From the NCBI RefSeq assembly GCF_001640025.1, contig NC_031674.1, forward strand, positions 1,550,001 through 1,614,000: a stretch of DNA of 64,000 bases, read 5' to 3'. Source of the stretch: Sugiyamaella lignohabitans. Lineage: Eukaryota > Ascomycota > Dipodascomycetes > Dipodascales > Trichomonascaceae. Below the pieces are notes generated by a model. It was not told the DNA's origin. It worked only from the letters and a program-made list of their open reading frames with translations, and did no database searches. Positions 1 through 64,000 of this stretch are shown piece by piece. How positions within the stretch are numbered: position 1 is the first letter of the stretch; each line of letters begins with the position of its first letter. A program made the translations under genes and the position numbers.

Positions 1-3000
1 TATCAGTAACTAGTTGATACTTGCTATCACTGCGAAGGCCATCAATGGAAATCTTAAACTCGGCGACACACTCAAATATATCCTGAACAACAATAGTTAA
101 CTGCTCCGTTCTGACATTAGACTGATATAAGACATCAAATTCAGATACCTGTCGTTTCAAGTCAGAAAGTCGGTTAGCGAATTTGTTGACAGCATTCGTG
201 AAGTCTCCATTATCAGTAAATTTACCCATGCTCACCAGGCTACTCCAAACATTCGAAACAAACTTTATCATATCAGGAGCCCAGTGCAGAATGCGCCAAG
301 CTCTTTGACAGTCGTCATAAATACCTGAAACCGGCAAAATTCTGTCGCCTGCATCAAATAATGATGTGATTTTCTTCGCTGTTTCCTCCATTGACTGTAG
401 AGTGCTCGATGTTCTGGCGAGCATAGATATAGATGTTCGCTGAGCAGTTAAAACTGACAAGGCATTTTCACCAATGGCCAAAGCACGTTGAAGATCATTT
501 GTAGGAACATCGGTTTCATTGCTTGAAACGGCAAATCTGATCCTAGGCAGAAATTCGAGAATCTTGAAAAAATAAGAATCTCCTTTTCCAGTATCAATAG
601 CATCCAAAGAGTTTGTGGAAGCTAATATTTGGGTGATCTTACTTTGGGCACTCGTAATGTCTCTCTTCACAGTGTACTTCAAGCCTGCTTCCCGTAGTCC
701 TTTCAAAGTCAAGGTTAGGGTCTTGGACTTCTCCATTTTCAATGAAGAAATCACTTTCTTGTTTTCCTCGTTAACAGTCGAAGGAGTGGCGTTCCGAAGT
801 CTATCTGAATCCTCAAGAGCACTAACTGCTAAAGGTTCAAGGGAAAGCACTTCGTCCAATTTAATCTTAGAAGCCATTGACTGGAAATACTTGATGGTAC
901 CATGAATACCTTTCAATCTCATTGGCCTTGATTGCCAGAACTCGAACTTCTCAGCGACATATAAATGTGGTTGTATAGAATTGAGAGCAATGCCATCAAT
1001 CTTAAGTTCGGCTGGGAGACTGTTCACATTTAGAGGAATTGCCTTGGAAGGCTTGTCCACCAAGCCTGTTATCTTTCCAGCCAGGAAGGAACGATATTTC
1101 CTTACAATTTTGAACAGCTTGTGATGAGATCTACGAGCACTTTCCTTGAGGGCAGAAATATTGGTGTCTTTCCAACTTGCAAGAAGGATGACATCATTCA
1201 TTTCTTTCTTTAGTGTTTTCTTAAATTCCAGAATGTCAGTTTCAACCTGAGGGAGATACTGGCGATAAAAGGTCACGACGTTCAAGACAGCGTTCGAGAT
1301 CAAGTCTAACTTTGGATCAGATACTGCAAGCGACTTCGCATGCTTGGAGAAAGTTATTAATAACACAAGATAAGTTTCGAACTGGCCATATGTTGCCTCA
1401 CTGACGAAGACAGAAAGAGTTTGTACCAAATCGGCCACGTTTAAAGCATCCACATCATCAGGGCGCATGGGGATTTCAATGATGTTCTCGTACAAGTAAA
1501 ACCACCACTGAGATGCTTTTGTTTCGAAGGCCTCCTCCTCAGATCGAAGGAGCCCGGCCCATGTAGAAAGTTCAAGCTTTCGCCACGAAATAATCAGTGA
1601 AACGACTTGGTCAATAAAACTAGAAACGGACACCTCCCTACTGGCATATGCCTCCCACTCGTGAAGAAATGTGAGTATTTGTTCCAGTTTCTGTAACAAC
1701 CGAGCAATAGGAGCAGTGCAAGGATAAGCTAACAGTTCTTCACATGAAACGGCGATGTTTTGCAGCGTTGAATGTTCCGGCCATCTTTCTAACAAATTTT
1801 TGATTCTATTGCGAATAGCCTTAGCAAGCTCAGTTACTCGATCCGTTTCGTCCTGTTTAGAATCATGATAAAAATTGATAGGGCCGCTCTTGTTTTCAAA
1901 GACGTTTTCAATCTTGTTGGAAAGAGAGAATATCAAAGAAGATAAAATGTTAGCAGCAGAAACCTTGTCTGTAGTACTGGGAGTAATATGCTGAAGTAAT
2001 TTTCTAGTAGTTTCAACACCATCAAGTACAACGTTACTCAAAGTCAAAGGCGTTTCGCCGGGATCGAAGAGAGATTTATGGATATTCATTAACTCTCTAG
2101 AGCGTGGTTCAATGAAAGATTTCTCGCTTGATTCATCCACATCCATGACTTCTTCGTAATCAGGGAACATACGTTTGAAATCTTCGTCGGCCTCCTGCTC
2201 GCTGTTATCCTTGAATATAGAAGCATTGGCGGCTTCCTCCTCCTTCTGACGCATTTTACCCAATGACCATTTATAATAAAATGTTTTCAAAACTAGGTCG
2301 ACTAAAGAAAACGAAGGTTGGTTATCCTTATTTCTCGTTGAAGATGTCTTCTTAATATTGAAGACTGCACATTGCAATGCATATAAGTACAAACTTTCGA
2401 GAACCTGTTCTTCTCCTGTTTTCAGTAATCGCTTACCTGATACCTCAAATACTTCATATAAAAAGGAAGGAGATATAAGCGAAATAGGATCTACCAGCCA
2501 TGGAAGCTGATTCTTTGTATCACGGTTGGAAGCGATGATACCGAATCCTAATTGCATGGATTTGATAAAACCAGTCAGAATAGAAGAAATGTCATAATAA
2601 TGAAAGAACCTTTCTTCAATACGAGAAATGAAACGGGAACAGTTTATATGCCAAAGTTCAACTTCTTCAAGACTCGAGTTGAGCAATTTTTCTACTATTG
2701 TTGGACCCACTGCTGTATCCATTAGTGACATCCATTCTCTGTGGATGTTCTCTAATTGTGATTCTTTGGGTCTGTAAGTATCAAACGTGATGTCATTAAC
2801 AGTTTCAGGTCTATGGGAAATCAAGGCTCGCTCCACAGAATCTGGTTTTTCGCCCACAAAAATCTGACGAATAATCTCTAATGCTTGCCTCTCATTGTCA
2901 TACTGACGGGACCTTACAGATTTACGCTCATGTTCAACATGTTGATGGATTGCAGGGTCAAACGGAAGGTTAGGGATGTACAACACAACCATTCCAACAG

Positions 3001-6000
3001 CGTATAGAATCCATGCTGTTCCTACTGACCTTGCCGAAATACCTGCTTTCAATTGAGATAGCCCTGGTAAGAAATACCTTTCTTTAACTTGCTGGAAATT
3101 ATTCTGTAAAGACTCGTCGGCTTCTCGATGCAAAGCTTCGCACTCACTAATACGCTCGTAAAGGAAATCAGCTAGTAAGGCAAGTTTGTCATCAGTTAAG
3201 GCGTTAGCATTTTTAACCAAGAATTGGGAAAGAAATTTGATATCATTAAAAGCCTGGTTGAATTGACCGACTGGAGCTTCCCTTAAAATGGACCTACCAA
3301 AATGTTAGAAAGTTATTACCGTAACCTTAGTGTCCTACACGTTACTTACTGGTCGGCAAGAATTCTGCACAGAATCTTGTTTTTGTCGATGATCTCATCC
3401 AGATCACTATTAGTCTCACTATTCACCAGTGAGTTCAAAACAGGAGGATACGGAGAATCTAGTTTGTTAGTGACAGTGATAAAAACTGGGCCATGGGAAA
3501 TTGTACTCACTTATTGATTTTCTCTTGTAACTTAACAGGTCCGTAGTAGCAATAAGCGAAAACCCTGAAAGTCGTTGAATAATTTCAAAAGGATTTTCAT
3601 TCTAAAACGTTAGTGTTTGTGTATAGGTGAATGGACTTGTGTTAAACATACCTTAGAAGTAGCGTGAAGCTCTACCATAACAGAAAGATTTGCAAAGGTT
3701 TGTTGGAATAAATGAACTCGGCGATCATGAAATTTCGACGCGAGATTTTCCAACTCAGAAATTCCTCTTTCAAGATGCTGCAAAGTTAGTAAAAGAAATA
3801 AAAATGCTTTAATTCCGGGATGCTACTTACAATTAGCAGATCGTCAATACCTGTTGAATTCTGGCACACGGCGCCAATGCTTTCAATAAGCGACTCTCGC
3901 AAAGCATTGACATTCGCCGAAGAGTCATCGAACATTTCACTGGCAATTGCGTCAAAACGATTAGAGAGATCAATCAATCGCCTATAGCTATCCCAAGCTA
4001 ACTCCGTAACAGGGAGATCTGGTTTGTAAGCCTTCCATATCAGTTCCATAGAAATACCGGTTGTGAGATCAAGTTCAGATCCAAAAGATTCAATTACTTT
4101 GATCATATCACTGACAAAAGGAGCGAACTCGGGAATTTTGGCATTATCTGTAACCCATTTGTCTAAAATATCACGATATATGTGAAGCTTGTTCTCGTAG
4201 GGCTCAGAATGATTTGTAAGGTCGATAATGTCAAAACAAACAAATATTAAATCTTGAATAACAATTAATGTGGTCTGATACATGTTAGTGCCGTTCACAG
4301 ACATTATAGCCACTGGTATAGAGTCCAGTAAACAACCTACCTTATTCACACTGCCCTCAGCCAAAAATCGTTTTAAGCACAGAGATGCAAAATTTGCGAT
4401 CCCTGCTATTAGTGGGAAAACCATCACTTTTGGTGCTTGTTTAAAAGATCTACCCAATGAAAGAGCTGCCGACTTCTCGAGATAAGTCATCTCGGAGGGT
4501 CTTGCAGCTTTAGCTTTGTTCTCCACATTTGCAATAGTCTGCGTGATAATATGCAAGTAATGTAGACTACTGAGAATAAGATGAGCATTTCCAGCATGCT
4601 CTAGACCGAAACCAAACCTCGATACTGCTGTATCAACCAAGGGATTTAAAGGCAGTTCATCTGCAATTTTGAGAGAAGTCTCACCTGCGTCAGTCAGAGC
4701 CGAATCATAAAAGGATCTAAGCGCGGCAACGTATCCGACATCATTCAGGAATGCAAGGTTTTCTATCAGTAAGTTTGACAAGTTTTGGTAGGCAGCTGAG
4801 AAAAGCTTACTGCTATAGACCAACGTCCTCCATCTGTTCAGGACACTAAGGGCAGATTGAGGAATGAAACTGACAGCTGCCTTAACTAACATATTTGGAT
4901 CATCGATTTCTGATCCAACAATGGCATCATCGAGCAGCGAAAATGTTCGCAAATAAGAGTTAGAAGAGCCAATGTGCTTAGAAACTTGGGAAGAAAACTC
5001 AGTACTAACTGAAAGTTTCAGATCATGTAAAGCATTTTCTAGGTTAGTGGAAGATGCAGCATCTGTAATATGTGAGTTGATTTCAAGCAGTTTTCTGTCA
5101 AACGAAGTAGCTCTAGAGTCTAGGCTCTCAAGGAAAATCTCAACACCACGGTTTCGCATAGCACGGGAGAGCTCACCATAGTGAGGGTCAACAGTCAAAA
5201 ATAATCTGAAGTCCTTGTGAGGGATGATCATACGGGGTTCACCATTTTCTAAAGAGCATTCGTTGACAATCAGGCATCCATTAGGTTCAAGTAATGAGTT
5301 GAGACGATCAAGTACGGATGGATTGCATAGGTTAGCATTGTCTAAAATCAACCAATGACCCTCTTCTACCGCCTTGACAAGGGTACCATCTAACCACTGG
5401 AATTTTGCAGTTTGATTTTCGCCTGCCTGCTTTATCAAAGTGTCGGCAATAGCAATAAACTTGGCCACCTTGGCATTGAACTTGTCGCTGTATACTGGGA
5501 CTTTTGCTAAAACATTACGAACATTGTACAGGTCACTAGCCACAAACTCTTCGGTGTTTGCACTTTCGTACAATTGCGACAACTCAAACAGAAGCCCTTT
5601 CCATTCAGCAGTTGCACTATGCTTTAATACAAAGGAGATTGTTTCAAGACAAAGATCCCTCACCTCTGCGAATAACTGAGATGCTTTATGAGCAACATCA
5701 ACCTGGTCAAATCCACCCAATAAATCAGTACTGTCAATGTCACCATTCATTGGAAACTCTTTCAAATTCTTACCCAATAAATTAGCTAAACCTCTTATTA
5801 GACTGGTTTTACCGGAGTTGGTTGGACCCACTAAAATTAAGGGCCAGGCATTTTGAACACATGTAATCATTGACTCCAGAGCATCGTTGTTACATTGCAA
5901 AAGTAAGGCATTTTGAAATCCTGATTCAAAATCCCCGTCTCGAATTACCAGCGAATGGCCAGATTGTAGAAGCTTGGGGGCAACTTGAATATACTGATCA

Positions 6001-9000
6001 CTCTGTTCACATGGCCCAAAGAACTGCTCGTAAAGGGCCAAAGCTGCCTCTCTATCTGACTTCGAACGGAATCTTTGGCCGATAATAATATTAAAGAATT
6101 CCACTGGGTCGCACCTGGAGGATATTCCTGCAGAACTGTTCACCAAACCGAGCCATCTCATGGTATCTCTCAGGTTAAATTCAAAAGGACTGCCTAATTG
6201 ACCAAAGGATCTTTTCACTGATATCTGGTGATCCAACTCCAAAACAAATTTGATAAGTTTTTCAGTGGTATCTGTGGGAAGTTTGGGGAAGATAAACGAT
6301 GAAATTTGATGCAAGTCTGGTAACGTCAAGGTATCAACATATACGACAGAGAAACGATTAATGAACGATTTTGGCAAACCCTTACGGCCTCCACCTTGAT
6401 AGTGTGGATTTTGAGCAGCAAAGACAGTGAATCCTTTACCACAGGAGAATGTCTTATCTAATTCAGGAATATATGCCTCACCACGGTGATCTAAGCAAGC
6501 ATTGAGACCCTCCAAGACAGACTGTGATGCAAGATTCATCTCATCTAATAGAACCCATTCACCTCTTTGCATGGCTCTCAAAAATGGAGCATCTTTCCAT
6601 ACAAACTCACCAGCGCTACTGCCTTCAGCAGGTGCATCCGAACCAAATAAATCTATAAGATCAGTCTGTTCTGATAGATTGATTCGCGTCAGGGGCCGTC
6701 CAACTACATCTGCAATTGCCGTGATGAGACTTGTTTTACCTACACCAGGGCTACCTTCTAGCAGAATTGGCTTGCGTGCCTGCATAGCACGAACTACACG
6801 AAGCGCATTCATGGCGGTTGTAGGAGCCTTCAGGTTGAAAGAAGCCTCTTTGCTTGACCTGCTATCTCTTTGAAGAATAAATGGACCAACATGCAATTCA
6901 TTGACATCAACTTCAATCGAGGCAATCTCACGGTAGGCAATCGTGAAATCCGTGTCAAGTAACGAAGATAACTTTTGAACACACTTGATTCTATGCTGCT
7001 CAAGAATGTCCACTGATTGAGTCAAAGCAGCTGAGTTGTTCGTACCAACCGAGTCTACGAATACCATACAGGCACCATGAAACACACTTAATTCGGGTGA
7101 GATTCTCTCTGAAAGAGTATTGATAAAGTTAATCCAGGCTAAAATGTCACGGAGCGAAATAATACCTGAAGAAGCGTCACCGTTTCCATATCTCTGACCA
7201 AACCATTGACCAAACTGAATAATGCAATTGGCAAACCTTTTGACTTCAGGCTTGAGCTTTGATTCAGCAATTTGCAAGACATCTTCAAAGTCCTCCATGG
7301 AAGGTACCCAAATCTCTGTAAAACGGTTTCGAAGGGCAGGTGAAAGTTCCTTTTTTCCATAATCACCACCAGGGTTCATAGTAGAAAGAAATTGAAAACC
7401 TTCTTGAGCAACTATTTGAACGTCTTGAGATCCTTTTTCGGATAGTAGTAGTGTTTTCTCAGGCTCCAAAACACTGTTGAGACGTTCAAGCACTGAATCA
7501 TCTGCAAGAGAGATTTCGTCCAATAAGAAGAGATCTCCTTGCTTGAGGGCTTGGATCAAGGTACCATCGTGCCATTCAAATAGAATTTGAAGACGGTTAA
7601 CCAACCCTTCAATCTTAGTATGAGTCAGTGAGTCAACATTGGGTTGATCCAGGGAGGTGTACATCTGCTTTAGTTCTTCGAGATCAGCGCTTTCCACAGC
7701 TAAGCCCTGAGCAGTCAAAACATGACGAAGCTCGTTAGCAAGTTCTTTCTGGAGGTCTCCACGATTACGTACTGGACGTTGGGCACCAATTATATCGCCT
7801 GTCTCGGTATTTTGGTGAGCGTTCACAATGTGCAACTCTTTCCCTAGGCTTTCGGCAAGAATTTGGCAAATGGTGGTTTTACCACAACCAGTTTCACCAA
7901 CCAAAAGGATAGGTTCATTATTCTTTATCGCCTCCCACACCAATACCAAAAGACGCTTCATTCCCTTTGTCCATACCACCTTGTCATTTGACTCAACAAT
8001 CCGCTGGGGAAGTAACTCTAAGTAAGACTTTTCGATGTCAAGCTTGATTCTCATAACTTTTTCAATCACCTTTTTGACAATGAGCCTTTCCTCAGGCTTT
8101 CTAACCCTCTCTCCAAGGAGGATATAACCATTTAGTCCTAATTGTTCGTAGCCCACTGCCTCTCTCTGAGCCCATCTGAAGAGATCACGAAGTGTGGCAA
8201 AACTATTCTTCTGTTCGAACAATCTTGTCGATTGACGCTCTACCGAAAGTTGGCGATAGACGTCAACAATTTTCTTAGCATATGAAGGTGCAATCTCGCA
8301 TCTATCTCTAAGAATAATTTCAAGCTCATCCTCAGGTATATCGTCAAAATGCAACTCTAGGAAACGATTTCTGAAAGCTCGAGATAACAGTTTTCTTCCA
8401 CCATACAGTCCTGGTGGATTCTGAGTGGCAAACAACATAAAGTCGGGATGGGGCTTGACAATCTCTTGAGTTTCGGGAATTAAAAGCTCTCGGTTATCGT
8501 CGAGCAATCTATTCAATGCCTCCAATACATCAGTTGGAGCAAGGTTTAACTCGTCAAGAACAATCCAATAACCATTTCGCACTGCTTCTACTAGGACACC
8601 TTCTTGAAACTTGAGCTGTCCGCGTTCATCGGATACATAGCTACCTAGGTATTCCTGTAAATCTGTGTGCTCGTGATTGTTAATACGAACAAACTTGTGA
8701 CCAGATTTGTTTGCCAGGTAGTGAATCATACTCGTTTTTCCACTTGACGTGGGACCCTGAATTAGGACAGGGAACAATCTACCAGCAGTTGCTCTAGTCA
8801 AACTGAGAAGATTCTTTTCAACAAAAGGGGTAATGATATAGTTTTGTTGTTCCTTGGGAGGAAGGGCACCTTGTCTGAGCCAATAGTGCTTGAATTGGAC
8901 ATAGCTATGCCCATCTTGTGGAGCAGGAGGGATTTGAGAAATAACCGATTTGACATTCTTAAGTCGACCAATTGTGTATTTGGTGATCGCTGGTAGCAGA

Positions 9001-11960
9001 ATATCTTCGGATGGTTTATCGAGTAATGTAAGGAAACTCATGCAGAACCCTTCGAATAAAGCTCTTCGCAGTCCATAGATATGAGAAATAGATGCAGAAT
9101 ATACCAGTGTTCGAGATAAAGTTCTTATGCTGAAATGAGGTTTCTGATTTGCACCATCAACGATTTTATTCTGCTCCGATAGTGCCTTTGCCTCAAGATA
9201 GAGTTCTGCCACATCATTTCCAACCCATTGGTCGCTCATCGATAAATGACCAATGTACTTATCAATAATTGCAAGGAGATCAGAAATGTCCCTATCCGGA
9301 GATGTCACATAAAGTTCTGTAAATCGAGAACGAAGACCCACCGGTAGGTCCCTCTTACCAATATCAGTAGCGGGGTTCATACATGCAAACAAGCGGAAGT
9401 CTGGGTGAGCCTTGATAGAACCCGCATCACCCTTCTCAGAAAGTGTAATTGAGGGGTTTTCTACCAACAGGTCTGCAATGCTTTCTAGTGTATCCGACGA
9501 TGCCAGGTTGATTTCATCCAACAATACCCAATCTCCCCTTCTCACAGCTTGTACCAATAGACCCTCAACGAAACTAAAGAAAAAGGAGTTTTCTATTTGT
9601 TTAGCTTGAATTTCAAAGCTATTTACCTCATTCAAGAATTCTTTCCATTGATCAAGAAGAAGAGCTTTTGTGGCAGAGTCTATTTTACGCTTCTTCTTTG
9701 GCTTTTCGGTCGTTGTATCATTCGAGTCGCTATCAGATTTAGAAAGCATTTCTTCAGCCATTCGATAAGCTTCTCGCCATAGCTTTATAGTATTGCCCCA
9801 ATGACCCTTAATAAATGACTTTGTTAAAATTGCCAAGAATCTCTCATTCTTCTTTGCTGAGAAGGTGTTTTCAAAGAGTGAATCAAACTTTTCCCTAATT
9901 GGCATAGCAATGAGCTTACTATCAACTGGTTTATATCCACCCAGCAAATCACCAGTTTCAGTTTGTTGTGAAACATTGATAATGGTAATATTTTTGTTGA
10001 GTACATTGGCCAAATATTGCACTACTGTGGTCTTACCGGTACCAGTCTCACCCACTAGCAAAATAGGTTCAGACATAGAGCTGGCTACACCAACTTGTTC
10101 GATAAGTCTTAAACTATGACCAGTAAGAGCGAATTTGGAGCGCTGAGCCGACAGAATCCTTGATTTAGCCTTTGAAAGGGCCCTGGATTTTATCATTTGA
10201 CCACGACCAATAGTGAAACTTGTCGATGTCTCCGACATGGCGGGGATATGTTTGGAAAGGAATAAGTTGACCCTGTTGATAGATATATCGAGCGACTCTC
10301 CAATGATAGCAGCCAAATATTCCCGACCCTCATATGTAGGGATGAAGCCAGCAAAACAGTCAAAAGCCTCAGCAAAAATATTGTCATAAATAGAGGAAGC
10401 TAATGCTTGGTCAGGGGTTGTAATTCCCTGTTGTTTCAGCATGTGATGAACTCGTCTAGCCCATTTTATGAGATCACGAGGAGAAATCTGTCTTTGAGCG
10501 GATTTACTCAATGATAAGAATCTAGGTGCTGTAAAATGGTGTGCCAGATCAACATAAACTTGCACAAAAGTACCAGCCAGCTTTTGTAATAATGGAAACC
10601 GAGATTTGATAATCATTACTAACTCCTCTTGGGATGGAGCTTCTACTTTGACCTGAGTCCAGAATCGCTTACCAATAAGTTCTGGGAGAACCTCAGCACC
10701 AGATCTTGAATGGACAGACTTCATCGTAGCAAATAGCTGGAAACCTTGCTTGGCATTGACAACTTCACTACGGGATGGAATTAAAAGCTGTCGCTTTTCC
10801 AACAAAGGAAGTAAAAGAGACAGGATCTCAGTGGGAGCTTTGTCTATATCTTCAATAAGCACCCAGCGACCCTCTCTAACTGCCACAGAAAGCACACCAG
10901 GACGCCATTCAAACGACCCTGGCTTTTCACCAGTGGAATAAGTACCAACTAGAAGTTTAGCATCAGTTTGGTCACCCAAATGGATACGCACAATGGATTC
11001 ATAAGCAGACAGGTGCTTGGCGCTTTCGTCGACCAAAAACGTTTTGCCGGAACCCTCAGGGCCTGTCAGAAGAATAGGCTCAGAAGATACGACAGCAGAT
11101 GCCATTTTTTGAAGCGAAGTCATAATAGTGGGTGTAGCAACAAAATCCGAGGTACTGTAAAAAGCGTCAGAATGTTGGAAATTTGGAACAAGAGTACCTC
11201 CAAGATTCGCAATTAATGGGGACGGTTTAAAGGGGCCATCATAAACAGCGGTCTCCGCTGATGTCTGGATAGCGTTTATAGCATTAGATATACGCTTGGC
11301 CTCCACCAAGGGCAGAAAAACAAGATCAAGTTTTTCTGAATCAATGAATCCTAAGATTGGTTCTGAAATATCAATGTGTTGAGCTAACCATTCATCACGG
11401 CATGATTCCGAGGCATTGATGTAAATAGCCAAAACTCGAAGAGTCAGATATTTAGTAGATGCATTCGCTTGACTGCTCTCAAGGATTGTATACAGAACAT
11501 CGGTATCGAGGAATCGAGTAAAAGATCTGTCGTGATTCAAGAGTCTGTAGACAGCCAGAAGAGCAGTATCACAACTTTCTTCCAAAAAAGCTGTGTATAA
11601 GTTAGCAATACCCTGTTTAGTCACAACTCCACAATAGTGACGGGCAAGCTGAGTTAAGGAAGGGTATATTGAGACAGTTCGGGCAAATGCAGATAAAATA
11701 GAAAGTTGGTTGAGATGAGAATGCATAGAAATCCACCTAGCTGCGATTTCTAAAAATACGTCGTGAGCCACTGTTAGGATGGGTACCGTCAATTGAGATG
11801 ACAATGCAAGTTCAGCTAAGCCATTCAATTGGGCGTCAATGTCGTTTGATTTTGCAGAGAACTTTTCGTTAAGTTCTTTCAAAGAAGAGTTTGATGCCTC
11901 AACGATGGCCTTGAGCTGGCCATAGACTTTGACAGCATCAAACTTAATAGGTCCCTCCAT
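1..11960 (-). CDS. MDN1: Midasin (Rea1/Mdn1), 60S ribosome-assembly AAA+ ATPase; 3' end cut by window edge
   Basis: Giant dynein-like AAA+ ATPase that strips assembly factors (Ytm1, Rsa4) from pre-60S particles in the nucleolus and nucleoplasm. The first exon (11960-3831) encodes about 2710 residues. Six Walker A motifs are visible near residues 302 (GPEGSGKT), 638 (GETGTGKT), 1071 (GPTSSGKT), 1357 (GETGCGKT), 1738 (GSPGVGKT) and 2048 (GPTNSGKT), matching the six-module ring. The reading frame then continues across four short introns: 3778-3830, 3602-3651, 3459-3510 and 3294-3349 (50-56 nt). Donors are GTAAGT, GTATGT, GTGAGT and GTAAGT, and CTAAC lies just upstream of the acceptors; phases agree at every junction. 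From 3293 to base 1 a linker-region frame continues. The acidic region and the MIDAS domain, expected in about the last 1000 residues of a roughly 4900-residue protein, lie beyond the edge. The start is the ATG at 11960. No GC element lies inside the visible part. Confidence 0.97.
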
Positions 11961-12800
11961 TGTGCCTATGTTATCTCTACAGCCTAGATATTGTTAGTCA
12001 CCACCAAGTACTATCTACTAGAAGAAGTCATAAAAAAGACTGCTACAAAACTAGATGTGTAAACTTGTGAATACCTACCAACAACTAACTCGGTCAATTA
12101 CAAATAAATAACGTCAGAGTCCACGAACTCAAATGATGAGCAGAGAAATAAAATCTACAAATTTTGGTTAGCTATCACCTCACCTCACTCAAAACAATCA
12201 ACAGAAATCTATAGTAGTAGATCTGATTTCACTTACTTTTCAAGCGTTCGTGAATTCAACAATGCAATTGGAATGCAAAAAAAGAGTGGATCCAGATCAA
12301 AGGCTGTAGGGACTCGATGTACGAGCAACAAATAGTCAGTAACAGGCTTGAAAAGAAGGCAACAAAAAAATTTTTTCGAACTTTACAAAAGCAAAGAAAA
12401 AACCAAGCCTCCCGTGAATAAGAAACCTGTAAAATCACACCAGGTTCACTCAAACAAAGCGATGTCCTGACAAAATAGTTTGACCGACCTTATCGAGATT
12501 GAAAAGTTTCACTGCAGGAAGACTGCTGATAAAAAAAATTGGATGTTAGGTTATATGATAAGTTCAGCCGCACGGACCCTTACAGGACCCTGAAAATGTG
12601 TGTTATCTCTGGCCACAGCGTTTCAGGGACGTTTCTGAATTCACATGGAAACAGTAAAATCAATATCAAAGCAACTCAGAGGACTCTATTTTTTACTTTC
12701 AAAAGAGTGCAATTTGGAAGGGTATATATTAATGCAAGGTCCAGATTGCACCAATCCCCCTGATAACACCCCTCCAACAATTGGCTGATTCACCCGGTAA
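11961..12800. other. MDN1 5' flank, non-coding
   Basis: AT-rich sequence between MDN1 and the TRAPPC2L-like gene. It contains an A-run/T-run stretch near 12365-12376 resembling the RRPE motif (AAAAATTT) of yeast ribosome-biogenesis promoters, which would fit MDN1, although the match is short. No credible gene is seen. Confidence 0.5.
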
Positions 12801-12860
12801 CGACTCGAGCGTAGCGAGAGGAGCAGCAGGGTCTGGGGCGGAGCCCCAGCCGCCGGAGGC
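12801..12860 (-). repeat. GC double-hairpin element 1 (type I)
   Basis: 60-nt copy, 47 nt after the stop codon of the TRAPPC2L-like gene and in the same sense as that gene. The hairpin-2 loop reads TAC instead of TTC. Confidence 0.9.
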
Positions 12861-12907
12861 ATTAAAAAGCGATAAAACGAAGAGATAAATAAGATAAGGG
12901 ACATAGC

Positions 12908-13662
12908 TCATTTGCGGACCGAGGGGGTGTTCCATGCGATGGCCAGCTGTTCGATGGCCCTATCAAACGATTTGCTGGTGATTTCTGTATTGGGGTTGTA
13001 AACGTCGCGAAACGGATTGCACATGAACGAGATGTATGCCTTCTGTACCGCCCTAAAAGCCTGGTCGTTCGTTAGTGTCTGCGATTCAAATCGTCTCCGA
13101 CCAACTCAAAACATCCATATCTATATGCAGCTCTTTCTCAGCCCATTCATAGTGTGAACGAGATTACAAGCAATAAAAAAGGCTCGACTAAGAACCGGGG
13201 ACCGTACAGGACCCTACTGTACTTACGCTCCGTAGGTCGTACCGACTCGTATCCTGGGCATCGGTGCCAATCAGAATCTTCGCACTTGTATTCATCGAGC
13301 ACCCGTAGACGGCCACACCATCGTGGACCAGCAACAGCGAGCAGTCTCGGGGTGATTTGGCATATGTAGGTTCTGTCACGATGTAGTCTAGAGCCATATG
13401 TGAAAGAAAGTGATACCTTATATCCTTGTCACGTTTCTGCCTGGTCTCATCGCCATATTTATCATTGTCGAATGCTTTCAAATAAAGAGGCGAGTTCTAT
13501 CAACAGTTAGTCTTGGTCTTTGGAACTGGTGGAACAATGCCTCCGGCGGCTGGGGCTCCGCCCCAGACCCCGTGGTGCCTCTCGCTTCGCTCGAGCCAGG
13601 CGTCGTGAGCCTGGCACTTGGCGCATGGAATCAACTGGTTCTTGACTGGTATTTGTAATTAC
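12908..13662 (-). CDS. TRAPP-complex subunit, TRAPPC2L/Tca17-like (spliced, 5' end unresolved)
   Basis: Small longin-fold subunit of the TRAPP tethering complex that acts at the Golgi. Exon 13496-13227 reads NSPLYLKAF..., then IRYHFLSHMALDYI and LLLVHDGVAVYGC. It joins in phase across intron 13061-13226 (GTAAGT donor, CTAAC branch) to exon 13060-12908, which reads AFRAVQKAYISFMCNPF and ends in TGA. The pattern fits the family: PLYI near the start, FHY..H.SLD in the first third, and a near-terminal SF.K.H...MCNPF-like block. These two exons give 140 residues, close to the usual total. Upstream, a frame reading ADISLSIVL (to about 13663) joins in phase if the donor at 13662 is used, but no in-frame ATG precedes it. 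The true first exon is therefore not established. The intron upstream of 13496 carries GC element 2. Confidence 0.7.
13539..13597 (+). repeat. GC double-hairpin element 2 (type I)
   Basis: Lies in the first identifiable intron of the TRAPPC2L-like gene, antisense to the gene. One base differs in the middle spacer (TGGTGCC). Confidence 0.9.
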
Positions 13663-13699
13663 CAAGACAATTGAAAGAGAGATATCAGCCAAGTACTCT

Positions 13700-14246
13700 C
13701 ATGGAATATTCCCTATGTGGATACGCAAAGCTACAAGGTGTACAACTCTGCATCCATCTCTCTCCATTTTCTATCCAAACAACCAGAAAAAAAGTCTATC
13801 GAGCTTAAACACTTACATTTGGCCCTATTATGGATATGAATCGTATCGTTTGAGGCATTGCTTCCCTGTCTTGTCTATATTGAAATTAACTTCACGAGAT
13901 AAGTTCTCCAGCTGCACCATAGTCGAAATGAGTTCCTAACCCATTCAGGATACCGCATCACCCCCTGAGTTCTCTGGCTGCCAGCTACCAACCTGATGAT
14001 TCACCCGGAGTTTTTAAAATAAAATCAAAATAATTAGTAAAAGTCACTCTTGGGTGGATTTTCAGCAGATACTGGATCAGAAACCAATTTGATTTGAGAT
14101 TTGTTTGAAAATGGAAAAGAATATTATGAACTGACCCAAATATTAGCGCATAAATATCAAGCCGTACTGGAGCATTCATGTAGCTTATCAAGAGCTTTCT
14201 CAGATTTCACATCCGTCGTTCATTTCAAAGCGATTGTTAAAGTAGC
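13700..14246. other. Intergenic region, divergent promoters
   Basis: Non-coding sequence between the TRAPPC2L-like gene (minus) and the REX exonuclease (plus). No repeat copy or RNA gene was recognised. Confidence 0.5.
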
Positions 14247-16082
14247 ATGTTCAAGACTTTGAATGGACTATTCTCAAATATAGAATGTCCATCAATAAAG
14301 CAGGGCCAGAAATGTGAACTTATCAATTGCTTCTTCTCGCATGAGAGGCAGCGTCACCATGATACGTTGAGTCCAGAGGCGGAAAGTGCAAGGAAGAAAC
14401 AGAAGACTGGAAATGAGACTCGTTCTAGCAATGAAGCAGGTGTGAAGTCTAAGAATGACAATGACAATGGCAATGGAAATGAAAACGAAAATGGAAACGA
14501 AAATGGAAATGGTAAAGACGAATCCAGGCTGTTGGTAGCTGCTGGACAAGATCCAAGAAGCAATGCTCCTGGAGAGAAACTTTCGACGTCTAAACAAGAA
14601 TCTATGAAAGCTGACTCAATACGATCTGTGAAATTAGCTGAGACAACTGCCAAGGAGGCAGAACCCCAGCGGCTCTATAATAAACCGCCATCAACAGCAC
14701 CAATAACCGCGCCAGTAACAGCAAAAGTGACCCAGCATGCTCGCGAAGCGAGCACAACGGGGTCTGGGGCAGCGCCCCAGCCGCCGGAGGCAAGACCCAA
14801 TACCGAGAAGTTAGTTTTGAACCCAGCAAATAGACCTAAAGATGCCGAGAATCTGATTGTGAGACCACTTGTGACCAGTCCGGCCACCCATCCTCAGCGA
14901 ATGTCGTACTTGAAGACAATTTATAGTACTCTAATATCCACCAGTAAACATGCTCTGCCCAAGAAGCTGGCTATTCACTTGGAACATAAGACGGCGTCCA
15001 CTAGTACGACAGTATCGTATCCGATGAATATTCGCACGCTGGTCAAAAACATCAGGGCTGGCCATTACAGCGAAGAAAGTATGGCTAAACGCAAACGAGC
15101 TATTAAAAAGTCCACGAGTGAGCTGTATCGAAACGAGCTCGAAAAGCTTATAGTGCCTCCTGAAATTCTGAAAACTCGCAGCTACGAATTGACCCTTCCG
15201 CCAACGACTGGTAGACAGTTCGATAGTGCAATGCGAACGACTTGTGACCGGTGCGGGTCGCCGTTTCAGATCAACAATAAAGAACCCACGATATGTAGAT
15301 TCCATCAGCTGAGAAGACTGTATGATCCGGTGAAAAAGAAGAGAAGCGATATATTTCCATGCTGCTCACAGCCAGTAGGTGAAAGCAATGGCTGTTGTCA
15401 GACGACTCGACACGTCTTCAAAATTGACGATGCAGAAGTCCTAGCTTCTATTATCCCTTATACCACAGCTCCACCTCATCACACATCCGAAAACAATTCT
15501 ACAGAGGGTCCTGCTACTACCGCGAGTGCCACTGCCATGACTTCGAACAGTACAGAAACATCTAACACCAAGTCACGACTGTTTGCTGCAGCAATTGATT
15601 GCGAAATGGCGTACACAACTTTCGGGATGGAGTTGATCCGTCTGACTGTGGTAGACTGGGACACTGGCAAGACCGTGCTGGACAGAACAACATATCCATA
15701 TGGCGACGTAATAGATCTCAACACGAGGTTCAGCGGAGTCCATTCTCTCGAAGACGGGATCACTGTCAACAACGTGAAATACGATACCATCACCTTCAAA
15801 AAAGCCCGCGAGCTGCTGTTTGACTTTGTTGATTCAGCCACGATTCTCGTTGGCCACGGTCTAGAAAACGACCTTCGCTGCCTGCGACTCTGTCACACCC
15901 GAGTCGTCGACACTGCTCTCCGTTATCCCGACCTCAAACCCACCCGAACACATTCACTACGCGAGCTGGCCTTCACATACCTGGGTCGCACCATCCAGAC
16001 CGGCGAACACGATAGTAGCGAGGACGCTATTGCTGCCATGGATATCGTCAAGCAGAACATCAAACGCGGTCTCGCTCGGTGA
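14247..16082 (+). CDS. REX3: DEDDh 3'-5' RNA exonuclease of the REX3/REXO1 type
   Basis: Predicted RNA exonuclease involved in trimming structured RNAs; 611 residues with no introns. The N-terminus (GQKCELINCFFSH, residues about 20-33) is a CCCH-like finger as in Rex3. Residues about 72-92 form an Asn/Gly/Glu hexanucleotide-repeat tract. The catalytic domain occupies about residues 445-610: AAIDCEMAYTT (D, E), VGHGLENDLRCL (D) and GEHDSSEDAIAAMD (H, D), a complete DEDDh set. A GC double-hairpin element (14739-14791) lies inside the frame and supplies residues about 165-182 (REASTTGSGAAPQPPEA) in a linker. The ATG at 14247 is the first in frame. Assignment to REX3 rather than another REXO1 relative rests on the N-terminal finger and is moderately sure. 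Confidence 0.85.
   Translation: MFKTLNGLFSNIECPSIKQGQKCELINCFFSHERQRHHDTLSPEAESARKKQKTGNETRSSNEAGVKSKNDNDNGNGNENENGNENGNGKDESRLLVAAGQDPRSNAPGEKLSTSKQESMKADSIRSVKLAETTAKEAEPQRLYNKPPSTAPITAPVTAKVTQHAREASTTGSGAAPQPPEARPNTEKLVLNPANRPKDAENLIVRPLVTSPATHPQRMSYLKTIYSTLISTSKHALPKKLAIHLEHKTASTSTTVSYPMNIRTLVKNIRAGHYSEESMAKRKRAIKKSTSELYRNELEKLIVPPEILKTRSYELTLPPTTGRQFDSAMRTTCDRCGSPFQINNKEPTICRFHQLRRLYDPVKKKRSDIFPCCSQPVGESNGCCQTTRHVFKIDDAEVLASIIPYTTAPPHHTSENNSTEGPATTASATAMTSNSTETSNTKSRLFAAAIDCEMAYTTFGMELIRLTVVDWDTGKTVLDRTTYPYGDVIDLNTRFSGVHSLEDGITVNNVKYDTITFKKARELLFDFVDSATILVGHGLENDLRCLRLCHTRVVDTALRYPDLKPTRTHSLRELAFTYLGRTIQTGEHDSSEDAIAAMDIVKQNIKRGLAR
14463..14515 (+). repeat. Hexanucleotide (GGAAAT-like) tandem tract in coding sequence
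   Basis: Imperfect GGAAAT/GAAAAC hexamers that encode alternating Asn, Gly and Glu in the REX-type gene. A purer GGAAAT tract occurs at about 44374-44409. Confidence 0.8.
14739..14791 (-). repeat. GC double-hairpin element 3 (type II), inside a coding frame
   Basis: 53-nt copy within the REX exonuclease reading frame, antisense to the gene. Hairpin 2 is CTCGC-TTC-GCGAG and the hairpin-1 loop is GCT. The frame stays open through the copy. Confidence 0.92.
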
Positions 16083-16090
16083 AGGGATCT

Positions 16091-16143
16091 GCCTCCGGCG
16101 GCTGGGGCGCTGCCCCAGACCCCGTTGTGCTCGCTTCGCGAGC
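16091..16143 (+). repeat. GC double-hairpin element 4 (type II)
   Basis: 53-nt copy starting 8 nt after the REX stop codon, in sense orientation. Confidence 0.92.
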
Positions 16144-16615
16144 TATTTCCGGGTGAGTGGTGTGAATTCTGGTTAAGTGGTATGCGGATCAGAGTCCAAA
16201 TTTTGTACATAATTAACAACCAGTCAGATAAATTCTGGTGTTACAGAACCGCAAGAGTAAACCAATTGAAAGTGAATATTCAAGAAGCTCCAAACGACTT
16301 GGCACCCAATTATCAGTCTGGTGCTATTGGAGCCCAATGACTGCCCTAAATCCCCTTTCCGTCCGAACTTTTCAGTGCTAAAGTGAAGCAGAAGTGTATC
16401 TGTGAAGATCAGGAATACTCTCTCGGATACTGGATACTGATCATTCAGTATCCCAATTGTTACCAGTGGTTAGTTCACGCAGTGAAATGCTTGAGACTGA
16501 TACTCTCTGACTGGCCCCCGTCAATGTTAGCCTCCAGAGTACCCAATCATGCCCTGAAACAGCACGAGAGAACTCATGGTCGAACTCACTAGCAAGTGTG
16601 GTGACCTACACAAAA
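16144..16615. other. Intergenic region between convergent genes
   Basis: Non-coding sequence between the REX gene and the small minus-strand gene. Nothing else was recognised. Confidence 0.5.
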
Positions 16616-16672
16616 CGATTCGAGCGAAGCGAGAGGAGCAGTGGGGTCTGGGACGAAGCCCCAGCCGCCGAG
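16616..16672 (-). repeat. GC double-hairpin element 5 (type I, decayed)
   Basis: Degenerate copy about 76 nt after the stop of the small spliced gene, in sense with it. The outer GCCTCCGGCGG block is altered and the hairpin-1 stem carries a mismatch. Confidence 0.8.
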
Positions 16673-16748
16673 ACAGGCACCTATATCAAGAATCAAGATC
16701 ATATATGTAAATACTAAACAACTATAAATAAACCTCCACTAACAGGGC

Positions 16749-17168
16749 CTAAGCGAGGCCATTGTTGTGGAGGATCTCCTCCAAGCTCGTGAACTGTTCG
16801 GCATCCGGAAGGGTGTCCTTCACCTGTAGACGTTGTTAGTCGGGGCCCAGTAGCTGAGTCACTGCTCTAAGGGATATTATACTTACGACAGACAAGGTCT
16901 TCTTGCCAAAGGCCTTCTTGAGGGTACGACCCTTTGTGTTCTCACTCTTGGCAAGGGCATCCTCCAGGGTGTCACTGTATCTGCGGAACTTTTGAATGTC
17001 CTTTTCGGCCTCGGAGCGCGACTCCTCGTCGAGATCCTTCTTGTTTTCCTTCAAGAAAACTTCAGCATCATGAGACTTGGTTTTGGCGTAGTCTCGAGCA
17101 GCTGAGAGCATCTCGCGGATCTTCTCGCGATCAGCTTCAGAAGGATCGATGTCGGCAGTTGGGTGCAT
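16749..17168 (-). CDS. Small, charged, helical protein of unknown function (two coding exons)
   Basis: Two exons, 17168-16887 and 16823-16749, encode about 118 residues. The intron 16824-16886 (63 nt) has GTAAGT, a GACTAAC branch and CAG, and the phases match. The product begins MHPTADIDPSEADREK and is rich in Glu, Lys, Asp and Ala with heptad-like spacing, so a mostly alpha-helical soluble protein is expected. I do not recognise the family. A pyrimidine tract ending CTCTCTAG just upstream of the ATG suggests a further intron in the 5' leader. A TATATAAG box lies on this strand at 17382-17375, and several CCCCT/AGGGG cores lie further upstream (17.6-17.9 kb), which would fit a stress-induced gene. 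Confidence 0.75.
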
Positions 17169-17374
17169 CCTTGACAATGAGAACACTAGAGAGAGTTAAG
17201 AGAGGAAGTTATAGCAGGAGAATTGTGTGCAAAGGGCCGTAGACTAACAGGCTATTCAGTGAGCTTCTATTGTGCTAGACACCACTGAAATAGACTAGAT
17301 AGACTAGAAAAAGGCTATAGCGAAGAAAGAAGAGGGAAGGAAAAGAGCTAAACGATTAACGAGGACATGGCGGC

Positions 17375-17382
17375 CTTATATA
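17375..17382 (-). promoter_or_regulatory. TATA box of the small helical-protein gene
   Basis: TATATAAG on the minus strand, about 207 nt upstream of the ATG at 17168. The distance is consistent with a leader containing an intron. Confidence 0.5.
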
Positions 17383-17689
17383 CTAATCGGTGCTATGATA
17401 CTATTGGCCGCTAGTTAGACCATGGGTAGTGAGTGACTACGGCAAAAAGTGGGGTCATGAACAAAGTGGGTGAATGAATACCACATCTGGTTAGCAAAGT
17501 GGTGCTATACCACTAACAAAGTTTCAAGATTCCTCCCGGAAGGGCAATAACCCCAACCAGCGGTAGGGCTTGTAGTGGGGTCTAGTTCCTCAGCCCTGTA
17601 GATCTGTGGTTGAAAATAAAGAGGGGCCAATCGACCCTGTGAGGGGTGAAGGTGGGGTGATTCTGAGATATGTTGGTTGACGGGGTTGT

Positions 17690-17742
17690 GCCTCCGGCGG
17701 CTGGGGCGCTGCCCCAGACCCCGTTGTGCTCGCTTCGCGAGC
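17690..17742 (+). repeat. GC double-hairpin element 6 (type II)
   Basis: 53-nt copy identical in design to elements 4 and 11, upstream of the small helical-protein gene. Confidence 0.92.
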
Positions 17743-18837
17743 GGTTGGGGATGGGAAGGGTTTTGGGTCTGGACTGCAATTGTTTTTTTTTTTTTATGTT
17801 TTAGAGGGGAGACATTTGCAGTAAAGCATGATCCGGATAAGACGCAAGCGTCGTAAGCTATAGAAACGAGAGGGGCAATAGTGGGGTTATCTTGTCGATT
17901 GCCCGCGTGACGCTACCCCTAATAAGCTTCGATCCGCTGGCTGCTGGTAGCTACCCCGCTGTCTTTCCTTTATCTAACTAACTGAGTATTTCATCCCTCG
18001 ACTACTAATGACTCGAGAGAGCGACAGGTACCAACTCCGATCTCGACCTGTTTTTTCCGGACCCTTGTGCGGTGTACTGGGCATCACCTGTTCCTGGCAA
18101 ATTCCTCTGTTTTAGATACGGGTGGTTTGGGGGTTTATAAAAGTACGATGATGTCAGTGAACCGATGTCTTTGTTCGCATCGTGTGATCACGTTGACGCC
18201 GACATTTCCGTGCGTCATACAGGGGCATTTATTTCCCCGCAATCCAACTGTCCTGCATGCTACGTCCAGCAACCGGTTGCCGCAGTGACCGTCGATCTTT
18301 AAATTAAAGTAATCTAACATATCCCAATTCAGACATTTAATCCTTATCTATCATGTAACTGACTAGCCATATATATCTATCGCTGTCTCCATTGATTCTC
18401 GAGGCCTCTTTTGGAGGTTTAAATATTATATTTCAAGCTTTAAGTTCACATATACTTTTGTCTTCTGTAATCTACGCTTGAGTGTGTGACTTATATAGGA
18501 TCCGTAAGGGGTCTTTTAGGAAACATATCTGTAAGGGTAATAAGCCCACCAGAATCGAGCCAACTGAGCCAGGAATAATACAAACCACCCGGTCACGGCA
18601 CCTACAAGCTACTTTTGGAAGTCAATTTCTCATTTATTTTATAGCTGACATATATTAATCATATGAGTGCTTCGAGCCATGCTTCCTATCATACTTCCTA
18701 TCATCCTACTGCCATTGTTCGTCTAAATGCCTATTGAAGATCTGTCAACAGACGAACTGATTGAAAATGCCATGATACTACCCGCCCTCTACTACTCAGA
18801 GGGTTCGGCACCACAAGAGGCGTGACACCCCGACGCC

Positions 18838-18894
18838 CGACTCGAGCGAAGCGAGAGGAGCAACGGGTCCGGGCGGAGCCCGGCCGCCGGAGGC
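18838..18894 (-). repeat. GC double-hairpin element 7 (type I, altered hairpin-1 stem)
   Basis: The hairpin-1 stem reads CCGGGC/GCCCGG instead of CTGGGGC/GCCCCAG, so both arms have changed together and still pair. Confidence 0.9.
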
Positions 18895-19631
18895 AGAAAC
18901 CCAACCCCATAGAACCGACCAAAAGTCGATCGAAACAATGGTACGTTCCAGTGGGGGGATACCGTTCACCCCGGTTCATGACCAGTGGCGGAGAACATAT
19001 TACATCTCCCTACAACTCCGTGATCAGCGGCCGCCAGGGGCTATGGTTTCCACCAATCGGAGGTTGTAGACAGCAAATAAACTATTCGGAGTGCAGGGGC
19101 TGGAAGTATAATGTTTATTCTCCGAGACATGGACGATTTCATGGGCACAGTCCACCAGTCACGTCGAAGCTCGTTTGTTCTCCGGCGATCCAGGGTCACA
19201 GGCTGCGGCATGCAAAACAGATCCGTGCTTGGCATGAAACAACATCTCCGAGTTCAATTTAAGGTGTGTAAAACACAAAAAAGTTCTTTGTTGATAAAAC
19301 CAGCCACGGGGTTCTTTTCGTAAGTGACATCTCCGTCAAGGGTCACGCCACAGTGCATCGGCCAAGTCCGCGGGGCTGCCTCACAATCGGAGTTCAAACT
19401 GTGTAGGGACTCTGGAACACCACCCCAGTTGCTCTCGTTCCACTCAAGCTGTTATATTAACAGGGTCTAGATTTCTAAATCCATTTGACTTGGAGCTCGA
19501 GACCCGACTAATGGAGTCGGTACCTGATTCTGGCTGCATGTTCTCACTCCCGACCCCTGATTTCTACTGGCACAATTCGATGCAAGGGTAAACATGGGCT
19601 ATGTGCAACTGCTATTGCCGACGGTGGAACT

Positions 19632-19692
19632 GCCTCCGGCGGCTGGGGCTCCGCCCCAGACCCTGGTTGCTCCTCTCGCTCCGCTCGAGTCG
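19632..19692 (+). repeat. GC double-hairpin element 8 (type I)
   Basis: First of three copies within 210 bp. The hairpin-2 loop is TCC. Confidence 0.9.
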
Positions 19693-19713
19693 GTGCATGG
19701 GGACCCTAGCAAA

Positions 19714-19765
19714 CTCCTGCGAAGCAGGAGACACGGGGTCTAGGGCAGCGCCCCAGTCGACAGTG
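19714..19765 (-). repeat. GC double-hairpin element 9 (type III, decayed)
   Basis: Hairpin 2 is CTCCTGC-GAA-GCAGGAG as read on the plus strand. The outer CCGCCGGAGGC block is lost. Confidence 0.8.
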
Positions 19766-19781
19766 CGACCCTCAACGAAAT

Positions 19782-19840
19782 GACTCGAGCGAAGCGAGAG
19801 GAGCAGCGGGGTCTGGGGCGGAGCCCCAGCCGCCGGAGGC
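19782..19840 (-). repeat. GC double-hairpin element 10 (type I)
   Basis: Intact copy about 230 nt upstream of the tRNA-Thr gene. Confidence 0.92.
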
Positions 19841-20070
19841 GCTGATTTATTCCTAGCGAAAATGCAAAATCTGTACCCCAGTACGGGGCCAAGTCTCCGG
19901 ATACTTAGGACACAGTATAGGAAGTACCGGGGTTAATTTTCTAACTTCAGGGGTAAAAACTACTAGAGTTTATTACATATCCGAAACCAGGGTTAGGTTA
20001 AGATTAACTTCCGGATGGGGAAGGAGATGACATATAAGAAGAGTCAGAGCGTCTCACATAACATCTAGCC

Positions 20071-20142
20071 GCCTTCGTGGCCAAGTGGTAAGGCGCCTCA
20101 CTAGTAATGAGGAGATCATCAGTTCGAGTCTGGTCGAAGGCA
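20071..20142 (+). tRNA. tRNA-Thr (anticodon AGT)
   Basis: 72-nt cloverleaf. The acceptor arms GCCTTCG and CGAAGGC pair perfectly. The D arm has GGCCAAGTGGTAAGGC, the anticodon loop CTAGTAA gives AGT (read as IGU), and the T arm contains GTTCGAGTC. The discriminator base is A, followed by a T-run terminator at 20147-20152. No intron. Confidence 0.96.
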
Positions 20143-20620
20143 TATATTTTTTCGTTTTTGTACTCTTGAGTTCTTTTTTGGCCCCTCGAGTTCACTATTA
20201 ACGCCTGTATACCCGTACACGGACATATAGCTGTCATCCGAGCGGTTCCGAGCGAGCGCCGATAGACGGTGAACTAGTCTGGTTGAATTCGGCGTTAATC
20301 TAACTAGTTACGTAACACCGACGCAGATAACCGTTATTTCCGACACGAGATCATGTCCATATATACAAACTCCTGAGCCGGATACCGGCACTTCCATTTT
20401 GATGAGAATCCCTCGAGGCGGAATAATACTATTTGACATGTCAGATTAGTCAGGATGGCCTAGATTTTCGACGTTCAGTACCTAATCAATTGGACTATAT
20501 AAGGAGATGGTAGTACTGGTACATCTGGATATAGATCACTCAGATAATAGCAATTATCAGACCAGTTATCAGTAACCAGTAATTTAAAAAAACCTACTTC
20601 CAATATCAACCAATACAAAG
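20143..20620. promoter_or_regulatory. Promoter region of the Gre2-like reductase
   Basis: A TATATAAG box lies at 20496-20503, about 120 nt before the ATG at 20621. A CCCCT core near 20182 could be a stress-response element. No coding content. Confidence 0.5.
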
Positions 20621-21655
20621 ATGTCAGCCAGAACAGTCCTTGTCACCGGAGCCAGTGGATATATCGCAGCCCATGTTATTTTGAACTTTCTCGAGGCTGG
20701 ATATAGGGTTATTGGCACAGTCCGTAGCCAGCAATCTCTGGAAACCGTGAAGAAAAGCAAATTCTACAGCCGATTCCCTGGAAAATACAATTTCAAGATT
20801 GTTCCTGATATCACTAGTCCAGGAGCTTTTGATGATGCTGTTGCTAATGTGGACGGAGTTATTCATACTCAAAGTCCATATATTACGTCCAATATCACTG
20901 ATAATGAATCACAGTTGCTGATTCCTGCCATCCGTGGTACCGTTGGTATTTTAGAGTCAATCAAGAAAGTCAACCCAAAAGTCAAGCGAGTGGTTATCAC
21001 ATCGTCATTTGCTGCAATTGGCGACATTCCCAAGGGTGCTGACTATGATCATACCTACTCTGAGAAGGATTGGAACCCAGCCACTTATGAACAAGCCCTA
21101 GCATCAACAGAAGGAGGATTTGTTTACTGTGCCAGTAAAGCGTTAGCAGAAAAGGCAGCCTGGGACTTTGTCGAGCGAGAAAAGCCCAACTTTTCGTTGT
21201 CAGTGATCAATCCTCCTCCAGTCTATGGACCCATCATCCACAATGTCACAAGTCTTGCCAATCTCGGAACATCAGCTGCTACTTTCTACAAGCTCATGAA
21301 CGGGTCTTTAACCAGTGTCCCGGCAACTCGACTCCCAACTGTGGTCGATGTACGAGACGTTGGCAAGGCCCATTTGCTTGCCTATGAGAAGGACGTAGCA
21401 GCAGGCCAGCGATACCTGACCACATCAGGCCGGTTCTTCTTCGAGCAAATCTGTCAAATCCTTCTCACCGAGTTCCCCGACCTGTCAGGAAGAGTGCCTG
21501 TTCCCACCTCGATTCCCGACCCAGCTCCCGAGCACTGCTTCCGAGTCGACAACTCCAAGAGCAAGCAAGAACTCGGCATCGAGTACTACACCCTCAAACA
21601 AACAGTAGTCGACACAGCCAAATCGCTTCTCCAACTCGAGAACTCGCTCCAGTAA
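20621..21655 (+). CDS. NADPH-dependent ketoreductase/methylglyoxal reductase, Gre2-like extended SDR
   Basis: Cytosolic extended short-chain dehydrogenase of the dihydroflavonol-reductase/Gre2 group, which reduces methylglyoxal, isovaleraldehyde and many ketones with NADPH; 344 residues (Gre2 has 342). The nucleotide-binding motif TGASGYIAAH is at residues 9-18. The catalytic Ser lies in VVITSSFAAIGD (about 126-137), and Tyr169 and Lys173 in YCASKALAE. The NPPPVYGP segment shapes the substrate pocket. The start follows a leader ending AATACAAAG, and a TATA box lies upstream. Yeasts often carry several paralogs, so the exact substrate is not claimed. Confidence 0.9.
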   Translation: MSARTVLVTGASGYIAAHVILNFLEAGYRVIGTVRSQQSLETVKKSKFYSRFPGKYNFKIVPDITSPGAFDDAVANVDGVIHTQSPYITSNITDNESQLLIPAIRGTVGILESIKKVNPKVKRVVITSSFAAIGDIPKGADYDHTYSEKDWNPATYEQALASTEGGFVYCASKALAEKAAWDFVEREKPNFSLSVINPPPVYGPIIHNVTSLANLGTSAATFYKLMNGSLTSVPATRLPTVVDVRDVGKAHLLAYEKDVAAGQRYLTTSGRFFFEQICQILLTEFPDLSGRVPVPTSIPDPAPEHCFRVDNSKSKQELGIEYYTLKQTVVDTAKSLLQLENSLQ

Positions 21656-21673
21656 CCGGGGGGTGGGGGATGT

Positions 21674-21726
21674 GCCTCCGGCGGCTGGGGCGCTGCCCCA
21701 GACCCCGTTGTGCTCGCTTCGCGAGC
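21674..21726 (+). repeat. GC double-hairpin element 11 (type II)
   Basis: 53-nt copy starting 18 nt after the stop of the Gre2-like gene, in sense orientation. Confidence 0.92.
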
Positions 21727-21863
21727 TTGTTCCGGTTTCGAGGTCCAGCGTCGGGGTTGCGAGGAGTCTAGATCCAGTCTTTATACGCAGAATAAATTAT
21801 ACGTAACATTTCAGAATTGACCATGATTCAGCGAAATTCAAGCCAAACCGGTCTCCCGACGCC

Positions 21864-21923
21864 CGACTCGAGCGAAGCGAGAGGAGCTACGGGGTCTGGG
21901 GCGAAGCCCCAGCCGCCGGAGGC
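21864..21923 (-). repeat. GC double-hairpin element 12 (type I)
   Basis: Hairpin-1 loop TTC instead of TCC; stem intact. Confidence 0.9.
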
Positions 21924-22460
21924 ACGATCACCCAACCACGGATCACGAACCCTGGTGGACCCTGAGGGATCGCGAGATGCAGCGGTGGTGCAGGATCAGC
22001 GGGAGATGAGTTGACAGATTAGGAAAAAATGGAGTTTAATGGATCTGAAACAGGCTGTTTATGGCGGACTGCGGGCCAGACGCCAGATGGGAATTGGTTG
22101 TGCGAAAAATAGGGTTCAGATACTGGGCACACAGGCGTTTGGGACGTATTCGACACGCCGGGCCCGAACCACATTACGGCCCTGTTTACGAGTTAGAGTC
22201 GAGAAACCGCGCATTGAGGGTCCAGAACCTGAATTAGAAAAGTAATCAAAGACTAACCAGCCATCCACGGTATCAAAACAGCTTTTGTGTGAAAAAGCAG
22301 TCCATCAGACGAGCGGCAGAGAATCTACAAACGGCACCATCGCGAACTGATCTGCTGGTTACTAGCGTCATCGCCATCCATCGTCGGCAGTTTCACCAAC
22401 CGAAACCACTCAAAAGCACCGAATCCAAACACAACAGCCTCTCCCCTCCACCGCCAGGGA

Positions 22461-22483
22461 CCCCCCCCCCCCCCCCCCCCCCC
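22461..22483 (+). repeat. Poly-C run (23 nt)
   Basis: Homopolymer of 23 C ending five bases before GC element 13. Confidence 0.9.
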
Positions 22484-22487
22484 AACT

Positions 22488-22547
22488 CGACTCGAGCGAA
22501 GCGAGAGGAGCAGCGGGGTCTGGGGCGCAGCCCCAGCCGCCGGAGGC
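22488..22547 (-). repeat. GC double-hairpin element 13 (type I)
   Basis: Hairpin-1 loop TGC instead of TCC; stem intact. Next to the poly-C run. Confidence 0.92.
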
Positions 22548-22805
22548 GACACCCGGACACCCCCCATCGGCGCCATCGACAGCAAGCAACAGAAGAACGA
22601 CGACCCCGGGAATGAGACCGGTGTCGATAGCAGTGCGTGATGCAGCTCTGATGGGCCCACCCGCATCTCCGATCAGGCCCCTGAATCTGCTGCTGCTTTC
22701 TGGCCAAATGAACCTGCATCTCGGCCTGACAGCCACCTGAGACACCCGACCGACCCCACCGGTATCGTATGATCGAACCTGGACTTCAGGGAAGGGGGTG
22801 TGTGT

Positions 22806-22865
22806 GCCTCCGGCGGCTGGGGCTCCGCCCCAGACCCCGTGGCTCCTCTCGCTTCGCTCGAGTCG
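22806..22865 (+). repeat. GC double-hairpin element 14 (type I, consensus-like)
   Basis: Full 60-nt copy matching the family consensus. It is followed by the GAGCGTCGGG tail seen beside several type I copies. Confidence 0.95.
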
Positions 22866-23922
22866 AGCGTCGGGAACCGGCCTCGTCTTGTGATACGGCT
22901 GCGACTGTGAACTGTCGAGTGAAAGTGGGAGTGAAAGTTAGAGTGAAAGTTAGGAGGAGAAGAGAGAGTTCTATAGAGTGTCCGGATACGGTATTGCCGT
23001 TAGAATTTAATTTTAAATGTTTATTGTTTATTTGGCCGAGTTCAGCTCGAGTTTAATGCTCGGCATTTGGTTTCCTGTTCCAGTTTCTGCTGCCTGATCT
23101 TCGTCGTGGGTAAGGGTGTGCCTGTCGAATTCAGGGGCTAGCTAGCGTCAATTTGGTGCCCTTAATCTCTGGTGGTCAGTTAGCAGTAAGTGACTTTAAG
23201 ATTAGTTAGACTGTTTTTGGTTTTCGATTTATCGATAAACTCAAGTCGTTGTCAATTTTTTTTGCCGCCAATTGGGAAATATCTGTTTACGGCAAAAGTT
23301 TTGTTAAAAGAAAGGTGCCCACCCGTCTGCTTGGTGCTTGGTGTCTGGATATTTGCATTGGTGCTGACAGGTAACCATTACTATCGCTATTATTGCCCAG
23401 CAGCTGGTTGCTATAACTACAGAAAATTTATAGTTGACTTTGTCTTCCCAAGGGCATTGTCCTATTACCTCAGGGACGCGATCACGAGTTTCTACTGACC
23501 GAATCGCTACCGTGACTTTGGCAGTAACGTTTTGGTCTCAAAGACGTGTATATTGCAATAACGCATCGCTAGTTTCCACGTAAACACATTTTTATAAACG
23601 TGTTTAGGCGTGTCAAGTGAGCTAAGTAATTGGCAGCCTTGAGACTGCTGACTTTGGATTGAACTGTCTTATAGTCATTGTCAGTGTCATTGTCATTGTG
23701 GTTTCTCATCTGCCATTTCGATCAGTTCTGTGATCTGACTGCATTCCATCAGTTGTAATTTCAACTGTCCATTTCGATTCTTCAATTCTTATCTGAGTAT
23801 TGCTCTTTTACTCTGAAATTATCCAGTTACAGTTTGAGCATCAATTTGTATCGTGTTTATTTTGGTTTCTTTCGACTTGTTGTCTCGTACATTTAGATCT
23901 CGGTTGAGCACAAGCTCCGACA

Positions 23923-26328
23923 ATGGATCCTCGTAATGCCCATATGGAGGCTCGTCATGTCGAATATGTGTTGACAGCCGAATTCGACATTGATGCTGGT
24001 CCTACTGTTAGTCACCAGTATCCTGAAGTTATTCAAAGCGATCGTCATTTAATGGCTGAGCTCATGCTTCCTGATCAGATCCATGCTCGTAATGAAGATT
24101 GGACCGTGTTTTTCTTATATAGGAGACCTGGCTCTCAACAACTCGAGTATAATATTCTCGATGAAGTTGACAAAGAGGCTGCTGAGAAGTTCTATGTTCT
24201 CAATCTGGTAAATACTAAGTTCGATTCAAATGCAAGACGTGGTGCTATTGTGAAGTCAATGGCAATTGTTACTCCCCATCCTTTTTTCCAAGTTTTTAAG
24301 CCGTTACTTCTGCTGGCTCTAGATGATTATTTCGAAGCTCCTGGAATCTCTCATTTAGAGAATTTATATGATATCCTCAACTCTGTTGATATGTCACAAG
24401 TTCCACGATTCACTCCTTCAGAAAGACTGTTATTAGCTTCTTCTGAGTATACTTCACTATTTATCGAAAAGTTCGACGCTCAAAATGACGACAATCACGA
24501 TGCATTTGGTAATCGAAATAGATCTTCTCAACCAAGATCTCTAGCGCATTCTTTCAACTCTCGTTCTTCTATAACTCAATCTGAGCCTCGATCTCCTCGT
24601 TCTCCCAAGTCTCCGGAAACCTTAGTATCCACAACTCTAGACAGACCATTCACAGAAGTACCACCGCCCACTGCAATTGCTGCTGGAACTACTAATAGTA
24701 CTGACACATCGTCCAGCACAGCCACTAATGCCTCTATTGACGCCACAACCTCTTCGCGCTTGTCGAATCTTAATATTTCACCACCCTCGACCACTGCTGA
24801 TGCCATAGCAGCCGCAACAGCTGTAGCTCCTGTATCGACTACTACATTAACACTGGCCAGTAGTTTAAGCACCCCTCTGACTACCCCTACAACTGCCGGC
24901 CCACCTGCTACCCCATCGTCTATCACATCAACCCCAGTGGGCTTAACGAGGCGGACAAGTACTACTACCATTCAACAACCGTCGTTCTACATCGACCTTC
25001 GTAACCAAGGTCAACGTCTTTCCAGTTCTCAAGCGAGAACTGCACAAAGAGATTCTCATTTTTTCGACACTACTGTACCATACAAATCTATGAACATTCC
25101 TATTAAAATCCCTACCGATTTTTCTCCAGAGTCTGTTGGCGATTTCTCTCTAATCAAATTAATAGCCCTTCTCACTTCGATGAATCAGCCTTTTACAACT
25201 CTACACCCACATCTCACAATTTATGGTCCACACACTCCTCCTCTATTAGTACTGATTTTCGCCCTTTTAACGCAAAAGAGAATTTTATTTATTGGCTTGA
25301 ATGCTTTATCTCGAGATGTTGCTGAACACGTATTAGCCTGTTGTTCTTTAGCTTCTGGAGGTGGTATTCTTCGCTCTTATACTACTCATGCATTTCCATA
25401 CACGGATCTCAGCAAGGTTGATGACTTGTTGGCGTCCAATGGATATATTGCTGGTGTTAAGAATCCAACTTTTGAACATCATGCAAATTGGTGGGACATT
25501 ATAGTGGACCTAGAGCATGGCACCATGAAAATATCACCTGATATTGGAACCCCAGCTCCACCTGGCAATCACCGGTCTCTGGCAAATGGAAGCTCTGGTG
25601 CCGGCTTACCAAACTATTCTGGTCCTGTAAATGCCGAAGATCTGAGTTTTGTTGATGAGGTTAAGAAGATGGTGGCTAATCACTACGGCGAAACCTCTGT
25701 ACGCACCCGCTGCCAGCAGTATATTAAACGATTTGTTCGCATGTCAACCAATTACGAAGAATACAAGTATGGTGCTACCAATTTATGGCCGTCTTTTAAC
25801 GACCCCGACTATCTTGTGGTTCCTGGCTACGGTTATACATGGGCAAGTGAGTCTCAGAAGGTATCTGATTTTGCCCTGTATGCACCTGTTATTGAAGGAT
25901 GGAGAGCCTCTCGCAGTTATAAATATTACATTGATGATCAACGAGGAATATGGCAGCTACCTCCCAAGTACGTTATTGACTATGAATGCCATCTAGATCG
26001 ACTGAGACTTCAACAGCTAAGTTATGAAGAATCGGCTTCTGTTTTTGAAGCTCTCTGTACTCATACTCAAGACTATGATGACATCAACCGGCTCCTCTCT
26101 GCTACCCACCAGAATAACCTATTTTATTTATGCCTTGGCATGTTCCATCGCGATGCTTCAATCAGAATCATGACTGTGCGCCTTCTACAGCGCATTGAAC
26201 AGCACACTGCCGGAAAGCTTTACTTCCAGTCCATTGGCCAGTTCCAGAAACTAGCCTATAAACGCCTCGTAGATGAACTTAACAGTCCTGCAAACACCTT
26301 TGTGCCCCAGGATGGAGTGCCCTTTTAA
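23923..26328 (+). CDS. AFI1: Afi1-like DENN-domain protein (Arf3 docking/polarity)
   Basis: Homolog of Afi1, a DENN-family protein that binds Arf3 at the plasma membrane and helps to polarise it; 801 residues, single exon. The Afi1 N-terminal module (residues about 10-190) includes VEYVLTAEFDIDAGPTVSHQYP, EDWTVFFLYRR and FYVLNLVNTKFD. A Ser/Thr/Pro/Ala-rich disordered segment covers about 200-350. The second conserved block (about 390-560) includes FTTLHPHLTIYGPHTPPLLV and KRILFIGLNALSRDVAEHVLA. A C-terminal helical region ends in KRLVDELNSPANTFVP. The ATG at 23923 opens the conserved block and is the natural start. Confidence 0.9.
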   Translation: MDPRNAHMEARHVEYVLTAEFDIDAGPTVSHQYPEVIQSDRHLMAELMLPDQIHARNEDWTVFFLYRRPGSQQLEYNILDEVDKEAAEKFYVLNLVNTKFDSNARRGAIVKSMAIVTPHPFFQVFKPLLLLALDDYFEAPGISHLENLYDILNSVDMSQVPRFTPSERLLLASSEYTSLFIEKFDAQNDDNHDAFGNRNRSSQPRSLAHSFNSRSSITQSEPRSPRSPKSPETLVSTTLDRPFTEVPPPTAIAAGTTNSTDTSSSTATNASIDATTSSRLSNLNISPPSTTADAIAAATAVAPVSTTTLTLASSLSTPLTTPTTAGPPATPSSITSTPVGLTRRTSTTTIQQPSFYIDLRNQGQRLSSSQARTAQRDSHFFDTTVPYKSMNIPIKIPTDFSPESVGDFSLIKLIALLTSMNQPFTTLHPHLTIYGPHTPPLLVLIFALLTQKRILFIGLNALSRDVAEHVLACCSLASGGGILRSYTTHAFPYTDLSKVDDLLASNGYIAGVKNPTFEHHANWWDIIVDLEHGTMKISPDIGTPAPPGNHRSLANGSSGAGLPNYSGPVNAEDLSFVDEVKKMVANHYGETSVRTRCQQYIKRFVRMSTNYEEYKYGATNLWPSFNDPDYLVVPGYGYTWASESQKVSDFALYAPVIEGWRASRSYKYYIDDQRGIWQLPPKYVIDYECHLDRLRLQQLSYEESASVFEALCTHTQDYDDINRLLSATHQNNLFYLCLGMFHRDASIRIMTVRLLQRIEQHTAGKLYFQSIGQFQKLAYKRLVDELNSPANTFVPQDGVPF

Positions 26329-26597
26329 CGATATCTTTTCAACCTGTATTATTACTAGACCATGTGACATGCCTGATACGATTTTGCTTTAATTTAATAC
26401 ATAATATGCTAATAAGTTAGTTGTAAAATGGTCGCTGTGCCGGACCCTGACTCATTCTGCTCTACATGGAAAAGCTGAGGTATAGAGCTACACTCTCGAG
26501 AGAATAATAATACTCCACAGAATCATTGACTGATGGTTGAGTCTGATAATACACGGCAAAGGGGGCATTCGAGTTCTGTGGACACTACTAACCAACT
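26329..26597. other. AFI1 3' flank
   Basis: AT-rich and non-coding, up to the first AT-rich repeat copy. Confidence 0.5.
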
Positions 26598-27182
26598 GTC
26601 AAAATGTTCCAGTTATTCTAATTTTTTGCTGAGTACTGAAGTGCAACCCAAACCCTAAACGGGCCCAGAAACTATAATGTAAATTATCTCTCGATGGCGT
26701 GCTGGTAAATGAGGAAATAGGTGTATTTACAATTATTCTGACCCTGGGCAATCTTTAGATGCGCAATTTGTCGCATAAAATTCTATGAACAAAAAGTTAT
26801 TTAGGAAAATTCGAAAATTGAAAAACGACAAGGGGTATAAGGCAAAATTGGCGAAAATGGCTGTTTTTCACGAAAATTTAACGGCCAATTTTTTGGCAAT
26901 TTTATATACTGACCAGAAGCAGCTGGGAATTATGAATTCAATAGTGCTGGAATTAATTCAAGCGCAGCGATATTAGGCGAGTTATAAGCGATTTTATAAA
27001 ATTATGCCTCTATACCACGTGATAATTTTGCATATCATGCAAGATCTATGCAAGATTCATGCCAGATTTATTAAAAAGCCCCTGCGTTTTATGCCAGATA
27101 TTATTGCATTAGCGTCTATGTTATCTTAGATATACTAGCATATTATGCGAGGTAATCTTAGATATAGTTATAGACCCTGCAT
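26598..27182 (+). repeat. AT-rich dispersed repeat, copy 1
   Basis: About 585 bp, similar over its length to copies at 31487-32072 and 32635-33203. Shared landmarks are a TGTCAAAATRTTCC left end, an ACCCAAACCCT block, AATCTCTCGAT-like blocks, AAAAAGTTATTTAGG, a GGAATTAATTCAAG block, GCAAGATCTATGCAAGATT, and a GACCCTGCA right end. It contains a short open frame (26785-26976) that is not conserved in sequence or length among copies. Confidence 0.85.
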
Positions 27183-27864
27183 AAAGGCTGGTGCATGTAA
27201 TTGTTTGGTTGAAGAATAGAGGGAAGAATAATAGATAGTTTCCTAGAAAGGTTCTTTTATTGTGTTTTATTATTCGATGTTTATTCGATGCAGGGTTTTT
27301 TTTTGGGGTACGATCAGTAGGCATGAGTAGGACGGGCTGAACTTTCAAATTACGATAAGCAATTAAATGCGAATTGAACATGGTCCCGTTCAATTTGATA
27401 CTACTTGGTTGTGCCCGATATTGGTTCGCTTGTCAGTCACTTGTCGTATTACCTCCCGATTAAAATGGTATACTCAACAGCTTTCTATTCGAATTTCTTT
27501 CATGTAGCCTGCTCAATTCTTTTTGTGCAATATGCTTCGTCCATAATCGACTATAGTTGCCGGTAATCACTGGTATGTCCTGCTTGCTCTACCTGACCCT
27601 TACAAGCAGCTTAGTAGCCTAAGCAATAGACGAGGATCGGCTGATCCTCTGCCGATTTCTTCTGGTAAGTTAAAATTCTAAATGCAGCTTAGGTGATTAT
27701 TATGTCATTGCAAGTGTTCGTAGTGCCATTTGAGAACTGGTTAAAAAATGTGCCTGCAGTAGCCGGAAACATAAACCAGTTAGATAGAACAGGCAAAGAT
27801 CGACACTAGAAGCATGCGCTTTGGCGGCTATTGCATGAAATAAATTTGAAACCTCAGATCCATT
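27183..27864. other. Promoter side of EFM4, non-coding
   Basis: AT-rich sequence with no recognised element. Confidence 0.4.
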
Positions 27865-28599
27865 ATGCTAGTATACAGCATTATGACCGATTTAAATCCA
27901 TCAAAACTTGGCACAAAGTCCTATTGGGATAATTTCTATAATGTGGAGAAAGAAAATTTCAAAGAGAACCCACAGGATACCGGAGAGTGCTGGTTTGATG
28001 ACTCGAATGCTGAGCAGAAAGTAGTTAACTTTTTAACAACTCTAGCAGAAGATGGTGAAATTCCTGAAATCGTAAACTTTGAAAGCACAGAAGTGATTGA
28101 TCTAGGAACAGGAAATGGTCGGCTCTTAATATCTGTACGTGAAGCTGGATTTGAAGGTCAGCTAACTGGCCTTGATTACTCAGCGCCCGCTGTCGAGTTT
28201 GCCGAGTCCGTCGCCGCTGAAGAACAAATCGAAAACATCAAGTTCCAGCATGCTGACTTTTTAACATCCTCTAATTGGAATGAGAGTCAGAGTCAATGGG
28301 ATGTAGTACTAGACAAGGGGACGTTGGATGCTATTGCACTGTCTTCTGAAAAATACAAGGGAGAAGACGAAGTAGAGCGCACTGGTGTGGAACAATACGC
28401 CCACGCTGTAAAGGATATGGTTAAAAGTAAAGGTATTCTGCTCATTACGTCATGCAACTTTACAGAACCCGAACTTATAAATGCTATTACCAAAGAAGGG
28501 GCATTTGAAAAGTGGAGAATAGTCAAATACCCTTCGTTTGAATTTGGTGGTGCCAAAGGTCAAACCATCTGTACAGTTGCATTTAGAAAACGGGAATAA
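27865..28599 (+). CDS. EFM4: Protein-lysine N-methyltransferase Efm4 (See1/METTL10 family)
   Basis: Seven-beta-strand methyltransferase that methylates a lysine of elongation factor eEF1A. The frame is 244 residues from the first ATG. The second ATG (27883, MTDLNPSKLGTKSYWDNFY) is the likelier start because the family begins with PSKLGTKEYWD. SAM-binding motif I is VIDLGTGNGRLL (about 76-87). The post-motif acidic loop is GLDYSAPAVE. The family signature DVVLDKGTLDAIAL is present, followed by GILLITSCNFTEPEL. Length matches yeast Efm4 (about 257). Confidence 0.92.
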   Translation: MLVYSIMTDLNPSKLGTKSYWDNFYNVEKENFKENPQDTGECWFDDSNAEQKVVNFLTTLAEDGEIPEIVNFESTEVIDLGTGNGRLLISVREAGFEGQLTGLDYSAPAVEFAESVAAEEQIENIKFQHADFLTSSNWNESQSQWDVVLDKGTLDAIALSSEKYKGEDEVERTGVEQYAHAVKDMVKSKGILLITSCNFTEPELINAITKEGAFEKWRIVKYPSFEFGGAKGQTICTVAFRKRE

Positions 28600-28883
28600 A
28601 TCGTTGACATATGATTGAACTGCGCTTTCCCCATCTTCTATTTTATTTGAACATAAATCCAGTTTGCCAAATCTCTTAGATGTCATCAATGTGACATCCA
28701 ATGTCGCCGGTGCAAGACGCTTCGGGCAATGCTGGTCGACATCAGGCTTTCATTTTACTAGTGAAACGAGAGTACTAGAGAGATAAAACAGAACTTTCAT
28801 CAGTGGTTTCAAATAAGTGATTCCAAGTAGTTCGACTAGGTTTAGAAAAACTAATGGTATAAATTATATAGCATCTAATTTAA

Positions 28884-30509
28884 TTATTGTCCAAGTTCTT
28901 TTATTAGTGTTTGGATGGTTGTTAGAAGAGTTTTTGCCAGGTCTTTGTTACCAGCTTTTATAGCGAACTGGAATGGAGTCTCTCCTTCAAATCCAGTCAC
29001 TCGCACAAATTTCTCACTAACCATAGAACTTTTCATACCCTCAAGAACTTCGCTGGTAGGCAAAAGTGGCAGATTAAGGATAACGCGAAACACGCTATCT
29101 GCTCGCATAACAATTCGTGCCTTTTTATTGTCTCGCTCTTTGTTGACGTGCAGCGTTCCAACACCACGTTCTTTCCAGCCTGATGCGGAATTGGTCAAAT
29201 TGAGAGCGTAAAGGCGTGCCCGACAAGAAAATACAGAATCTTCGGACTCTTCTCCTGTTTCAATATGCTTTTGTTCGAGGGGTGCTGGGACTTTAACAAA
29301 CAGCTGATCCTGCGATTCGTCTCTGGCTTCAGATCCATCATTAGTTGTGTCGTCTTCGTCGGAATTGTGAATACTGTCAGCAGTGTCTGGCCGATCAAAG
29401 ATGGATGTAGATCTTGAAGACTCCTCGCGAAGCTTACTTCTGCTACCAAATATACTGTTACTACCAAAAGAAGTTCCTGACCCAAACACAGATGTGACAG
29501 GTTTGTCCTCTGCTGCTGCCGAGGCAGGACTACTAGACTCTGCGTTCGACAGACTTTCGTCATTTTTCGAGACCGAACCAGATCCAAAAACAGATACACC
29601 AGAAAACGACTTGGAACCAAAGCTAGTTCCAGATCCAAAAACATTAATAGAAGAAGAGGATGATGGTCTAGATCCAAAAGCTGTACCAGACCCGAAAACA
29701 GCTTTAGGAGGATTTGGATCTTCTTCTTTATCGTCCTCTTCCTTGTCGTTGGTCGTACTAGATGTTTCTTCGCCTACTGCGATAGGTTCTTTCTTGTCAT
29801 TGACATTATCAATCTTAGACTGTTCTTCCGTGTCCGCATCTGCGTCGAACGACTGTGTATCTTTCCTATCTTCGACTGTATCTTGGCTGGTTGTTTTCAA
29901 ATCTTCTGTTTCTTTAGGTTGTTCGACATCATTAGCCTCATCATTGGTCTCAATTTGTTCAGTGTCTTCAGCGTCTTGGTTCACCTTAGCTTGTGAATCT
30001 TCGGTACTTGGCACGATCGGCTCATCAAGTGTATCTATGGCTTTGTCTTTTGTATCTATCGTCTGAGAGTCGCTCTGGGCATTCTCACCATTTAATTCGC
30101 CTTTAATCTCTGCTTCAATGTTTGATTTACTGTTTATTTCGCTATCAGCATCCTCATTCGTTTCCTTTGCGGTGCCACTCGACTCTTCGTCGGCCTTGCT
30201 ACTATCAATTGTAGCAACTACCTCGCTACCATTAGAAAGGGCATCACCATCTCTTGGACTGTCAGACTTCTGCTTTTTACTCTGTATAGGATGTGAAGAG
30301 GTCTCTTCGTCACCTGTTGTGATGTCATCGTTAAGTTCGTCCCGCGATCGTTTCCTTGGTCGAGGAGGTAATGGAGGTGGAACAGGTTTTGCCGCCTGTG
30401 GCTTTGCCGATTCTACTGCTGTATTCTCGCTAACTGGTGCTTCTACAGCTTGTACTTCTTTTGGTTCTGTACTATCAGACATTTCGCTCTGTTTGTGGGA
30501 GGATCCCAT
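28884..30509 (-). CDS. YRB2: Yrb2/RanBP3-like Ran-binding protein, nuclear export cofactor
   Basis: Nuclear FG-repeat protein with a C-terminal Ran-binding domain that helps Crm1 export cargo. 541 residues, longer than Yrb2 of Saccharomyces (327) because of a long acidic Asp/Glu/Ser/Thr-rich middle (about 60-250). A proline stretch (VPPPLPPRPRKR) lies near residue 45 next to a basic KKQK patch. FG motifs occur at about 255-350 (VFGSGTSFGS repeated). The Ran-binding domain covers about 400-535, with SCRARLYAL, GWKERGVGTLHV, RIVMRADSVFRVILNLPL and FVRVTGFEGE. The start is the ATG at 30509. Confidence 0.9.
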   Translation of the reverse strand: MGSSHKQSEMSDSTEPKEVQAVEAPVSENTAVESAKPQAAKPVPPPLPPRPRKRSRDELNDDITTGDEETSSHPIQSKKQKSDSPRDGDALSNGSEVVATIDSSKADEESSGTAKETNEDADSEINSKSNIEAEIKGELNGENAQSDSQTIDTKDKAIDTLDEPIVPSTEDSQAKVNQDAEDTEQIETNDEANDVEQPKETEDLKTTSQDTVEDRKDTQSFDADADTEEQSKIDNVNDKKEPIAVGEETSSTTNDKEEDDKEEDPNPPKAVFGSGTAFGSRPSSSSSINVFGSGTSFGSKSFSGVSVFGSGSVSKNDESLSNAESSSPASAAAEDKPVTSVFGSGTSFGSNSIFGSRSKLREESSRSTSIFDRPDTADSIHNSDEDDTTNDGSEARDESQDQLFVKVPAPLEQKHIETGEESEDSVFSCRARLYALNLTNSASGWKERGVGTLHVNKERDNKKARIVMRADSVFRVILNLPLLPTSEVLEGMKSSMVSEKFVRVTGFEGETPFQFAIKAGNKDLAKTLLTTIQTLIKELGQ

Positions 30510-31486
30510 TCAAAAATATTAGACGGTTGCTTTTGATTGACAGCTTTTTATTTCGTAAATCTTCGCGTTCTTAAAATCGGCGTCTAAAATCACGTGATTC
30601 CACAATTTGGGACAGCAAGTTTTGGCACTTCACGAGTAGATATATTTAATCAGATGAAGAGTAACGTGCTTTAGATATTCAAAATATAAATTGAATTAAT
30701 ATGAAACTTCGTAAGTGTGCTGAAGGAAGGGTGATTAGCGCCTTTTTTGCGCCTTGACTTTGTTCTGCGGTTAACTGACGGACATGTATGCTTTGGCTTC
30801 TAGCGCTAGCTAATGTAGTCATTTAGTTTTCGACTCGCTATAGGCTATTTACATTCCTAAGAACGAGCAAGAATGGAATTGCATCGATTTGTAGACAGTT
30901 TAGTCCAGGAAATTATAAATTCAAGATACGTGCGGACTGCGTAAACCGAAAACGAGTTTGACAAGCCCCAAATTAGCAACTCCTCTAGACGACCCCAATA
31001 CATCAGAAAATAAATTTCAGGTTCAGCTAACTTTTGTTATAAACCAAAGGAAGGATCCTAGGTTCTATGTTTCGCAAAGCAACTGTTTTAAGCAGTTGCG
31101 ATTCTTTGTTCCAGTCCCTCTCTGACCAGATCCACAATTAACCCATACTTGGACGGCCGATTCTTAATACTTTGGACTATCTATCCCAACGATTGATCTC
31201 AGTGGCATAGAAGAGGACCAAAACATTCAAACAACCATCCTGTGACATTCATGTCGGCTTCGAACTGACCTGCTATCAAGAGCTTCGTTTCCCTAGAACG
31301 AAATCCATGAGCAAAGGCAATTGTAGAGACTACTGTTCGATTTCAACATTTATTGAATACTGGCCATTTCATCTCAGGTCTGGCTATTACATTTCAAGAA
31401 CGAAACTCATATTCCTAAATGTACCCAGCTCGAAACATCTGTCTGGACATTCCCTTCCTAAACAGGAAATGCTAGTAGAATGTTTT

Positions 31487-32072
31487 TCAAAATATTCCAG
31501 TTATGTGAAATCTTTGCTGGATAGAGAAGTAAAACCCAAACCCTGAAAGGGGCCAAAATCCGTTATGTAAAATAATCTCTCGATAGCGTTCTGGTAAAGG
31601 AGGAAATAAGTATATTTACAAGTATTCCAAGTCAGGGGTATCTGGTGATGCGCGATTTGTGGCATAATATTTCATGACTAAAAAGTTATTCAGGAAAAAT
31701 CAAAAATTGAAAAAACGACAAGGGTATATAAGGCAAAGTTGGCGAAAATGTCCATTTTTTAATAAACTTTTGGGTCAATATCTTCACGATTTTATAAACT
31801 CAGCAGAAAGAGCCAGAGAATCTAAATATAATGGTGCTGGAATTAATTCAAGTGCAGCCATATTTGGCCAGTTATGAACGATTTTATAAAAACTAGACCT
31901 TTATCACGGGATATATGTACATATCATGTAAGATCTATGCAAGATTCATGCCAGATTTATTAAAAGTCCCCTGCGTTTTATGCTAGATCCAGTTGCATTA
32001 GTGCCTAGGTTATCTAAGATATGCTAGCATATTATGCGAGGTAATCTGAGATATAGTTCTGGACCCTGCATA
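31487..32072 (+). repeat. AT-rich dispersed repeat, copy 2
   Basis: Very similar to copies 1 and 3. The left end reads TTTCAAAATATTCC and the right end GGACCCTGCA. It forms an inverted pair with copy 3 across a spacer of about 560 bp. Confidence 0.88.
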
Positions 32073-32634
32073 CAGTGCATGTTGAATTTAGAGACGTAGG
32101 GAAAGAAATTTTATAAAACTATTTGTGTTTGGGCCGTCTAGACACATAGAAGACCAATTGTGTGTATGGCTGGCGTTCCTTCAATGGGGAATAATCTAGG
32201 ATATATTTTCCACGGAGATATTCCATAGATTGTTGACGGGTATGCTTTTTGGATAGTGCCAGTTTCAGAAATCTATCAAAGAGAAGCTGGCAGAAACATT
32301 AGTTTTCATTCAGGGCAACAGGCTATAAGGGTCGGACAGAATTGAGGGCTTCTATTCACCTCGGCCATATATCCTTCAAGATTTCGTATTAGAACGATCA
32401 CTGTCTCGCTAACCAGTGGTAAAAAAAATAATACCTCCCCTAATTAACATAAATTAGCAAATGTATACCTCCAGAGAGTGGCGTTGACTCCAAGGGATTG
32501 CACCCTGAGAATCGTGAATATTGGACTCAATTGCCCTGTTTCCAAATTGAATGTCTTCAACTCATGACAGTTGCTTAATATGCCATACTATTCTATCTAA
32601 ATGTCCAAATTCACGTAGACAGGACCCTGCATTT

Positions 32635-33203
32635 TATGCAGGGTCCAAACTATATCTAAGATAACCTCGCATAATATGCTAGCATATCTAAGATAACCTA
32701 GGCACTAACGCAACTGGATCTAGCATAAAATGCAGGAGAATTTTAATAAATCTTGCATAGATCTTGCATGATATGCACATATATCACATGATAAAGGTCT
32801 AGTTTTTATAAAATCGCTCATAACTCGCCGAATATAGCTGCGCTTGAGTTAATTCCAGCACCATTATATTAAAATGTCCTGGCTATTTCTGCTGAGCTTA
32901 TAACATCGTGAAAATATTGACCCAAAAGTTTATTATAAAATGGGCATTTTCGCCAATTTTGCCTTATATACCCTTGTCGTTTTTTCAATTTTTGATTTTT
33001 CTTAAATAACTTTCTGGTCATAAAAAATTTTTGCCACAAATTGAGATACACCCCTGACTTGGAATAATTGTAAATATACTTATTTCCTCCTTTACCAGAA
33101 CGCTATCGAGAGATTATTTTACATAACGGATTTTGGCCCCTTTCAGGGTTTGGGTTTTACTTCACTAATCCAGCAAAGATTTCACATAACTGGAATATTT
33201 TGA
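32635..33203 (-). repeat. AT-rich dispersed repeat, copy 3 (inverted)
   Basis: Reverse complement of copy 2 over its length. Its CCCTGCA end is joined to a short palindrome (GGACCCTGCA/TGCAGGGTCC, 32622-32646). Confidence 0.88.
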
Positions 33204-33495
33204 CACTAGAATATCGGTGAGAAATGAATAGCTTGGGTTCTATTAGATAAGAGATAACCATTCAATGAAATGACAAGAGCCCTTATTCAATAATCAAATC
33301 TTAGAAGCTGAGGGGTTTTCTGGATTCAAGTTTTTAGTGTGTCGATAGTTATCGAGGGTATTTTTGATGGTCTGTTTACGCACGGCTGAGGCTGCATTAC
33401 CCAAAACGGAAAAACAATAATAGAATGCTAACCTACAATACGAAGTATCAAGTTACAGAACCTTTCGGTAGCAGTTATAATAACACAATATAAGA

Positions 33496-35196
33496 ATGAG
33501 TTGTGGCAGTCGTAGTCAAGAAGATTTGGGGGATAACGAGAAGTACCTTCCAGTATATCTGAGATTAAAACCCCGACCAGCAAACCATGTCCAGGATCCC
33601 TTTTTGTCGCTTGTACCAGGATCACCCCAAGTGGTAGTGGACCCGCCTAAAAACAGCAGATACAAAGTGCAAGAAGCATTCAGCTTCAATGGAATCTTTA
33701 AAGAAAGCAGTGGCCAGATAGATGTATACAAAAGTGCCGTGTTACCGTTAGTTCAAACTGTGCTTAAGAACCATAACGATGCTCTGTTATTCTCAATGGG
33801 TGCCTCTGGTTCAGGCAAAACCCATACAATTCTCGGTTACAAACAAACTCCAGGTATGATTCATTTTGCATTAGATACGATTTTTAAATCTATTCATAGT
33901 AAAATTGCTGAGTTTGAAACAGCAGAAGCAATTAGCGACATGAATTCATCCAAATCAGGAACCAGTCGTACTCGTACATCACAAGCGATTGAGGCAGGCA
34001 TTATGCTCGACTGGAGCAACGAATCGAAAAGTAACAATCACGTCTCTCCTAACAATCTTCTTCTTAATGGATTTTCTTTGGATGATAAGATAGATGTCAG
34101 TGACAAATACTCTTATGCCATGTATATTTCAATGGTTGAAATATACAATGATCGTATATTTGATCTGTATGGAGATGCGAACAAGAGAGGTGCTTTGGGC
34201 CGTAGACCAGCTCTCTTGATCAAGACTGATCCTGAAACCGGCAAGTCATATCTCACAGACGTTCGAAAGGTATATGTGGCGGATAAAGAGGAAGCATTCA
34301 AGACTATTGAGCATGGCTTGTCTCTACGAGCTGCCCATTCTACAGGATCTAATCAGTCATCAAGTCGATCACACGCATTTATAATTATTGAAATCAAGCG
34401 AATCAACAAAGTAGATTCAAGTATTTCATCGTCTACTCTGACAATCGCTGATCTGGCAGGTTCAGAACGAGTGAAAGCATCCAGAACCCAGGGAAACCGC
34501 CTAGTAGAAAGCTGTGCTATAAACAAATCTCTCATGTTACTTGGTCAGTGTCTTCAAAAGCAGAGGGGATCAGGTAACAACAACCCTGCTGACATTGCTG
34601 CACTTCGTAGTAGTAAACTCACTCAATTATTACTTTCCAATGCTTTCAACCCCAAGTTACATCAACGGTCTGCACTTCTTGTGACTATCGATCATTATGG
34701 CGACTATAACCAAGCATCACAGATTCTACGATATTCAGCTTTGGCCAGAGAAGTGTCAGTGCCTCAAACAAGGATTCCCTCGCTTAGAAGTGTATCCAAT
34801 AGCTCCAGTAGCTCTGCTCACAGTAACGAATCCACGACTCTAACTGAGGGATCCGATGACGACCAGGAGGAGCACTTACTACTCCGAGTAAAGGAGCTAG
34901 AAGCTGCTCTGGCTGAGTCACAAGCGGCGCTTGCTGCATCTGAAGAGCACGCATTGTTAATTGAGCAGCAAGTGCGTGAAGAAATGGCAGATGAAATGGA
35001 GTCTTATATTGACAAGCTGACTTCACGGTTTTACGACCGTCTCGACGACGAAATAGACCGAAACCAAAACTACACAGACAGTAAGCTCGAAATCATGCAA
35101 GCTCTGTTGAGTAGAGATATTCCGAAATATCGGGAGATGGAGGCGGAAATTGCACACCTCCGTCAGGAGAACATGTTTCTACGAGAACAACTCTAA
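33496..35196 (+). CDS. Kinesin motor protein, kinesin-6-like, short form
   Basis: Microtubule motor; 566 residues. N-terminal motor domain at about 17-440: P-loop GASGSGKTHTILG (about 101), switch I NQSSSRSHAF (about 285) and switch II ADLAGSERVKAS (about 317). The long insertion between the P-loop region and YAMYISMVEIYNDRIFDL (residues about 145-205) recalls the extended loops of kinesin-6 (MKLP/KIF20, S. pombe Klp9). After a Ser-rich linker (about 430-455), a coiled coil (about 456-566) ends the protein. Family placement is inferred; motor identity is certain. The short tail is unusual for kinesin-6. Confidence 0.88.
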   Translation: MSCGSRSQEDLGDNEKYLPVYLRLKPRPANHVQDPFLSLVPGSPQVVVDPPKNSRYKVQEAFSFNGIFKESSGQIDVYKSAVLPLVQTVLKNHNDALLFSMGASGSGKTHTILGYKQTPGMIHFALDTIFKSIHSKIAEFETAEAISDMNSSKSGTSRTRTSQAIEAGIMLDWSNESKSNNHVSPNNLLLNGFSLDDKIDVSDKYSYAMYISMVEIYNDRIFDLYGDANKRGALGRRPALLIKTDPETGKSYLTDVRKVYVADKEEAFKTIEHGLSLRAAHSTGSNQSSSRSHAFIIIEIKRINKVDSSISSSTLTIADLAGSERVKASRTQGNRLVESCAINKSLMLLGQCLQKQRGSGNNNPADIAALRSSKLTQLLLSNAFNPKLHQRSALLVTIDHYGDYNQASQILRYSALAREVSVPQTRIPSLRSVSNSSSSSAHSNESTTLTEGSDDDQEEHLLLRVKELEAALAESQAALAASEEHALLIEQQVREEMADEMESYIDKLTSRFYDRLDDEIDRNQNYTDSKLEIMQALLSRDIPKYREMEAEIAHLRQENMFLREQL

Positions 35197-35355
35197 ATCA
35201 CTAGAGTCATAACAATTGTCAGTAAGTACGTGTTGCAAATCACAATTGGAATACCCAGCAATCGAGCCTGAGAATTATAAGCCCATGTAGTAGCACCTAG
35301 TGGAACTTTTATTTAAATAAGTTAACTGAAATAAGTACACAGATTACAGAACAGT

Positions 35356-35966
35356 TTATACCGTTCTTCTATCAGAGAGATATCTAATGACAGGGCCCTG
35401 GCCAGTGACATCGACAGTCTTTTCGAACCAGGATAGCAGAATGCTGCCATTACCATGAGATTGGCCTAGAGGCGAGCCCATCCCTTTGTATAGATATTTG
35501 ATCAGGACATCCTGCTGTTCCGACGATAGCGATTCCACTACAGGGGTGATTTCACTGGATCTGACAGCAGCCAGAACATCAATAACTGACTTTAAATGGT
35601 AGTCCTAAAAATTAAGAGTTAGTTCGCGATACTTTCATCCCTTCAGATCCCGGCGCGGTGGTTCGGGAGGACCACACAAATGACACAGATCCACATCTCA
35701 GTTTACAGGTCGCACCAGAACGTCGCCAACAACCAAAATAACAATCTTACCTTAGTTTGAGCATCACCTCCATAAGGAGGAGAACCGAGCAGAAGTTTCA
35801 AAGAGGAGCTGAAGTTGCCTTTGGACAGAGCGCTCTTGGCCTCAGACCCAATTTGTGTCACCTCCTGAATCGACACAGGCGGGAATTGAGGATATACGTC
35901 CTCAGAAGGAGCATTGTCGGGGTCGAGAGCATCGACATCAATTCTTCGAAAGTTCACAGTAGCCAT
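35356..35966 (-). CDS. ARC15: Arp2/3 complex subunit 5 (Arc15/ARPC5), two exons
   Basis: Smallest subunit of the Arp2/3 actin-nucleating complex at cortical patches. Exon 35966-35751 (72 codons, MATVNFRRIDVDALDPDN) and exon 35604-35356 (83 codons including stop, DYHLKSVIDVLAAVRS to RYLSDRRTV) give 154 residues, the same length as yeast Arc15. The intron 35605-35750 (146 nt) has a GTAAGA donor, a CTAAC branch and a TAG acceptor, with phase 0 at both ends. The FRRIDVDALDPDN start and the YLYKGM...LL.WFEK block are family signatures. Confidence 0.95.
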
Positions 35967-36197
35967 GGCTGGTAATCGAGTCTAGTATGGTTAAACAACT
36001 AACAACACTGCCGACTGAGGCCCATTGCAGCTGCCAGCGACGTCGACCACACCCGCTTAAGCGGCTCCCAACCCCAACCCACACCCCTGAACCCGAACCC
36101 TGTTTTACCCCAAGGTATAACAGGGCCCTATTTTTTTCAGTTTCTAACTTGCGGTGTCCACTAGTGACGGTATGGTTTTCTGGAGAGGGGAGGCACT

Positions 36198-36257
36198 GCC
36201 TCCGGCGGCTGGGGCTCCGCCCCAGACCCCGCTGCTCCTCTCGCTTCGCTCGAGTCG
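36198..36257 (+). repeat. GC double-hairpin element 15 (type I)
   Basis: 60-nt copy, followed by GGGCGTCGGGG. Inverted relative to element 16. Confidence 0.92.
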
Positions 36258-36358
36258 GGGCGTCGGGGTCCCACGGCTTCCGTCACCCAAAAACAAACCG
36301 GAACTACGCCCTATTCCATTGCCCACTAGTTCATCGAGCAAACTGGGACCCGACGTCC

Positions 36359-36418
36359 CGACGCGAGCGAAGCGAGAGGAGCAGCGGGGTCTGGGGCGGA
36401 GCCCTAGCTGCCGGAGGC
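36359..36418 (-). repeat. GC double-hairpin element 16 (type I)
   Basis: Copy with single-base changes in the outer and hairpin-1 arms (GCCCTAGCTGCCGG), partner of element 15. Confidence 0.88.
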
Positions 36419-37044
36419 AGGTTACCCCACCAGACTGTCGACCCGTGACCCCGACCCGATTCCTATCAGACTGCGGCACCAGGGCACATGTCTGACGGAG
36501 ACCTGTTCTGCAGGGCCCATGCAGAAAGAGCTTCCATTGTGTACTTTGACATGTAGCCAAGAAAAGATGAGCGCTTCCAGATTTGCCGATCAGGCGGCTA
36601 TAGCACATGTGGGGAACTCGTGCGACAGCGGGGTTATGTGGATCAGTCACCGAACCAGGGGGTCTCAAATAACTTATAGAGTCATAATTTCTAGAGTTTA
36701 AATAGCAGCAGCAGATCAGACAGGTTTTGAGCTGGGATTTTCAAATGTTGGCAAACTGAGACGGTTGTTAATTGATCCGGTTGCAAGTTTGTCGAAACGC
36801 AGAAATCGGTCTCTCGGCATGTTTATCCGGTGACGAGGATCGATGGCACGCCGCACATACGGGATGGAACTACAGAAGGAGCATCGAGCCTATAAATATA
36901 GAGTTTCTCCAATTAACTATTCTGGTAACTAATTGGCTTTTGAAGTTAATTTGGCCGATCCCTAGTTACGAACCGCTTTTGACCAATTGGGTTTTTTTTC
37001 TAGTTTGTTGAAGAATTGGCTGTTCTTGAAAGAAGTTATTAACA

Positions 37045-38709
37045 ATGGCTCACGATTTGTATAAGCTCGAACCGAAGCAGCGGAGACCTGCTCTTTATCA
37101 CAGTGCCAGTGGTGCTAGTACTCCTATTCCTCTACCAGACCAATATAATCAGCCTGTTCATAAACATCCTGGTCTTGATACCGAACAATCATCTACAGGA
37201 GTTATTTGGACAACTGAACAGGCCACTCTTAAGGGGTTCCAACCAGATGATCCTACCCACAGTTGGAGTAACCTCGGACAGGGTGCTCCTGAGGTCGGTC
37301 ATATTGAAGGCTGTATGGAAAAACCCACGAGCATTTCAGTCGATGAAAGTACTCGTGAATACGCCTCGACTGCTGGTCTCAAGTCATTGCGTGAAGCAGT
37401 GGCCAATCTCTATAATGAACATTATCGGAAAGGCTATGAGAGCCAGTATACGTTTGAGAATGTGTGTATTGTTCCCGGTGGACGTGCGGGTCTGATCCGA
37501 ATTGCCGCTATCCTGAGAGACTGTTATTTGTCGTTCTTCTTCCCTGATTACACGGCCTACTCGGAAATGTTGGCTCTGTTCAAGAACTTTGCTCCTATCC
37601 CGGTGCCATTGGACGACAGTGACAACTATGAGGTTCACCTCGACATCATCAAGAACGAACTCAATCGTGGTGTCACTGCTATGTTGACTTCGAACCCTAG
37701 AAATCCCACTGGTCAGGCAATGAAGGGCGAGGACCTCAGAAGACTCCAGGACATGTGCCGAGCCCACTGTCTTCTTATCATGGACGAGTTCTACTCGAGA
37801 TATGACTACAATAATGGCTGTGATGTGAGTATTTTGGGGAAGGTCGCAGTGCCTCCGGCGGCTGGGGCTTGGCCCCAGACCCCGTGGCTCCTCTCGCTGC
37901 GCTCGAGTCGAGTGCGTGGTGAGGCGGGCAGTGGTTGGTGTGTGTTACTAACGAGGGGTATAGGGTTCTAGTGAGAGTGCAGCCGCTAATATCATTGACG
38001 TTGATAAGGACCCTGTTCTTATTTTGGACGGTCTTACGAAAGCATTCAGACTGCCTGGATGGCGTATTTGTTGGATTCTCGGCCCTAAACAGTACATTAA
38101 TGCACTGGCCTCGGCTGGCTCGTACTTGGACGGTGGTTCCAATGTGCCCTTCCAAAAAGCCGCCATTCCCATGTTAGAGCCCAAGCTCGTGACAAAAGAG
38201 ATGGCCGCTTTACAGAAGCACTTCTGTGCCAAGCGTGACTACTGTATCAAGCGACTGGAGGATATGGGATTCGAATTCAAAGTTCGCCCCAGTTCGACCT
38301 TCTACCTATGGCTGAACTTGATTCATCTTCCAGGAAAGATCAAGACAGCCCTTGGTTTCTTCCAAGAATGTCTCAATGAAAAGGTCATTGTTGTTCCAGG
38401 TGTAAGTAATATTTTTGAGTCGCTCGCCCAAAGCCCGACTCGAGCGAAGCGAGAGGAGCCACGGGGTCTGGGGCGGAGCCCCAGCCGCCGGAGGCACAAG
38501 TCAACTAAGCCACTAACAACTCCAAGATTTTCTTTGATCTGAACCCTCTTGCCAGAAGAGAGCTGCATGATTCGCCTATGTTCCACTATGTGCGAATCTC
38601 GTACGGACCCGACATGGAGGCCCTTAAGAGGGGTATGGACGGCATTCAACGGGTTGTGGAGAAGTTCCAGAAGGTGCCAGTGTCTAATGTCTATGCTCCT
38701 CGCAGATAG
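37045..38709 (+). CDS. Class I/II PLP-dependent aminotransferase (three exons)
   Basis: Fold-type I aminotransferase; 466 residues from exons 37045-37824, 37964-38401 and 38527-38709, all phase 0. Introns 37825-37963 (GTGAGT, TTACTAAC, TAG) and 38402-38526 (GTAAGT, CACTAAC, AAG) each contain one GC element. Family motifs are SNPRNPTGQ (cofactor Asn), MDEFYSRYDY (Asp/Tyr), the Schiff-base Lys in LTKAFRLPGWRICW, and a late Arg in HYVRISYGP for the substrate carboxylate. The long N-terminal extension (about 60 residues with LYHSASGASTPIPLP) is not typical of aspartate aminotransferases. The substrate cannot be named from sequence. Confidence 0.88.
37851..37910 (+). repeat. GC double-hairpin element 17 (type I), in intron 1 of the aminotransferase
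   Basis: The only copy inside a gene that is in sense with its host. The hairpin-1 loop is TTG and the hairpin-2 loop TGC. Confidence 0.93.
38436..38495 (-). repeat. GC double-hairpin element 18 (type I), in intron 2 of the aminotransferase
   Basis: Consensus-like 60-nt copy, antisense to the host gene. Confidence 0.95.
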
Positions 38710-38881
38710 ATAGACGGCCTGATGCGATTGGGATTATTCGTTTATTTGTCCTCTGTGTGCTTGTAGTATCTAAGGTGAAATTTTATAAATATGAACAAAA
38801 TCTATACACAATAAAAATAGATGTACATCTATATATATATAATTATTATTATTATTGGTGTTATTACTGTAATGATCGTGA

Positions 38882-40411
38882 TTAGGCAGCCATGTCGTTG
38901 AGACCGAGATCTTCGTTTTGATCATGGGTTCTCTCGTAGTCCTCGATTTCCATGTTGGGGTCGGGGTCAGGAGCATAGACATTTTGGATGTACGACGCCG
39001 CTAGAGGATCTTCCATGACAATTGTGAACTTGATTTCTCCATTAATAGCGGCCATGAGACGGGCCAAGAAGTTTTTCCATCTATTGAGGGTAGTAGTGTC
39101 CATAGAGTCCGAGGTCTCAGTGAACACTCTGGTCTCTAGCTCCTCGTGGACTTGTCTCAACAAACCTTCAACAGTAGTGAATCTTCCACCAAGAGTACCG
39201 GGGGTCAAATCTAAATCGAGCTCGGGAATAACCAATCCACATGTCTCGGATTTCAAAATGTCTCTAGCCAAATCATCGGCATCGTCGATTCTAAGAGCAA
39301 TTCTACGACCCTTTTCAGGAACAGCACCTCCAGTCTTGACCTCATTTGACTTGTATCCACAGTGCTCGCATACCGTACTCATGATGATAACCTCCTTGAA
39401 ATGAGGAATATCAACCACCTTCATATGAGTGGGGCAGTCCGAGTGACAAGCAGGACAGGTGGCTTCGAACACTTGCACCTCGTTGGAAAAGTTCTCAATC
39501 TCAGTTTCCTCTTCTTGGATAGTCTTGGCAGCAGAAGGATTTCTATGTTTGTCAGCAGCAGCGGCAAGAGCAGCTGATTTAGCAGCATCCTTAGCATCAG
39601 CTTCAGCTTGAACAGAATCAGGAACTGCCATACCAAGATCCTTAGTTTGCTGAATAGTACGGAAATACTCGACGTGAGACCACTTATGAGCAGGCTCACC
39701 GGGGTTGAACTCGATCCACGAATTTCCTGCGGGATCATCTACAGTCACGGTCAATGGCAAGATCTCGCCATTAATAGCAGACTGGACCTTGTCGAGGAAA
39801 GCTTGGATCTTAGCATAGTTTTCAGGATCAATTTCCTTACGAGCAGGTTGATCAGATGAAAGATCAAAATGAATTTGACTAAGAAGACCCTCGACAGTAG
39901 TCAATTGGCCACGCTTAGGAGGGATCTCAACGTCCAACTCAGCGAATGTACAGGTACAGCTCTCAGACTTGACAACTTGACGATTTAAATCAGCCTTCTC
40001 AGTCACTTGAAGAATGTACTTGGCACCCTTTTCAGCAATAGCAGAAGCAGGTTGGATCTCTGAATTCTTGAAACCACAGTGGCCACACTCAAACGACATG
40101 ACAATAACCTCTCTGAAATATGGAATCTTAGTAAGAAGAAGCTTGGTAACACCGTTCTCATGACAATTCATACACAAACTGTCAATTTCTTGGACAGGGT
40201 GGCCCTCGGCATCGGCAGCACCTGTATTTCGTAGCGACTCAGATCCAATAACCTCTGGTTCATCACTCATATTATCGACCTCTTGAGCTGCTTCACCAAC
40301 CGTTGTGAACAGGTTTTCCGGTTGCTCATCAACCTTTAATTTTTTATTAACAACCTCATCTTCTTTAGGCGAAGTGGCTATGTGTTTTTCTGGGGCGTCA
40401 GACATTTTCAA
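38882..40411 (-). CDS. ZPR1: Zinc-finger protein Zpr1 (eEF1A chaperone)
   Basis: Conserved chaperone that folds newly made elongation factor eEF1A; 509 residues (yeast Zpr1 has 486). It has two ZPR1 modules, each with a C4 zinc finger: CMNCHENG...FECGHCGFKNSE (about 80-120) and CPACHSDC...TVCEHCGYKSNE (about 315-350). Each is followed by a beta-barrel domain (GQLTTVEGLLSQIHFDL and GRFTTVEGLLRQVHEEL). The N-terminus is Lys/Glu-rich. The ATG at 40411 is followed by a Ser/Asp/Lys-rich stretch typical of the family. EFM4, also in this window, acts on the same client protein, but the two are not adjacent. Confidence 0.96.
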   Translation of the reverse strand: MKMSDAPEKHIATSPKEDEVVNKKLKVDEQPENLFTTVGEAAQEVDNMSDEPEVIGSESLRNTGAADAEGHPVQEIDSLCMNCHENGVTKLLLTKIPYFREVIVMSFECGHCGFKNSEIQPASAIAEKGAKYILQVTEKADLNRQVVKSESCTCTFAELDVEIPPKRGQLTTVEGLLSQIHFDLSSDQPARKEIDPENYAKIQAFLDKVQSAINGEILPLTVTVDDPAGNSWIEFNPGEPAHKWSHVEYFRTIQQTKDLGMAVPDSVQAEADAKDAAKSAALAAAADKHRNPSAAKTIQEEETEIENFSNEVQVFEATCPACHSDCPTHMKVVDIPHFKEVIIMSTVCEHCGYKSNEVKTGGAVPEKGRRIALRIDDADDLARDILKSETCGLVIPELDLDLTPGTLGGRFTTVEGLLRQVHEELETRVFTETSDSMDTTTLNRWKNFLARLMAAINGEIKFTIVMEDPLAASYIQNVYAPDPDPNMEIEDYERTHDQNEDLGLNDMAA

Positions 40412-41286
40412 TATTTCTAAAAAATTTCAAAAATTGAAATAATATCAAAATGTTTATATGACAATACTTAAGAAGGTCTGGTTTATCTATCTCAAATATA
40501 TTGTATTCTAGTACAGTTTGATTTGTGGTTAGGGTATTAATTTTTTTGAAAGTTTCAAGCACGATAAAAAAAATTTCACGCTTTGTCAGCTACAGCCGCT
40601 TGCATGTAACACCCCGCGAAGCATCTCACAGCTTCTAGAAGGACCGTTATTTAGAGTATACTTTTTGGTGTATATTTAAGCTGTATTTTGTTATCTTGGT
40701 TATCCATGGCTCAGAATTAGGCTCCATTTCGAAGGCCGAAGAACTATTAGAATTGTGTTGAAATAATAATTACTTTAATGTCTTAAATTAAGGGACGAAA
40801 CATCTTGCAGCAGGGTCCAATTCGTTGACGCATTACTTTACTGCAGGGACTTCGACACCGCTGATTTAGCTGCAGGGAAAACAGCCGTTAATTTGGGCAT
40901 CTTGGCCGACCTGACGCCTCTCTCGACTCTCTCAGTTAGGTCTAGTAAACAATACTAATACACAACGCCAAACGGCCATCACGAAATCACGTGTCTGTCA
41001 CAAACCTACCTTCCGCTCATTTCCCGACTACCGAGCGATAACCGACGTAGATTCTAGAGTACTCCAAGAAAGAACATTCAGAGCTGGTATGTTAATTTGT
41101 GAGTTCGTTTGCTCGGGCTTAACTTAGACTAACCACTGATCAATGGAAATCGATTTCTCGAGTCGGCCAGAAATATACTATTTCTATAGCTTCTTAAATC
41201 GGCCCTAACCCTGATCCATATACGGAATTTTATCAAGTAGTTGAGATCAGAAACTTAACTCCGTTTCTGAGAGAAGAGGGCAGGGC
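40412..41286. other. Divergent promoter region, ZPR1 and the 797-residue protein gene
   Basis: AT-rich sequence with A-run/T-run stretches (about 40417-40445 and 40540-40578). No gene recognised. Confidence 0.5.
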
Positions 41287-43680
41287 ATGCTAGCAATCAG
41301 GAAGGAGTTCAAGCAGTTTCTGAGATCCTGGCAGGCTCATTCTGGGACACCTAGACTTGTACCCAATGCTGTTCGACTAATTGGTACAGTCTCTCAACAT
41401 ACACAATTTTCAAGGCCCGATAGTAATACAGTCAAGAACCAGAGTCATTCTGGTTCAATAATTGAACAACAACCTAATCTTGAATCATGTTCTCGAGTCA
41501 TAGAACAAGGCTTGACTCCCGCCGAACTCCAAAAGCTAATAACCCGGTCTTGTTATGACGACTCATTCAGAAAACGAGTCTTGACAGCTTTGTACGGTCA
41601 CAAGCAGAAAACTGGCCAGTTTCCTAAATATGCTGGTGAAGATGTAGCGTCGAGATATTACTTGGGGGTCATGCGCTTGTTAATTCTACAAGAACATCCC
41701 TCTCTAGTGAATGTCCAGCTGGAAATGGCGCAGTACGGAGTGCAACCCACCTGTGAAGACGTTGCTAATACTCTGGCACTGGGAGCACTTAAAAGCGAAT
41801 CTTATCTCCCTGTTCTTTTGGAGTATTGTTCAATCCTTCCTAAGGCTATTTGTGAGAAGAATCGTTTACAGGGAAATTTACTAGATAGGTTGGTAAAAGT
41901 ATGGGCCGAATTAAGAGCACCGGCCGAGACTATTTTAAAGTTTGTGTGCTATTTTAACAGGCAGGGTTTATTTCCACAAAAGCCAAGCTCTTTGAAACAG
42001 CTGGATAGGATCATAGAAGAGGCTATGATTGGAAATAGTAATTCGAACTCGCTGTATGTGGAGTCGCTGATAGAGTATCTGATGAAGCACGGACCTGTAA
42101 ATGTGCCTGAATCCGTACTTGGTTTGGCTATTGCCAAAAGTGCTTTGATAGAGGAATCAGATGAGATAAATATAGGTTATCGAAATTATTCGGAAAATAA
42201 GTTGGTTGAACAAAATGAAAACATCATTCAGCCTCTTGTATCTACTGCTGATCACACAAATGGTGAACAAGAAATAATCTCTGGTACCGGGCCTCTAGAA
42301 GAATCTGGAGAATATCCAAAATCTGGCAATACAAGTGGTCGAACTTTATCCACGCAACAATTGATACCTGGTATAGTAGAAAGAATGTTTGTAGCTTGTG
42401 AACCTTTCTTTCTTTCCAGGAAAATATCCCGCTCAGATGCAAGGGCAGCAAGACGAAAGGTGACTTCTGGATACTTCTGGGCAGCTGTGATAAATTCATA
42501 CAAAGATTATTCTGTGGACGGTATTGTTAAATTTTTACAATCCAAGGGCATTCAAACCAACTCTCCTCGACTTTTCACTGCCATGGTCAAGAGGCAATCA
42601 ACGTTTCGCGATTGCTCAAAAATGATTCAACATATACTGAAGTCGAATATTATAAATGCGAATGATAAGGATCACTTATATGCCCAAGCTTTACGTCAAG
42701 TCGCCAGAGAGTACTCAACTCAACATGATACTCAGTATATTTTGGATCAATTCACAACTGTGAATAATGCACGGAATACTAGGATCACAAACCAAAAGTT
42801 AATCAAGCCAGAAATACATCCTCCATTTGTACATGCAATCATGTACGGGTGTGTTGAGTCAGCTAGTTATAGCACTTGCATACATATTTACCAGTCTTTT
42901 CCCACAGTTAGGGATGACATTACGGAAAACTTGTATGTTTCTTCTCTGGCTAGATCCGGGGATGTCAAACTAGCCTGGACGCATCTGGAAAAGGTGTATA
43001 TACATGGGGTAGATATCAAGAAAGAAACGGTGTCTAGTGTGGTATTTGCAATTATATCCAGCGGCAGACGACTGAATGAAGTGAAGGGTGGAGTCAAGTA
43101 TTCCACCGAACAAATTATATCCATTCTCAGATTGCTCCAGGCATGGGGACACCCATTTCCATTAAATTATTTCGACAATTTATTTGATGAGCTATCGGAG
43201 TTGTCTTACACGTACGAAGAGGTACGACAGCTAGTTGTCGCTTTGGGTGATATATATACAACCGCCCCTCTCACCCCCTCTATGTTTCTTGAGTCCAATG
43301 GGGCTCTGGAAATTTTGGATGGGCCACAAATTCCTCGCACTGAAGAACGTTTGAATGTAACGATTCCCAAAGTAATAAACAGGAAAGTAATATTTTCTGA
43401 CACCTCCATCACAAAGCTCATATACCTAGGTTTTTTCAAAAATCCGTCGCGACCGTGGTCTATTGTTGAACTTCTTCATGGATTAACTTCTCAAGGAATA
43501 ATTATTCATCGCAAACCGGTGATGGACACATTATCAGAGATCATATCCAAAGTGTATGGTAAACTCCCGTCCCAAGGAGTTTTCAAACGAGTTCGACAGC
43601 AAGTAGATCCTTCGATAACAATTGAGACTTTAATCAGGAACTGCAATGCAGCTTGGAATGGGGAGCCAATAGTTAAGTAG
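41287..43680 (+). CDS. Probable mitochondrial helical-repeat (PPR-like) protein
   Basis: 797 residues, single exon, family not firmly recognised. The N-terminus (MLAIRKEFKQFLRSWQAHSG, then RLVPNAVRLIG) is basic and amphipathic with few acidic residues, as in mitochondrial presequences. The body is alpha-helical with degenerate repeats of about 35 residues, e.g. NLYVSSLARSGDVKLAWTHL and SVVFAIISSGRRLNEVKGGV, resembling fungal pentatricopeptide proteins that stabilise or translate mitochondrial mRNAs. A low-complexity Gln/Asn/Ser segment lies at about 300-350. The RNA target cannot be named. The ATG at 41287 is the first in frame. Confidence 0.6.
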   Translation: MLAIRKEFKQFLRSWQAHSGTPRLVPNAVRLIGTVSQHTQFSRPDSNTVKNQSHSGSIIEQQPNLESCSRVIEQGLTPAELQKLITRSCYDDSFRKRVLTALYGHKQKTGQFPKYAGEDVASRYYLGVMRLLILQEHPSLVNVQLEMAQYGVQPTCEDVANTLALGALKSESYLPVLLEYCSILPKAICEKNRLQGNLLDRLVKVWAELRAPAETILKFVCYFNRQGLFPQKPSSLKQLDRIIEEAMIGNSNSNSLYVESLIEYLMKHGPVNVPESVLGLAIAKSALIEESDEINIGYRNYSENKLVEQNENIIQPLVSTADHTNGEQEIISGTGPLEESGEYPKSGNTSGRTLSTQQLIPGIVERMFVACEPFFLSRKISRSDARAARRKVTSGYFWAAVINSYKDYSVDGIVKFLQSKGIQTNSPRLFTAMVKRQSTFRDCSKMIQHILKSNIINANDKDHLYAQALRQVAREYSTQHDTQYILDQFTTVNNARNTRITNQKLIKPEIHPPFVHAIMYGCVESASYSTCIHIYQSFPTVRDDITENLYVSSLARSGDVKLAWTHLEKVYIHGVDIKKETVSSVVFAIISSGRRLNEVKGGVKYSTEQIISILRLLQAWGHPFPLNYFDNLFDELSELSYTYEEVRQLVVALGDIYTTAPLTPSMFLESNGALEILDGPQIPRTEERLNVTIPKVINRKVIFSDTSITKLIYLGFFKNPSRPWSIVELLHGLTSQGIIIHRKPVMDTLSEIISKVYGKLPSQGVFKRVRQQVDPSITIETLIRNCNAAWNGEPIVK

Positions 43681-44164
43681 TAGTTTTCTGTGTACACTTT
43701 AATATATCATGTTTCATATGTTTAAAGAAGATATGAGATTTATATCGAGGTAAAGATCGAGGTAAAGATGAAGTCGTTGCGCTTTAAAATTTGATCAAAC
43801 CTCCATTGGAGAGCGGGCTAACCACATCTTTGTCTCTCCTCAGCTCAACTAAAATATCAATCCTCATACCCGTTAATTCAAGAAAATAAAAATCCACAAA
43901 TACCAGAATAGACCTTCTAATACCACTTACTTGTTTACCTACGCTTAACGATAAACTTTCTTCAAAAATATCTAGTGCCTATCAACAGACAATACGATAT
44001 GCAAAATCAAGATAAAAACACTACTCAAGAAATATTCCTTACAAGTAGATAATAGAACCACATTAAAAATATAATTATAGAAAAGCAATATATATCTCCT
44101 AAAATAACGATTATAATATACAATACACAAACACATCCAAAAATAAACAAATATAAAAATACAA

Positions 44165-44223
44165 CTTACCCGGCTTTTGTAAGTAAAATAGGGCAAAACC
44201 GAGTTTTCCAAACGCCGGGTAAG
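44165..44223. promoter_or_regulatory. Inverted pair of Reb1-like sites
   Basis: CTTACCCGGC (44165-44174) and its reverse complement GCCGGGTAAG (44214-44223) are perfect 10-bp arms around a 39-nt spacer. TTACCCGG is the Reb1 core in budding yeasts. The position between two convergent 3' ends would suit roadblock termination, which is an inference. Confidence 0.45.
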
Positions 44224-44373
44224 AGGTTTAATTCTGTTCATGACCGTTCTTTTTGTTCCTCTTTAGATTCCTTTTTAGTATCCCTAAGTTTCCATCTGAG
44301 TCTTTTGGAGTTAGAATATTATTGACAATCTCTGAATTCGTCTACGAAATATAAATAAAAATAAGAAAATAAG

Positions 44374-44409
44374 AGAATGGAAATGGAAATGGAAATGGAA
44401 ATGGAAATG
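44374..44409 (+). repeat. GGAAAT hexanucleotide microsatellite
   Basis: Five to six near-perfect GGAAAT units. Confidence 0.9.
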
Positions 44410-44827
44410 AAAACAAATTTCCACAATAGGAAAGAGCTTATTAAAATATATATTTTTTATATACTTTAATAATACTAAGAGCTATACCTACTAAGACATT
44501 CCCCTGGTTTAGAAACCACGATTCCGCGAGTGTTCGCCGCAGAGATGCTACTCCTCTCTGGTTTCTACTAATTCCTTTTTGGATGTGCTTATCCAAGCAT
44601 ATTAAGTGCCATGCGACTTCTGTTTTCAGTATTACCAGCTTTCTGTACTTGATTTATAATCCGGGTAACCCCTCGATTTTACGATTTGGGAAATGTTTTT
44701 TTTTATTTTTTATTCAAATTTATTTATTTTAATTTTCCTCAGAGAGATTCAGCTATTTGTTAAGAAATATCGAGAGTCTGATACCAAAGGAAATACTGAT
44801 TGAATTCGACCATCTGGAGATAATAAT

Positions 44828-45016
44828 CGGGCAAGTCCATGTCGAGTCAACAACATTCATGCCAGATCCTCTGCACGATCAGATATTAGTCGGGCAAGTC
44901 CATGTCGAGTCGTCTACATCCATGCCAGATCCTCTGCACGATCAGATATTAGTCTAGCAAGCCTATGTCGGGTCATTTACATCCATGCCAGATCCTCTGC
45001 ACGATCAGCTGTAGAT
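44828..45016 (+). repeat. Three-copy 63-bp tandem repeat
   Basis: Units begin at 44828, 44891 and 44954 and share GCAAGTCCATGTCGAGTC and GCCAGATCCTCTGCACGATC. The third unit is more diverged. Because 63 is divisible by 3, a short frame runs through them, but nothing suggests a gene. Confidence 0.9.
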
Positions 45017-45082
45017 ATTAGTCTGGATATTTGTCCTGGATCCATACTGCCAGCTGGAAATACCAGTATTAAGGCGTGAACT

Positions 45083-45097
45083 GGGGGGGGGGGGGGG
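45083..45097 (+). repeat. Poly-G run (15 nt)
   Basis: Homopolymer in otherwise AT-rich intergenic DNA. Confidence 0.85.
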
Positions 45098-45749
45098 CGT
45101 CACGGGCTAGAAATGCCCATAAATAGAGGGCAAATGTAGTCTATCGTGGATAGAATTCTTCCTAACTGAAGCCAGAATCAGGACAGATACCGGATAACAC
45201 CGGTAAAACTCACAATTTTGATATCAGTAATTCCCGGTGACAGAATGAGTTGGATCAATCAATAAAGTGTCCAGGATGGACATCTCGACTAATATCTCGA
45301 AGTAGGGTCGCCAGCTGACCGTGTTCAGCTTGTAGCTGTCCGGAACATATGCTGGTTCATAGAGGGCAAATGGAATAGGGTCCATAGTTGAGCAGAATCG
45401 ATCACTAAATCATTTTCAAGTTATCTATACTATATAATTCAGACAATTTTATGTAGCATCATTTATATATAACCGAACCTGCCATGTCAGAATAGGCATA
45501 TGGAATAGGTATACATTCAAGTATTGGTATGGAAGGTCAAGTCCAGTCCATAACAGCGATTGCATTTATGTTGAGAGGGAGTTCAGCATTTCTGGTCATT
45601 GACATTCAGTATCTATTTCCGTGAAAGGTGGCTCTACTCTTGTCTTGGCATTTGGATGCTACTGAAGCAGCAGATAAAAAAACTTTTGGCAAAACCAAAG
45701 CATATAAACAGAACATAATAAGCATTTTCTTACATGATATACATACTCG

Positions 45750-48700
45750 TTAAACTTGTTGAGGGAGGAGCCCTTCCGGTTGTCGTTGCTGTTGGCCTTG
45801 GAGAGCTAATAAATACCTATTTGTGCCCAGTTGCACAATTGACTTTGTCTGATGCTTGATGTACGTGAAATCTGTCTTATCAATAAACGTAATCGCTTTG
45901 AGAGACAGCCACACCAACATGAAGATGAACAGAGGCAGCCAGAAGAAGAAAAACATCTTATCGTTACGGAGCCCACGTTGCTTTTCTCTCCATGCCTGGA
46001 GAACACGATCCTCTTCTTCTTCGGCAGATGTTGGGAATTCTACAGTGTCATCGATAGTCTCAGTATCAGGCAAAGAACCCAACTCAATGTGTTCAGCAGC
46101 TTCGTCAGTCGTCGACTCAACTTGTTTGTCACCGTCAAATGCCGCCCGTTGGTAGCTTTCTGACGATGTTGCGCCCTCGGGGAAGATCTCCTCATAACTT
46201 GGTGGTGGTACATTGTCTTCAGTGGGGGTATGAACGTGAGACATTAGTCTTTCGGGAACAAAAAAGTTCCAAAAAGCTGCTGCTGCAGCTGCTTGTTGCT
46301 GTTGGTGGCTATGTCTGTGTTGTTGATGTTGACCATGCTGTGGCTCTTCATCAGCGTGTCGACGGCGAAGGAATCCGTTTCTTGCGTTATCTCGTAGGTC
46401 TGCCCAGTAATGAGCAAGACCCCTAGGCGAGTTTTCGCCCCTAACAGATGCGACATCATTACTTTCGCTGATACTTGGACGGCGAGATGAAATCCGTGAC
46501 GACCTCCGTGATGATACTGGGGCACTACCATAAATACCAGGTCTCATATAATCATCGTCCCATTCAATGTCCAGCTCAGATTCCTGCTCAGAAAGATCTC
46601 TGCCAGACACCTCATCTTCAGACACGTCAGTTAACTCATCATCCTCTTCAAACGAATTTTCATCAGAAACACTTCCTTCATGAGATGACATATCCCATTC
46701 ACTGTCAATGTACTCGTCAATCAAAACGTCTCGAAGCTCTCTACTAGCCAAATCCAACACTGTAGAACCGTCATTTGTGCGAATACAGGGGTCAGCTCCT
46801 TCGTTAAGCAACAATCTAACTATATCTTCCCTGCCATGGAACACCGCAAAATGCAAAGCAGTATACATATTGCTATCACCATAGTCGAGCGCAGCACCTG
46901 CTTCAATCAGAGCTGAACAAAGTCTTGTATATCCTCTGCTACTCGCCAAGTGAAGCATTGTCTGCTCCTCGCTATTACAAACATCCCAATTTGTAGCAAA
47001 CTTGGAACAATCGTCAATGGTTTTAACAAAGTCCAAGCACGAAATAAGCATTTGTTGGAGTTTTTCTCCTCTCAGAGTCAAGAAACCAGCCGAATGATTG
47101 CTACTTCCTCCTCCACTCTCATTACCACCAGAAAGTTGTTCACGAAGTTCATTTGAAATTCCAACTCCACTGCCGATAATCCTCTTTGCGATTTCTCTAG
47201 CATCCTCTAGTTTACCATTCATTTTTAATCCCACCACCTGGAGAGCCAACTCAATCAGTTGACGATCGGTATCATCAAAATACCTAAACAGCTTGTTCTC
47301 GGCACCACCAATCCAGCCATCAAATGTCACATTGACAGGACCTTCAGTTTGGGCTGGAGGCAAATGTGTAATCAGAGTTGTGCTGTTCCAGCATTGAGTA
47401 GAAGGCGACTTATTATCACCAAACCGAACCACTAAGCCATTGACAAACCCAGTACCCAGAATAGTCACCTCAATACCACCACGAATGGATCCTTGACCAG
47501 GAATTACCCTTTCGATGACCGGCATCTGAGTATCCATATCGTTGCGGTTGAAATTCATCCAGCTTGATCCAGGAGGAATCACTTGACCATCGTGCAAACT
47601 GGCCCTGTCAAAGCTAGCTGTTGCATCACTTGACCCTGGTGTAGCTGCCCTACTGCTGAATGCCGAGGTAGACGCGGTTATTGGTGAATGAGCCCTACTC
47701 GTATTTGCCGTTACAGTTCCACCACTGTTGATTGCCACGAGCCCACTTCCCGCATAAAGAGGCGTGCGGACGTCCTGATAACTGCTGTTATGGCTATTAG
47801 CCAGGCTACTGCTTTTACTTGGGGCTGTACTACCGGTTACAAACGGAACAGAGTCAATAATCATTTCTTGACGCTGTTGATGGTTCCCACTGGCCGAAGC
47901 AGTAGATATAGCACCAGCGCCAGCGCCTGCTACACCTGCTCCTCCCAGTCCACCAGTAGCAGCATTCATGCCTTGTGACTTTTGGCGCAAATGACCCTGG
48001 GACTTCTCTCTATCACGCGATCCACTATCACGAGCTTCTGTCTCGCTATCATCATCATTGGCTTTTCGCTTTTTAGCCCTTGGTCCCTCGTCAGCAAACC
48101 CGCTGCTACTGGTCTCCCCAGCAGATGTGGCCATATTCGACCCGGTCTTGTGGTCGTCTGTGATCATGACTGCCGTGGTAGATGCCCGGCTTACTACCGT
48201 TCCTGTGTGGTCTTTGACCGCCAGAAATACCCTGTTGTTTGTTAGTTTCTGTTCATTGTGAGGGCCTGCCTCCGGCGGCTGGGGCTACGCCCCAGACCCC
48301 CCGGCTCCTCTCGCTTCGCTCGAGTCGTTACGTCTACGGCCTCTTGTACTTACCTGAAGCCTACTTTCTCGCTGTGGTGGCGGCAGTAGCATGCCAAACG
48401 CATGGGAAGTTCGATTTGGCGAGCCGTGACAGTTCTGCCATCGACTTCGATGTCATCGAGTGCACCAAAGTCCACGACTTCTTTGCAGTTGAAGACTATT
48501 CCTCGCTTTTCTGTGTCTTCACACCAGTGTGCCTCTTCAACAGGGAGACGAACCTTCTTACGTGAAGCACGTTTGCGTTCTCGTCGGATGCATCCGTTAC
48601 ACATGTTGGCGTAATGGTGTACATTGCTGTGGCACACGACTATGGTCTCTAAATGCAGAGTGTCGGGTGATGGCACAAAAGGATCCTTTAGTTGTAATTT

Positions 48701-50251
48701 GGGTTTGGATATTGTGTCAGATGCTATGTGTAATGCTGATTGTGGTGGGGGTGGGTAGAAATTCATGACTAGCTTAATCTGTGTTTCCACTCGAGACTTT
48801 GCTGGCAGTTCTGATACCTGCAGTTTATACTTCAGGTTAGATACATCATTCCAGTCCTCTGGATTGAAATCGGGGAAATAGTTTGGTGGTGGGTATGATT
48901 GAGAATCTTCCGTACTAAGTTTGTCGCTGTTGCTGGCGACGTCGTTTTCATCGCTGGTGCTCATAATGCTGGTATTGGCAGTGTTGGCAATGCTGTGGCC
49001 GCTACTACTGCTCTTTCCGTCAGAATACGGCGATGATGACAGTGACGTCGACATCGAAAATGGACTCTGGCTTTCTCTTTCCGATCCAGATTCGGGTCTT
49101 GTAGGCACCTGGCTCTCAAGCAACTTATTGGTTAGAGTCGAGCTCGATGTCGAGTTCACAATACCATTGCCATTTCTGCTGTCATCAACATCACCCTTGG
49201 TTCTATCGTTATACTCTGGATCACCCACATTGTTTAGTTGCTGAGGCGGGACATATACCTCTTGCTTCGGCAAAATATCAGTCGAAGGCATGAGAATTCC
49301 ATCTAATCTAGACTCATCGACTTGGCCAGTTACACTAGAGGCTAGGAATGGAGAAGTAGTAGTATCGAGTTCCATAGATCCAGGTGCGATCCAAACTTTT
49401 TTATACTCATCTTCTCCATTGTGAGAATGAGGTGAGTCGCCTGAAGACGAGGGTGACGTTCCCGAGGCATCTTGAGGGCTTGTATAAAGAGATGATTCGC
49501 TTGGATGTGTGAATCCATCGTCATCGAATAGTTCCATACGAATATGTTCCGAGATATCAAAAGACGATGGGTCGTTTGACAGACTGTCGGTGCTCATAGT
49601 AGACAATGAAGTTCCTAGAATCGAATCTGATGGTAGTCCTGAAGAAGTTGAAGCTGAACCTGGCATGGATGTTGAGTTATGCTTTGACCCACTACTTGTC
49701 TCGTATCCTCCAAGGTTAGTTGGCGGTGGAGTCGGTAATGAAGACAGTCCATATGTATTATTGTTTCCCAGAGGAGAAAACTGTTCTAATTTGACATTGG
49801 CTTCTGCTAGAGCCTCGTTATCGACAATTTGTTGATGTATCAGTGATTTGTTATAATAACGAGATGATGACGATTGACCACTCAGGCTGTTTCTGCTGCT
49901 ATTTGAAGTTGAGTTCGATTGGTTACTAGGGGTAATAGTTCCGTCGAGGAAATCTTTGGAATCCATAATACCCTGTTGCTGAGCGTGGTTTTGAACTTGG
50001 GCTTGTGCTTGAAGTTGAGCATTAGCAAATGCCTGGGCTTGCATTAAAGATTGAGCTTGAGGTGGGGCCTGAGATTGGGCTGATATCGTCGTGTTCGGTA
50101 CATTATCGCTATGGGCCTGTCCTTTAGCGTCAACTTGGCTCTGAGGTCTACCTTGTTGTCCACGAAGCGACGTTGAAAAACTCTTCGCTAGGGATCTCAT
50201 ACCAGAAAATCGTTTTGAAGACCCCGAAGGATCTGTGTGAATATCAGCCAT
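45750..50251 (-). CDS. MGA2: Mga2/Spt23-family membrane-tethered transcription factor (two exons)
   Basis: ER-membrane transcription factor that senses lipid saturation and, after ubiquitin- and proteasome-dependent release, activates the fatty-acid desaturase gene. Exon 1 (50251-48354) ends in phase 2 and joins exon 2 (48231-45750) across intron 48232-48353 (GTAAGT, AAACTAAC, CAG), giving 1459 residues. The junction reads EKVGFR-VFLAVKDHTGTVV, followed by MITDDHK, which is continuous in the family. Further domains: an IPT/TIG fold at about 867-950 (IERVIPGQGSIRGGIEVTILG), ankyrin repeats at about 1060-1130, acidic and poly-Gln/Ala tracts, PPSY at about 1313, and one membrane span near 1393-1415 (FFFFWLPLFIFMLVWLSLKA). 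The intron contains GC element 19. Without splicing the gene looks like two separate frames. Confidence 0.95.
48268..48327 (+). repeat. GC double-hairpin element 19 (type I), in the MGA2 intron
   Basis: Antisense to MGA2. Hairpin-1 loop TAC; the middle spacer reads ACCCCCCGG. Confidence 0.94.
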
Positions 50252-50329
50252 GCTTCGATCTTAAATGTGATTACCTTAGTGAAATATATCTCAACAATAA
50301 CGACTAGATCTAACAGTAGGTTAGTAACG

Positions 50330-50585
50330 TGAATCGTGCAAAGAAAGCTTCGATTCCATGAATTCATGAGCCCATGAGCCGTGAATCCACACAGCTGAGA
50401 ATCCACAAGTCCATGAAAACAAGACTCGAAACTCCATGAACCCATCAATCCAGAGTCCATGGATCCACAAGTTCATGGGTTTACGAGTTTAAGAGTTTGG
50501 CCATGGGTCCACGAGTCCACAGTTCACAAGTCCACAATCCATAGTCCACAAGTCCACGGTCCACAGTCCACAAGTCCACATCTTA
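50330..50585. repeat. Degenerate short tandem repeats (CACAAGTCCA/CCATGA family)
   Basis: Many imperfect copies of an 8-10-nt unit (AAGTCCAC, GAGTCCAC, AGTCCATG), densest at 50505-50582. Confidence 0.8.
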
Positions 50586-51212
50586 TCAGTTAAAGATGAA
50601 ATAAAACATACTCACAAATTCAAAATCACAGTCGAGTCGCGAATAGCTAACAGGAAAGACGATGGTTTGTTACTGATGCCAGAGCTATCAGGTCGATGGA
50701 GGTACAACCAATTTAAGATCAGATCTAACGGCTGGATCAAATGACTCTCCACAAACAAATGCCCTAAGAAGAAAGACCAAGTTCAATACAGTAAAGATCA
50801 GTCGAGTTCAGACCAATCCAATCAAGTCCAGTCAAGTCCAGTCACCTCCGTTTGGTCCGTTTGTCGAGCCCTGGTATATTTATATGCTGTGATACTTTAA
50901 GGTCGTTAGGAACTGTTAGCCTATCAGAGGAAGTTGCAATCTACTTACAGTCTTTCTGTGACTTTGAGAACAGTTTAGTTATTGAATGGTGTATTTCTTT
51001 CAACCTTTTTGTTAATGTTATTGTACAAGTGAGCAGTCAAGTCACCGGCCCACTGCTGCGTAATGCTGGATATGAGTAGTGATTGATGATGTATAAATCA
51101 GTGAATCAGGTTCCGGTTTTGGTTAATTTTTGCTTGGCTGCGGGTTAGTTTGCAGGGGGGGCTACTAAAGTTCGAGCAGCCGGCCAAGCTGCCAGCCGTA
51201 GGTAGCCTGAGT

Positions 51213-51221
51213 GGGCTGCTG

Positions 51222-51253
<32 letters not shown>

Positions 51254-51335
51254 CAAGCCGCTGATGCTGCTGATGCTGCCACTGATGCTGATGCTGCTGA
51301 GGCTGCCGCTGGTTCTGCCTGTGCCGCCGCTGATG
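51213..51335 (+). repeat. GCT/CTG trinucleotide repeat tract
   Basis: Runs of GCT, including an uninterrupted block of about eleven units at 51219-51251, then interrupted GCTGAT units. Confidence 0.9.
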
Positions 51336-51403
51336 CTGCAGGTGCTGAGCCCCTCAAGCTTTCATGCCCATGGGTTGGCAGCCTGTTCTCCGGCCGGCTA
51401 GCC

Positions 51404-51496
51404 TTCCCTCCCCTAGCTCCCCCCTCCCCCCCTCCTCCCCTTCTCCCCCCCCCTCCTCCCCTTCTCCCCCCCCCCACTCTCCTCTCCTCTCCTCCC
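51404..51496 (+). repeat. Homopyrimidine C/T tract
   Basis: About 90 nt of almost pure C and T with duplicated CCTCCTCCCCTTCTCCCC blocks. The mirror-like strand asymmetry is compatible with triplex-forming DNA. Confidence 0.85.
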
Positions 51497-52054
51497 TTGC
51501 TACTTGCTTTCTGCGTCTAGCTTTCCTGCGGCCCCCGCCCTCAGCTCATTTGACTTCAGCAGCACCAGCAACACCGGCAGCACCCCCTCCCCAGCTGCCG
51601 GTGACCCCCTATTTCTCGATAGCCTACCAGGGCAACTACGCAAGATTGGGAGTTTTCTGCTGGATACGCCGCACAGATGCGTCTAATTTGCCTGTTTTCA
51701 CCCAGGCGCGTTCCCTATCGGCTCTCTATCGCACACACACTAGGTCATTTGAGGCAAACCTAAGCCTTGAACAAAAACAGGTGCATCTGGAACCGCAAGG
51801 CTGGTTTGTTGGGAACTTTTACCCCTCTTTCAAGCTTTACAGGGGACAAAATAGGGTTCGGAGGCAATTGGCCGCCGATGCCCGACAGATAGGGCCGTTT
51901 TCGTTCCACGAGTCACGGAACGTTATTCTACGAAAATGCCACCAGAAATAGAAATTCCGCTAAAACTGTAACCTGGCTCTTCTGGCATTAGTCAATGGAG
52001 AATCAGTGTAAAATTTACGAGCCCGTTAACCCACGCTGCCGGGTTCTTAACGCC

Positions 52055-52114
52055 CGACTCGAGCGCAGCGAGAGGAGCAGCAGGGTCTGGGGCGGAGCCC
52101 CAGCCGCCGGAGGC
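52055..52114 (-). repeat. GC double-hairpin element 20 (type I)
   Basis: 60-nt copy about 160 nt upstream of the tRNA-Leu gene. Hairpin-2 loop TGC. Confidence 0.93.
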
Positions 52115-52275
52115 AGCGTGGGGACGTGGACCCAGTGTTCTAACTCCTGTGATGGACCTTGGCGCTCTGAGTTGAAAAATGGCGTTATTTCCCTCAAAAG
52201 CCGGGATTCCGACGATACGAAAAAGACGTGGTACTTGGCCGGAAATGAGTCTGCAGGATCAGATTTTCAACAACA

Positions 52276-52357
52276 GGCACTCTGGCCGAGCGGTCTAAGG
52301 CGTCAGGTTAAGGTCCTGATCTCTTCGGAGGCGAGGGTTCGAATCCCTCGGGTGTCA
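52276..52357 (+). tRNA. tRNA-Leu (anticodon AAG)
   Basis: 82-nt type II tRNA. The acceptor arms GGCACTC and GGGTGTC pair with two G-T wobbles. The D arm is TGGCCGAGCGGTCTAAGGCG. The anticodon stem TCAGG/CCTGA holds the loop TTAAGGT, giving AAG (read as IAG). The variable arm is TCTCTTCGGAGG, and the T arm is GAGGG-TTCGAAT-CCCTC. A T-run terminator follows at 52361-52367. No intron. Confidence 0.95.
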
Positions 52358-52668
52358 GTATTTTTTTGATGTTGATTTATTGATTGGATTCTTATTTTTT
52401 TTAACTGATTCTGAATCATGTTGTTCTGATTTATTTATTTTTTCTTTGATGGGTGTGTGGATATATGGACTTTAAGGTTGGAATGGGAATAGAACTCAGT
52501 CTTTGGATTTTGGGTCCGGTTTGAATATGCATGAATCAATTAATGTTCATATATAGCAAGAGAGTATCCCCTGGATCAACCAGACGATCAGTTGTGAACT
52601 TATTCTTTTTTAATACAAAACACAACATTGCTATATTTATTTATAGCATGATCGAAAGGTCGGGTTAA
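52358..52668. other. REV1 promoter region
   Basis: T-rich spacer between the tRNA and REV1. No element recognised. Confidence 0.5.
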
Positions 52669-55600
52669 ATGGCACCGCCACCGCTGAAGCTGAACGACAA
52701 CGCTAAGCGGATTCTGAATCACAAGTTCCAGGATGAAAGCGGGAAAGAATACGAAGGCACTGAGTTTGGCGGGTTTGGCGAGTATATCGCGAACAAAGTA
52801 GTCAAACTACAAAACCAAGCACAAGAAGCAGCACTCGGGTCTGACCAGAAATCAGATATCTTTCGCGGGTGTATAATTTATGTCACGGGATATACGAAGC
52901 CGTCGATTTTTGAATTGAAAAGGTTGATTACGCTAAATGGTGGGATCCATGCTCAGTATCTGACTGGCAAGACGTCAGTGACGCATATCCTCGCCACTTC
53001 GCTGACCCCTAGAAAACGGATTGAATTTTCCAAATTCAAAGTTGTACAACCACAGTGGATTGTCGACAGTGTCAAACAACAGAAATTGTTGCCATGGTCA
53101 GACTACCGTACCATCAAAGTCAAGTCGAGTCTCATAGACGGACCTAAGAAGTTTGTTGACAAGCACAGCGGGGGTCATACTGTTGATAGCAGTGGCAGTG
53201 GTAGTGGTGTGGACAGCGTTAGTAGTGGTAATGGTGGTAGCGATGGTAGTGGCGGTAGTGGTGGTCGTGGAGGTAGTTGCGGTAGTGGGGGTAGTGGTGG
53301 CAGTGGCGGTAGTGGAGGTAACGGAGGAAGTGGTGATGGTAATAGTAGAAAAGACGTCAAGATTGGCACAGATAAAAGCATCCTCGAGTCAGATACAACC
53401 AGCGAAAGGAACTGGTCCAGTAGCAATGATCACACCAGCCGCAAAGACGACTACAGCCATAATATTGAGACGACCACAAACGGTCGGATCACCAGTAGCC
53501 GCAAAGATACAGAGTCTGGCATCCAAAAGCACACAAACACGGTGACTACAGGAGCAGGAGTCTCGTCAGGAAAGCCAGAGAAGCCGAAGTTATTCCAGCC
53601 AGTAGGATCCAGTGCAACATTCCGACCGTCCGGAGCGAGCGTGGCATTCCGAACAACGTCTCTTAGCTCAGATGACGATGAACTCCGTTTACTTCTCGAG
53701 CTACCACTAAAGAGAAAGGAACTAGAAACAGCACACGATGAAACGATTAGTGCGTCTAAACGGATCAAGACAGAGGTCAACGTTACCGACGACAACCGAC
53801 TGCCGAGTACTAGCAAAGACAAGGAGACCACGTCAAAAGGATACACACTAGTAGACTCCGAAAGCTACCCTCAGACCACCGAAAGTGTTCTCGAAAACGA
53901 CGTACAAGAAGCTGCAGAAAGCCCTGAGGCGGAGACAGGAGGAAAAGTAGACGACACTACTGCCAAGGAACCGGGCCAGCCACCATCGCGGCACCCTCGC
54001 TATGTCAACTGCTTGCACCCAGAGTTTATCTCCTCTTACTACAAAAACTCAAGACTACACCACCTATCAACATGGAAAGCCGAGTTGAAAAGAAAGTTCC
54101 AGCGGCTGGCTATAGAACAGAATAAAAAATCTCAAGAAGCTAGATCCCCCATTGAAGGGGACGGAGACAAAGTCATTCTCCACGTGGACTACGACTCCTT
54201 TTTCGTTTCGGTAGCACTTCTCGACCGACTCGATCTGGTAAACAAACCAGTATGTGTCAGTAATAGTTCTTTTGGCAATTCAGATGTTGCTAGCTGCAAC
54301 TACGTAGCACGTAGATACGGGGTTCGTAATGGCATGTGGGTATCACAAGCGTTGAAGAAATGCCCCGAGTTGATTTCTCTGGATTATAATTTTCCTGGAT
54401 ACGAAGCAGCGTCATCACACTTGTACCAATCACTAGTTGAGAACAACCCCGACTTGTTGTTCCCAGTTTCCGTAGACGAAGCGCTTGTGGATATCACCAG
54501 CACCTGTAAACAACTGATGAAGATCAACGAGTGTGATATTTCAGCAGCAGTTGGGATCCTGTCAAACCGACTTCGCAATCGTATCAGAGAGCTCACTGGT
54601 CTTGAGGCTAGTGTAGGAGCTGGTCCCAACGTTTTGCTCGCCAAACTAGCACTCCGAAAAGCAAAACCAGCAGGTCAGAAATTCATCTCTTCTGCTCAGG
54701 CAGTAGAGGCAATTACAAACATACTAATTGCAGACTTACCAGGTATGGGGTCTCATATAGCAGGAAAACTGGCTGCCAAGATGAATATCCGTACCTGTGC
54801 TGATGTCCGCAAGTGTAAAAAATCTGATTTGGAAACGCTGTTAGGAACAAAGACAGCAGCAAAGCTTTATGACTATGCATTTGGATTGGATGATACAGAC
54901 ATTTCCAACATCGCCGGGCCAAAGTCCATCGGAGTAGAGATTGCATGGGCCGTGCGAGTAAACAACGAAGACGAAGCAGACCTGTTTCTGTCAAACCTGA
55001 CTAAAGAGCTCTGTCAACGAATGGACAAAGCCATGGTCAAAGCAAAGTATCTCACGCTAAAAATCTACCAGCGAGCAGATGGTGCTCCAAGGGAGCCTCC
55101 CAAATATATGGGTTGCGGTGTATGTGACGCATACTCTAAATCAACTATACTGGATGAGATTACAAGAGACCATGACATAATATTTGGTGAACTACGGAAG
55201 ATGATCCGTGCTTTTGGATGTCCGTGGATCGATCTACGTGGAGTGGGGATCCAAATGAAACTTGACGACGAGGAAAACCCCGATAAAAAGGACGCTACGA
55301 AAGCTCAACAGACAATCTCTCAAGCCATAAAGCGTGCTGAAACAGCACCAGCAGTCACTAAACATCAAGACCCAAACGCGGTTTCTCTACCCTCTTCTAC
55401 CACTAGCAACATTCCAGCCAACGGACCTCAGTCGCCTGTTCCACCTTCTGTTAAACGCGAGTCGTCCACTACCCCATCACCCGTCAAAGTATCACCATCA
55501 AAGCAAAAAAAGAAAATGATTCCTGTGATGCCAAAACCACGAAAGGGGCTGACCACCTTCACCCAAATGACGACGAAAATCAATATGGACACCCTTAACG

Positions 55601-56022
55601 AACTACCAACACAGATTCGAGACGAAGTCATAGAACACCACAATCTAGCCACGAAACACCGGCGACCAAAACCACAGCAAAGTACACCTCAACCGTCAGC
55701 CGTCAGTCTCCCACATTACGAACCTGTATCATTTGCCGGACTGACATCACAACAAGAAGTCCGCGACCGTATCACCACCTGGATAGACACCTGCCTCGAA
55801 ACAGGACCCCATTACGACGACGTCTGTCTCTTCGAAACATATCTGCTCGACGTCATAACCCGCGACTCCAACTGGAACAAAGTACCCCAGCTTCTCAACT
55901 GGATGACCAGCTACATCAACTCCAAACCAGGACCCTCCGAATGGACAGTTCTCATAAATATTTATTCCCGCGTTGCTCGCGACGCCCTCCTACAACACCG
56001 AGGCATTCGACTCTCCCACTGA
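52669..56022 (+). CDS. REV1: DNA repair protein Rev1, translesion deoxycytidyl transferase
   Basis: Y-family polymerase that inserts dCMP opposite abasic sites and scaffolds Pol zeta; 1117 residues, single exon. BRCT domain at about 62-150 (FRGCIIYVTGYTKPSIFELK, VQPQWIVDSVKQQKLLPW). Polymerase core from about 500: HVDYDSFFVSVAL holds the first metal-binding Asp, and PVSVDEALVDI (about 603) the Asp-Glu pair. LPGMGSHIAGKL (about 700) is the helix-hairpin-helix, followed by the little finger. A ubiquitin-binding motif LNELPTQIRDEVIEHHN lies near 980. The C-terminal four-helix domain (about 1030-1095) ends LLNWMTSYINSKPG. Unusual: an inserted Gly/Ser run (about 175-225), from a GGTAGTGGT-type repeat, separates BRCT from the rest. 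The start ATG is preceded by AT-rich DNA. Confidence 0.96.
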   Translation: MAPPPLKLNDNAKRILNHKFQDESGKEYEGTEFGGFGEYIANKVVKLQNQAQEAALGSDQKSDIFRGCIIYVTGYTKPSIFELKRLITLNGGIHAQYLTGKTSVTHILATSLTPRKRIEFSKFKVVQPQWIVDSVKQQKLLPWSDYRTIKVKSSLIDGPKKFVDKHSGGHTVDSSGSGSGVDSVSSGNGGSDGSGGSGGRGGSCGSGGSGGSGGSGGNGGSGDGNSRKDVKIGTDKSILESDTTSERNWSSSNDHTSRKDDYSHNIETTTNGRITSSRKDTESGIQKHTNTVTTGAGVSSGKPEKPKLFQPVGSSATFRPSGASVAFRTTSLSSDDDELRLLLELPLKRKELETAHDETISASKRIKTEVNVTDDNRLPSTSKDKETTSKGYTLVDSESYPQTTESVLENDVQEAAESPEAETGGKVDDTTAKEPGQPPSRHPRYVNCLHPEFISSYYKNSRLHHLSTWKAELKRKFQRLAIEQNKKSQEARSPIEGDGDKVILHVDYDSFFVSVALLDRLDLVNKPVCVSNSSFGNSDVASCNYVARRYGVRNGMWVSQALKKCPELISLDYNFPGYEAASSHLYQSLVENNPDLLFPVSVDEALVDITSTCKQLMKINECDISAAVGILSNRLRNRIRELTGLEASVGAGPNVLLAKLALRKAKPAGQKFISSAQAVEAITNILIADLPGMGSHIAGKLAAKMNIRTCADVRKCKKSDLETLLGTKTAAKLYDYAFGLDDTDISNIAGPKSIGVEIAWAVRVNNEDEADLFLSNLTKELCQRMDKAMVKAKYLTLKIYQRADGAPREPPKYMGCGVCDAYSKSTILDEITRDHDIIFGELRKMIRAFGCPWIDLRGVGIQMKLDDEENPDKKDATKAQQTISQAIKRAETAPAVTKHQDPNAVSLPSSTTSNIPANGPQSPVPPSVKRESSTTPSPVKVSPSKQKKKMIPVMPKPRKGLTTFTQMTTKINMDTLNELPTQIRDEVIEHHNLATKHRRPKPQQSTPQPSAVSLPHYEPVSFAGLTSQQEVRDRITTWIDTCLETGPHYDDVCLFETYLLDVITRDSNWNKVPQLLNWMTSYINSKPGPSEWTVLINIYSRVARDALLQHRGIRLSH
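53185..53347 (+). repeat. GGTAGTGGT-type coding microsatellite in REV1
   Basis: Imperfect nonanucleotide/trinucleotide repeat encoding a Gly/Ser-rich linker of about 50 residues. Confidence 0.9.
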
Positions 56023-56062
56023 CAATTATTTATTTATTTTATTATTTCCGCACTGTGACTCT

Positions 56063-56122
56063 GCCTCCGGCGGCTGGGGCTCCGCCCCAGACCCCGTGGC
56101 TCCTCTCGCTCCGCTAGAGTCG
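56063..56122 (+). repeat. GC double-hairpin element 21 (type I)
   Basis: Begins 40 nt after the REV1 stop, in sense orientation. First of a direct tandem pair (period 84 bp). The hairpin-2 arm carries one mismatch (CTAGAG). Confidence 0.92.
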
Positions 56123-56146
56123 AGCTACACTCTTCTCTGGGTCGCT

Positions 56147-56206
56147 GCCTCCGGCGGCTGGGGCTCTGCCCCAGACCCCATTGCTCCTCTCGCTCCGCTC
56201 GAGTCG
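56147..56206 (+). repeat. GC double-hairpin element 22 (type I)
   Basis: Second of the tandem pair. Hairpin-1 loop TCT, hairpin-2 loop TCC, followed by the same CGAGCT tail as element 21. Confidence 0.92.
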
Positions 56207-56335
56207 AGCTTCGAGTCAGGTCACTCAGTTCGTGCCCGAGCTCTCAGCTGTTGAGACAAAGCCCATGCAACGTCGAGAGGAGCATACGAAGTCGAGCTAG
56301 GAGTCACTTCCCAGAACTGTCTAAAAGCCCCGCAA

Positions 56336-56395
56336 CGACTCGAGCAAAGCGAGAGGAGCCACGGGGTCTAGGGCGGAGCCCCAGCCGCCGGAGGC
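56336..56395 (-). repeat. GC double-hairpin element 23 (type I)
   Basis: Hairpin-2 loop TTT. Orientation opposite to 21/22, same as PYK1. Confidence 0.92.
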
Positions 56396-56496
56396 AGAAC
56401 CCCGTGCCCGAGCGGAGACCCAAAAGTTGGGTGTGATGTATTTATCATCAGAATTCAGTAGCACACTCGCTAGAAAACCGTGACAAACCCACCTAA

Positions 56497-56556
56497 CGAC
56501 TCGAGCGAAGCGAGAGGAGCCACGGGGTCTGGGGCAGAGCCCCAGCCGCCGGAGGC
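56497..56556 (-). repeat. GC double-hairpin element 24 (type I)
   Basis: 66 nt after the PYK1 stop codon, in sense with PYK1. Hairpin-1 loop TCT. Confidence 0.93.
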
Positions 56557-56622
56557 AGGATCCCATACCAGGGTTGTTGGGGAAGGTATTTATCATCATA
56601 ATTAATTAGCATAGCTGAAGAG

Positions 56623-59055
56623 TTATTTGGCTTCCAAGATACGGAGGGTGTTGGAGTGGCCAAGACCACCGGTCCATCCTTGGATGACAACCACGGTCTC
56701 GCCTCTGTTCAAGATGCCGAGATCGATACCTTGTTGCATTCCCCACAGGAGACGGGCCTCGACGTCTTGTTGCCACTCGCCAGAGTTGGAAGCACGGGGC
56801 TTCTCGTAGACGAATGGGTACACCCCACGGTATAAGTGGCAGTATCGGGCGGCAATCTCGTTTCTGGTGACCATGAGAATGGGGCAATTGGGTCTGTACT
56901 TCGAACACAGACGGGCAGTGGATCCACTGGTCGACAAGACAATAATGGCCTTGGCTTGTTGCTCGAAACTGGCGGCAACAGCAGCAATGGCAACAGTCTC
57001 TGAGGTAGAGGTGGGCAAAGGAGCCAAAGAACGGATCTCGTTGAACAAGGGTTGGTAGGCAATGGCCTTCTCGGCAACAATGGCGGTCTCGTGCATCATG
57101 GAAACGGCCTCAACAGGGTACTTACCCTTGGCGGTCTCACCAGACAACATCACACAGTCAGCACCGTCCAAAATAGCGTTACCAACATCCGAAACCTCGG
57201 CACGGGTAGGACGGGGGTTGTAAGTCATGGACTCCAACATCTGAGTGGCACAGATAACGGGCTTACCAGCCAAGTTACACTTGGCAATGAGCTGCTTTTG
57301 AACAATGAAAACCTTGGAGGCAGGGATCTCAATACCCAAATCACCACGAGCAACCATGACACCGTCAGTCTCCTTAAGAATGTCGTCGAAGTTGTTGACA
57401 CCTTGTTGGTTCTCAATCTTAGCAATGATTTGAATGTGCTTTCCGTCCTCACCCAAAACCTCACGGATGGCCTTGATATCGTCGCCAGTACGGATGAAAG
57501 AGGCAAAGATCATGTCCACCTTGTTCTTAACACCGAATCTAAGATCCGACTTGTCCTTCTCGGAAAGAGCTGGCAAATCGACATCGGTGTTGGGCAAGTT
57601 AACTCCCTTGTGAGAAGAGATGTTACCGTTGTTGACAGCACGAACCTTCAAGGTTTGCTCGTCCTTGATCTCCAAAACCTCGAAAGACAACACACCATCG
57701 TCAACGTAGATAATACGGCCAACCTTGATAACCTTGGTGATGTTCTTGTAGTCAACATACATGATCGAGTCGTCACACTTCTTGGCGTAAGCAGAGTCGG
57801 TGGTAATGATCATCTCATGACCGGCCTTGATGGGGTAGTCTCCACCGCTAGTGGTAGTACCAGTTCTGATCTCAGGGCCCTTGGTGTCAAGAGCAATGGC
57901 CAAAGGACGACCGGGGAAAACTCGGGTCGACTCACGAGCATTGTCAATGACAGATTGGTGGTATGAGTACTCACCGTGAGAGAAGTTCATTCTCACAATG
58001 TTCAAACCAGCTGTTGTTCGGTTAGTACGAGCGGGAAGGGAGGGTCTGCCTCCGGCGGCTGGGGCTCCGCCCCAGACCCCGTGGCTCCTCGAGCAAAGCT
58101 CGAGGAGTTTTTTTGGAGTGACTGACAGGGTCTTAGGGGTATACCCCCTGACACGGCTGGGTCAGGCCAGGGCGGACGAGGAGTTGGTGGGGTGATTGAG
58201 TTTTTCCGAGATGCATGAAACAACTGTGAGCCGCTGCATGGGTTAATCCGCTGCTCAAGACAACGAAATATGTACAAGGGAACAGGCGGCAGGTCTGGTG
58301 AGGGGCACCGGGACAAATGGCGGATATTTCGTGAAAAACGAACTCAACAGAGACAACCGAGACTATTGGATTCTCTCGCTGTGCATTAAAATTGAAATTA
58401 ACACTGCTTCAATAGCCTCATGGCTCCTTTTCCGACACCTCCGTCTGATTGAACCGGCTGAAAATATGTATCGCAAGTTTGTAGAGCAATCATACAAAAA
58501 CAATAACCACAATTAACCAGCCAAAGCATGCCAACAAATGATTTATAATCGAAATTAAAATGGCCTGTATGTTACAAGTGATCTGGTAAATGCTCTGGTA
58601 ATAAGTTCAGTATGACTCCCCTCTGTCGTTTTCTTCAATTATGAATGAAAGAAAATCTGCTTGTCGTCGAGTACCATTCTAAGTCGTATAATATTCATCT
58701 GACCCCCTAGTTCGTATCCTCTTTTATTCCATTGTTTAAAAAGCATTGTTGTTCAATGCTCCTCTCATTGTTGTTTGCTTATCGGAACATCTCAATCATC
58801 AGCTCACCCTACTCGTGTTATCAGCTTTTGCTACCTACCCTTTCTCAACTTGACCAACATCTCAACATTGTTGGAATTGGGACCTGTTCCTGTTAGTCTT
58901 TCCACAATTCTCATCTAAATTGACTTGGATCAAATCCACTTACCAATGGTACCGATAATGGAAGAACGACGGAAGTTCTTGGAGGGAAGGTTCTCAGTGT
59001 CCAAAGTGGTCAACCACTGGAGGTTAGAGCTTGGGTTGTTGGAGTTAAAGATCAT
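56623..59055 (-). CDS. PYK1: Pyruvate kinase (three exons)
   Basis: Final glycolytic enzyme, which turns phosphoenolpyruvate and ADP into pyruvate and ATP; cytosolic. Exons 59055-58944, 58883-58839 (only 45 nt) and 58010-56623 join in phase to give 514 residues. Junctions read [37 protein letters not shown], the conserved N-terminus. Further signatures are [57 protein letters not shown] and [11 protein letters not shown]. Intron 1 (58884-58943) is 60 nt with GTAAGT and CTAAC. Intron 2 (58011-58838) is 828 nt with GTAGGT, TACTAACC and CAG, far longer than other introns here, and contains GC element 25. The start is the ATG at 59055. Confidence 0.97.
58048..58108 (+). repeat. GC double-hairpin element 25 (type IV), in PYK1 intron 2
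   Basis: Antisense to PYK1. Hairpin 2 is a perfect 10-bp stem, CTCCTCGAGC-AAA-GCTCGAGGAG, followed by a T7 run: the only copy of this form seen. Confidence 0.93.
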
Positions 59056-59389
59056 TTTGTCAGTTTTTGATAATAAATTATGAATTGATAAACTAATCAG
59101 GTATTATCAAAGCAATTGAGAATGAATTTCTAAAATTGATCCTTGCAAAAAAAAAAAAGAAGAAGAAGAAAATGGGAAAACCCAAAAATTGATGATCGTT
59201 TATTAGATGGCTGATAGTGGGTAATTTTTGTTTTATTTTTTGCTCCCGTACTGGAAATGTTTTTTTTTTCTTTTCTTTTGCTTGTATCCAAAGTTGCAAA
59301 GCAATATGCATCTGGTGAGGGGCTAACAGTATACCAGACCTTGCAGTTGGGACATTTAACACACGTTTTACCTAAATCTATGTATAAGC

Positions 59390-59455
59390 GGTCTACGTTT
59401 TAGCGGCCTATGTTTTAAGCGGCCTATGTTTAAGCGGCCTATGTTTTAGCGGCCT
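59390..59455 (+). repeat. Short tandem repeats, GCGGCCTATGTTTTA unit
   Basis: Four to five units of about 15-18 nt, about 340-400 nt upstream of the PYK1 start. Confidence 0.8.
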
Positions 59456-60712
59456 CATTATTCCGCTCCCTAAAGAGGAATCAGCATATATGGAATGTTT
59501 AGTTATACCTCGAACTATTTTTAAATATATCTCGTGGTGGTCCAGTCAGGTGTTTTTGTAAGGCGTTCTCTCAATGGTGTTTACTAACATTGGTTGATTT
59601 TCTTTCTCAATATTCGGATATATATATTAAATATACAATTTTAATTTCAGCTACTGAGATTGAATAGAATTGTTCATTGTCCTGTCTCACTGGATATATA
59701 CAGGTGGGGGTTTGGACACTGTCAATCGGGCACCACAGTCGTTCTTGCGCCTGGTTGCACCTGCCCACGTCATCATCAGTTTCTCACCAAACCCGGCATC
59801 ACCTGTATCACCAGTACTTGGTACCACCTAACATCAGCTGGCATCAGCTGGCATTAGCGAGCATCAGCTAGTACCTGCTTGAAACAAAAACCAAACCAAA
59901 AGCAAAAACAAAGATAAAAATAAAAACAGGCCCAACTGTAGCCAGATGATGGCATGTTTTTAACCGTTATATCTACATTAGCACCAACCCCTACCATTTG
60001 CCTAATCTTAAAACAGTCTCGAGAATATCCAGCTGCTGGAAAGTGGACTTGCCATGCCAACCATGCCAACAAAGGGGCACACCTGTTAACAAACCTAGCA
60101 CATGCCACGCCCAACTAACGGCCACAGCCAATAAATAGATCCATTAACTCACCATACGTAACTACCTACCTACCTACCTACCACCTGTTCAAGGCGACAG
60201 ACAGACAGATAGACGACTGCCAAAAATGCACCTCGCATTGCACCTCAAAAGCCACACAAGTCCCCTATCTCAGAGTACAGATAACATGCTCCCAACAAAA
60301 ATTAATCCTGGCACCTGCGTATAAGCAGTAACGTTTACTCACCACCCTCACCTTGACTGGCCACAACACACAGATCCACCAACCACCACGCACGTAAATA
60401 TGCATATTTTTCATGCACCCACTGTTCCAGGCGAAGAAAAATCTTTCCCTATATATCCGGATCAACTTAATACGGTAGTCTGACGCATCTTCCTTATCAG
60501 CAAGCCAACCAACTGCCTCCTTGGCTGCCTCCAAACGGCCAACCTGTACTCACCTCATGCGGGCCAGCAGTCCCGGAAATACCTAAATCCCCTAATCCCC
60601 GATCAATTACCCACAACTGCGCGGCCATCGCTACCGTCCTACTTTCAATTGGACAGCGATTCTCCGCGATCTATCCTCCTCCGTTCGGCGATACAGGTGG
60701 TGGAGTGGGCCT

Positions 60713-60772
60713 GCCTCCGGCGGCTGGGGCTCCGCCCCAGACCCCGTGGCTCCTCTCGCTGCGCTCGAGTCG
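60713..60772 (+). repeat. GC double-hairpin element 26 (type I)
   Basis: 60-nt copy followed by GTGCGTCGGG. Hairpin-2 loop TGC. Confidence 0.93.
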
Positions 60773-61017
60773 GTGCGTCGGGCTCAGGGGGGGTTTTTTT
60801 TGGGTGGTGTGTTTTGTTTAATGTATGGAGTGAGGTTGCTGGATGGTGGTTGCGGTGCTGAGGGCGACGTCATTTCTCATTTCTGAAATTGGCAGATAAC
60901 AGTCAGACCTATCAGTACTACCAGTAGCAACTGGACTTCGAGCACGCCGGTTTCACTGCCGCAGTTGGCAGGGGCTTCGACCTTCGTTCCTAGCTGGGTG
61001 AAAAATAACCATGCAGG

Positions 61018-61084
61018 CCGGGTAATTATCATGCTTTCCAGCTGCCAGACCCTGAAACTTTATTGACCTTTGCCAGCCGGGTAA
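61018..61084. promoter_or_regulatory. Two Reb1-like motifs upstream of YNK1
   Basis: GCCGGGTAAT occurs twice, with CCGGGTAA at 61018-61025 and 61077-61084. Each matches the reverse complement of the Reb1 core, 630-690 nt upstream of the YNK1 ATG. Confidence 0.4.
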
Positions 61085-61402
61085 TCTACGATCAGGGTAA
61101 CTATTATACGCAATTAAAATGGTAGACATATATCCAACAAGATCAACGGAAAGGAGATTTATGATTTTATAAAAGGTTCAACAAACCAAAAAATGGGAAT
61201 TGAGAAAGGCAAAACATCAATGAAAGCTCTCATTTAAAGCCAATCACTCTATTGGTAGAGCTGTATGGATCCCAGGTGTAGCGAGAGACTTAGTCAGTTC
61301 TGCAACTCCAGTTATCACACTTCTCTCACAAATGGACACGAAAATTCACCCCAGTTAAACTTCGCCCCCATCATCCCCCAAACAATCCACCCCCCTCGAA
61401 AA

Positions 61403-61453
61403 ACGAGCGAAGCGAGCCACGGGGTCTGGGGCGGAGCCCCAGCCGCCGAAGGC
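61403..61453 (-). repeat. GC double-hairpin element 27 (short variant)
   Basis: About 51 nt. The hairpin-2 module is reduced to CGAGCGAAGCGAG followed directly by CCACGGGG. Confidence 0.88.
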
Positions 61454-61711
61454 AGGCCAGGCAGACTCACAGATCAGCGAGCCCGAGCCGCAGTGAAATT
61501 TCAGCCCGATCAGCCAATAACCATGAACTCTTGCCTCATGGGGCATGGGGCTCACGCCGAGCGATGGGCTGCAAATGGCGGGGGGAGATGCTGGCAGCTG
61601 GCGTACATAAAAAGTGAAAAATTCCTTTCTGTTCTTTTTCTTTCTTTTCGTGATTTCAGATTTTTTGTGTTTTCTTTGTCAAACTGTAAAAAAATCCAGA
61701 CCCAGATCAAA

Positions 61712-62403
61712 ATGGCTTCCGAACAAACTTTCATTGCTATCAAGGTATGTTAAATTGAAGTTGCAATGGGTCACGACGAAATTGAGCTGGTTCGTTGTTG
61801 TTTCGACTCCTTTACTCCTTAAATCGCCAGCTAAGACTTCACTTCCTCGCACCAAAAAGCTGGTACGAACAGTAAATCGCTCGTTTAGCAGGTTTACTTC
61901 TCTCCTTTGGAGCTAGGATGTTGGATATAGAAGAGCTTGAAGGAATTTTCAATTGACAGAGTTGTTACTAACGACGATAGCCCGATGGTGTCCAACGTGG
62001 ACTTGTCTCCCCCATCATTGGCCGTTTCGAGCAACGTGGATTCAAGCTTGTCGCTATCAAGTTGACCACTCCCTCCGAGGAGCTCCTCCGTGAGCACTAC
62101 GCCGACCTCCAAGAGAAGCCTTTCTTCCCTGGTCTCTTGAAGTACATGCGCTCTGGCCCCGTTCTTGCTACCGTCTGGGAGGGCAAGGACGTTGTCAAGC
62201 AAGGCCGTGCCATCTTGGGTGCTACCAACCCTCTCCAATCTGCCCCCGGTACCATCCGTGGCGACTTTGCCATCGATGTCGGCAGAAACGTTGCCCACGG
62301 ATCCGACTCTGTCGAGAGCGCCAAGAAGGAGATCGCTTTGTGGTTCAAGAAGGAGGAGGTTGTCGAGTACAAGCCCGCCAACTTCGCCTGGATCTACGAA
62401 TAA
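61712..62403 (+). CDS. YNK1: Nucleoside diphosphate kinase (two exons)
   Basis: Exchanges the terminal phosphate between nucleoside triphosphates and diphosphates through a phospho-histidine; cytosolic hexamer. Exon 1 (61712-61744, 11 codons, [11 protein letters not shown]) joins exon 2 (61981-62403) in phase 0 to give 151 residues, the standard length. Signatures are [40 protein letters not shown], and [16 protein letters not shown] with the catalytic His near residue 117. The intron 61745-61980 (236 nt) has GTATGT, TTACTAAC and TAG and carries no GC element. The 3' end faces urate oxidase. Confidence 0.97.
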
Positions 62404-62468
62404 GCGTGTCGCCTCCCCGATCCTTGTAATTAGCCAACAAAACAAGTCACTTTTACAATTTCCGGCCT

Positions 62469-62522
62469 GCCTCCGGCAGGTGGGGTACTGCCCCAGTCCC
62501 CGTGGCACTGCTTCGCAGGAAA
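62469..62522 (+). repeat. GC double-hairpin element 28 (type III, diverged)
   Basis: 65 nt after the YNK1 stop, in sense. The hairpin-1 stem is shortened to TGGGG/CCCCA with loop TACTG, and hairpin 2 is CTGC-TTC-GCAG. Confidence 0.85.
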
Positions 62523-62541
62523 CTTTTACTCGTCCCCGTCT

Positions 62542-62595
62542 GCCTCCGGCGGCTGGGGCTCTGCCCCAGACCCCGTAGCTCCTGCTTCGCAGGAG
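62542..62595 (+). repeat. GC double-hairpin element 29 (type III)
   Basis: Hairpin 2 is a perfect 7-bp stem, CTCCTGC-TTC-GCAGGAG. Hairpin-1 loop TCT. Confidence 0.93.
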
Positions 62596-62615
62596 TTGCT
62601 GGGACCGAGACGGAA

Positions 62616-62675
62616 CGACTCGAGCGGAGCGAGAGGAGCAGCGGGGTCTGGGGCGGAGCCCCAGCCGCCGGAGGC
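62616..62675 (-). repeat. GC double-hairpin element 30 (type I)
   Basis: 42 nt after the urate oxidase stop codon and in sense with that gene. Hairpin-2 loop TCC. Confidence 0.93.
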
Positions 62676-62717
62676 AGCAGCGACACAGGAAAAAATTAGT
62701 AAATAAAAAGAGAGAGA

Positions 62718-63635
62718 TTACAACTTGGACTTGGTGCGGTCGACGGTGCACTTGATGAAGCCGTTGGGGTCGGATTGCGGGGCGTAGACCTCAGCGTCTT
62801 TGCCGAGGTTTTTGAGCCCGTGGTGCCAGGACAGGTCGATGTTGAAGTAATGCTTGTTGGGCAGCTCGTAGTGTACTGATTCGACGTGGGTAGTGGCAGC
62901 AAGGATCTGGTTGGCCATGTTGTACATGGTGGCTTGCACGGAGGCCGAGTTCTCGAGTGCAAAGGTGCGGAGTGTTATGGCTCGTGCTTTGGTGTACGCA
63001 TCGTCAAATACGCCAGAAGAAGCCAGTTTTTCGACAGCAGCAAGTGTAGGAACAGTCTTAGCAGCCCACAGCCACGAAGCATCGACATCAGTAGACAGAA
63101 TACGGTCGGTGGTCTCCTTGAGGGTGGTGAAATCGTCTTTGTTGTATCCGTAGAACATGGATCCTGTCGACTTGAGAACAGTAAGTCCCTTGATTCCTGA
63201 ATTAATGGAGAACGCCGAGCCCGCAGTGTCCCTCTTAACAACATGGACCACCCGGGTCTCAGCACCGTCTTGGATGAACGAATGGGGATGCAGTTTGCCG
63301 TCGACCTCGTAACGAGTCCATCTATATTGGGTGATAGAAGCATGAGCAGCATGGATATGAGAGTACTTGGTGACAAAGTGGTTGGTCAAAGTAGCGCCAA
63401 ACAGCTCAATTGGCCATACTTCAGTTTGTTTGGCCAAAATGTGAATGGTGTTCTTGACGGTGTCAGTGGGCACAATCGACGCATTGTCGGCCTTGGTATA
63501 CGATTCGTCAATGTCTCCTTCCAACAAGACACACACTCGCAGTTCAATGACGTCCTGGTAGTTGGGGTTCTGAGGGTTCTTCTTGACCTTCAACACTCTG
63601 ACATTGTCCTTTCCGTAGATGGCTTGAGTCAACAT
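62718..63635 (-). CDS. Urate oxidase (uricase), peroxisomal
   Basis: Oxidises urate to 5-hydroxyisourate in peroxisomes, the first step of purine ring degradation; 305 residues, no intron. Family features are AIYGKDNVRVLKV (active-site Lys near residue 9), SIVPTDTVKNTIHILAK (catalytic Thr), FGATLTNHFVTKYSHIHAAH, and LKSTGSMFYGYNKDDFTTLKE. The C-terminus is SKL, a canonical type 1 peroxisomal targeting signal. Saccharomyces cerevisiae lacks uricase, so its presence argues for a yeast that uses purines as a nitrogen source. The ATG at 63635 is the first in frame. The gene is convergent with YNK1. Confidence 0.97.
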   Translation of the reverse strand: MLTQAIYGKDNVRVLKVKKNPQNPNYQDVIELRVCVLLEGDIDESYTKADNASIVPTDTVKNTIHILAKQTEVWPIELFGATLTNHFVTKYSHIHAAHASITQYRWTRYEVDGKLHPHSFIQDGAETRVVHVVKRDTAGSAFSINSGIKGLTVLKSTGSMFYGYNKDDFTTLKETTDRILSTDVDASWLWAAKTVPTLAAVEKLASSGVFDDAYTKARAITLRTFALENSASVQATMYNMANQILAATTHVESVHYELPNKHYFNIDLSWHHGLKNLGKDAEVYAPQSDPNGFIKCTVDRTKSKL

Positions 63636-64000
63636 TGTGAAATATTTGTGTAGTTATAGTTGGGTGTACTTAGATCGTTCTTGGATCGATTATTGGATCA
63701 ATTATTGGATCAATTCAAAAATAGCCAGGTAATTAAAGTGCTTAGTTAATACAGGGAATGCTCAACTGTACTAATGTAGTTGTAGAAGTTGCAGTTGTTG
63801 AAATTTAAACTGTAGTATTTCTAGTAGAAGAGATAAAAAAGTAGAGTAGAGTTGCAATACAGAGTTGTTCAAAGAAATCCACTCTTGATCTTGATCTTAA
63901 TCTGGTCTATGCTTATATTGTAAAATATCAAGTCACACGATAACCAGGAACCTGATCCGTTTATATATATTTTCACAGATCGTAATCGTATGATACTTTT
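63636..64000. other. Promoter region of urate oxidase
   Basis: AT-rich sequence with GATC-containing short repeats (GGATCGATTATTGGATCAATT, about 63681-63711). No gene seen to the window edge. Confidence 0.5.

Follow-up and report, generated by a model that had tools for sequence, protein, structure and literature searches.

How a short, non-coding DNA element could multiply in a nucleus is the question raised by a 64-kb stretch of Sugiyamaella lignohabitans DNA (64,000 nucleotides, hereafter the window), in which GC-rich double hairpins recur between and within ordinary genes. Such repeats may give a rare view of a structure-only element spreading in a nucleus.

Matches to the first block of the repeat, GCCTCCGGCGG, numbered 28 in the window (up to one mismatch; 0.34 expected from shuffles), and matches to hairpin 1, CTGGGGC-NNN-GCCCCAG, numbered 29 (up to two mismatches; 0.15 expected). 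The initial annotation counted 30 copies over 12801-62675, a fair count and range once two further features are added to these matches: a half with no first block (~19702-19756) and a remnant of hairpin 1 (16648-16664). A genome-wide pattern count found 5,867 exact copies of the end block in the 15.93-Mb, four-contig genome and none of the reversed pattern; the repeat takes up ~2% of the nuclear genome, and its copies are near-identical. Low-complexity chance as the origin was ruled out by the window shuffles and the genome-wide count. The neighbors of the copies are ordinary nuclear genes (encoding pyruvate kinase, a REV1-like polymerase, ZPR1, and an MGA2-like protein). Mis-assembled organelle DNA, the danger named when a nuclear family was first proposed, is excluded by these genes, by copies in spliceosomal introns, and by the presence of copies on contigs of 5.93 and 4.95 Mb. 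A dispersed, non-coding, structure-only repeat family in nuclear DNA is thus confirmed. No paper on this repeat was found among the literature matches listed, and its 17-base core did not occur in the literature texts searched.

The copies mapped in the window, listed with their type of half (L or R), lie in both orientations and in intergenic DNA, introns, and one coding region, as originally described.

12801..12861, minus strand: R half, alone; core with 0 of 29 differences from the consensus
13538..13598, plus strand: R half, alone
14739..14792, minus strand: Lc half, 54 bp, in frame within an RNA-exonuclease-like ORF (14247-16082), encoding AREASTTGSGAAPQPPEA
16090..16143, plus strand: Lc half, 7 bases past the stop codon of the same ORF (14247-16082)
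16648..16664, plus strand: remnant, hairpin 1 only, 1 mismatch
17689..17742, plus strand: Lc half, alone
18838..18895 (ends approximate), minus strand: R half, hairpin 1 stem CCGGGC/GCCCGG
19631..19692, plus strand: R half, left arm of a wide R-R pair
19702..19756 (start approximate), minus strand: La half without the GCCTCCGGCGG block, inside that wide R-R pair
19781..19841, minus strand: R half, right arm of the wide R-R pair (left arm 19631..19692)
21673..21726, plus strand: Lc half, left arm of a wide Lc-R pair
21864..21924, minus strand: R half, right arm of the wide Lc-R pair (left arm 21673..21726)
22488..22548, minus strand: R half, alone; run of >20 G in the inner flank
22805..22865, plus strand: R half, alone
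36197..36257, plus strand: R half, left arm of a wide R-R pair
36359..36419, minus strand: R half, right arm of the wide R-R pair (left arm 36197..36257)
37825..37963, plus strand: spliceosomal intron 1 of an aminotransferase gene, GTGAGT...TACTAAC...TATAG, phase 0 (ends from sequence and reading frames)
37850..37910, plus strand: R half within aminotransferase intron 1
38402..38526, plus strand: spliceosomal intron 2 of the aminotransferase gene, GTAAGT...CACTAAC...CCAAG, phase 0 (ends from sequence and reading frames)
38436..38496, minus strand: R half within aminotransferase intron 2
48267..48327, plus strand: R half between two ORFs
52055..52115, minus strand: R half, alone
56062..56122, plus strand: R half, 39 bases past the stop of the REV1-like gene
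56146..56206, plus strand: R half, left arm of a wide R-R pair
56336..56396, minus strand: R half, right arm of the wide R-R pair (left arm 56146..56206)
56497..56557, minus strand: R half downstream of the pyruvate kinase gene
58047..58107 (end approximate), plus strand: half with a perfect-palindrome hairpin 2, loop AAA, a corrected-palindrome variant
60712..60772, plus strand: R half, alone
61400..61454 (end approximate), minus strand: half with a short second hairpin
62468..62522 (end approximate), plus strand: degenerate La-like half, 4 core differences
62541..62676, no strand assigned: sole canonical L-center-R unit of the window, 136 bp; La 62541-62595, R 62616-62676

Within a half, the blocks follow the order T-GCCTCCGGCGG-CTGGGGC-NNN-GCCCCAG-ACCCCG-hairpin 2. 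The ~60-nt element first reported is one half of a larger unit, and its supposedly separate spacer, ACCCCGTGG, is predicted by folding to pair with GCC..CGG.GG, so that the first two blocks and the spacer would form one longer imperfect hairpin. Two different halves, L and R, face each other across a variable center of ~22 nt in an inverted unit of ~138 bp; other halves are solitary. The full unit, which starts T-GCCTCC and finishes GGAGGC-A, therefore bears long terminal inverted repeats, whereas the initial annotation saw no clear ones. The counts of halves, pairs, and flanks below come from a sample made up of the window and 20 stretches outside it, 15 of which were chosen from listed matches, so that fractions in the sample are not genome averages. 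Since hairpin 1 is its own reverse complement, orientation was scored from the end block. Inverted pairs within 400 bp numbered 62, with a few entered twice, and all 41 facing pairs with a gap of up to 44 were L-R. Units held 84 of 187 halves, against 18.2 expected and a maximum of 36 in 500 random placements under a uniform model that ignores regional clustering. In the window, halves are mostly solitary and the canonical unit occurs only once. One linker variant clusters weakly among neighbors (57 of 103 versus 48.5, sd 4.7).

Long inverted ends, T...A termini, a variable center, and an over-represented unit are features that a non-autonomous DNA transposon with terminal inverted repeats (MITE) would have; in that case the L-R unit would be the element, solitary halves would be what remains of it, and its transposase would be lost or unrecognized. 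However, lone halves are no more diverged than units: the mean number of core differences was 0.44 in 75 lone halves and 0.46 in 84 halves in units (p 0.84) and, for R halves, 0.16 (37 lone) and 0.52 (42 in units), in a test that detects cores with up to six mismatches. The longest direct repeats flanking 43 canonical units were at chance level except for one of 12 bp, which bears out the early impression of no clear target-site duplication, and no fixed-offset direct repeat was found at the ends. MULE and DDE_3 domains gave no match in the yeast genome (controls were positive), and two long DDE_1 ORFs were not bracketed by the repeat in the ~1.5 kb of flank seen. We consider a MITE distinctly unlikely. 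No transposase flanked by repeats was found, in agreement with the original remark that no neighboring gene could move the copies.

The outer end of the repeat is precise, with T at position -1 in 93% of 184 copies; the outer bases of the unit are T and A. Beyond them, the outer 15 bp are rich in G, a bias that falls off farther out (46 lone and 110 paired halves), and no GTAG-type tetranucleotide adjoins the palindrome. No repeats of the flanks that would reveal empty sites turned up in the 279 kb compared. Position by position, the flanks of 59 units are significantly complementary (z 5.9 at 20 bp), a signal that stems mainly from wide pairs.

Loop sequences follow a common rule. C(GNA)G is a DNA mini-hairpin motif, and a C(GNA)G loop is present, or mostly so, on the complementary strand of each hairpin. 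In R hairpin 2 (searched with up to five mismatches anywhere and any base at the loop center), constancy reaches at least 94% at 22 of the 23 positions among 108 copies; the single free base is the loop center (T 54, G 34, C 10, A 10), as would be expected of C(GNA)G DNA mini-hairpins. The first-block loop is TCC in 155 of 157 copies, and the hairpin 1 loop is TNC in 125 of 176, the GNA rule being broken in the other 51. On the GNA strand, the R hairpin has a tandem GA mismatch flanked by paired segments, a feature apparent in its sequence and reproduced by the RNA fold prediction. This loop rule suggests that what is recognized is a nucleic-acid structure, most likely of DNA, and the design looks like that of folded single-stranded DNA. 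The working form is probably the complementary strand, folded as single-stranded DNA, since the C(GNA)G loops sit on that strand. DNA fold predictions do not clearly favor the GNA strand (-17.3 against -16.6 and -19.6 against -19.1 kcal/mol) and give R hairpin 2 a stem of 4 bp and a loop of 7 nt. A genome-wide excess of GNA hairpins of any sequence was rejected for the sample: among 44 hairpins outside elements (stem of at least 7, loop of 3), 13 had a C-G-closed GNA loop, all within two chromosome-end pieces.

An RNA role may be possible because the mismatched GNA hairpin does appear in the RNA fold prediction, where the two strands are also further apart (-32.4 against -28.7). A SINE-like element, copied through RNA by a reverse transcriptase acting in trans, would suit this stable predicted fold and the high copy number, but it is very improbable: general target-site duplications are absent, no poly(A/T) tail was evident in the copies inspected, both unit ends are precise, and Rfam at gathering scores gave only two tRNAs in the window. 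Rfam 'miRNA' matches at one locus fell far below gathering scores and were taken as chance matches to GC hairpins.

Hairpin changes bear on how copies might arise. Loops are inverted as a whole in 2 of the 56 La hairpins and in 1 of the 6 Lb hairpins, and one hairpin variant has a corrected palindrome, changes that the available text of one study describes as a signature of template switching (PMC8604942). Together with the lack of general target-site duplications, they suit a model without any dedicated enzyme, in which hairpins stall replication, and template switching and break repair then copy or capture hairpin-bearing pieces, mainly at sites that are rich in G and prone to recombination; the exact ends would mark where the folded structure stops. 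In wide pairs the outer flanks prolong the palindrome (4 of 14 score at least 10, against 0.11 expected), as this model would have it. Canonical units, however, do not extend the palindrome into their flanks (43 units, gapped test, z 0.5, not significant), and the sharp outer end, strict L-R rule, and fixed ~22-nt center suggest recognition of a defined unit. We regard an enzyme-free origin as somewhat unlikely.

Across 26 stretches of 10 kb in the sample, repeat density rises with the GC3 of the ORFs close by (rho 0.83), which also fits the enzyme-free model. Intergenic modules lie within 100 bp past a stop codon in 23 of 111 cases (6.8 expected), a position that a host cis-element kept by selection rather than mobility, such as a 3'-end or chromosome-architecture signal, might occupy. 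Against such a role, there is little strand bias relative to the gene on its 3' side (34 co-oriented, 25 opposed), one ~33-kb stretch of the sample has no repeat, and copies lie in introns and an ORF; we judge it quite improbable. In both aminotransferase introns, the half contains neither the donor nor the branch point nor the acceptor, and an introner was rejected since the element carries the splice sites of neither.

Our tentative preference, held with some reserve, is for copies of a nuclear, non-coding, selfish DNA-hairpin repeat that spreads by a single-stranded DNA route. In its favor are the copy number, the loop rule, the precise outer end with its G-rich flank, the strict L-R pairing and excess of units, the copies in two introns and an ORF, the hairpin changes, the density trend with GC3, and the bacterial relatives described below; against it stand the failure to find an enzyme or an empty site, the exceptions to the GNA rule in hairpin 1 and in bacteria, and the DNA and RNA fold predictions. 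A strand would become single-stranded at replication forks or resected breaks, fold, and be copied and joined elsewhere with no target duplication, beside a T and ~15 bp of G-rich sequence. GC-rich domains and positions directly past stop codons would be the most favorable for insertion or survival. We infer that the repeat moves, that single-stranded DNA would be its intermediate, and that an enzyme would act in trans; a single-strand nuclease or recombinase probably fixes the exact outer end.

The closest sequence matches, in a search without mitochondrial DNA, were to bacteria and bacterial phage-like contigs. The core GCCTCCGGCGG-palindrome-ACCCC also occurs in bacterial repeats with the pattern GCCTCCGGCGG-palindrome-A(C/A)(C/T)CC, some of them inverted doublets (98-128 bp, 8 places). 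Carriers are a Desulfovibrionaceae MAG, another genome of its phylum, and IMG/VR contigs, of which the two checked have terminase or portal genes. Some bacterial repeats share the stem CTGGGGC...GCCCCAG and the ACCCC linker with the yeast, and one 34-base bacterial stretch is identical to nine window copies (search run with controls). Each bacterial genome holds few end blocks (17 and 38 by count), several of the bacterial loops depart from the GNA rule, and the yeast second hairpins were not seen in the bacterial repeats. Plasmid and phage matches, mostly to the hairpin alone (e.g., 18 Streptomyces records), were not counted as relatives; one copy was seen on a Brevibacillus plasmid. No paper on the bacterial GCCTCCGGCGG-palindrome repeats was found among the matches listed. 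These look-alikes pose the question of whether a hairpin crossed domains or the same structure was invented repeatedly. Shared descent is unlikely; it would mean that a REP-like element reached the nucleus of a yeast, rose there to almost 6,000 ends, and moved in the form of folded single-stranded DNA, its C(GNA)G loop being the feature recognized.

Structure-only palindromic elements are already well described in bacteria and organelles. Helitrons have TC...CTRR ends and insert between A and T, unlike the yeast units with their T-GCCTCC start and GGAGGC-A finish. Yeast mitochondrial GC clusters and fungal mitochondrial double-hairpin elements are short, GC-rich, hairpin-only repeats that are apparently mobile. 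The likeness to mitochondrial GC clusters, first noted from the sequence, is one of architecture and does not extend to sequence or target site: GC clusters are located in mitochondria, and the yeast repeat lies among nuclear genes. For the mitochondrial GC42 cluster, the available text of PMC4478555 gives AG as a two-base target site, and no equivalent AG duplication was seen at the repeat ends. MITEs share the long inverted ends and dispensable center, whereas the yeast repeat has no general target-site duplication, no partner transposase that was found, and solitary, undecayed halves.

REPs and REPINs, in the available text of two studies, are short imperfect palindromes, some with conserved mismatches, that occur singly or as over-represented inverted doublets with a spacer; they are mostly extragenic, number up to thousands of copies, and are believed to be processed in the form of folded single-stranded DNA (PMC3116915, PMC8266576). 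The yeast layout, with its own over-represented doublets, recalls REPINs, but it occurs in a eukaryotic nucleus, has two unlike halves per unit and no GTAG-type tag, and its single copies are not more diverged than its doublets. Nor was a Y1 transposase (RAYT/TnpA-REP) found: Y1_Tnp (PF01797) gave 0 matches in the yeast genome, with 5 of 14 control genomes positive. Helitron_like_N and Viral_Rep also gave 0 matches, to which we attach little weight since the control genomes likewise had none.

Volvox carteri, as the available text of one study describes it, has short palindromes that carry loops of 3-5 nt and lie in both orientations between genes and in introns, some of them in the nucleus; organelle-like sequence makes up ~0.06% of its nuclear genome, and the palindromes were judged inert organelle imports (PMC2670323). 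By contrast, the yeast repeat occupies ~2% of its nuclear genome, and its thousands of near-identical copies offer a testable system for the spread of gene-free DNA.

The existence and architecture of the hairpin repeat family are secure. The window (C2:1,550,001-1,614,000) contains 28 occurrences of the end block and 29 of hairpin 1 (CTGGGGC-NNN-GCCCCAG), against an expectation of <1 each, and the repeated family that the initial annotation proposed is real. The end block with a G-run was found 2,929 + 2,938 times genome-wide; the backwards-read end-block pattern had 0 occurrences in the whole genome. At ~60 bp each, the individual copies, here called halves, make up roughly 2% of the nuclear genome. 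The genome holding the window comprises 15,932,016 bases in four contigs, and a table in PMC5499181 lists 16.0 Mb and 4 chromosomes for Sugiyamaella lignohabitans. Window proteins are of ascomycete-yeast type by protein comparison. Among the best 120 of 4,878 relatives of the window pyruvate kinase, identity reached 88%, and the best named relatives were Nadsonia and Trichomonascus (81-82%), followed by Geotrichum (81%) and others. Window positions 1-12800 and the adjoining C2:1,530,001-1,550,000 (L027, L028) form a cold stretch of ~33 kb in which no copy was found, versus a genome mean of ~3.7 exact ends per 10 kb; GC3 differs between hot and cold stretches. A ~590-bp sequence is present three times, in copies that have diverged to 79-90% identity, at window positions 26597-33205, where the element is absent.

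The arrangement of halves was analyzed in 264 kb (the window and twenty 10-kb pieces), a non-random sample because 15 of the 20 pieces were picked from listed matches and the other five make up the 50 kb that adjoins the window on its left. Each half consists of the end block, hairpin 1, an ACCCCG linker, and hairpin 2. In R halves, hairpin 2 is CTCCTCTCGCTNCGCTCGAGTCG; L halves (La, Lb, and Lc) have perfect hairpin-2 stems that differ among types. There were 62 inverted pairs within 400 bp, a count that also includes stretches L001-L008 and a few pairs twice. Of the facing pairs in the 264 kb, 41 had an inner gap of ≤44 nt, and every one of these joined one L and one R half, with a gap of 19-24 nt in 31. 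The 15 facing pairs with gaps of 63-183 nt included seven R-R and two L-L. Since close facing pairs are all L-R, the repeat of 53-61 nt in the initial annotation holds as a repeat but not in its extent: it is one half of a canonical inverted unit, L - ~22 nt - R, whose arms are conserved and whose centre varies. Under strict search settings, canonical units held 84 of the 187 halves, versus 18 expected under uniform placement on non-coding DNA. Lone halves in that search showed the same degree of preservation as halves within units and therefore are not simply decayed units.

Predicted DNA folding joined the first block, hairpin 1, and the ACCCC linker into one imperfect stem, followed by hairpin 2. 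The R block was searched with position 12, the loop centre, left free and up to five mismatches elsewhere; in 108 copies, 22 of its 23 positions were at least 94% constant, and position 12 was T in 54, G in 34, C in 10, and A in 10. The first-block loop was TCC in 155/157 cases, and that of hairpin 1 was TNC in 125/176 (the remainder mainly TCT and GCT). A TNC loop reads GNA on the complementary strand, and C(GNA)G loops form DNA mini-hairpins of unusual stability in which G and A make a sheared pair. On the GNA-loop strand, the R hairpin also has a tandem GA mismatch flanked by paired segments. Together, these features suggest that the folding strand is the one that ends CCGCCGGAGGCA-3'. GNA loops are described in PMC6479982. 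Calculated DNA energies were nearly equal for both strands, and the mismatched R hairpin was absent from the predicted DNA fold and drawn in the predicted RNA fold, so it is the loop motif, rather than the energies, that favours DNA over RNA. A second, unrelated family of AT-rich hairpins at contig ends obeys the same loop rule. The C1 right end (L230, C1:5,928,001-5,930,846) carries them in a 337-bp tandem repeat (2.7 copies, positions 1948-2846), and the C(GAA)G loop occurs in 11/11 three-base-loop hairpins there and in 2/3 at the left end (L229).

The outermost base was T in 93% of 184 copies. The outer 15 bp were G-rich (38-55% G per 5-bp bin; 21-22% in the next bin), alike in 46 lone and 110 paired halves. 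Direct repeats beside 43 canonical units were at chance level except for one of 12 bp, which agrees with the earlier remark that no clear target-site duplication is visible; beside 95 other halves, long ones slightly exceeded chance (at least 10 bp, 3 versus 0.5 expected). Around wide pairs, facing halves with a larger gap, the outer flanks extended the palindrome more than chance. No repeats usable as empty sites were found in the flanks compared. The loop rule, the missing target-site duplication, and the doublet layout make a single-stranded DNA route the best fit for the spread of the repeat, though we propose it only tentatively. Close behind comes spread by enzyme-free template switching and repair. 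Whole-loop inversions were present in 2/56 La and 1/6 Lb hairpins, and the copy at window position 58047 has a corrected perfect palindrome; both are signs of replication activity, and such changes in inverted repeats are treated as a mark of template switching in PMC8604942. As to enzymes, no MULE or DDE_3 was detected in the yeast genome, with positive controls. DDE_1 gave two long ORFs; within the flank covered, one of them has a unit plus a half, both on the same side. hAT, Helitron_like_N, and Viral_Rep gave 0 in the yeast genome but 0 in the controls too.

Modules avoid ORFs: those of at least 150 aa contained 27/201 module midpoints at a coding fraction of 48%, and because the usual half has no stop in any of the three forward frames, part of this ORF set may be spurious. 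The first 100 bp past stop codons were enriched (23/111 modules versus 6.8 expected), with little strand bias. Across 26 stretches, copies per 10 kb tracked GC3 of predicted ORFs (rho 0.83, ORFs with elements unmasked) and non-coding GC (rho 0.73, elements masked). The copies initially placed in introns and in one coding region were both recovered. One window aminotransferase gene has an R half in each of its two introns, neither half including the splice sites or branch point of its intron, and an RNA-exonuclease-like ORF contains an in-frame Lc half of 54 bp whose peptide is missing in 10 aligned relatives, in a poorly conserved region.

Similar sequences occur in bacteria. A 34-base stretch of a Desulfovibrionaceae genome (MAG) is identical to nine window copies and lies one base past the stop of an ORF, which we take to encode argininosuccinate synthase. 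The MAG has 17 end blocks, and a hairpin of this kind followed one in 6/8 loci read. In a sample of 198 genomes of its phylum, 24 had any match, and only the MAG and a second genome, G041 (38), had more than three. In G041 (L224-L228), end blocks are also arranged as short tandem arrays of GCCTCCGGCGGCCTGGGGCC; a palindrome and A(C/A)(C/T)CCC come after several of them. In IMG/VR, GCCTCCGGCGGC...GACCCC enclosed a stem of at least 5 bp at 25/79 distinct places, in 16/83 contigs; two control patterns did so at 0/54 and 0/24 places. These stems vary yet pair (CTGGGGCC, CCGGGGG, CCAGGGG, and CCAGCG). Inverted doublets of 98-128 bp were found at eight places in seven IMG/VR contigs, two being near-identical, and terminase or portal genes adjoined them in both contigs checked. 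Given its length and the control patterns, the block shared by yeast and bacteria is not a chance match; it may reflect either common descent or convergence under the same structural demand. Elsewhere, the Brevibacillus brevis plasmid pBbsII (5.7 kb; L218 3001-3037) carries GCCTCCGGCGG-palindrome-AACCCC near a Rep_1 replication gene. The bare hairpin CTGGGGCTCCGCCCCAGACCCC recurs, in whole or for the most part, in 18 Streptomyces plasmid records, an Apis-associated microvirus, and an inovirus record, unrelated replicons that include single-stranded DNA phages.

One of the closest known systems is the REPIN, a bacterial inverted doublet of REP palindromes whose partner enzyme, RAYT, belongs to the Y1_Tnp family. 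Y1_Tnp was absent from the yeast genome, with control genomes positive, and from G041; the MAG has two, with no repeat copy in the flank seen. The missing Y1_Tnp in yeast and the intactness of lone halves argue against identity with REPINs. The yeast repeat is not a REPIN, but it is REPIN-like in layout.
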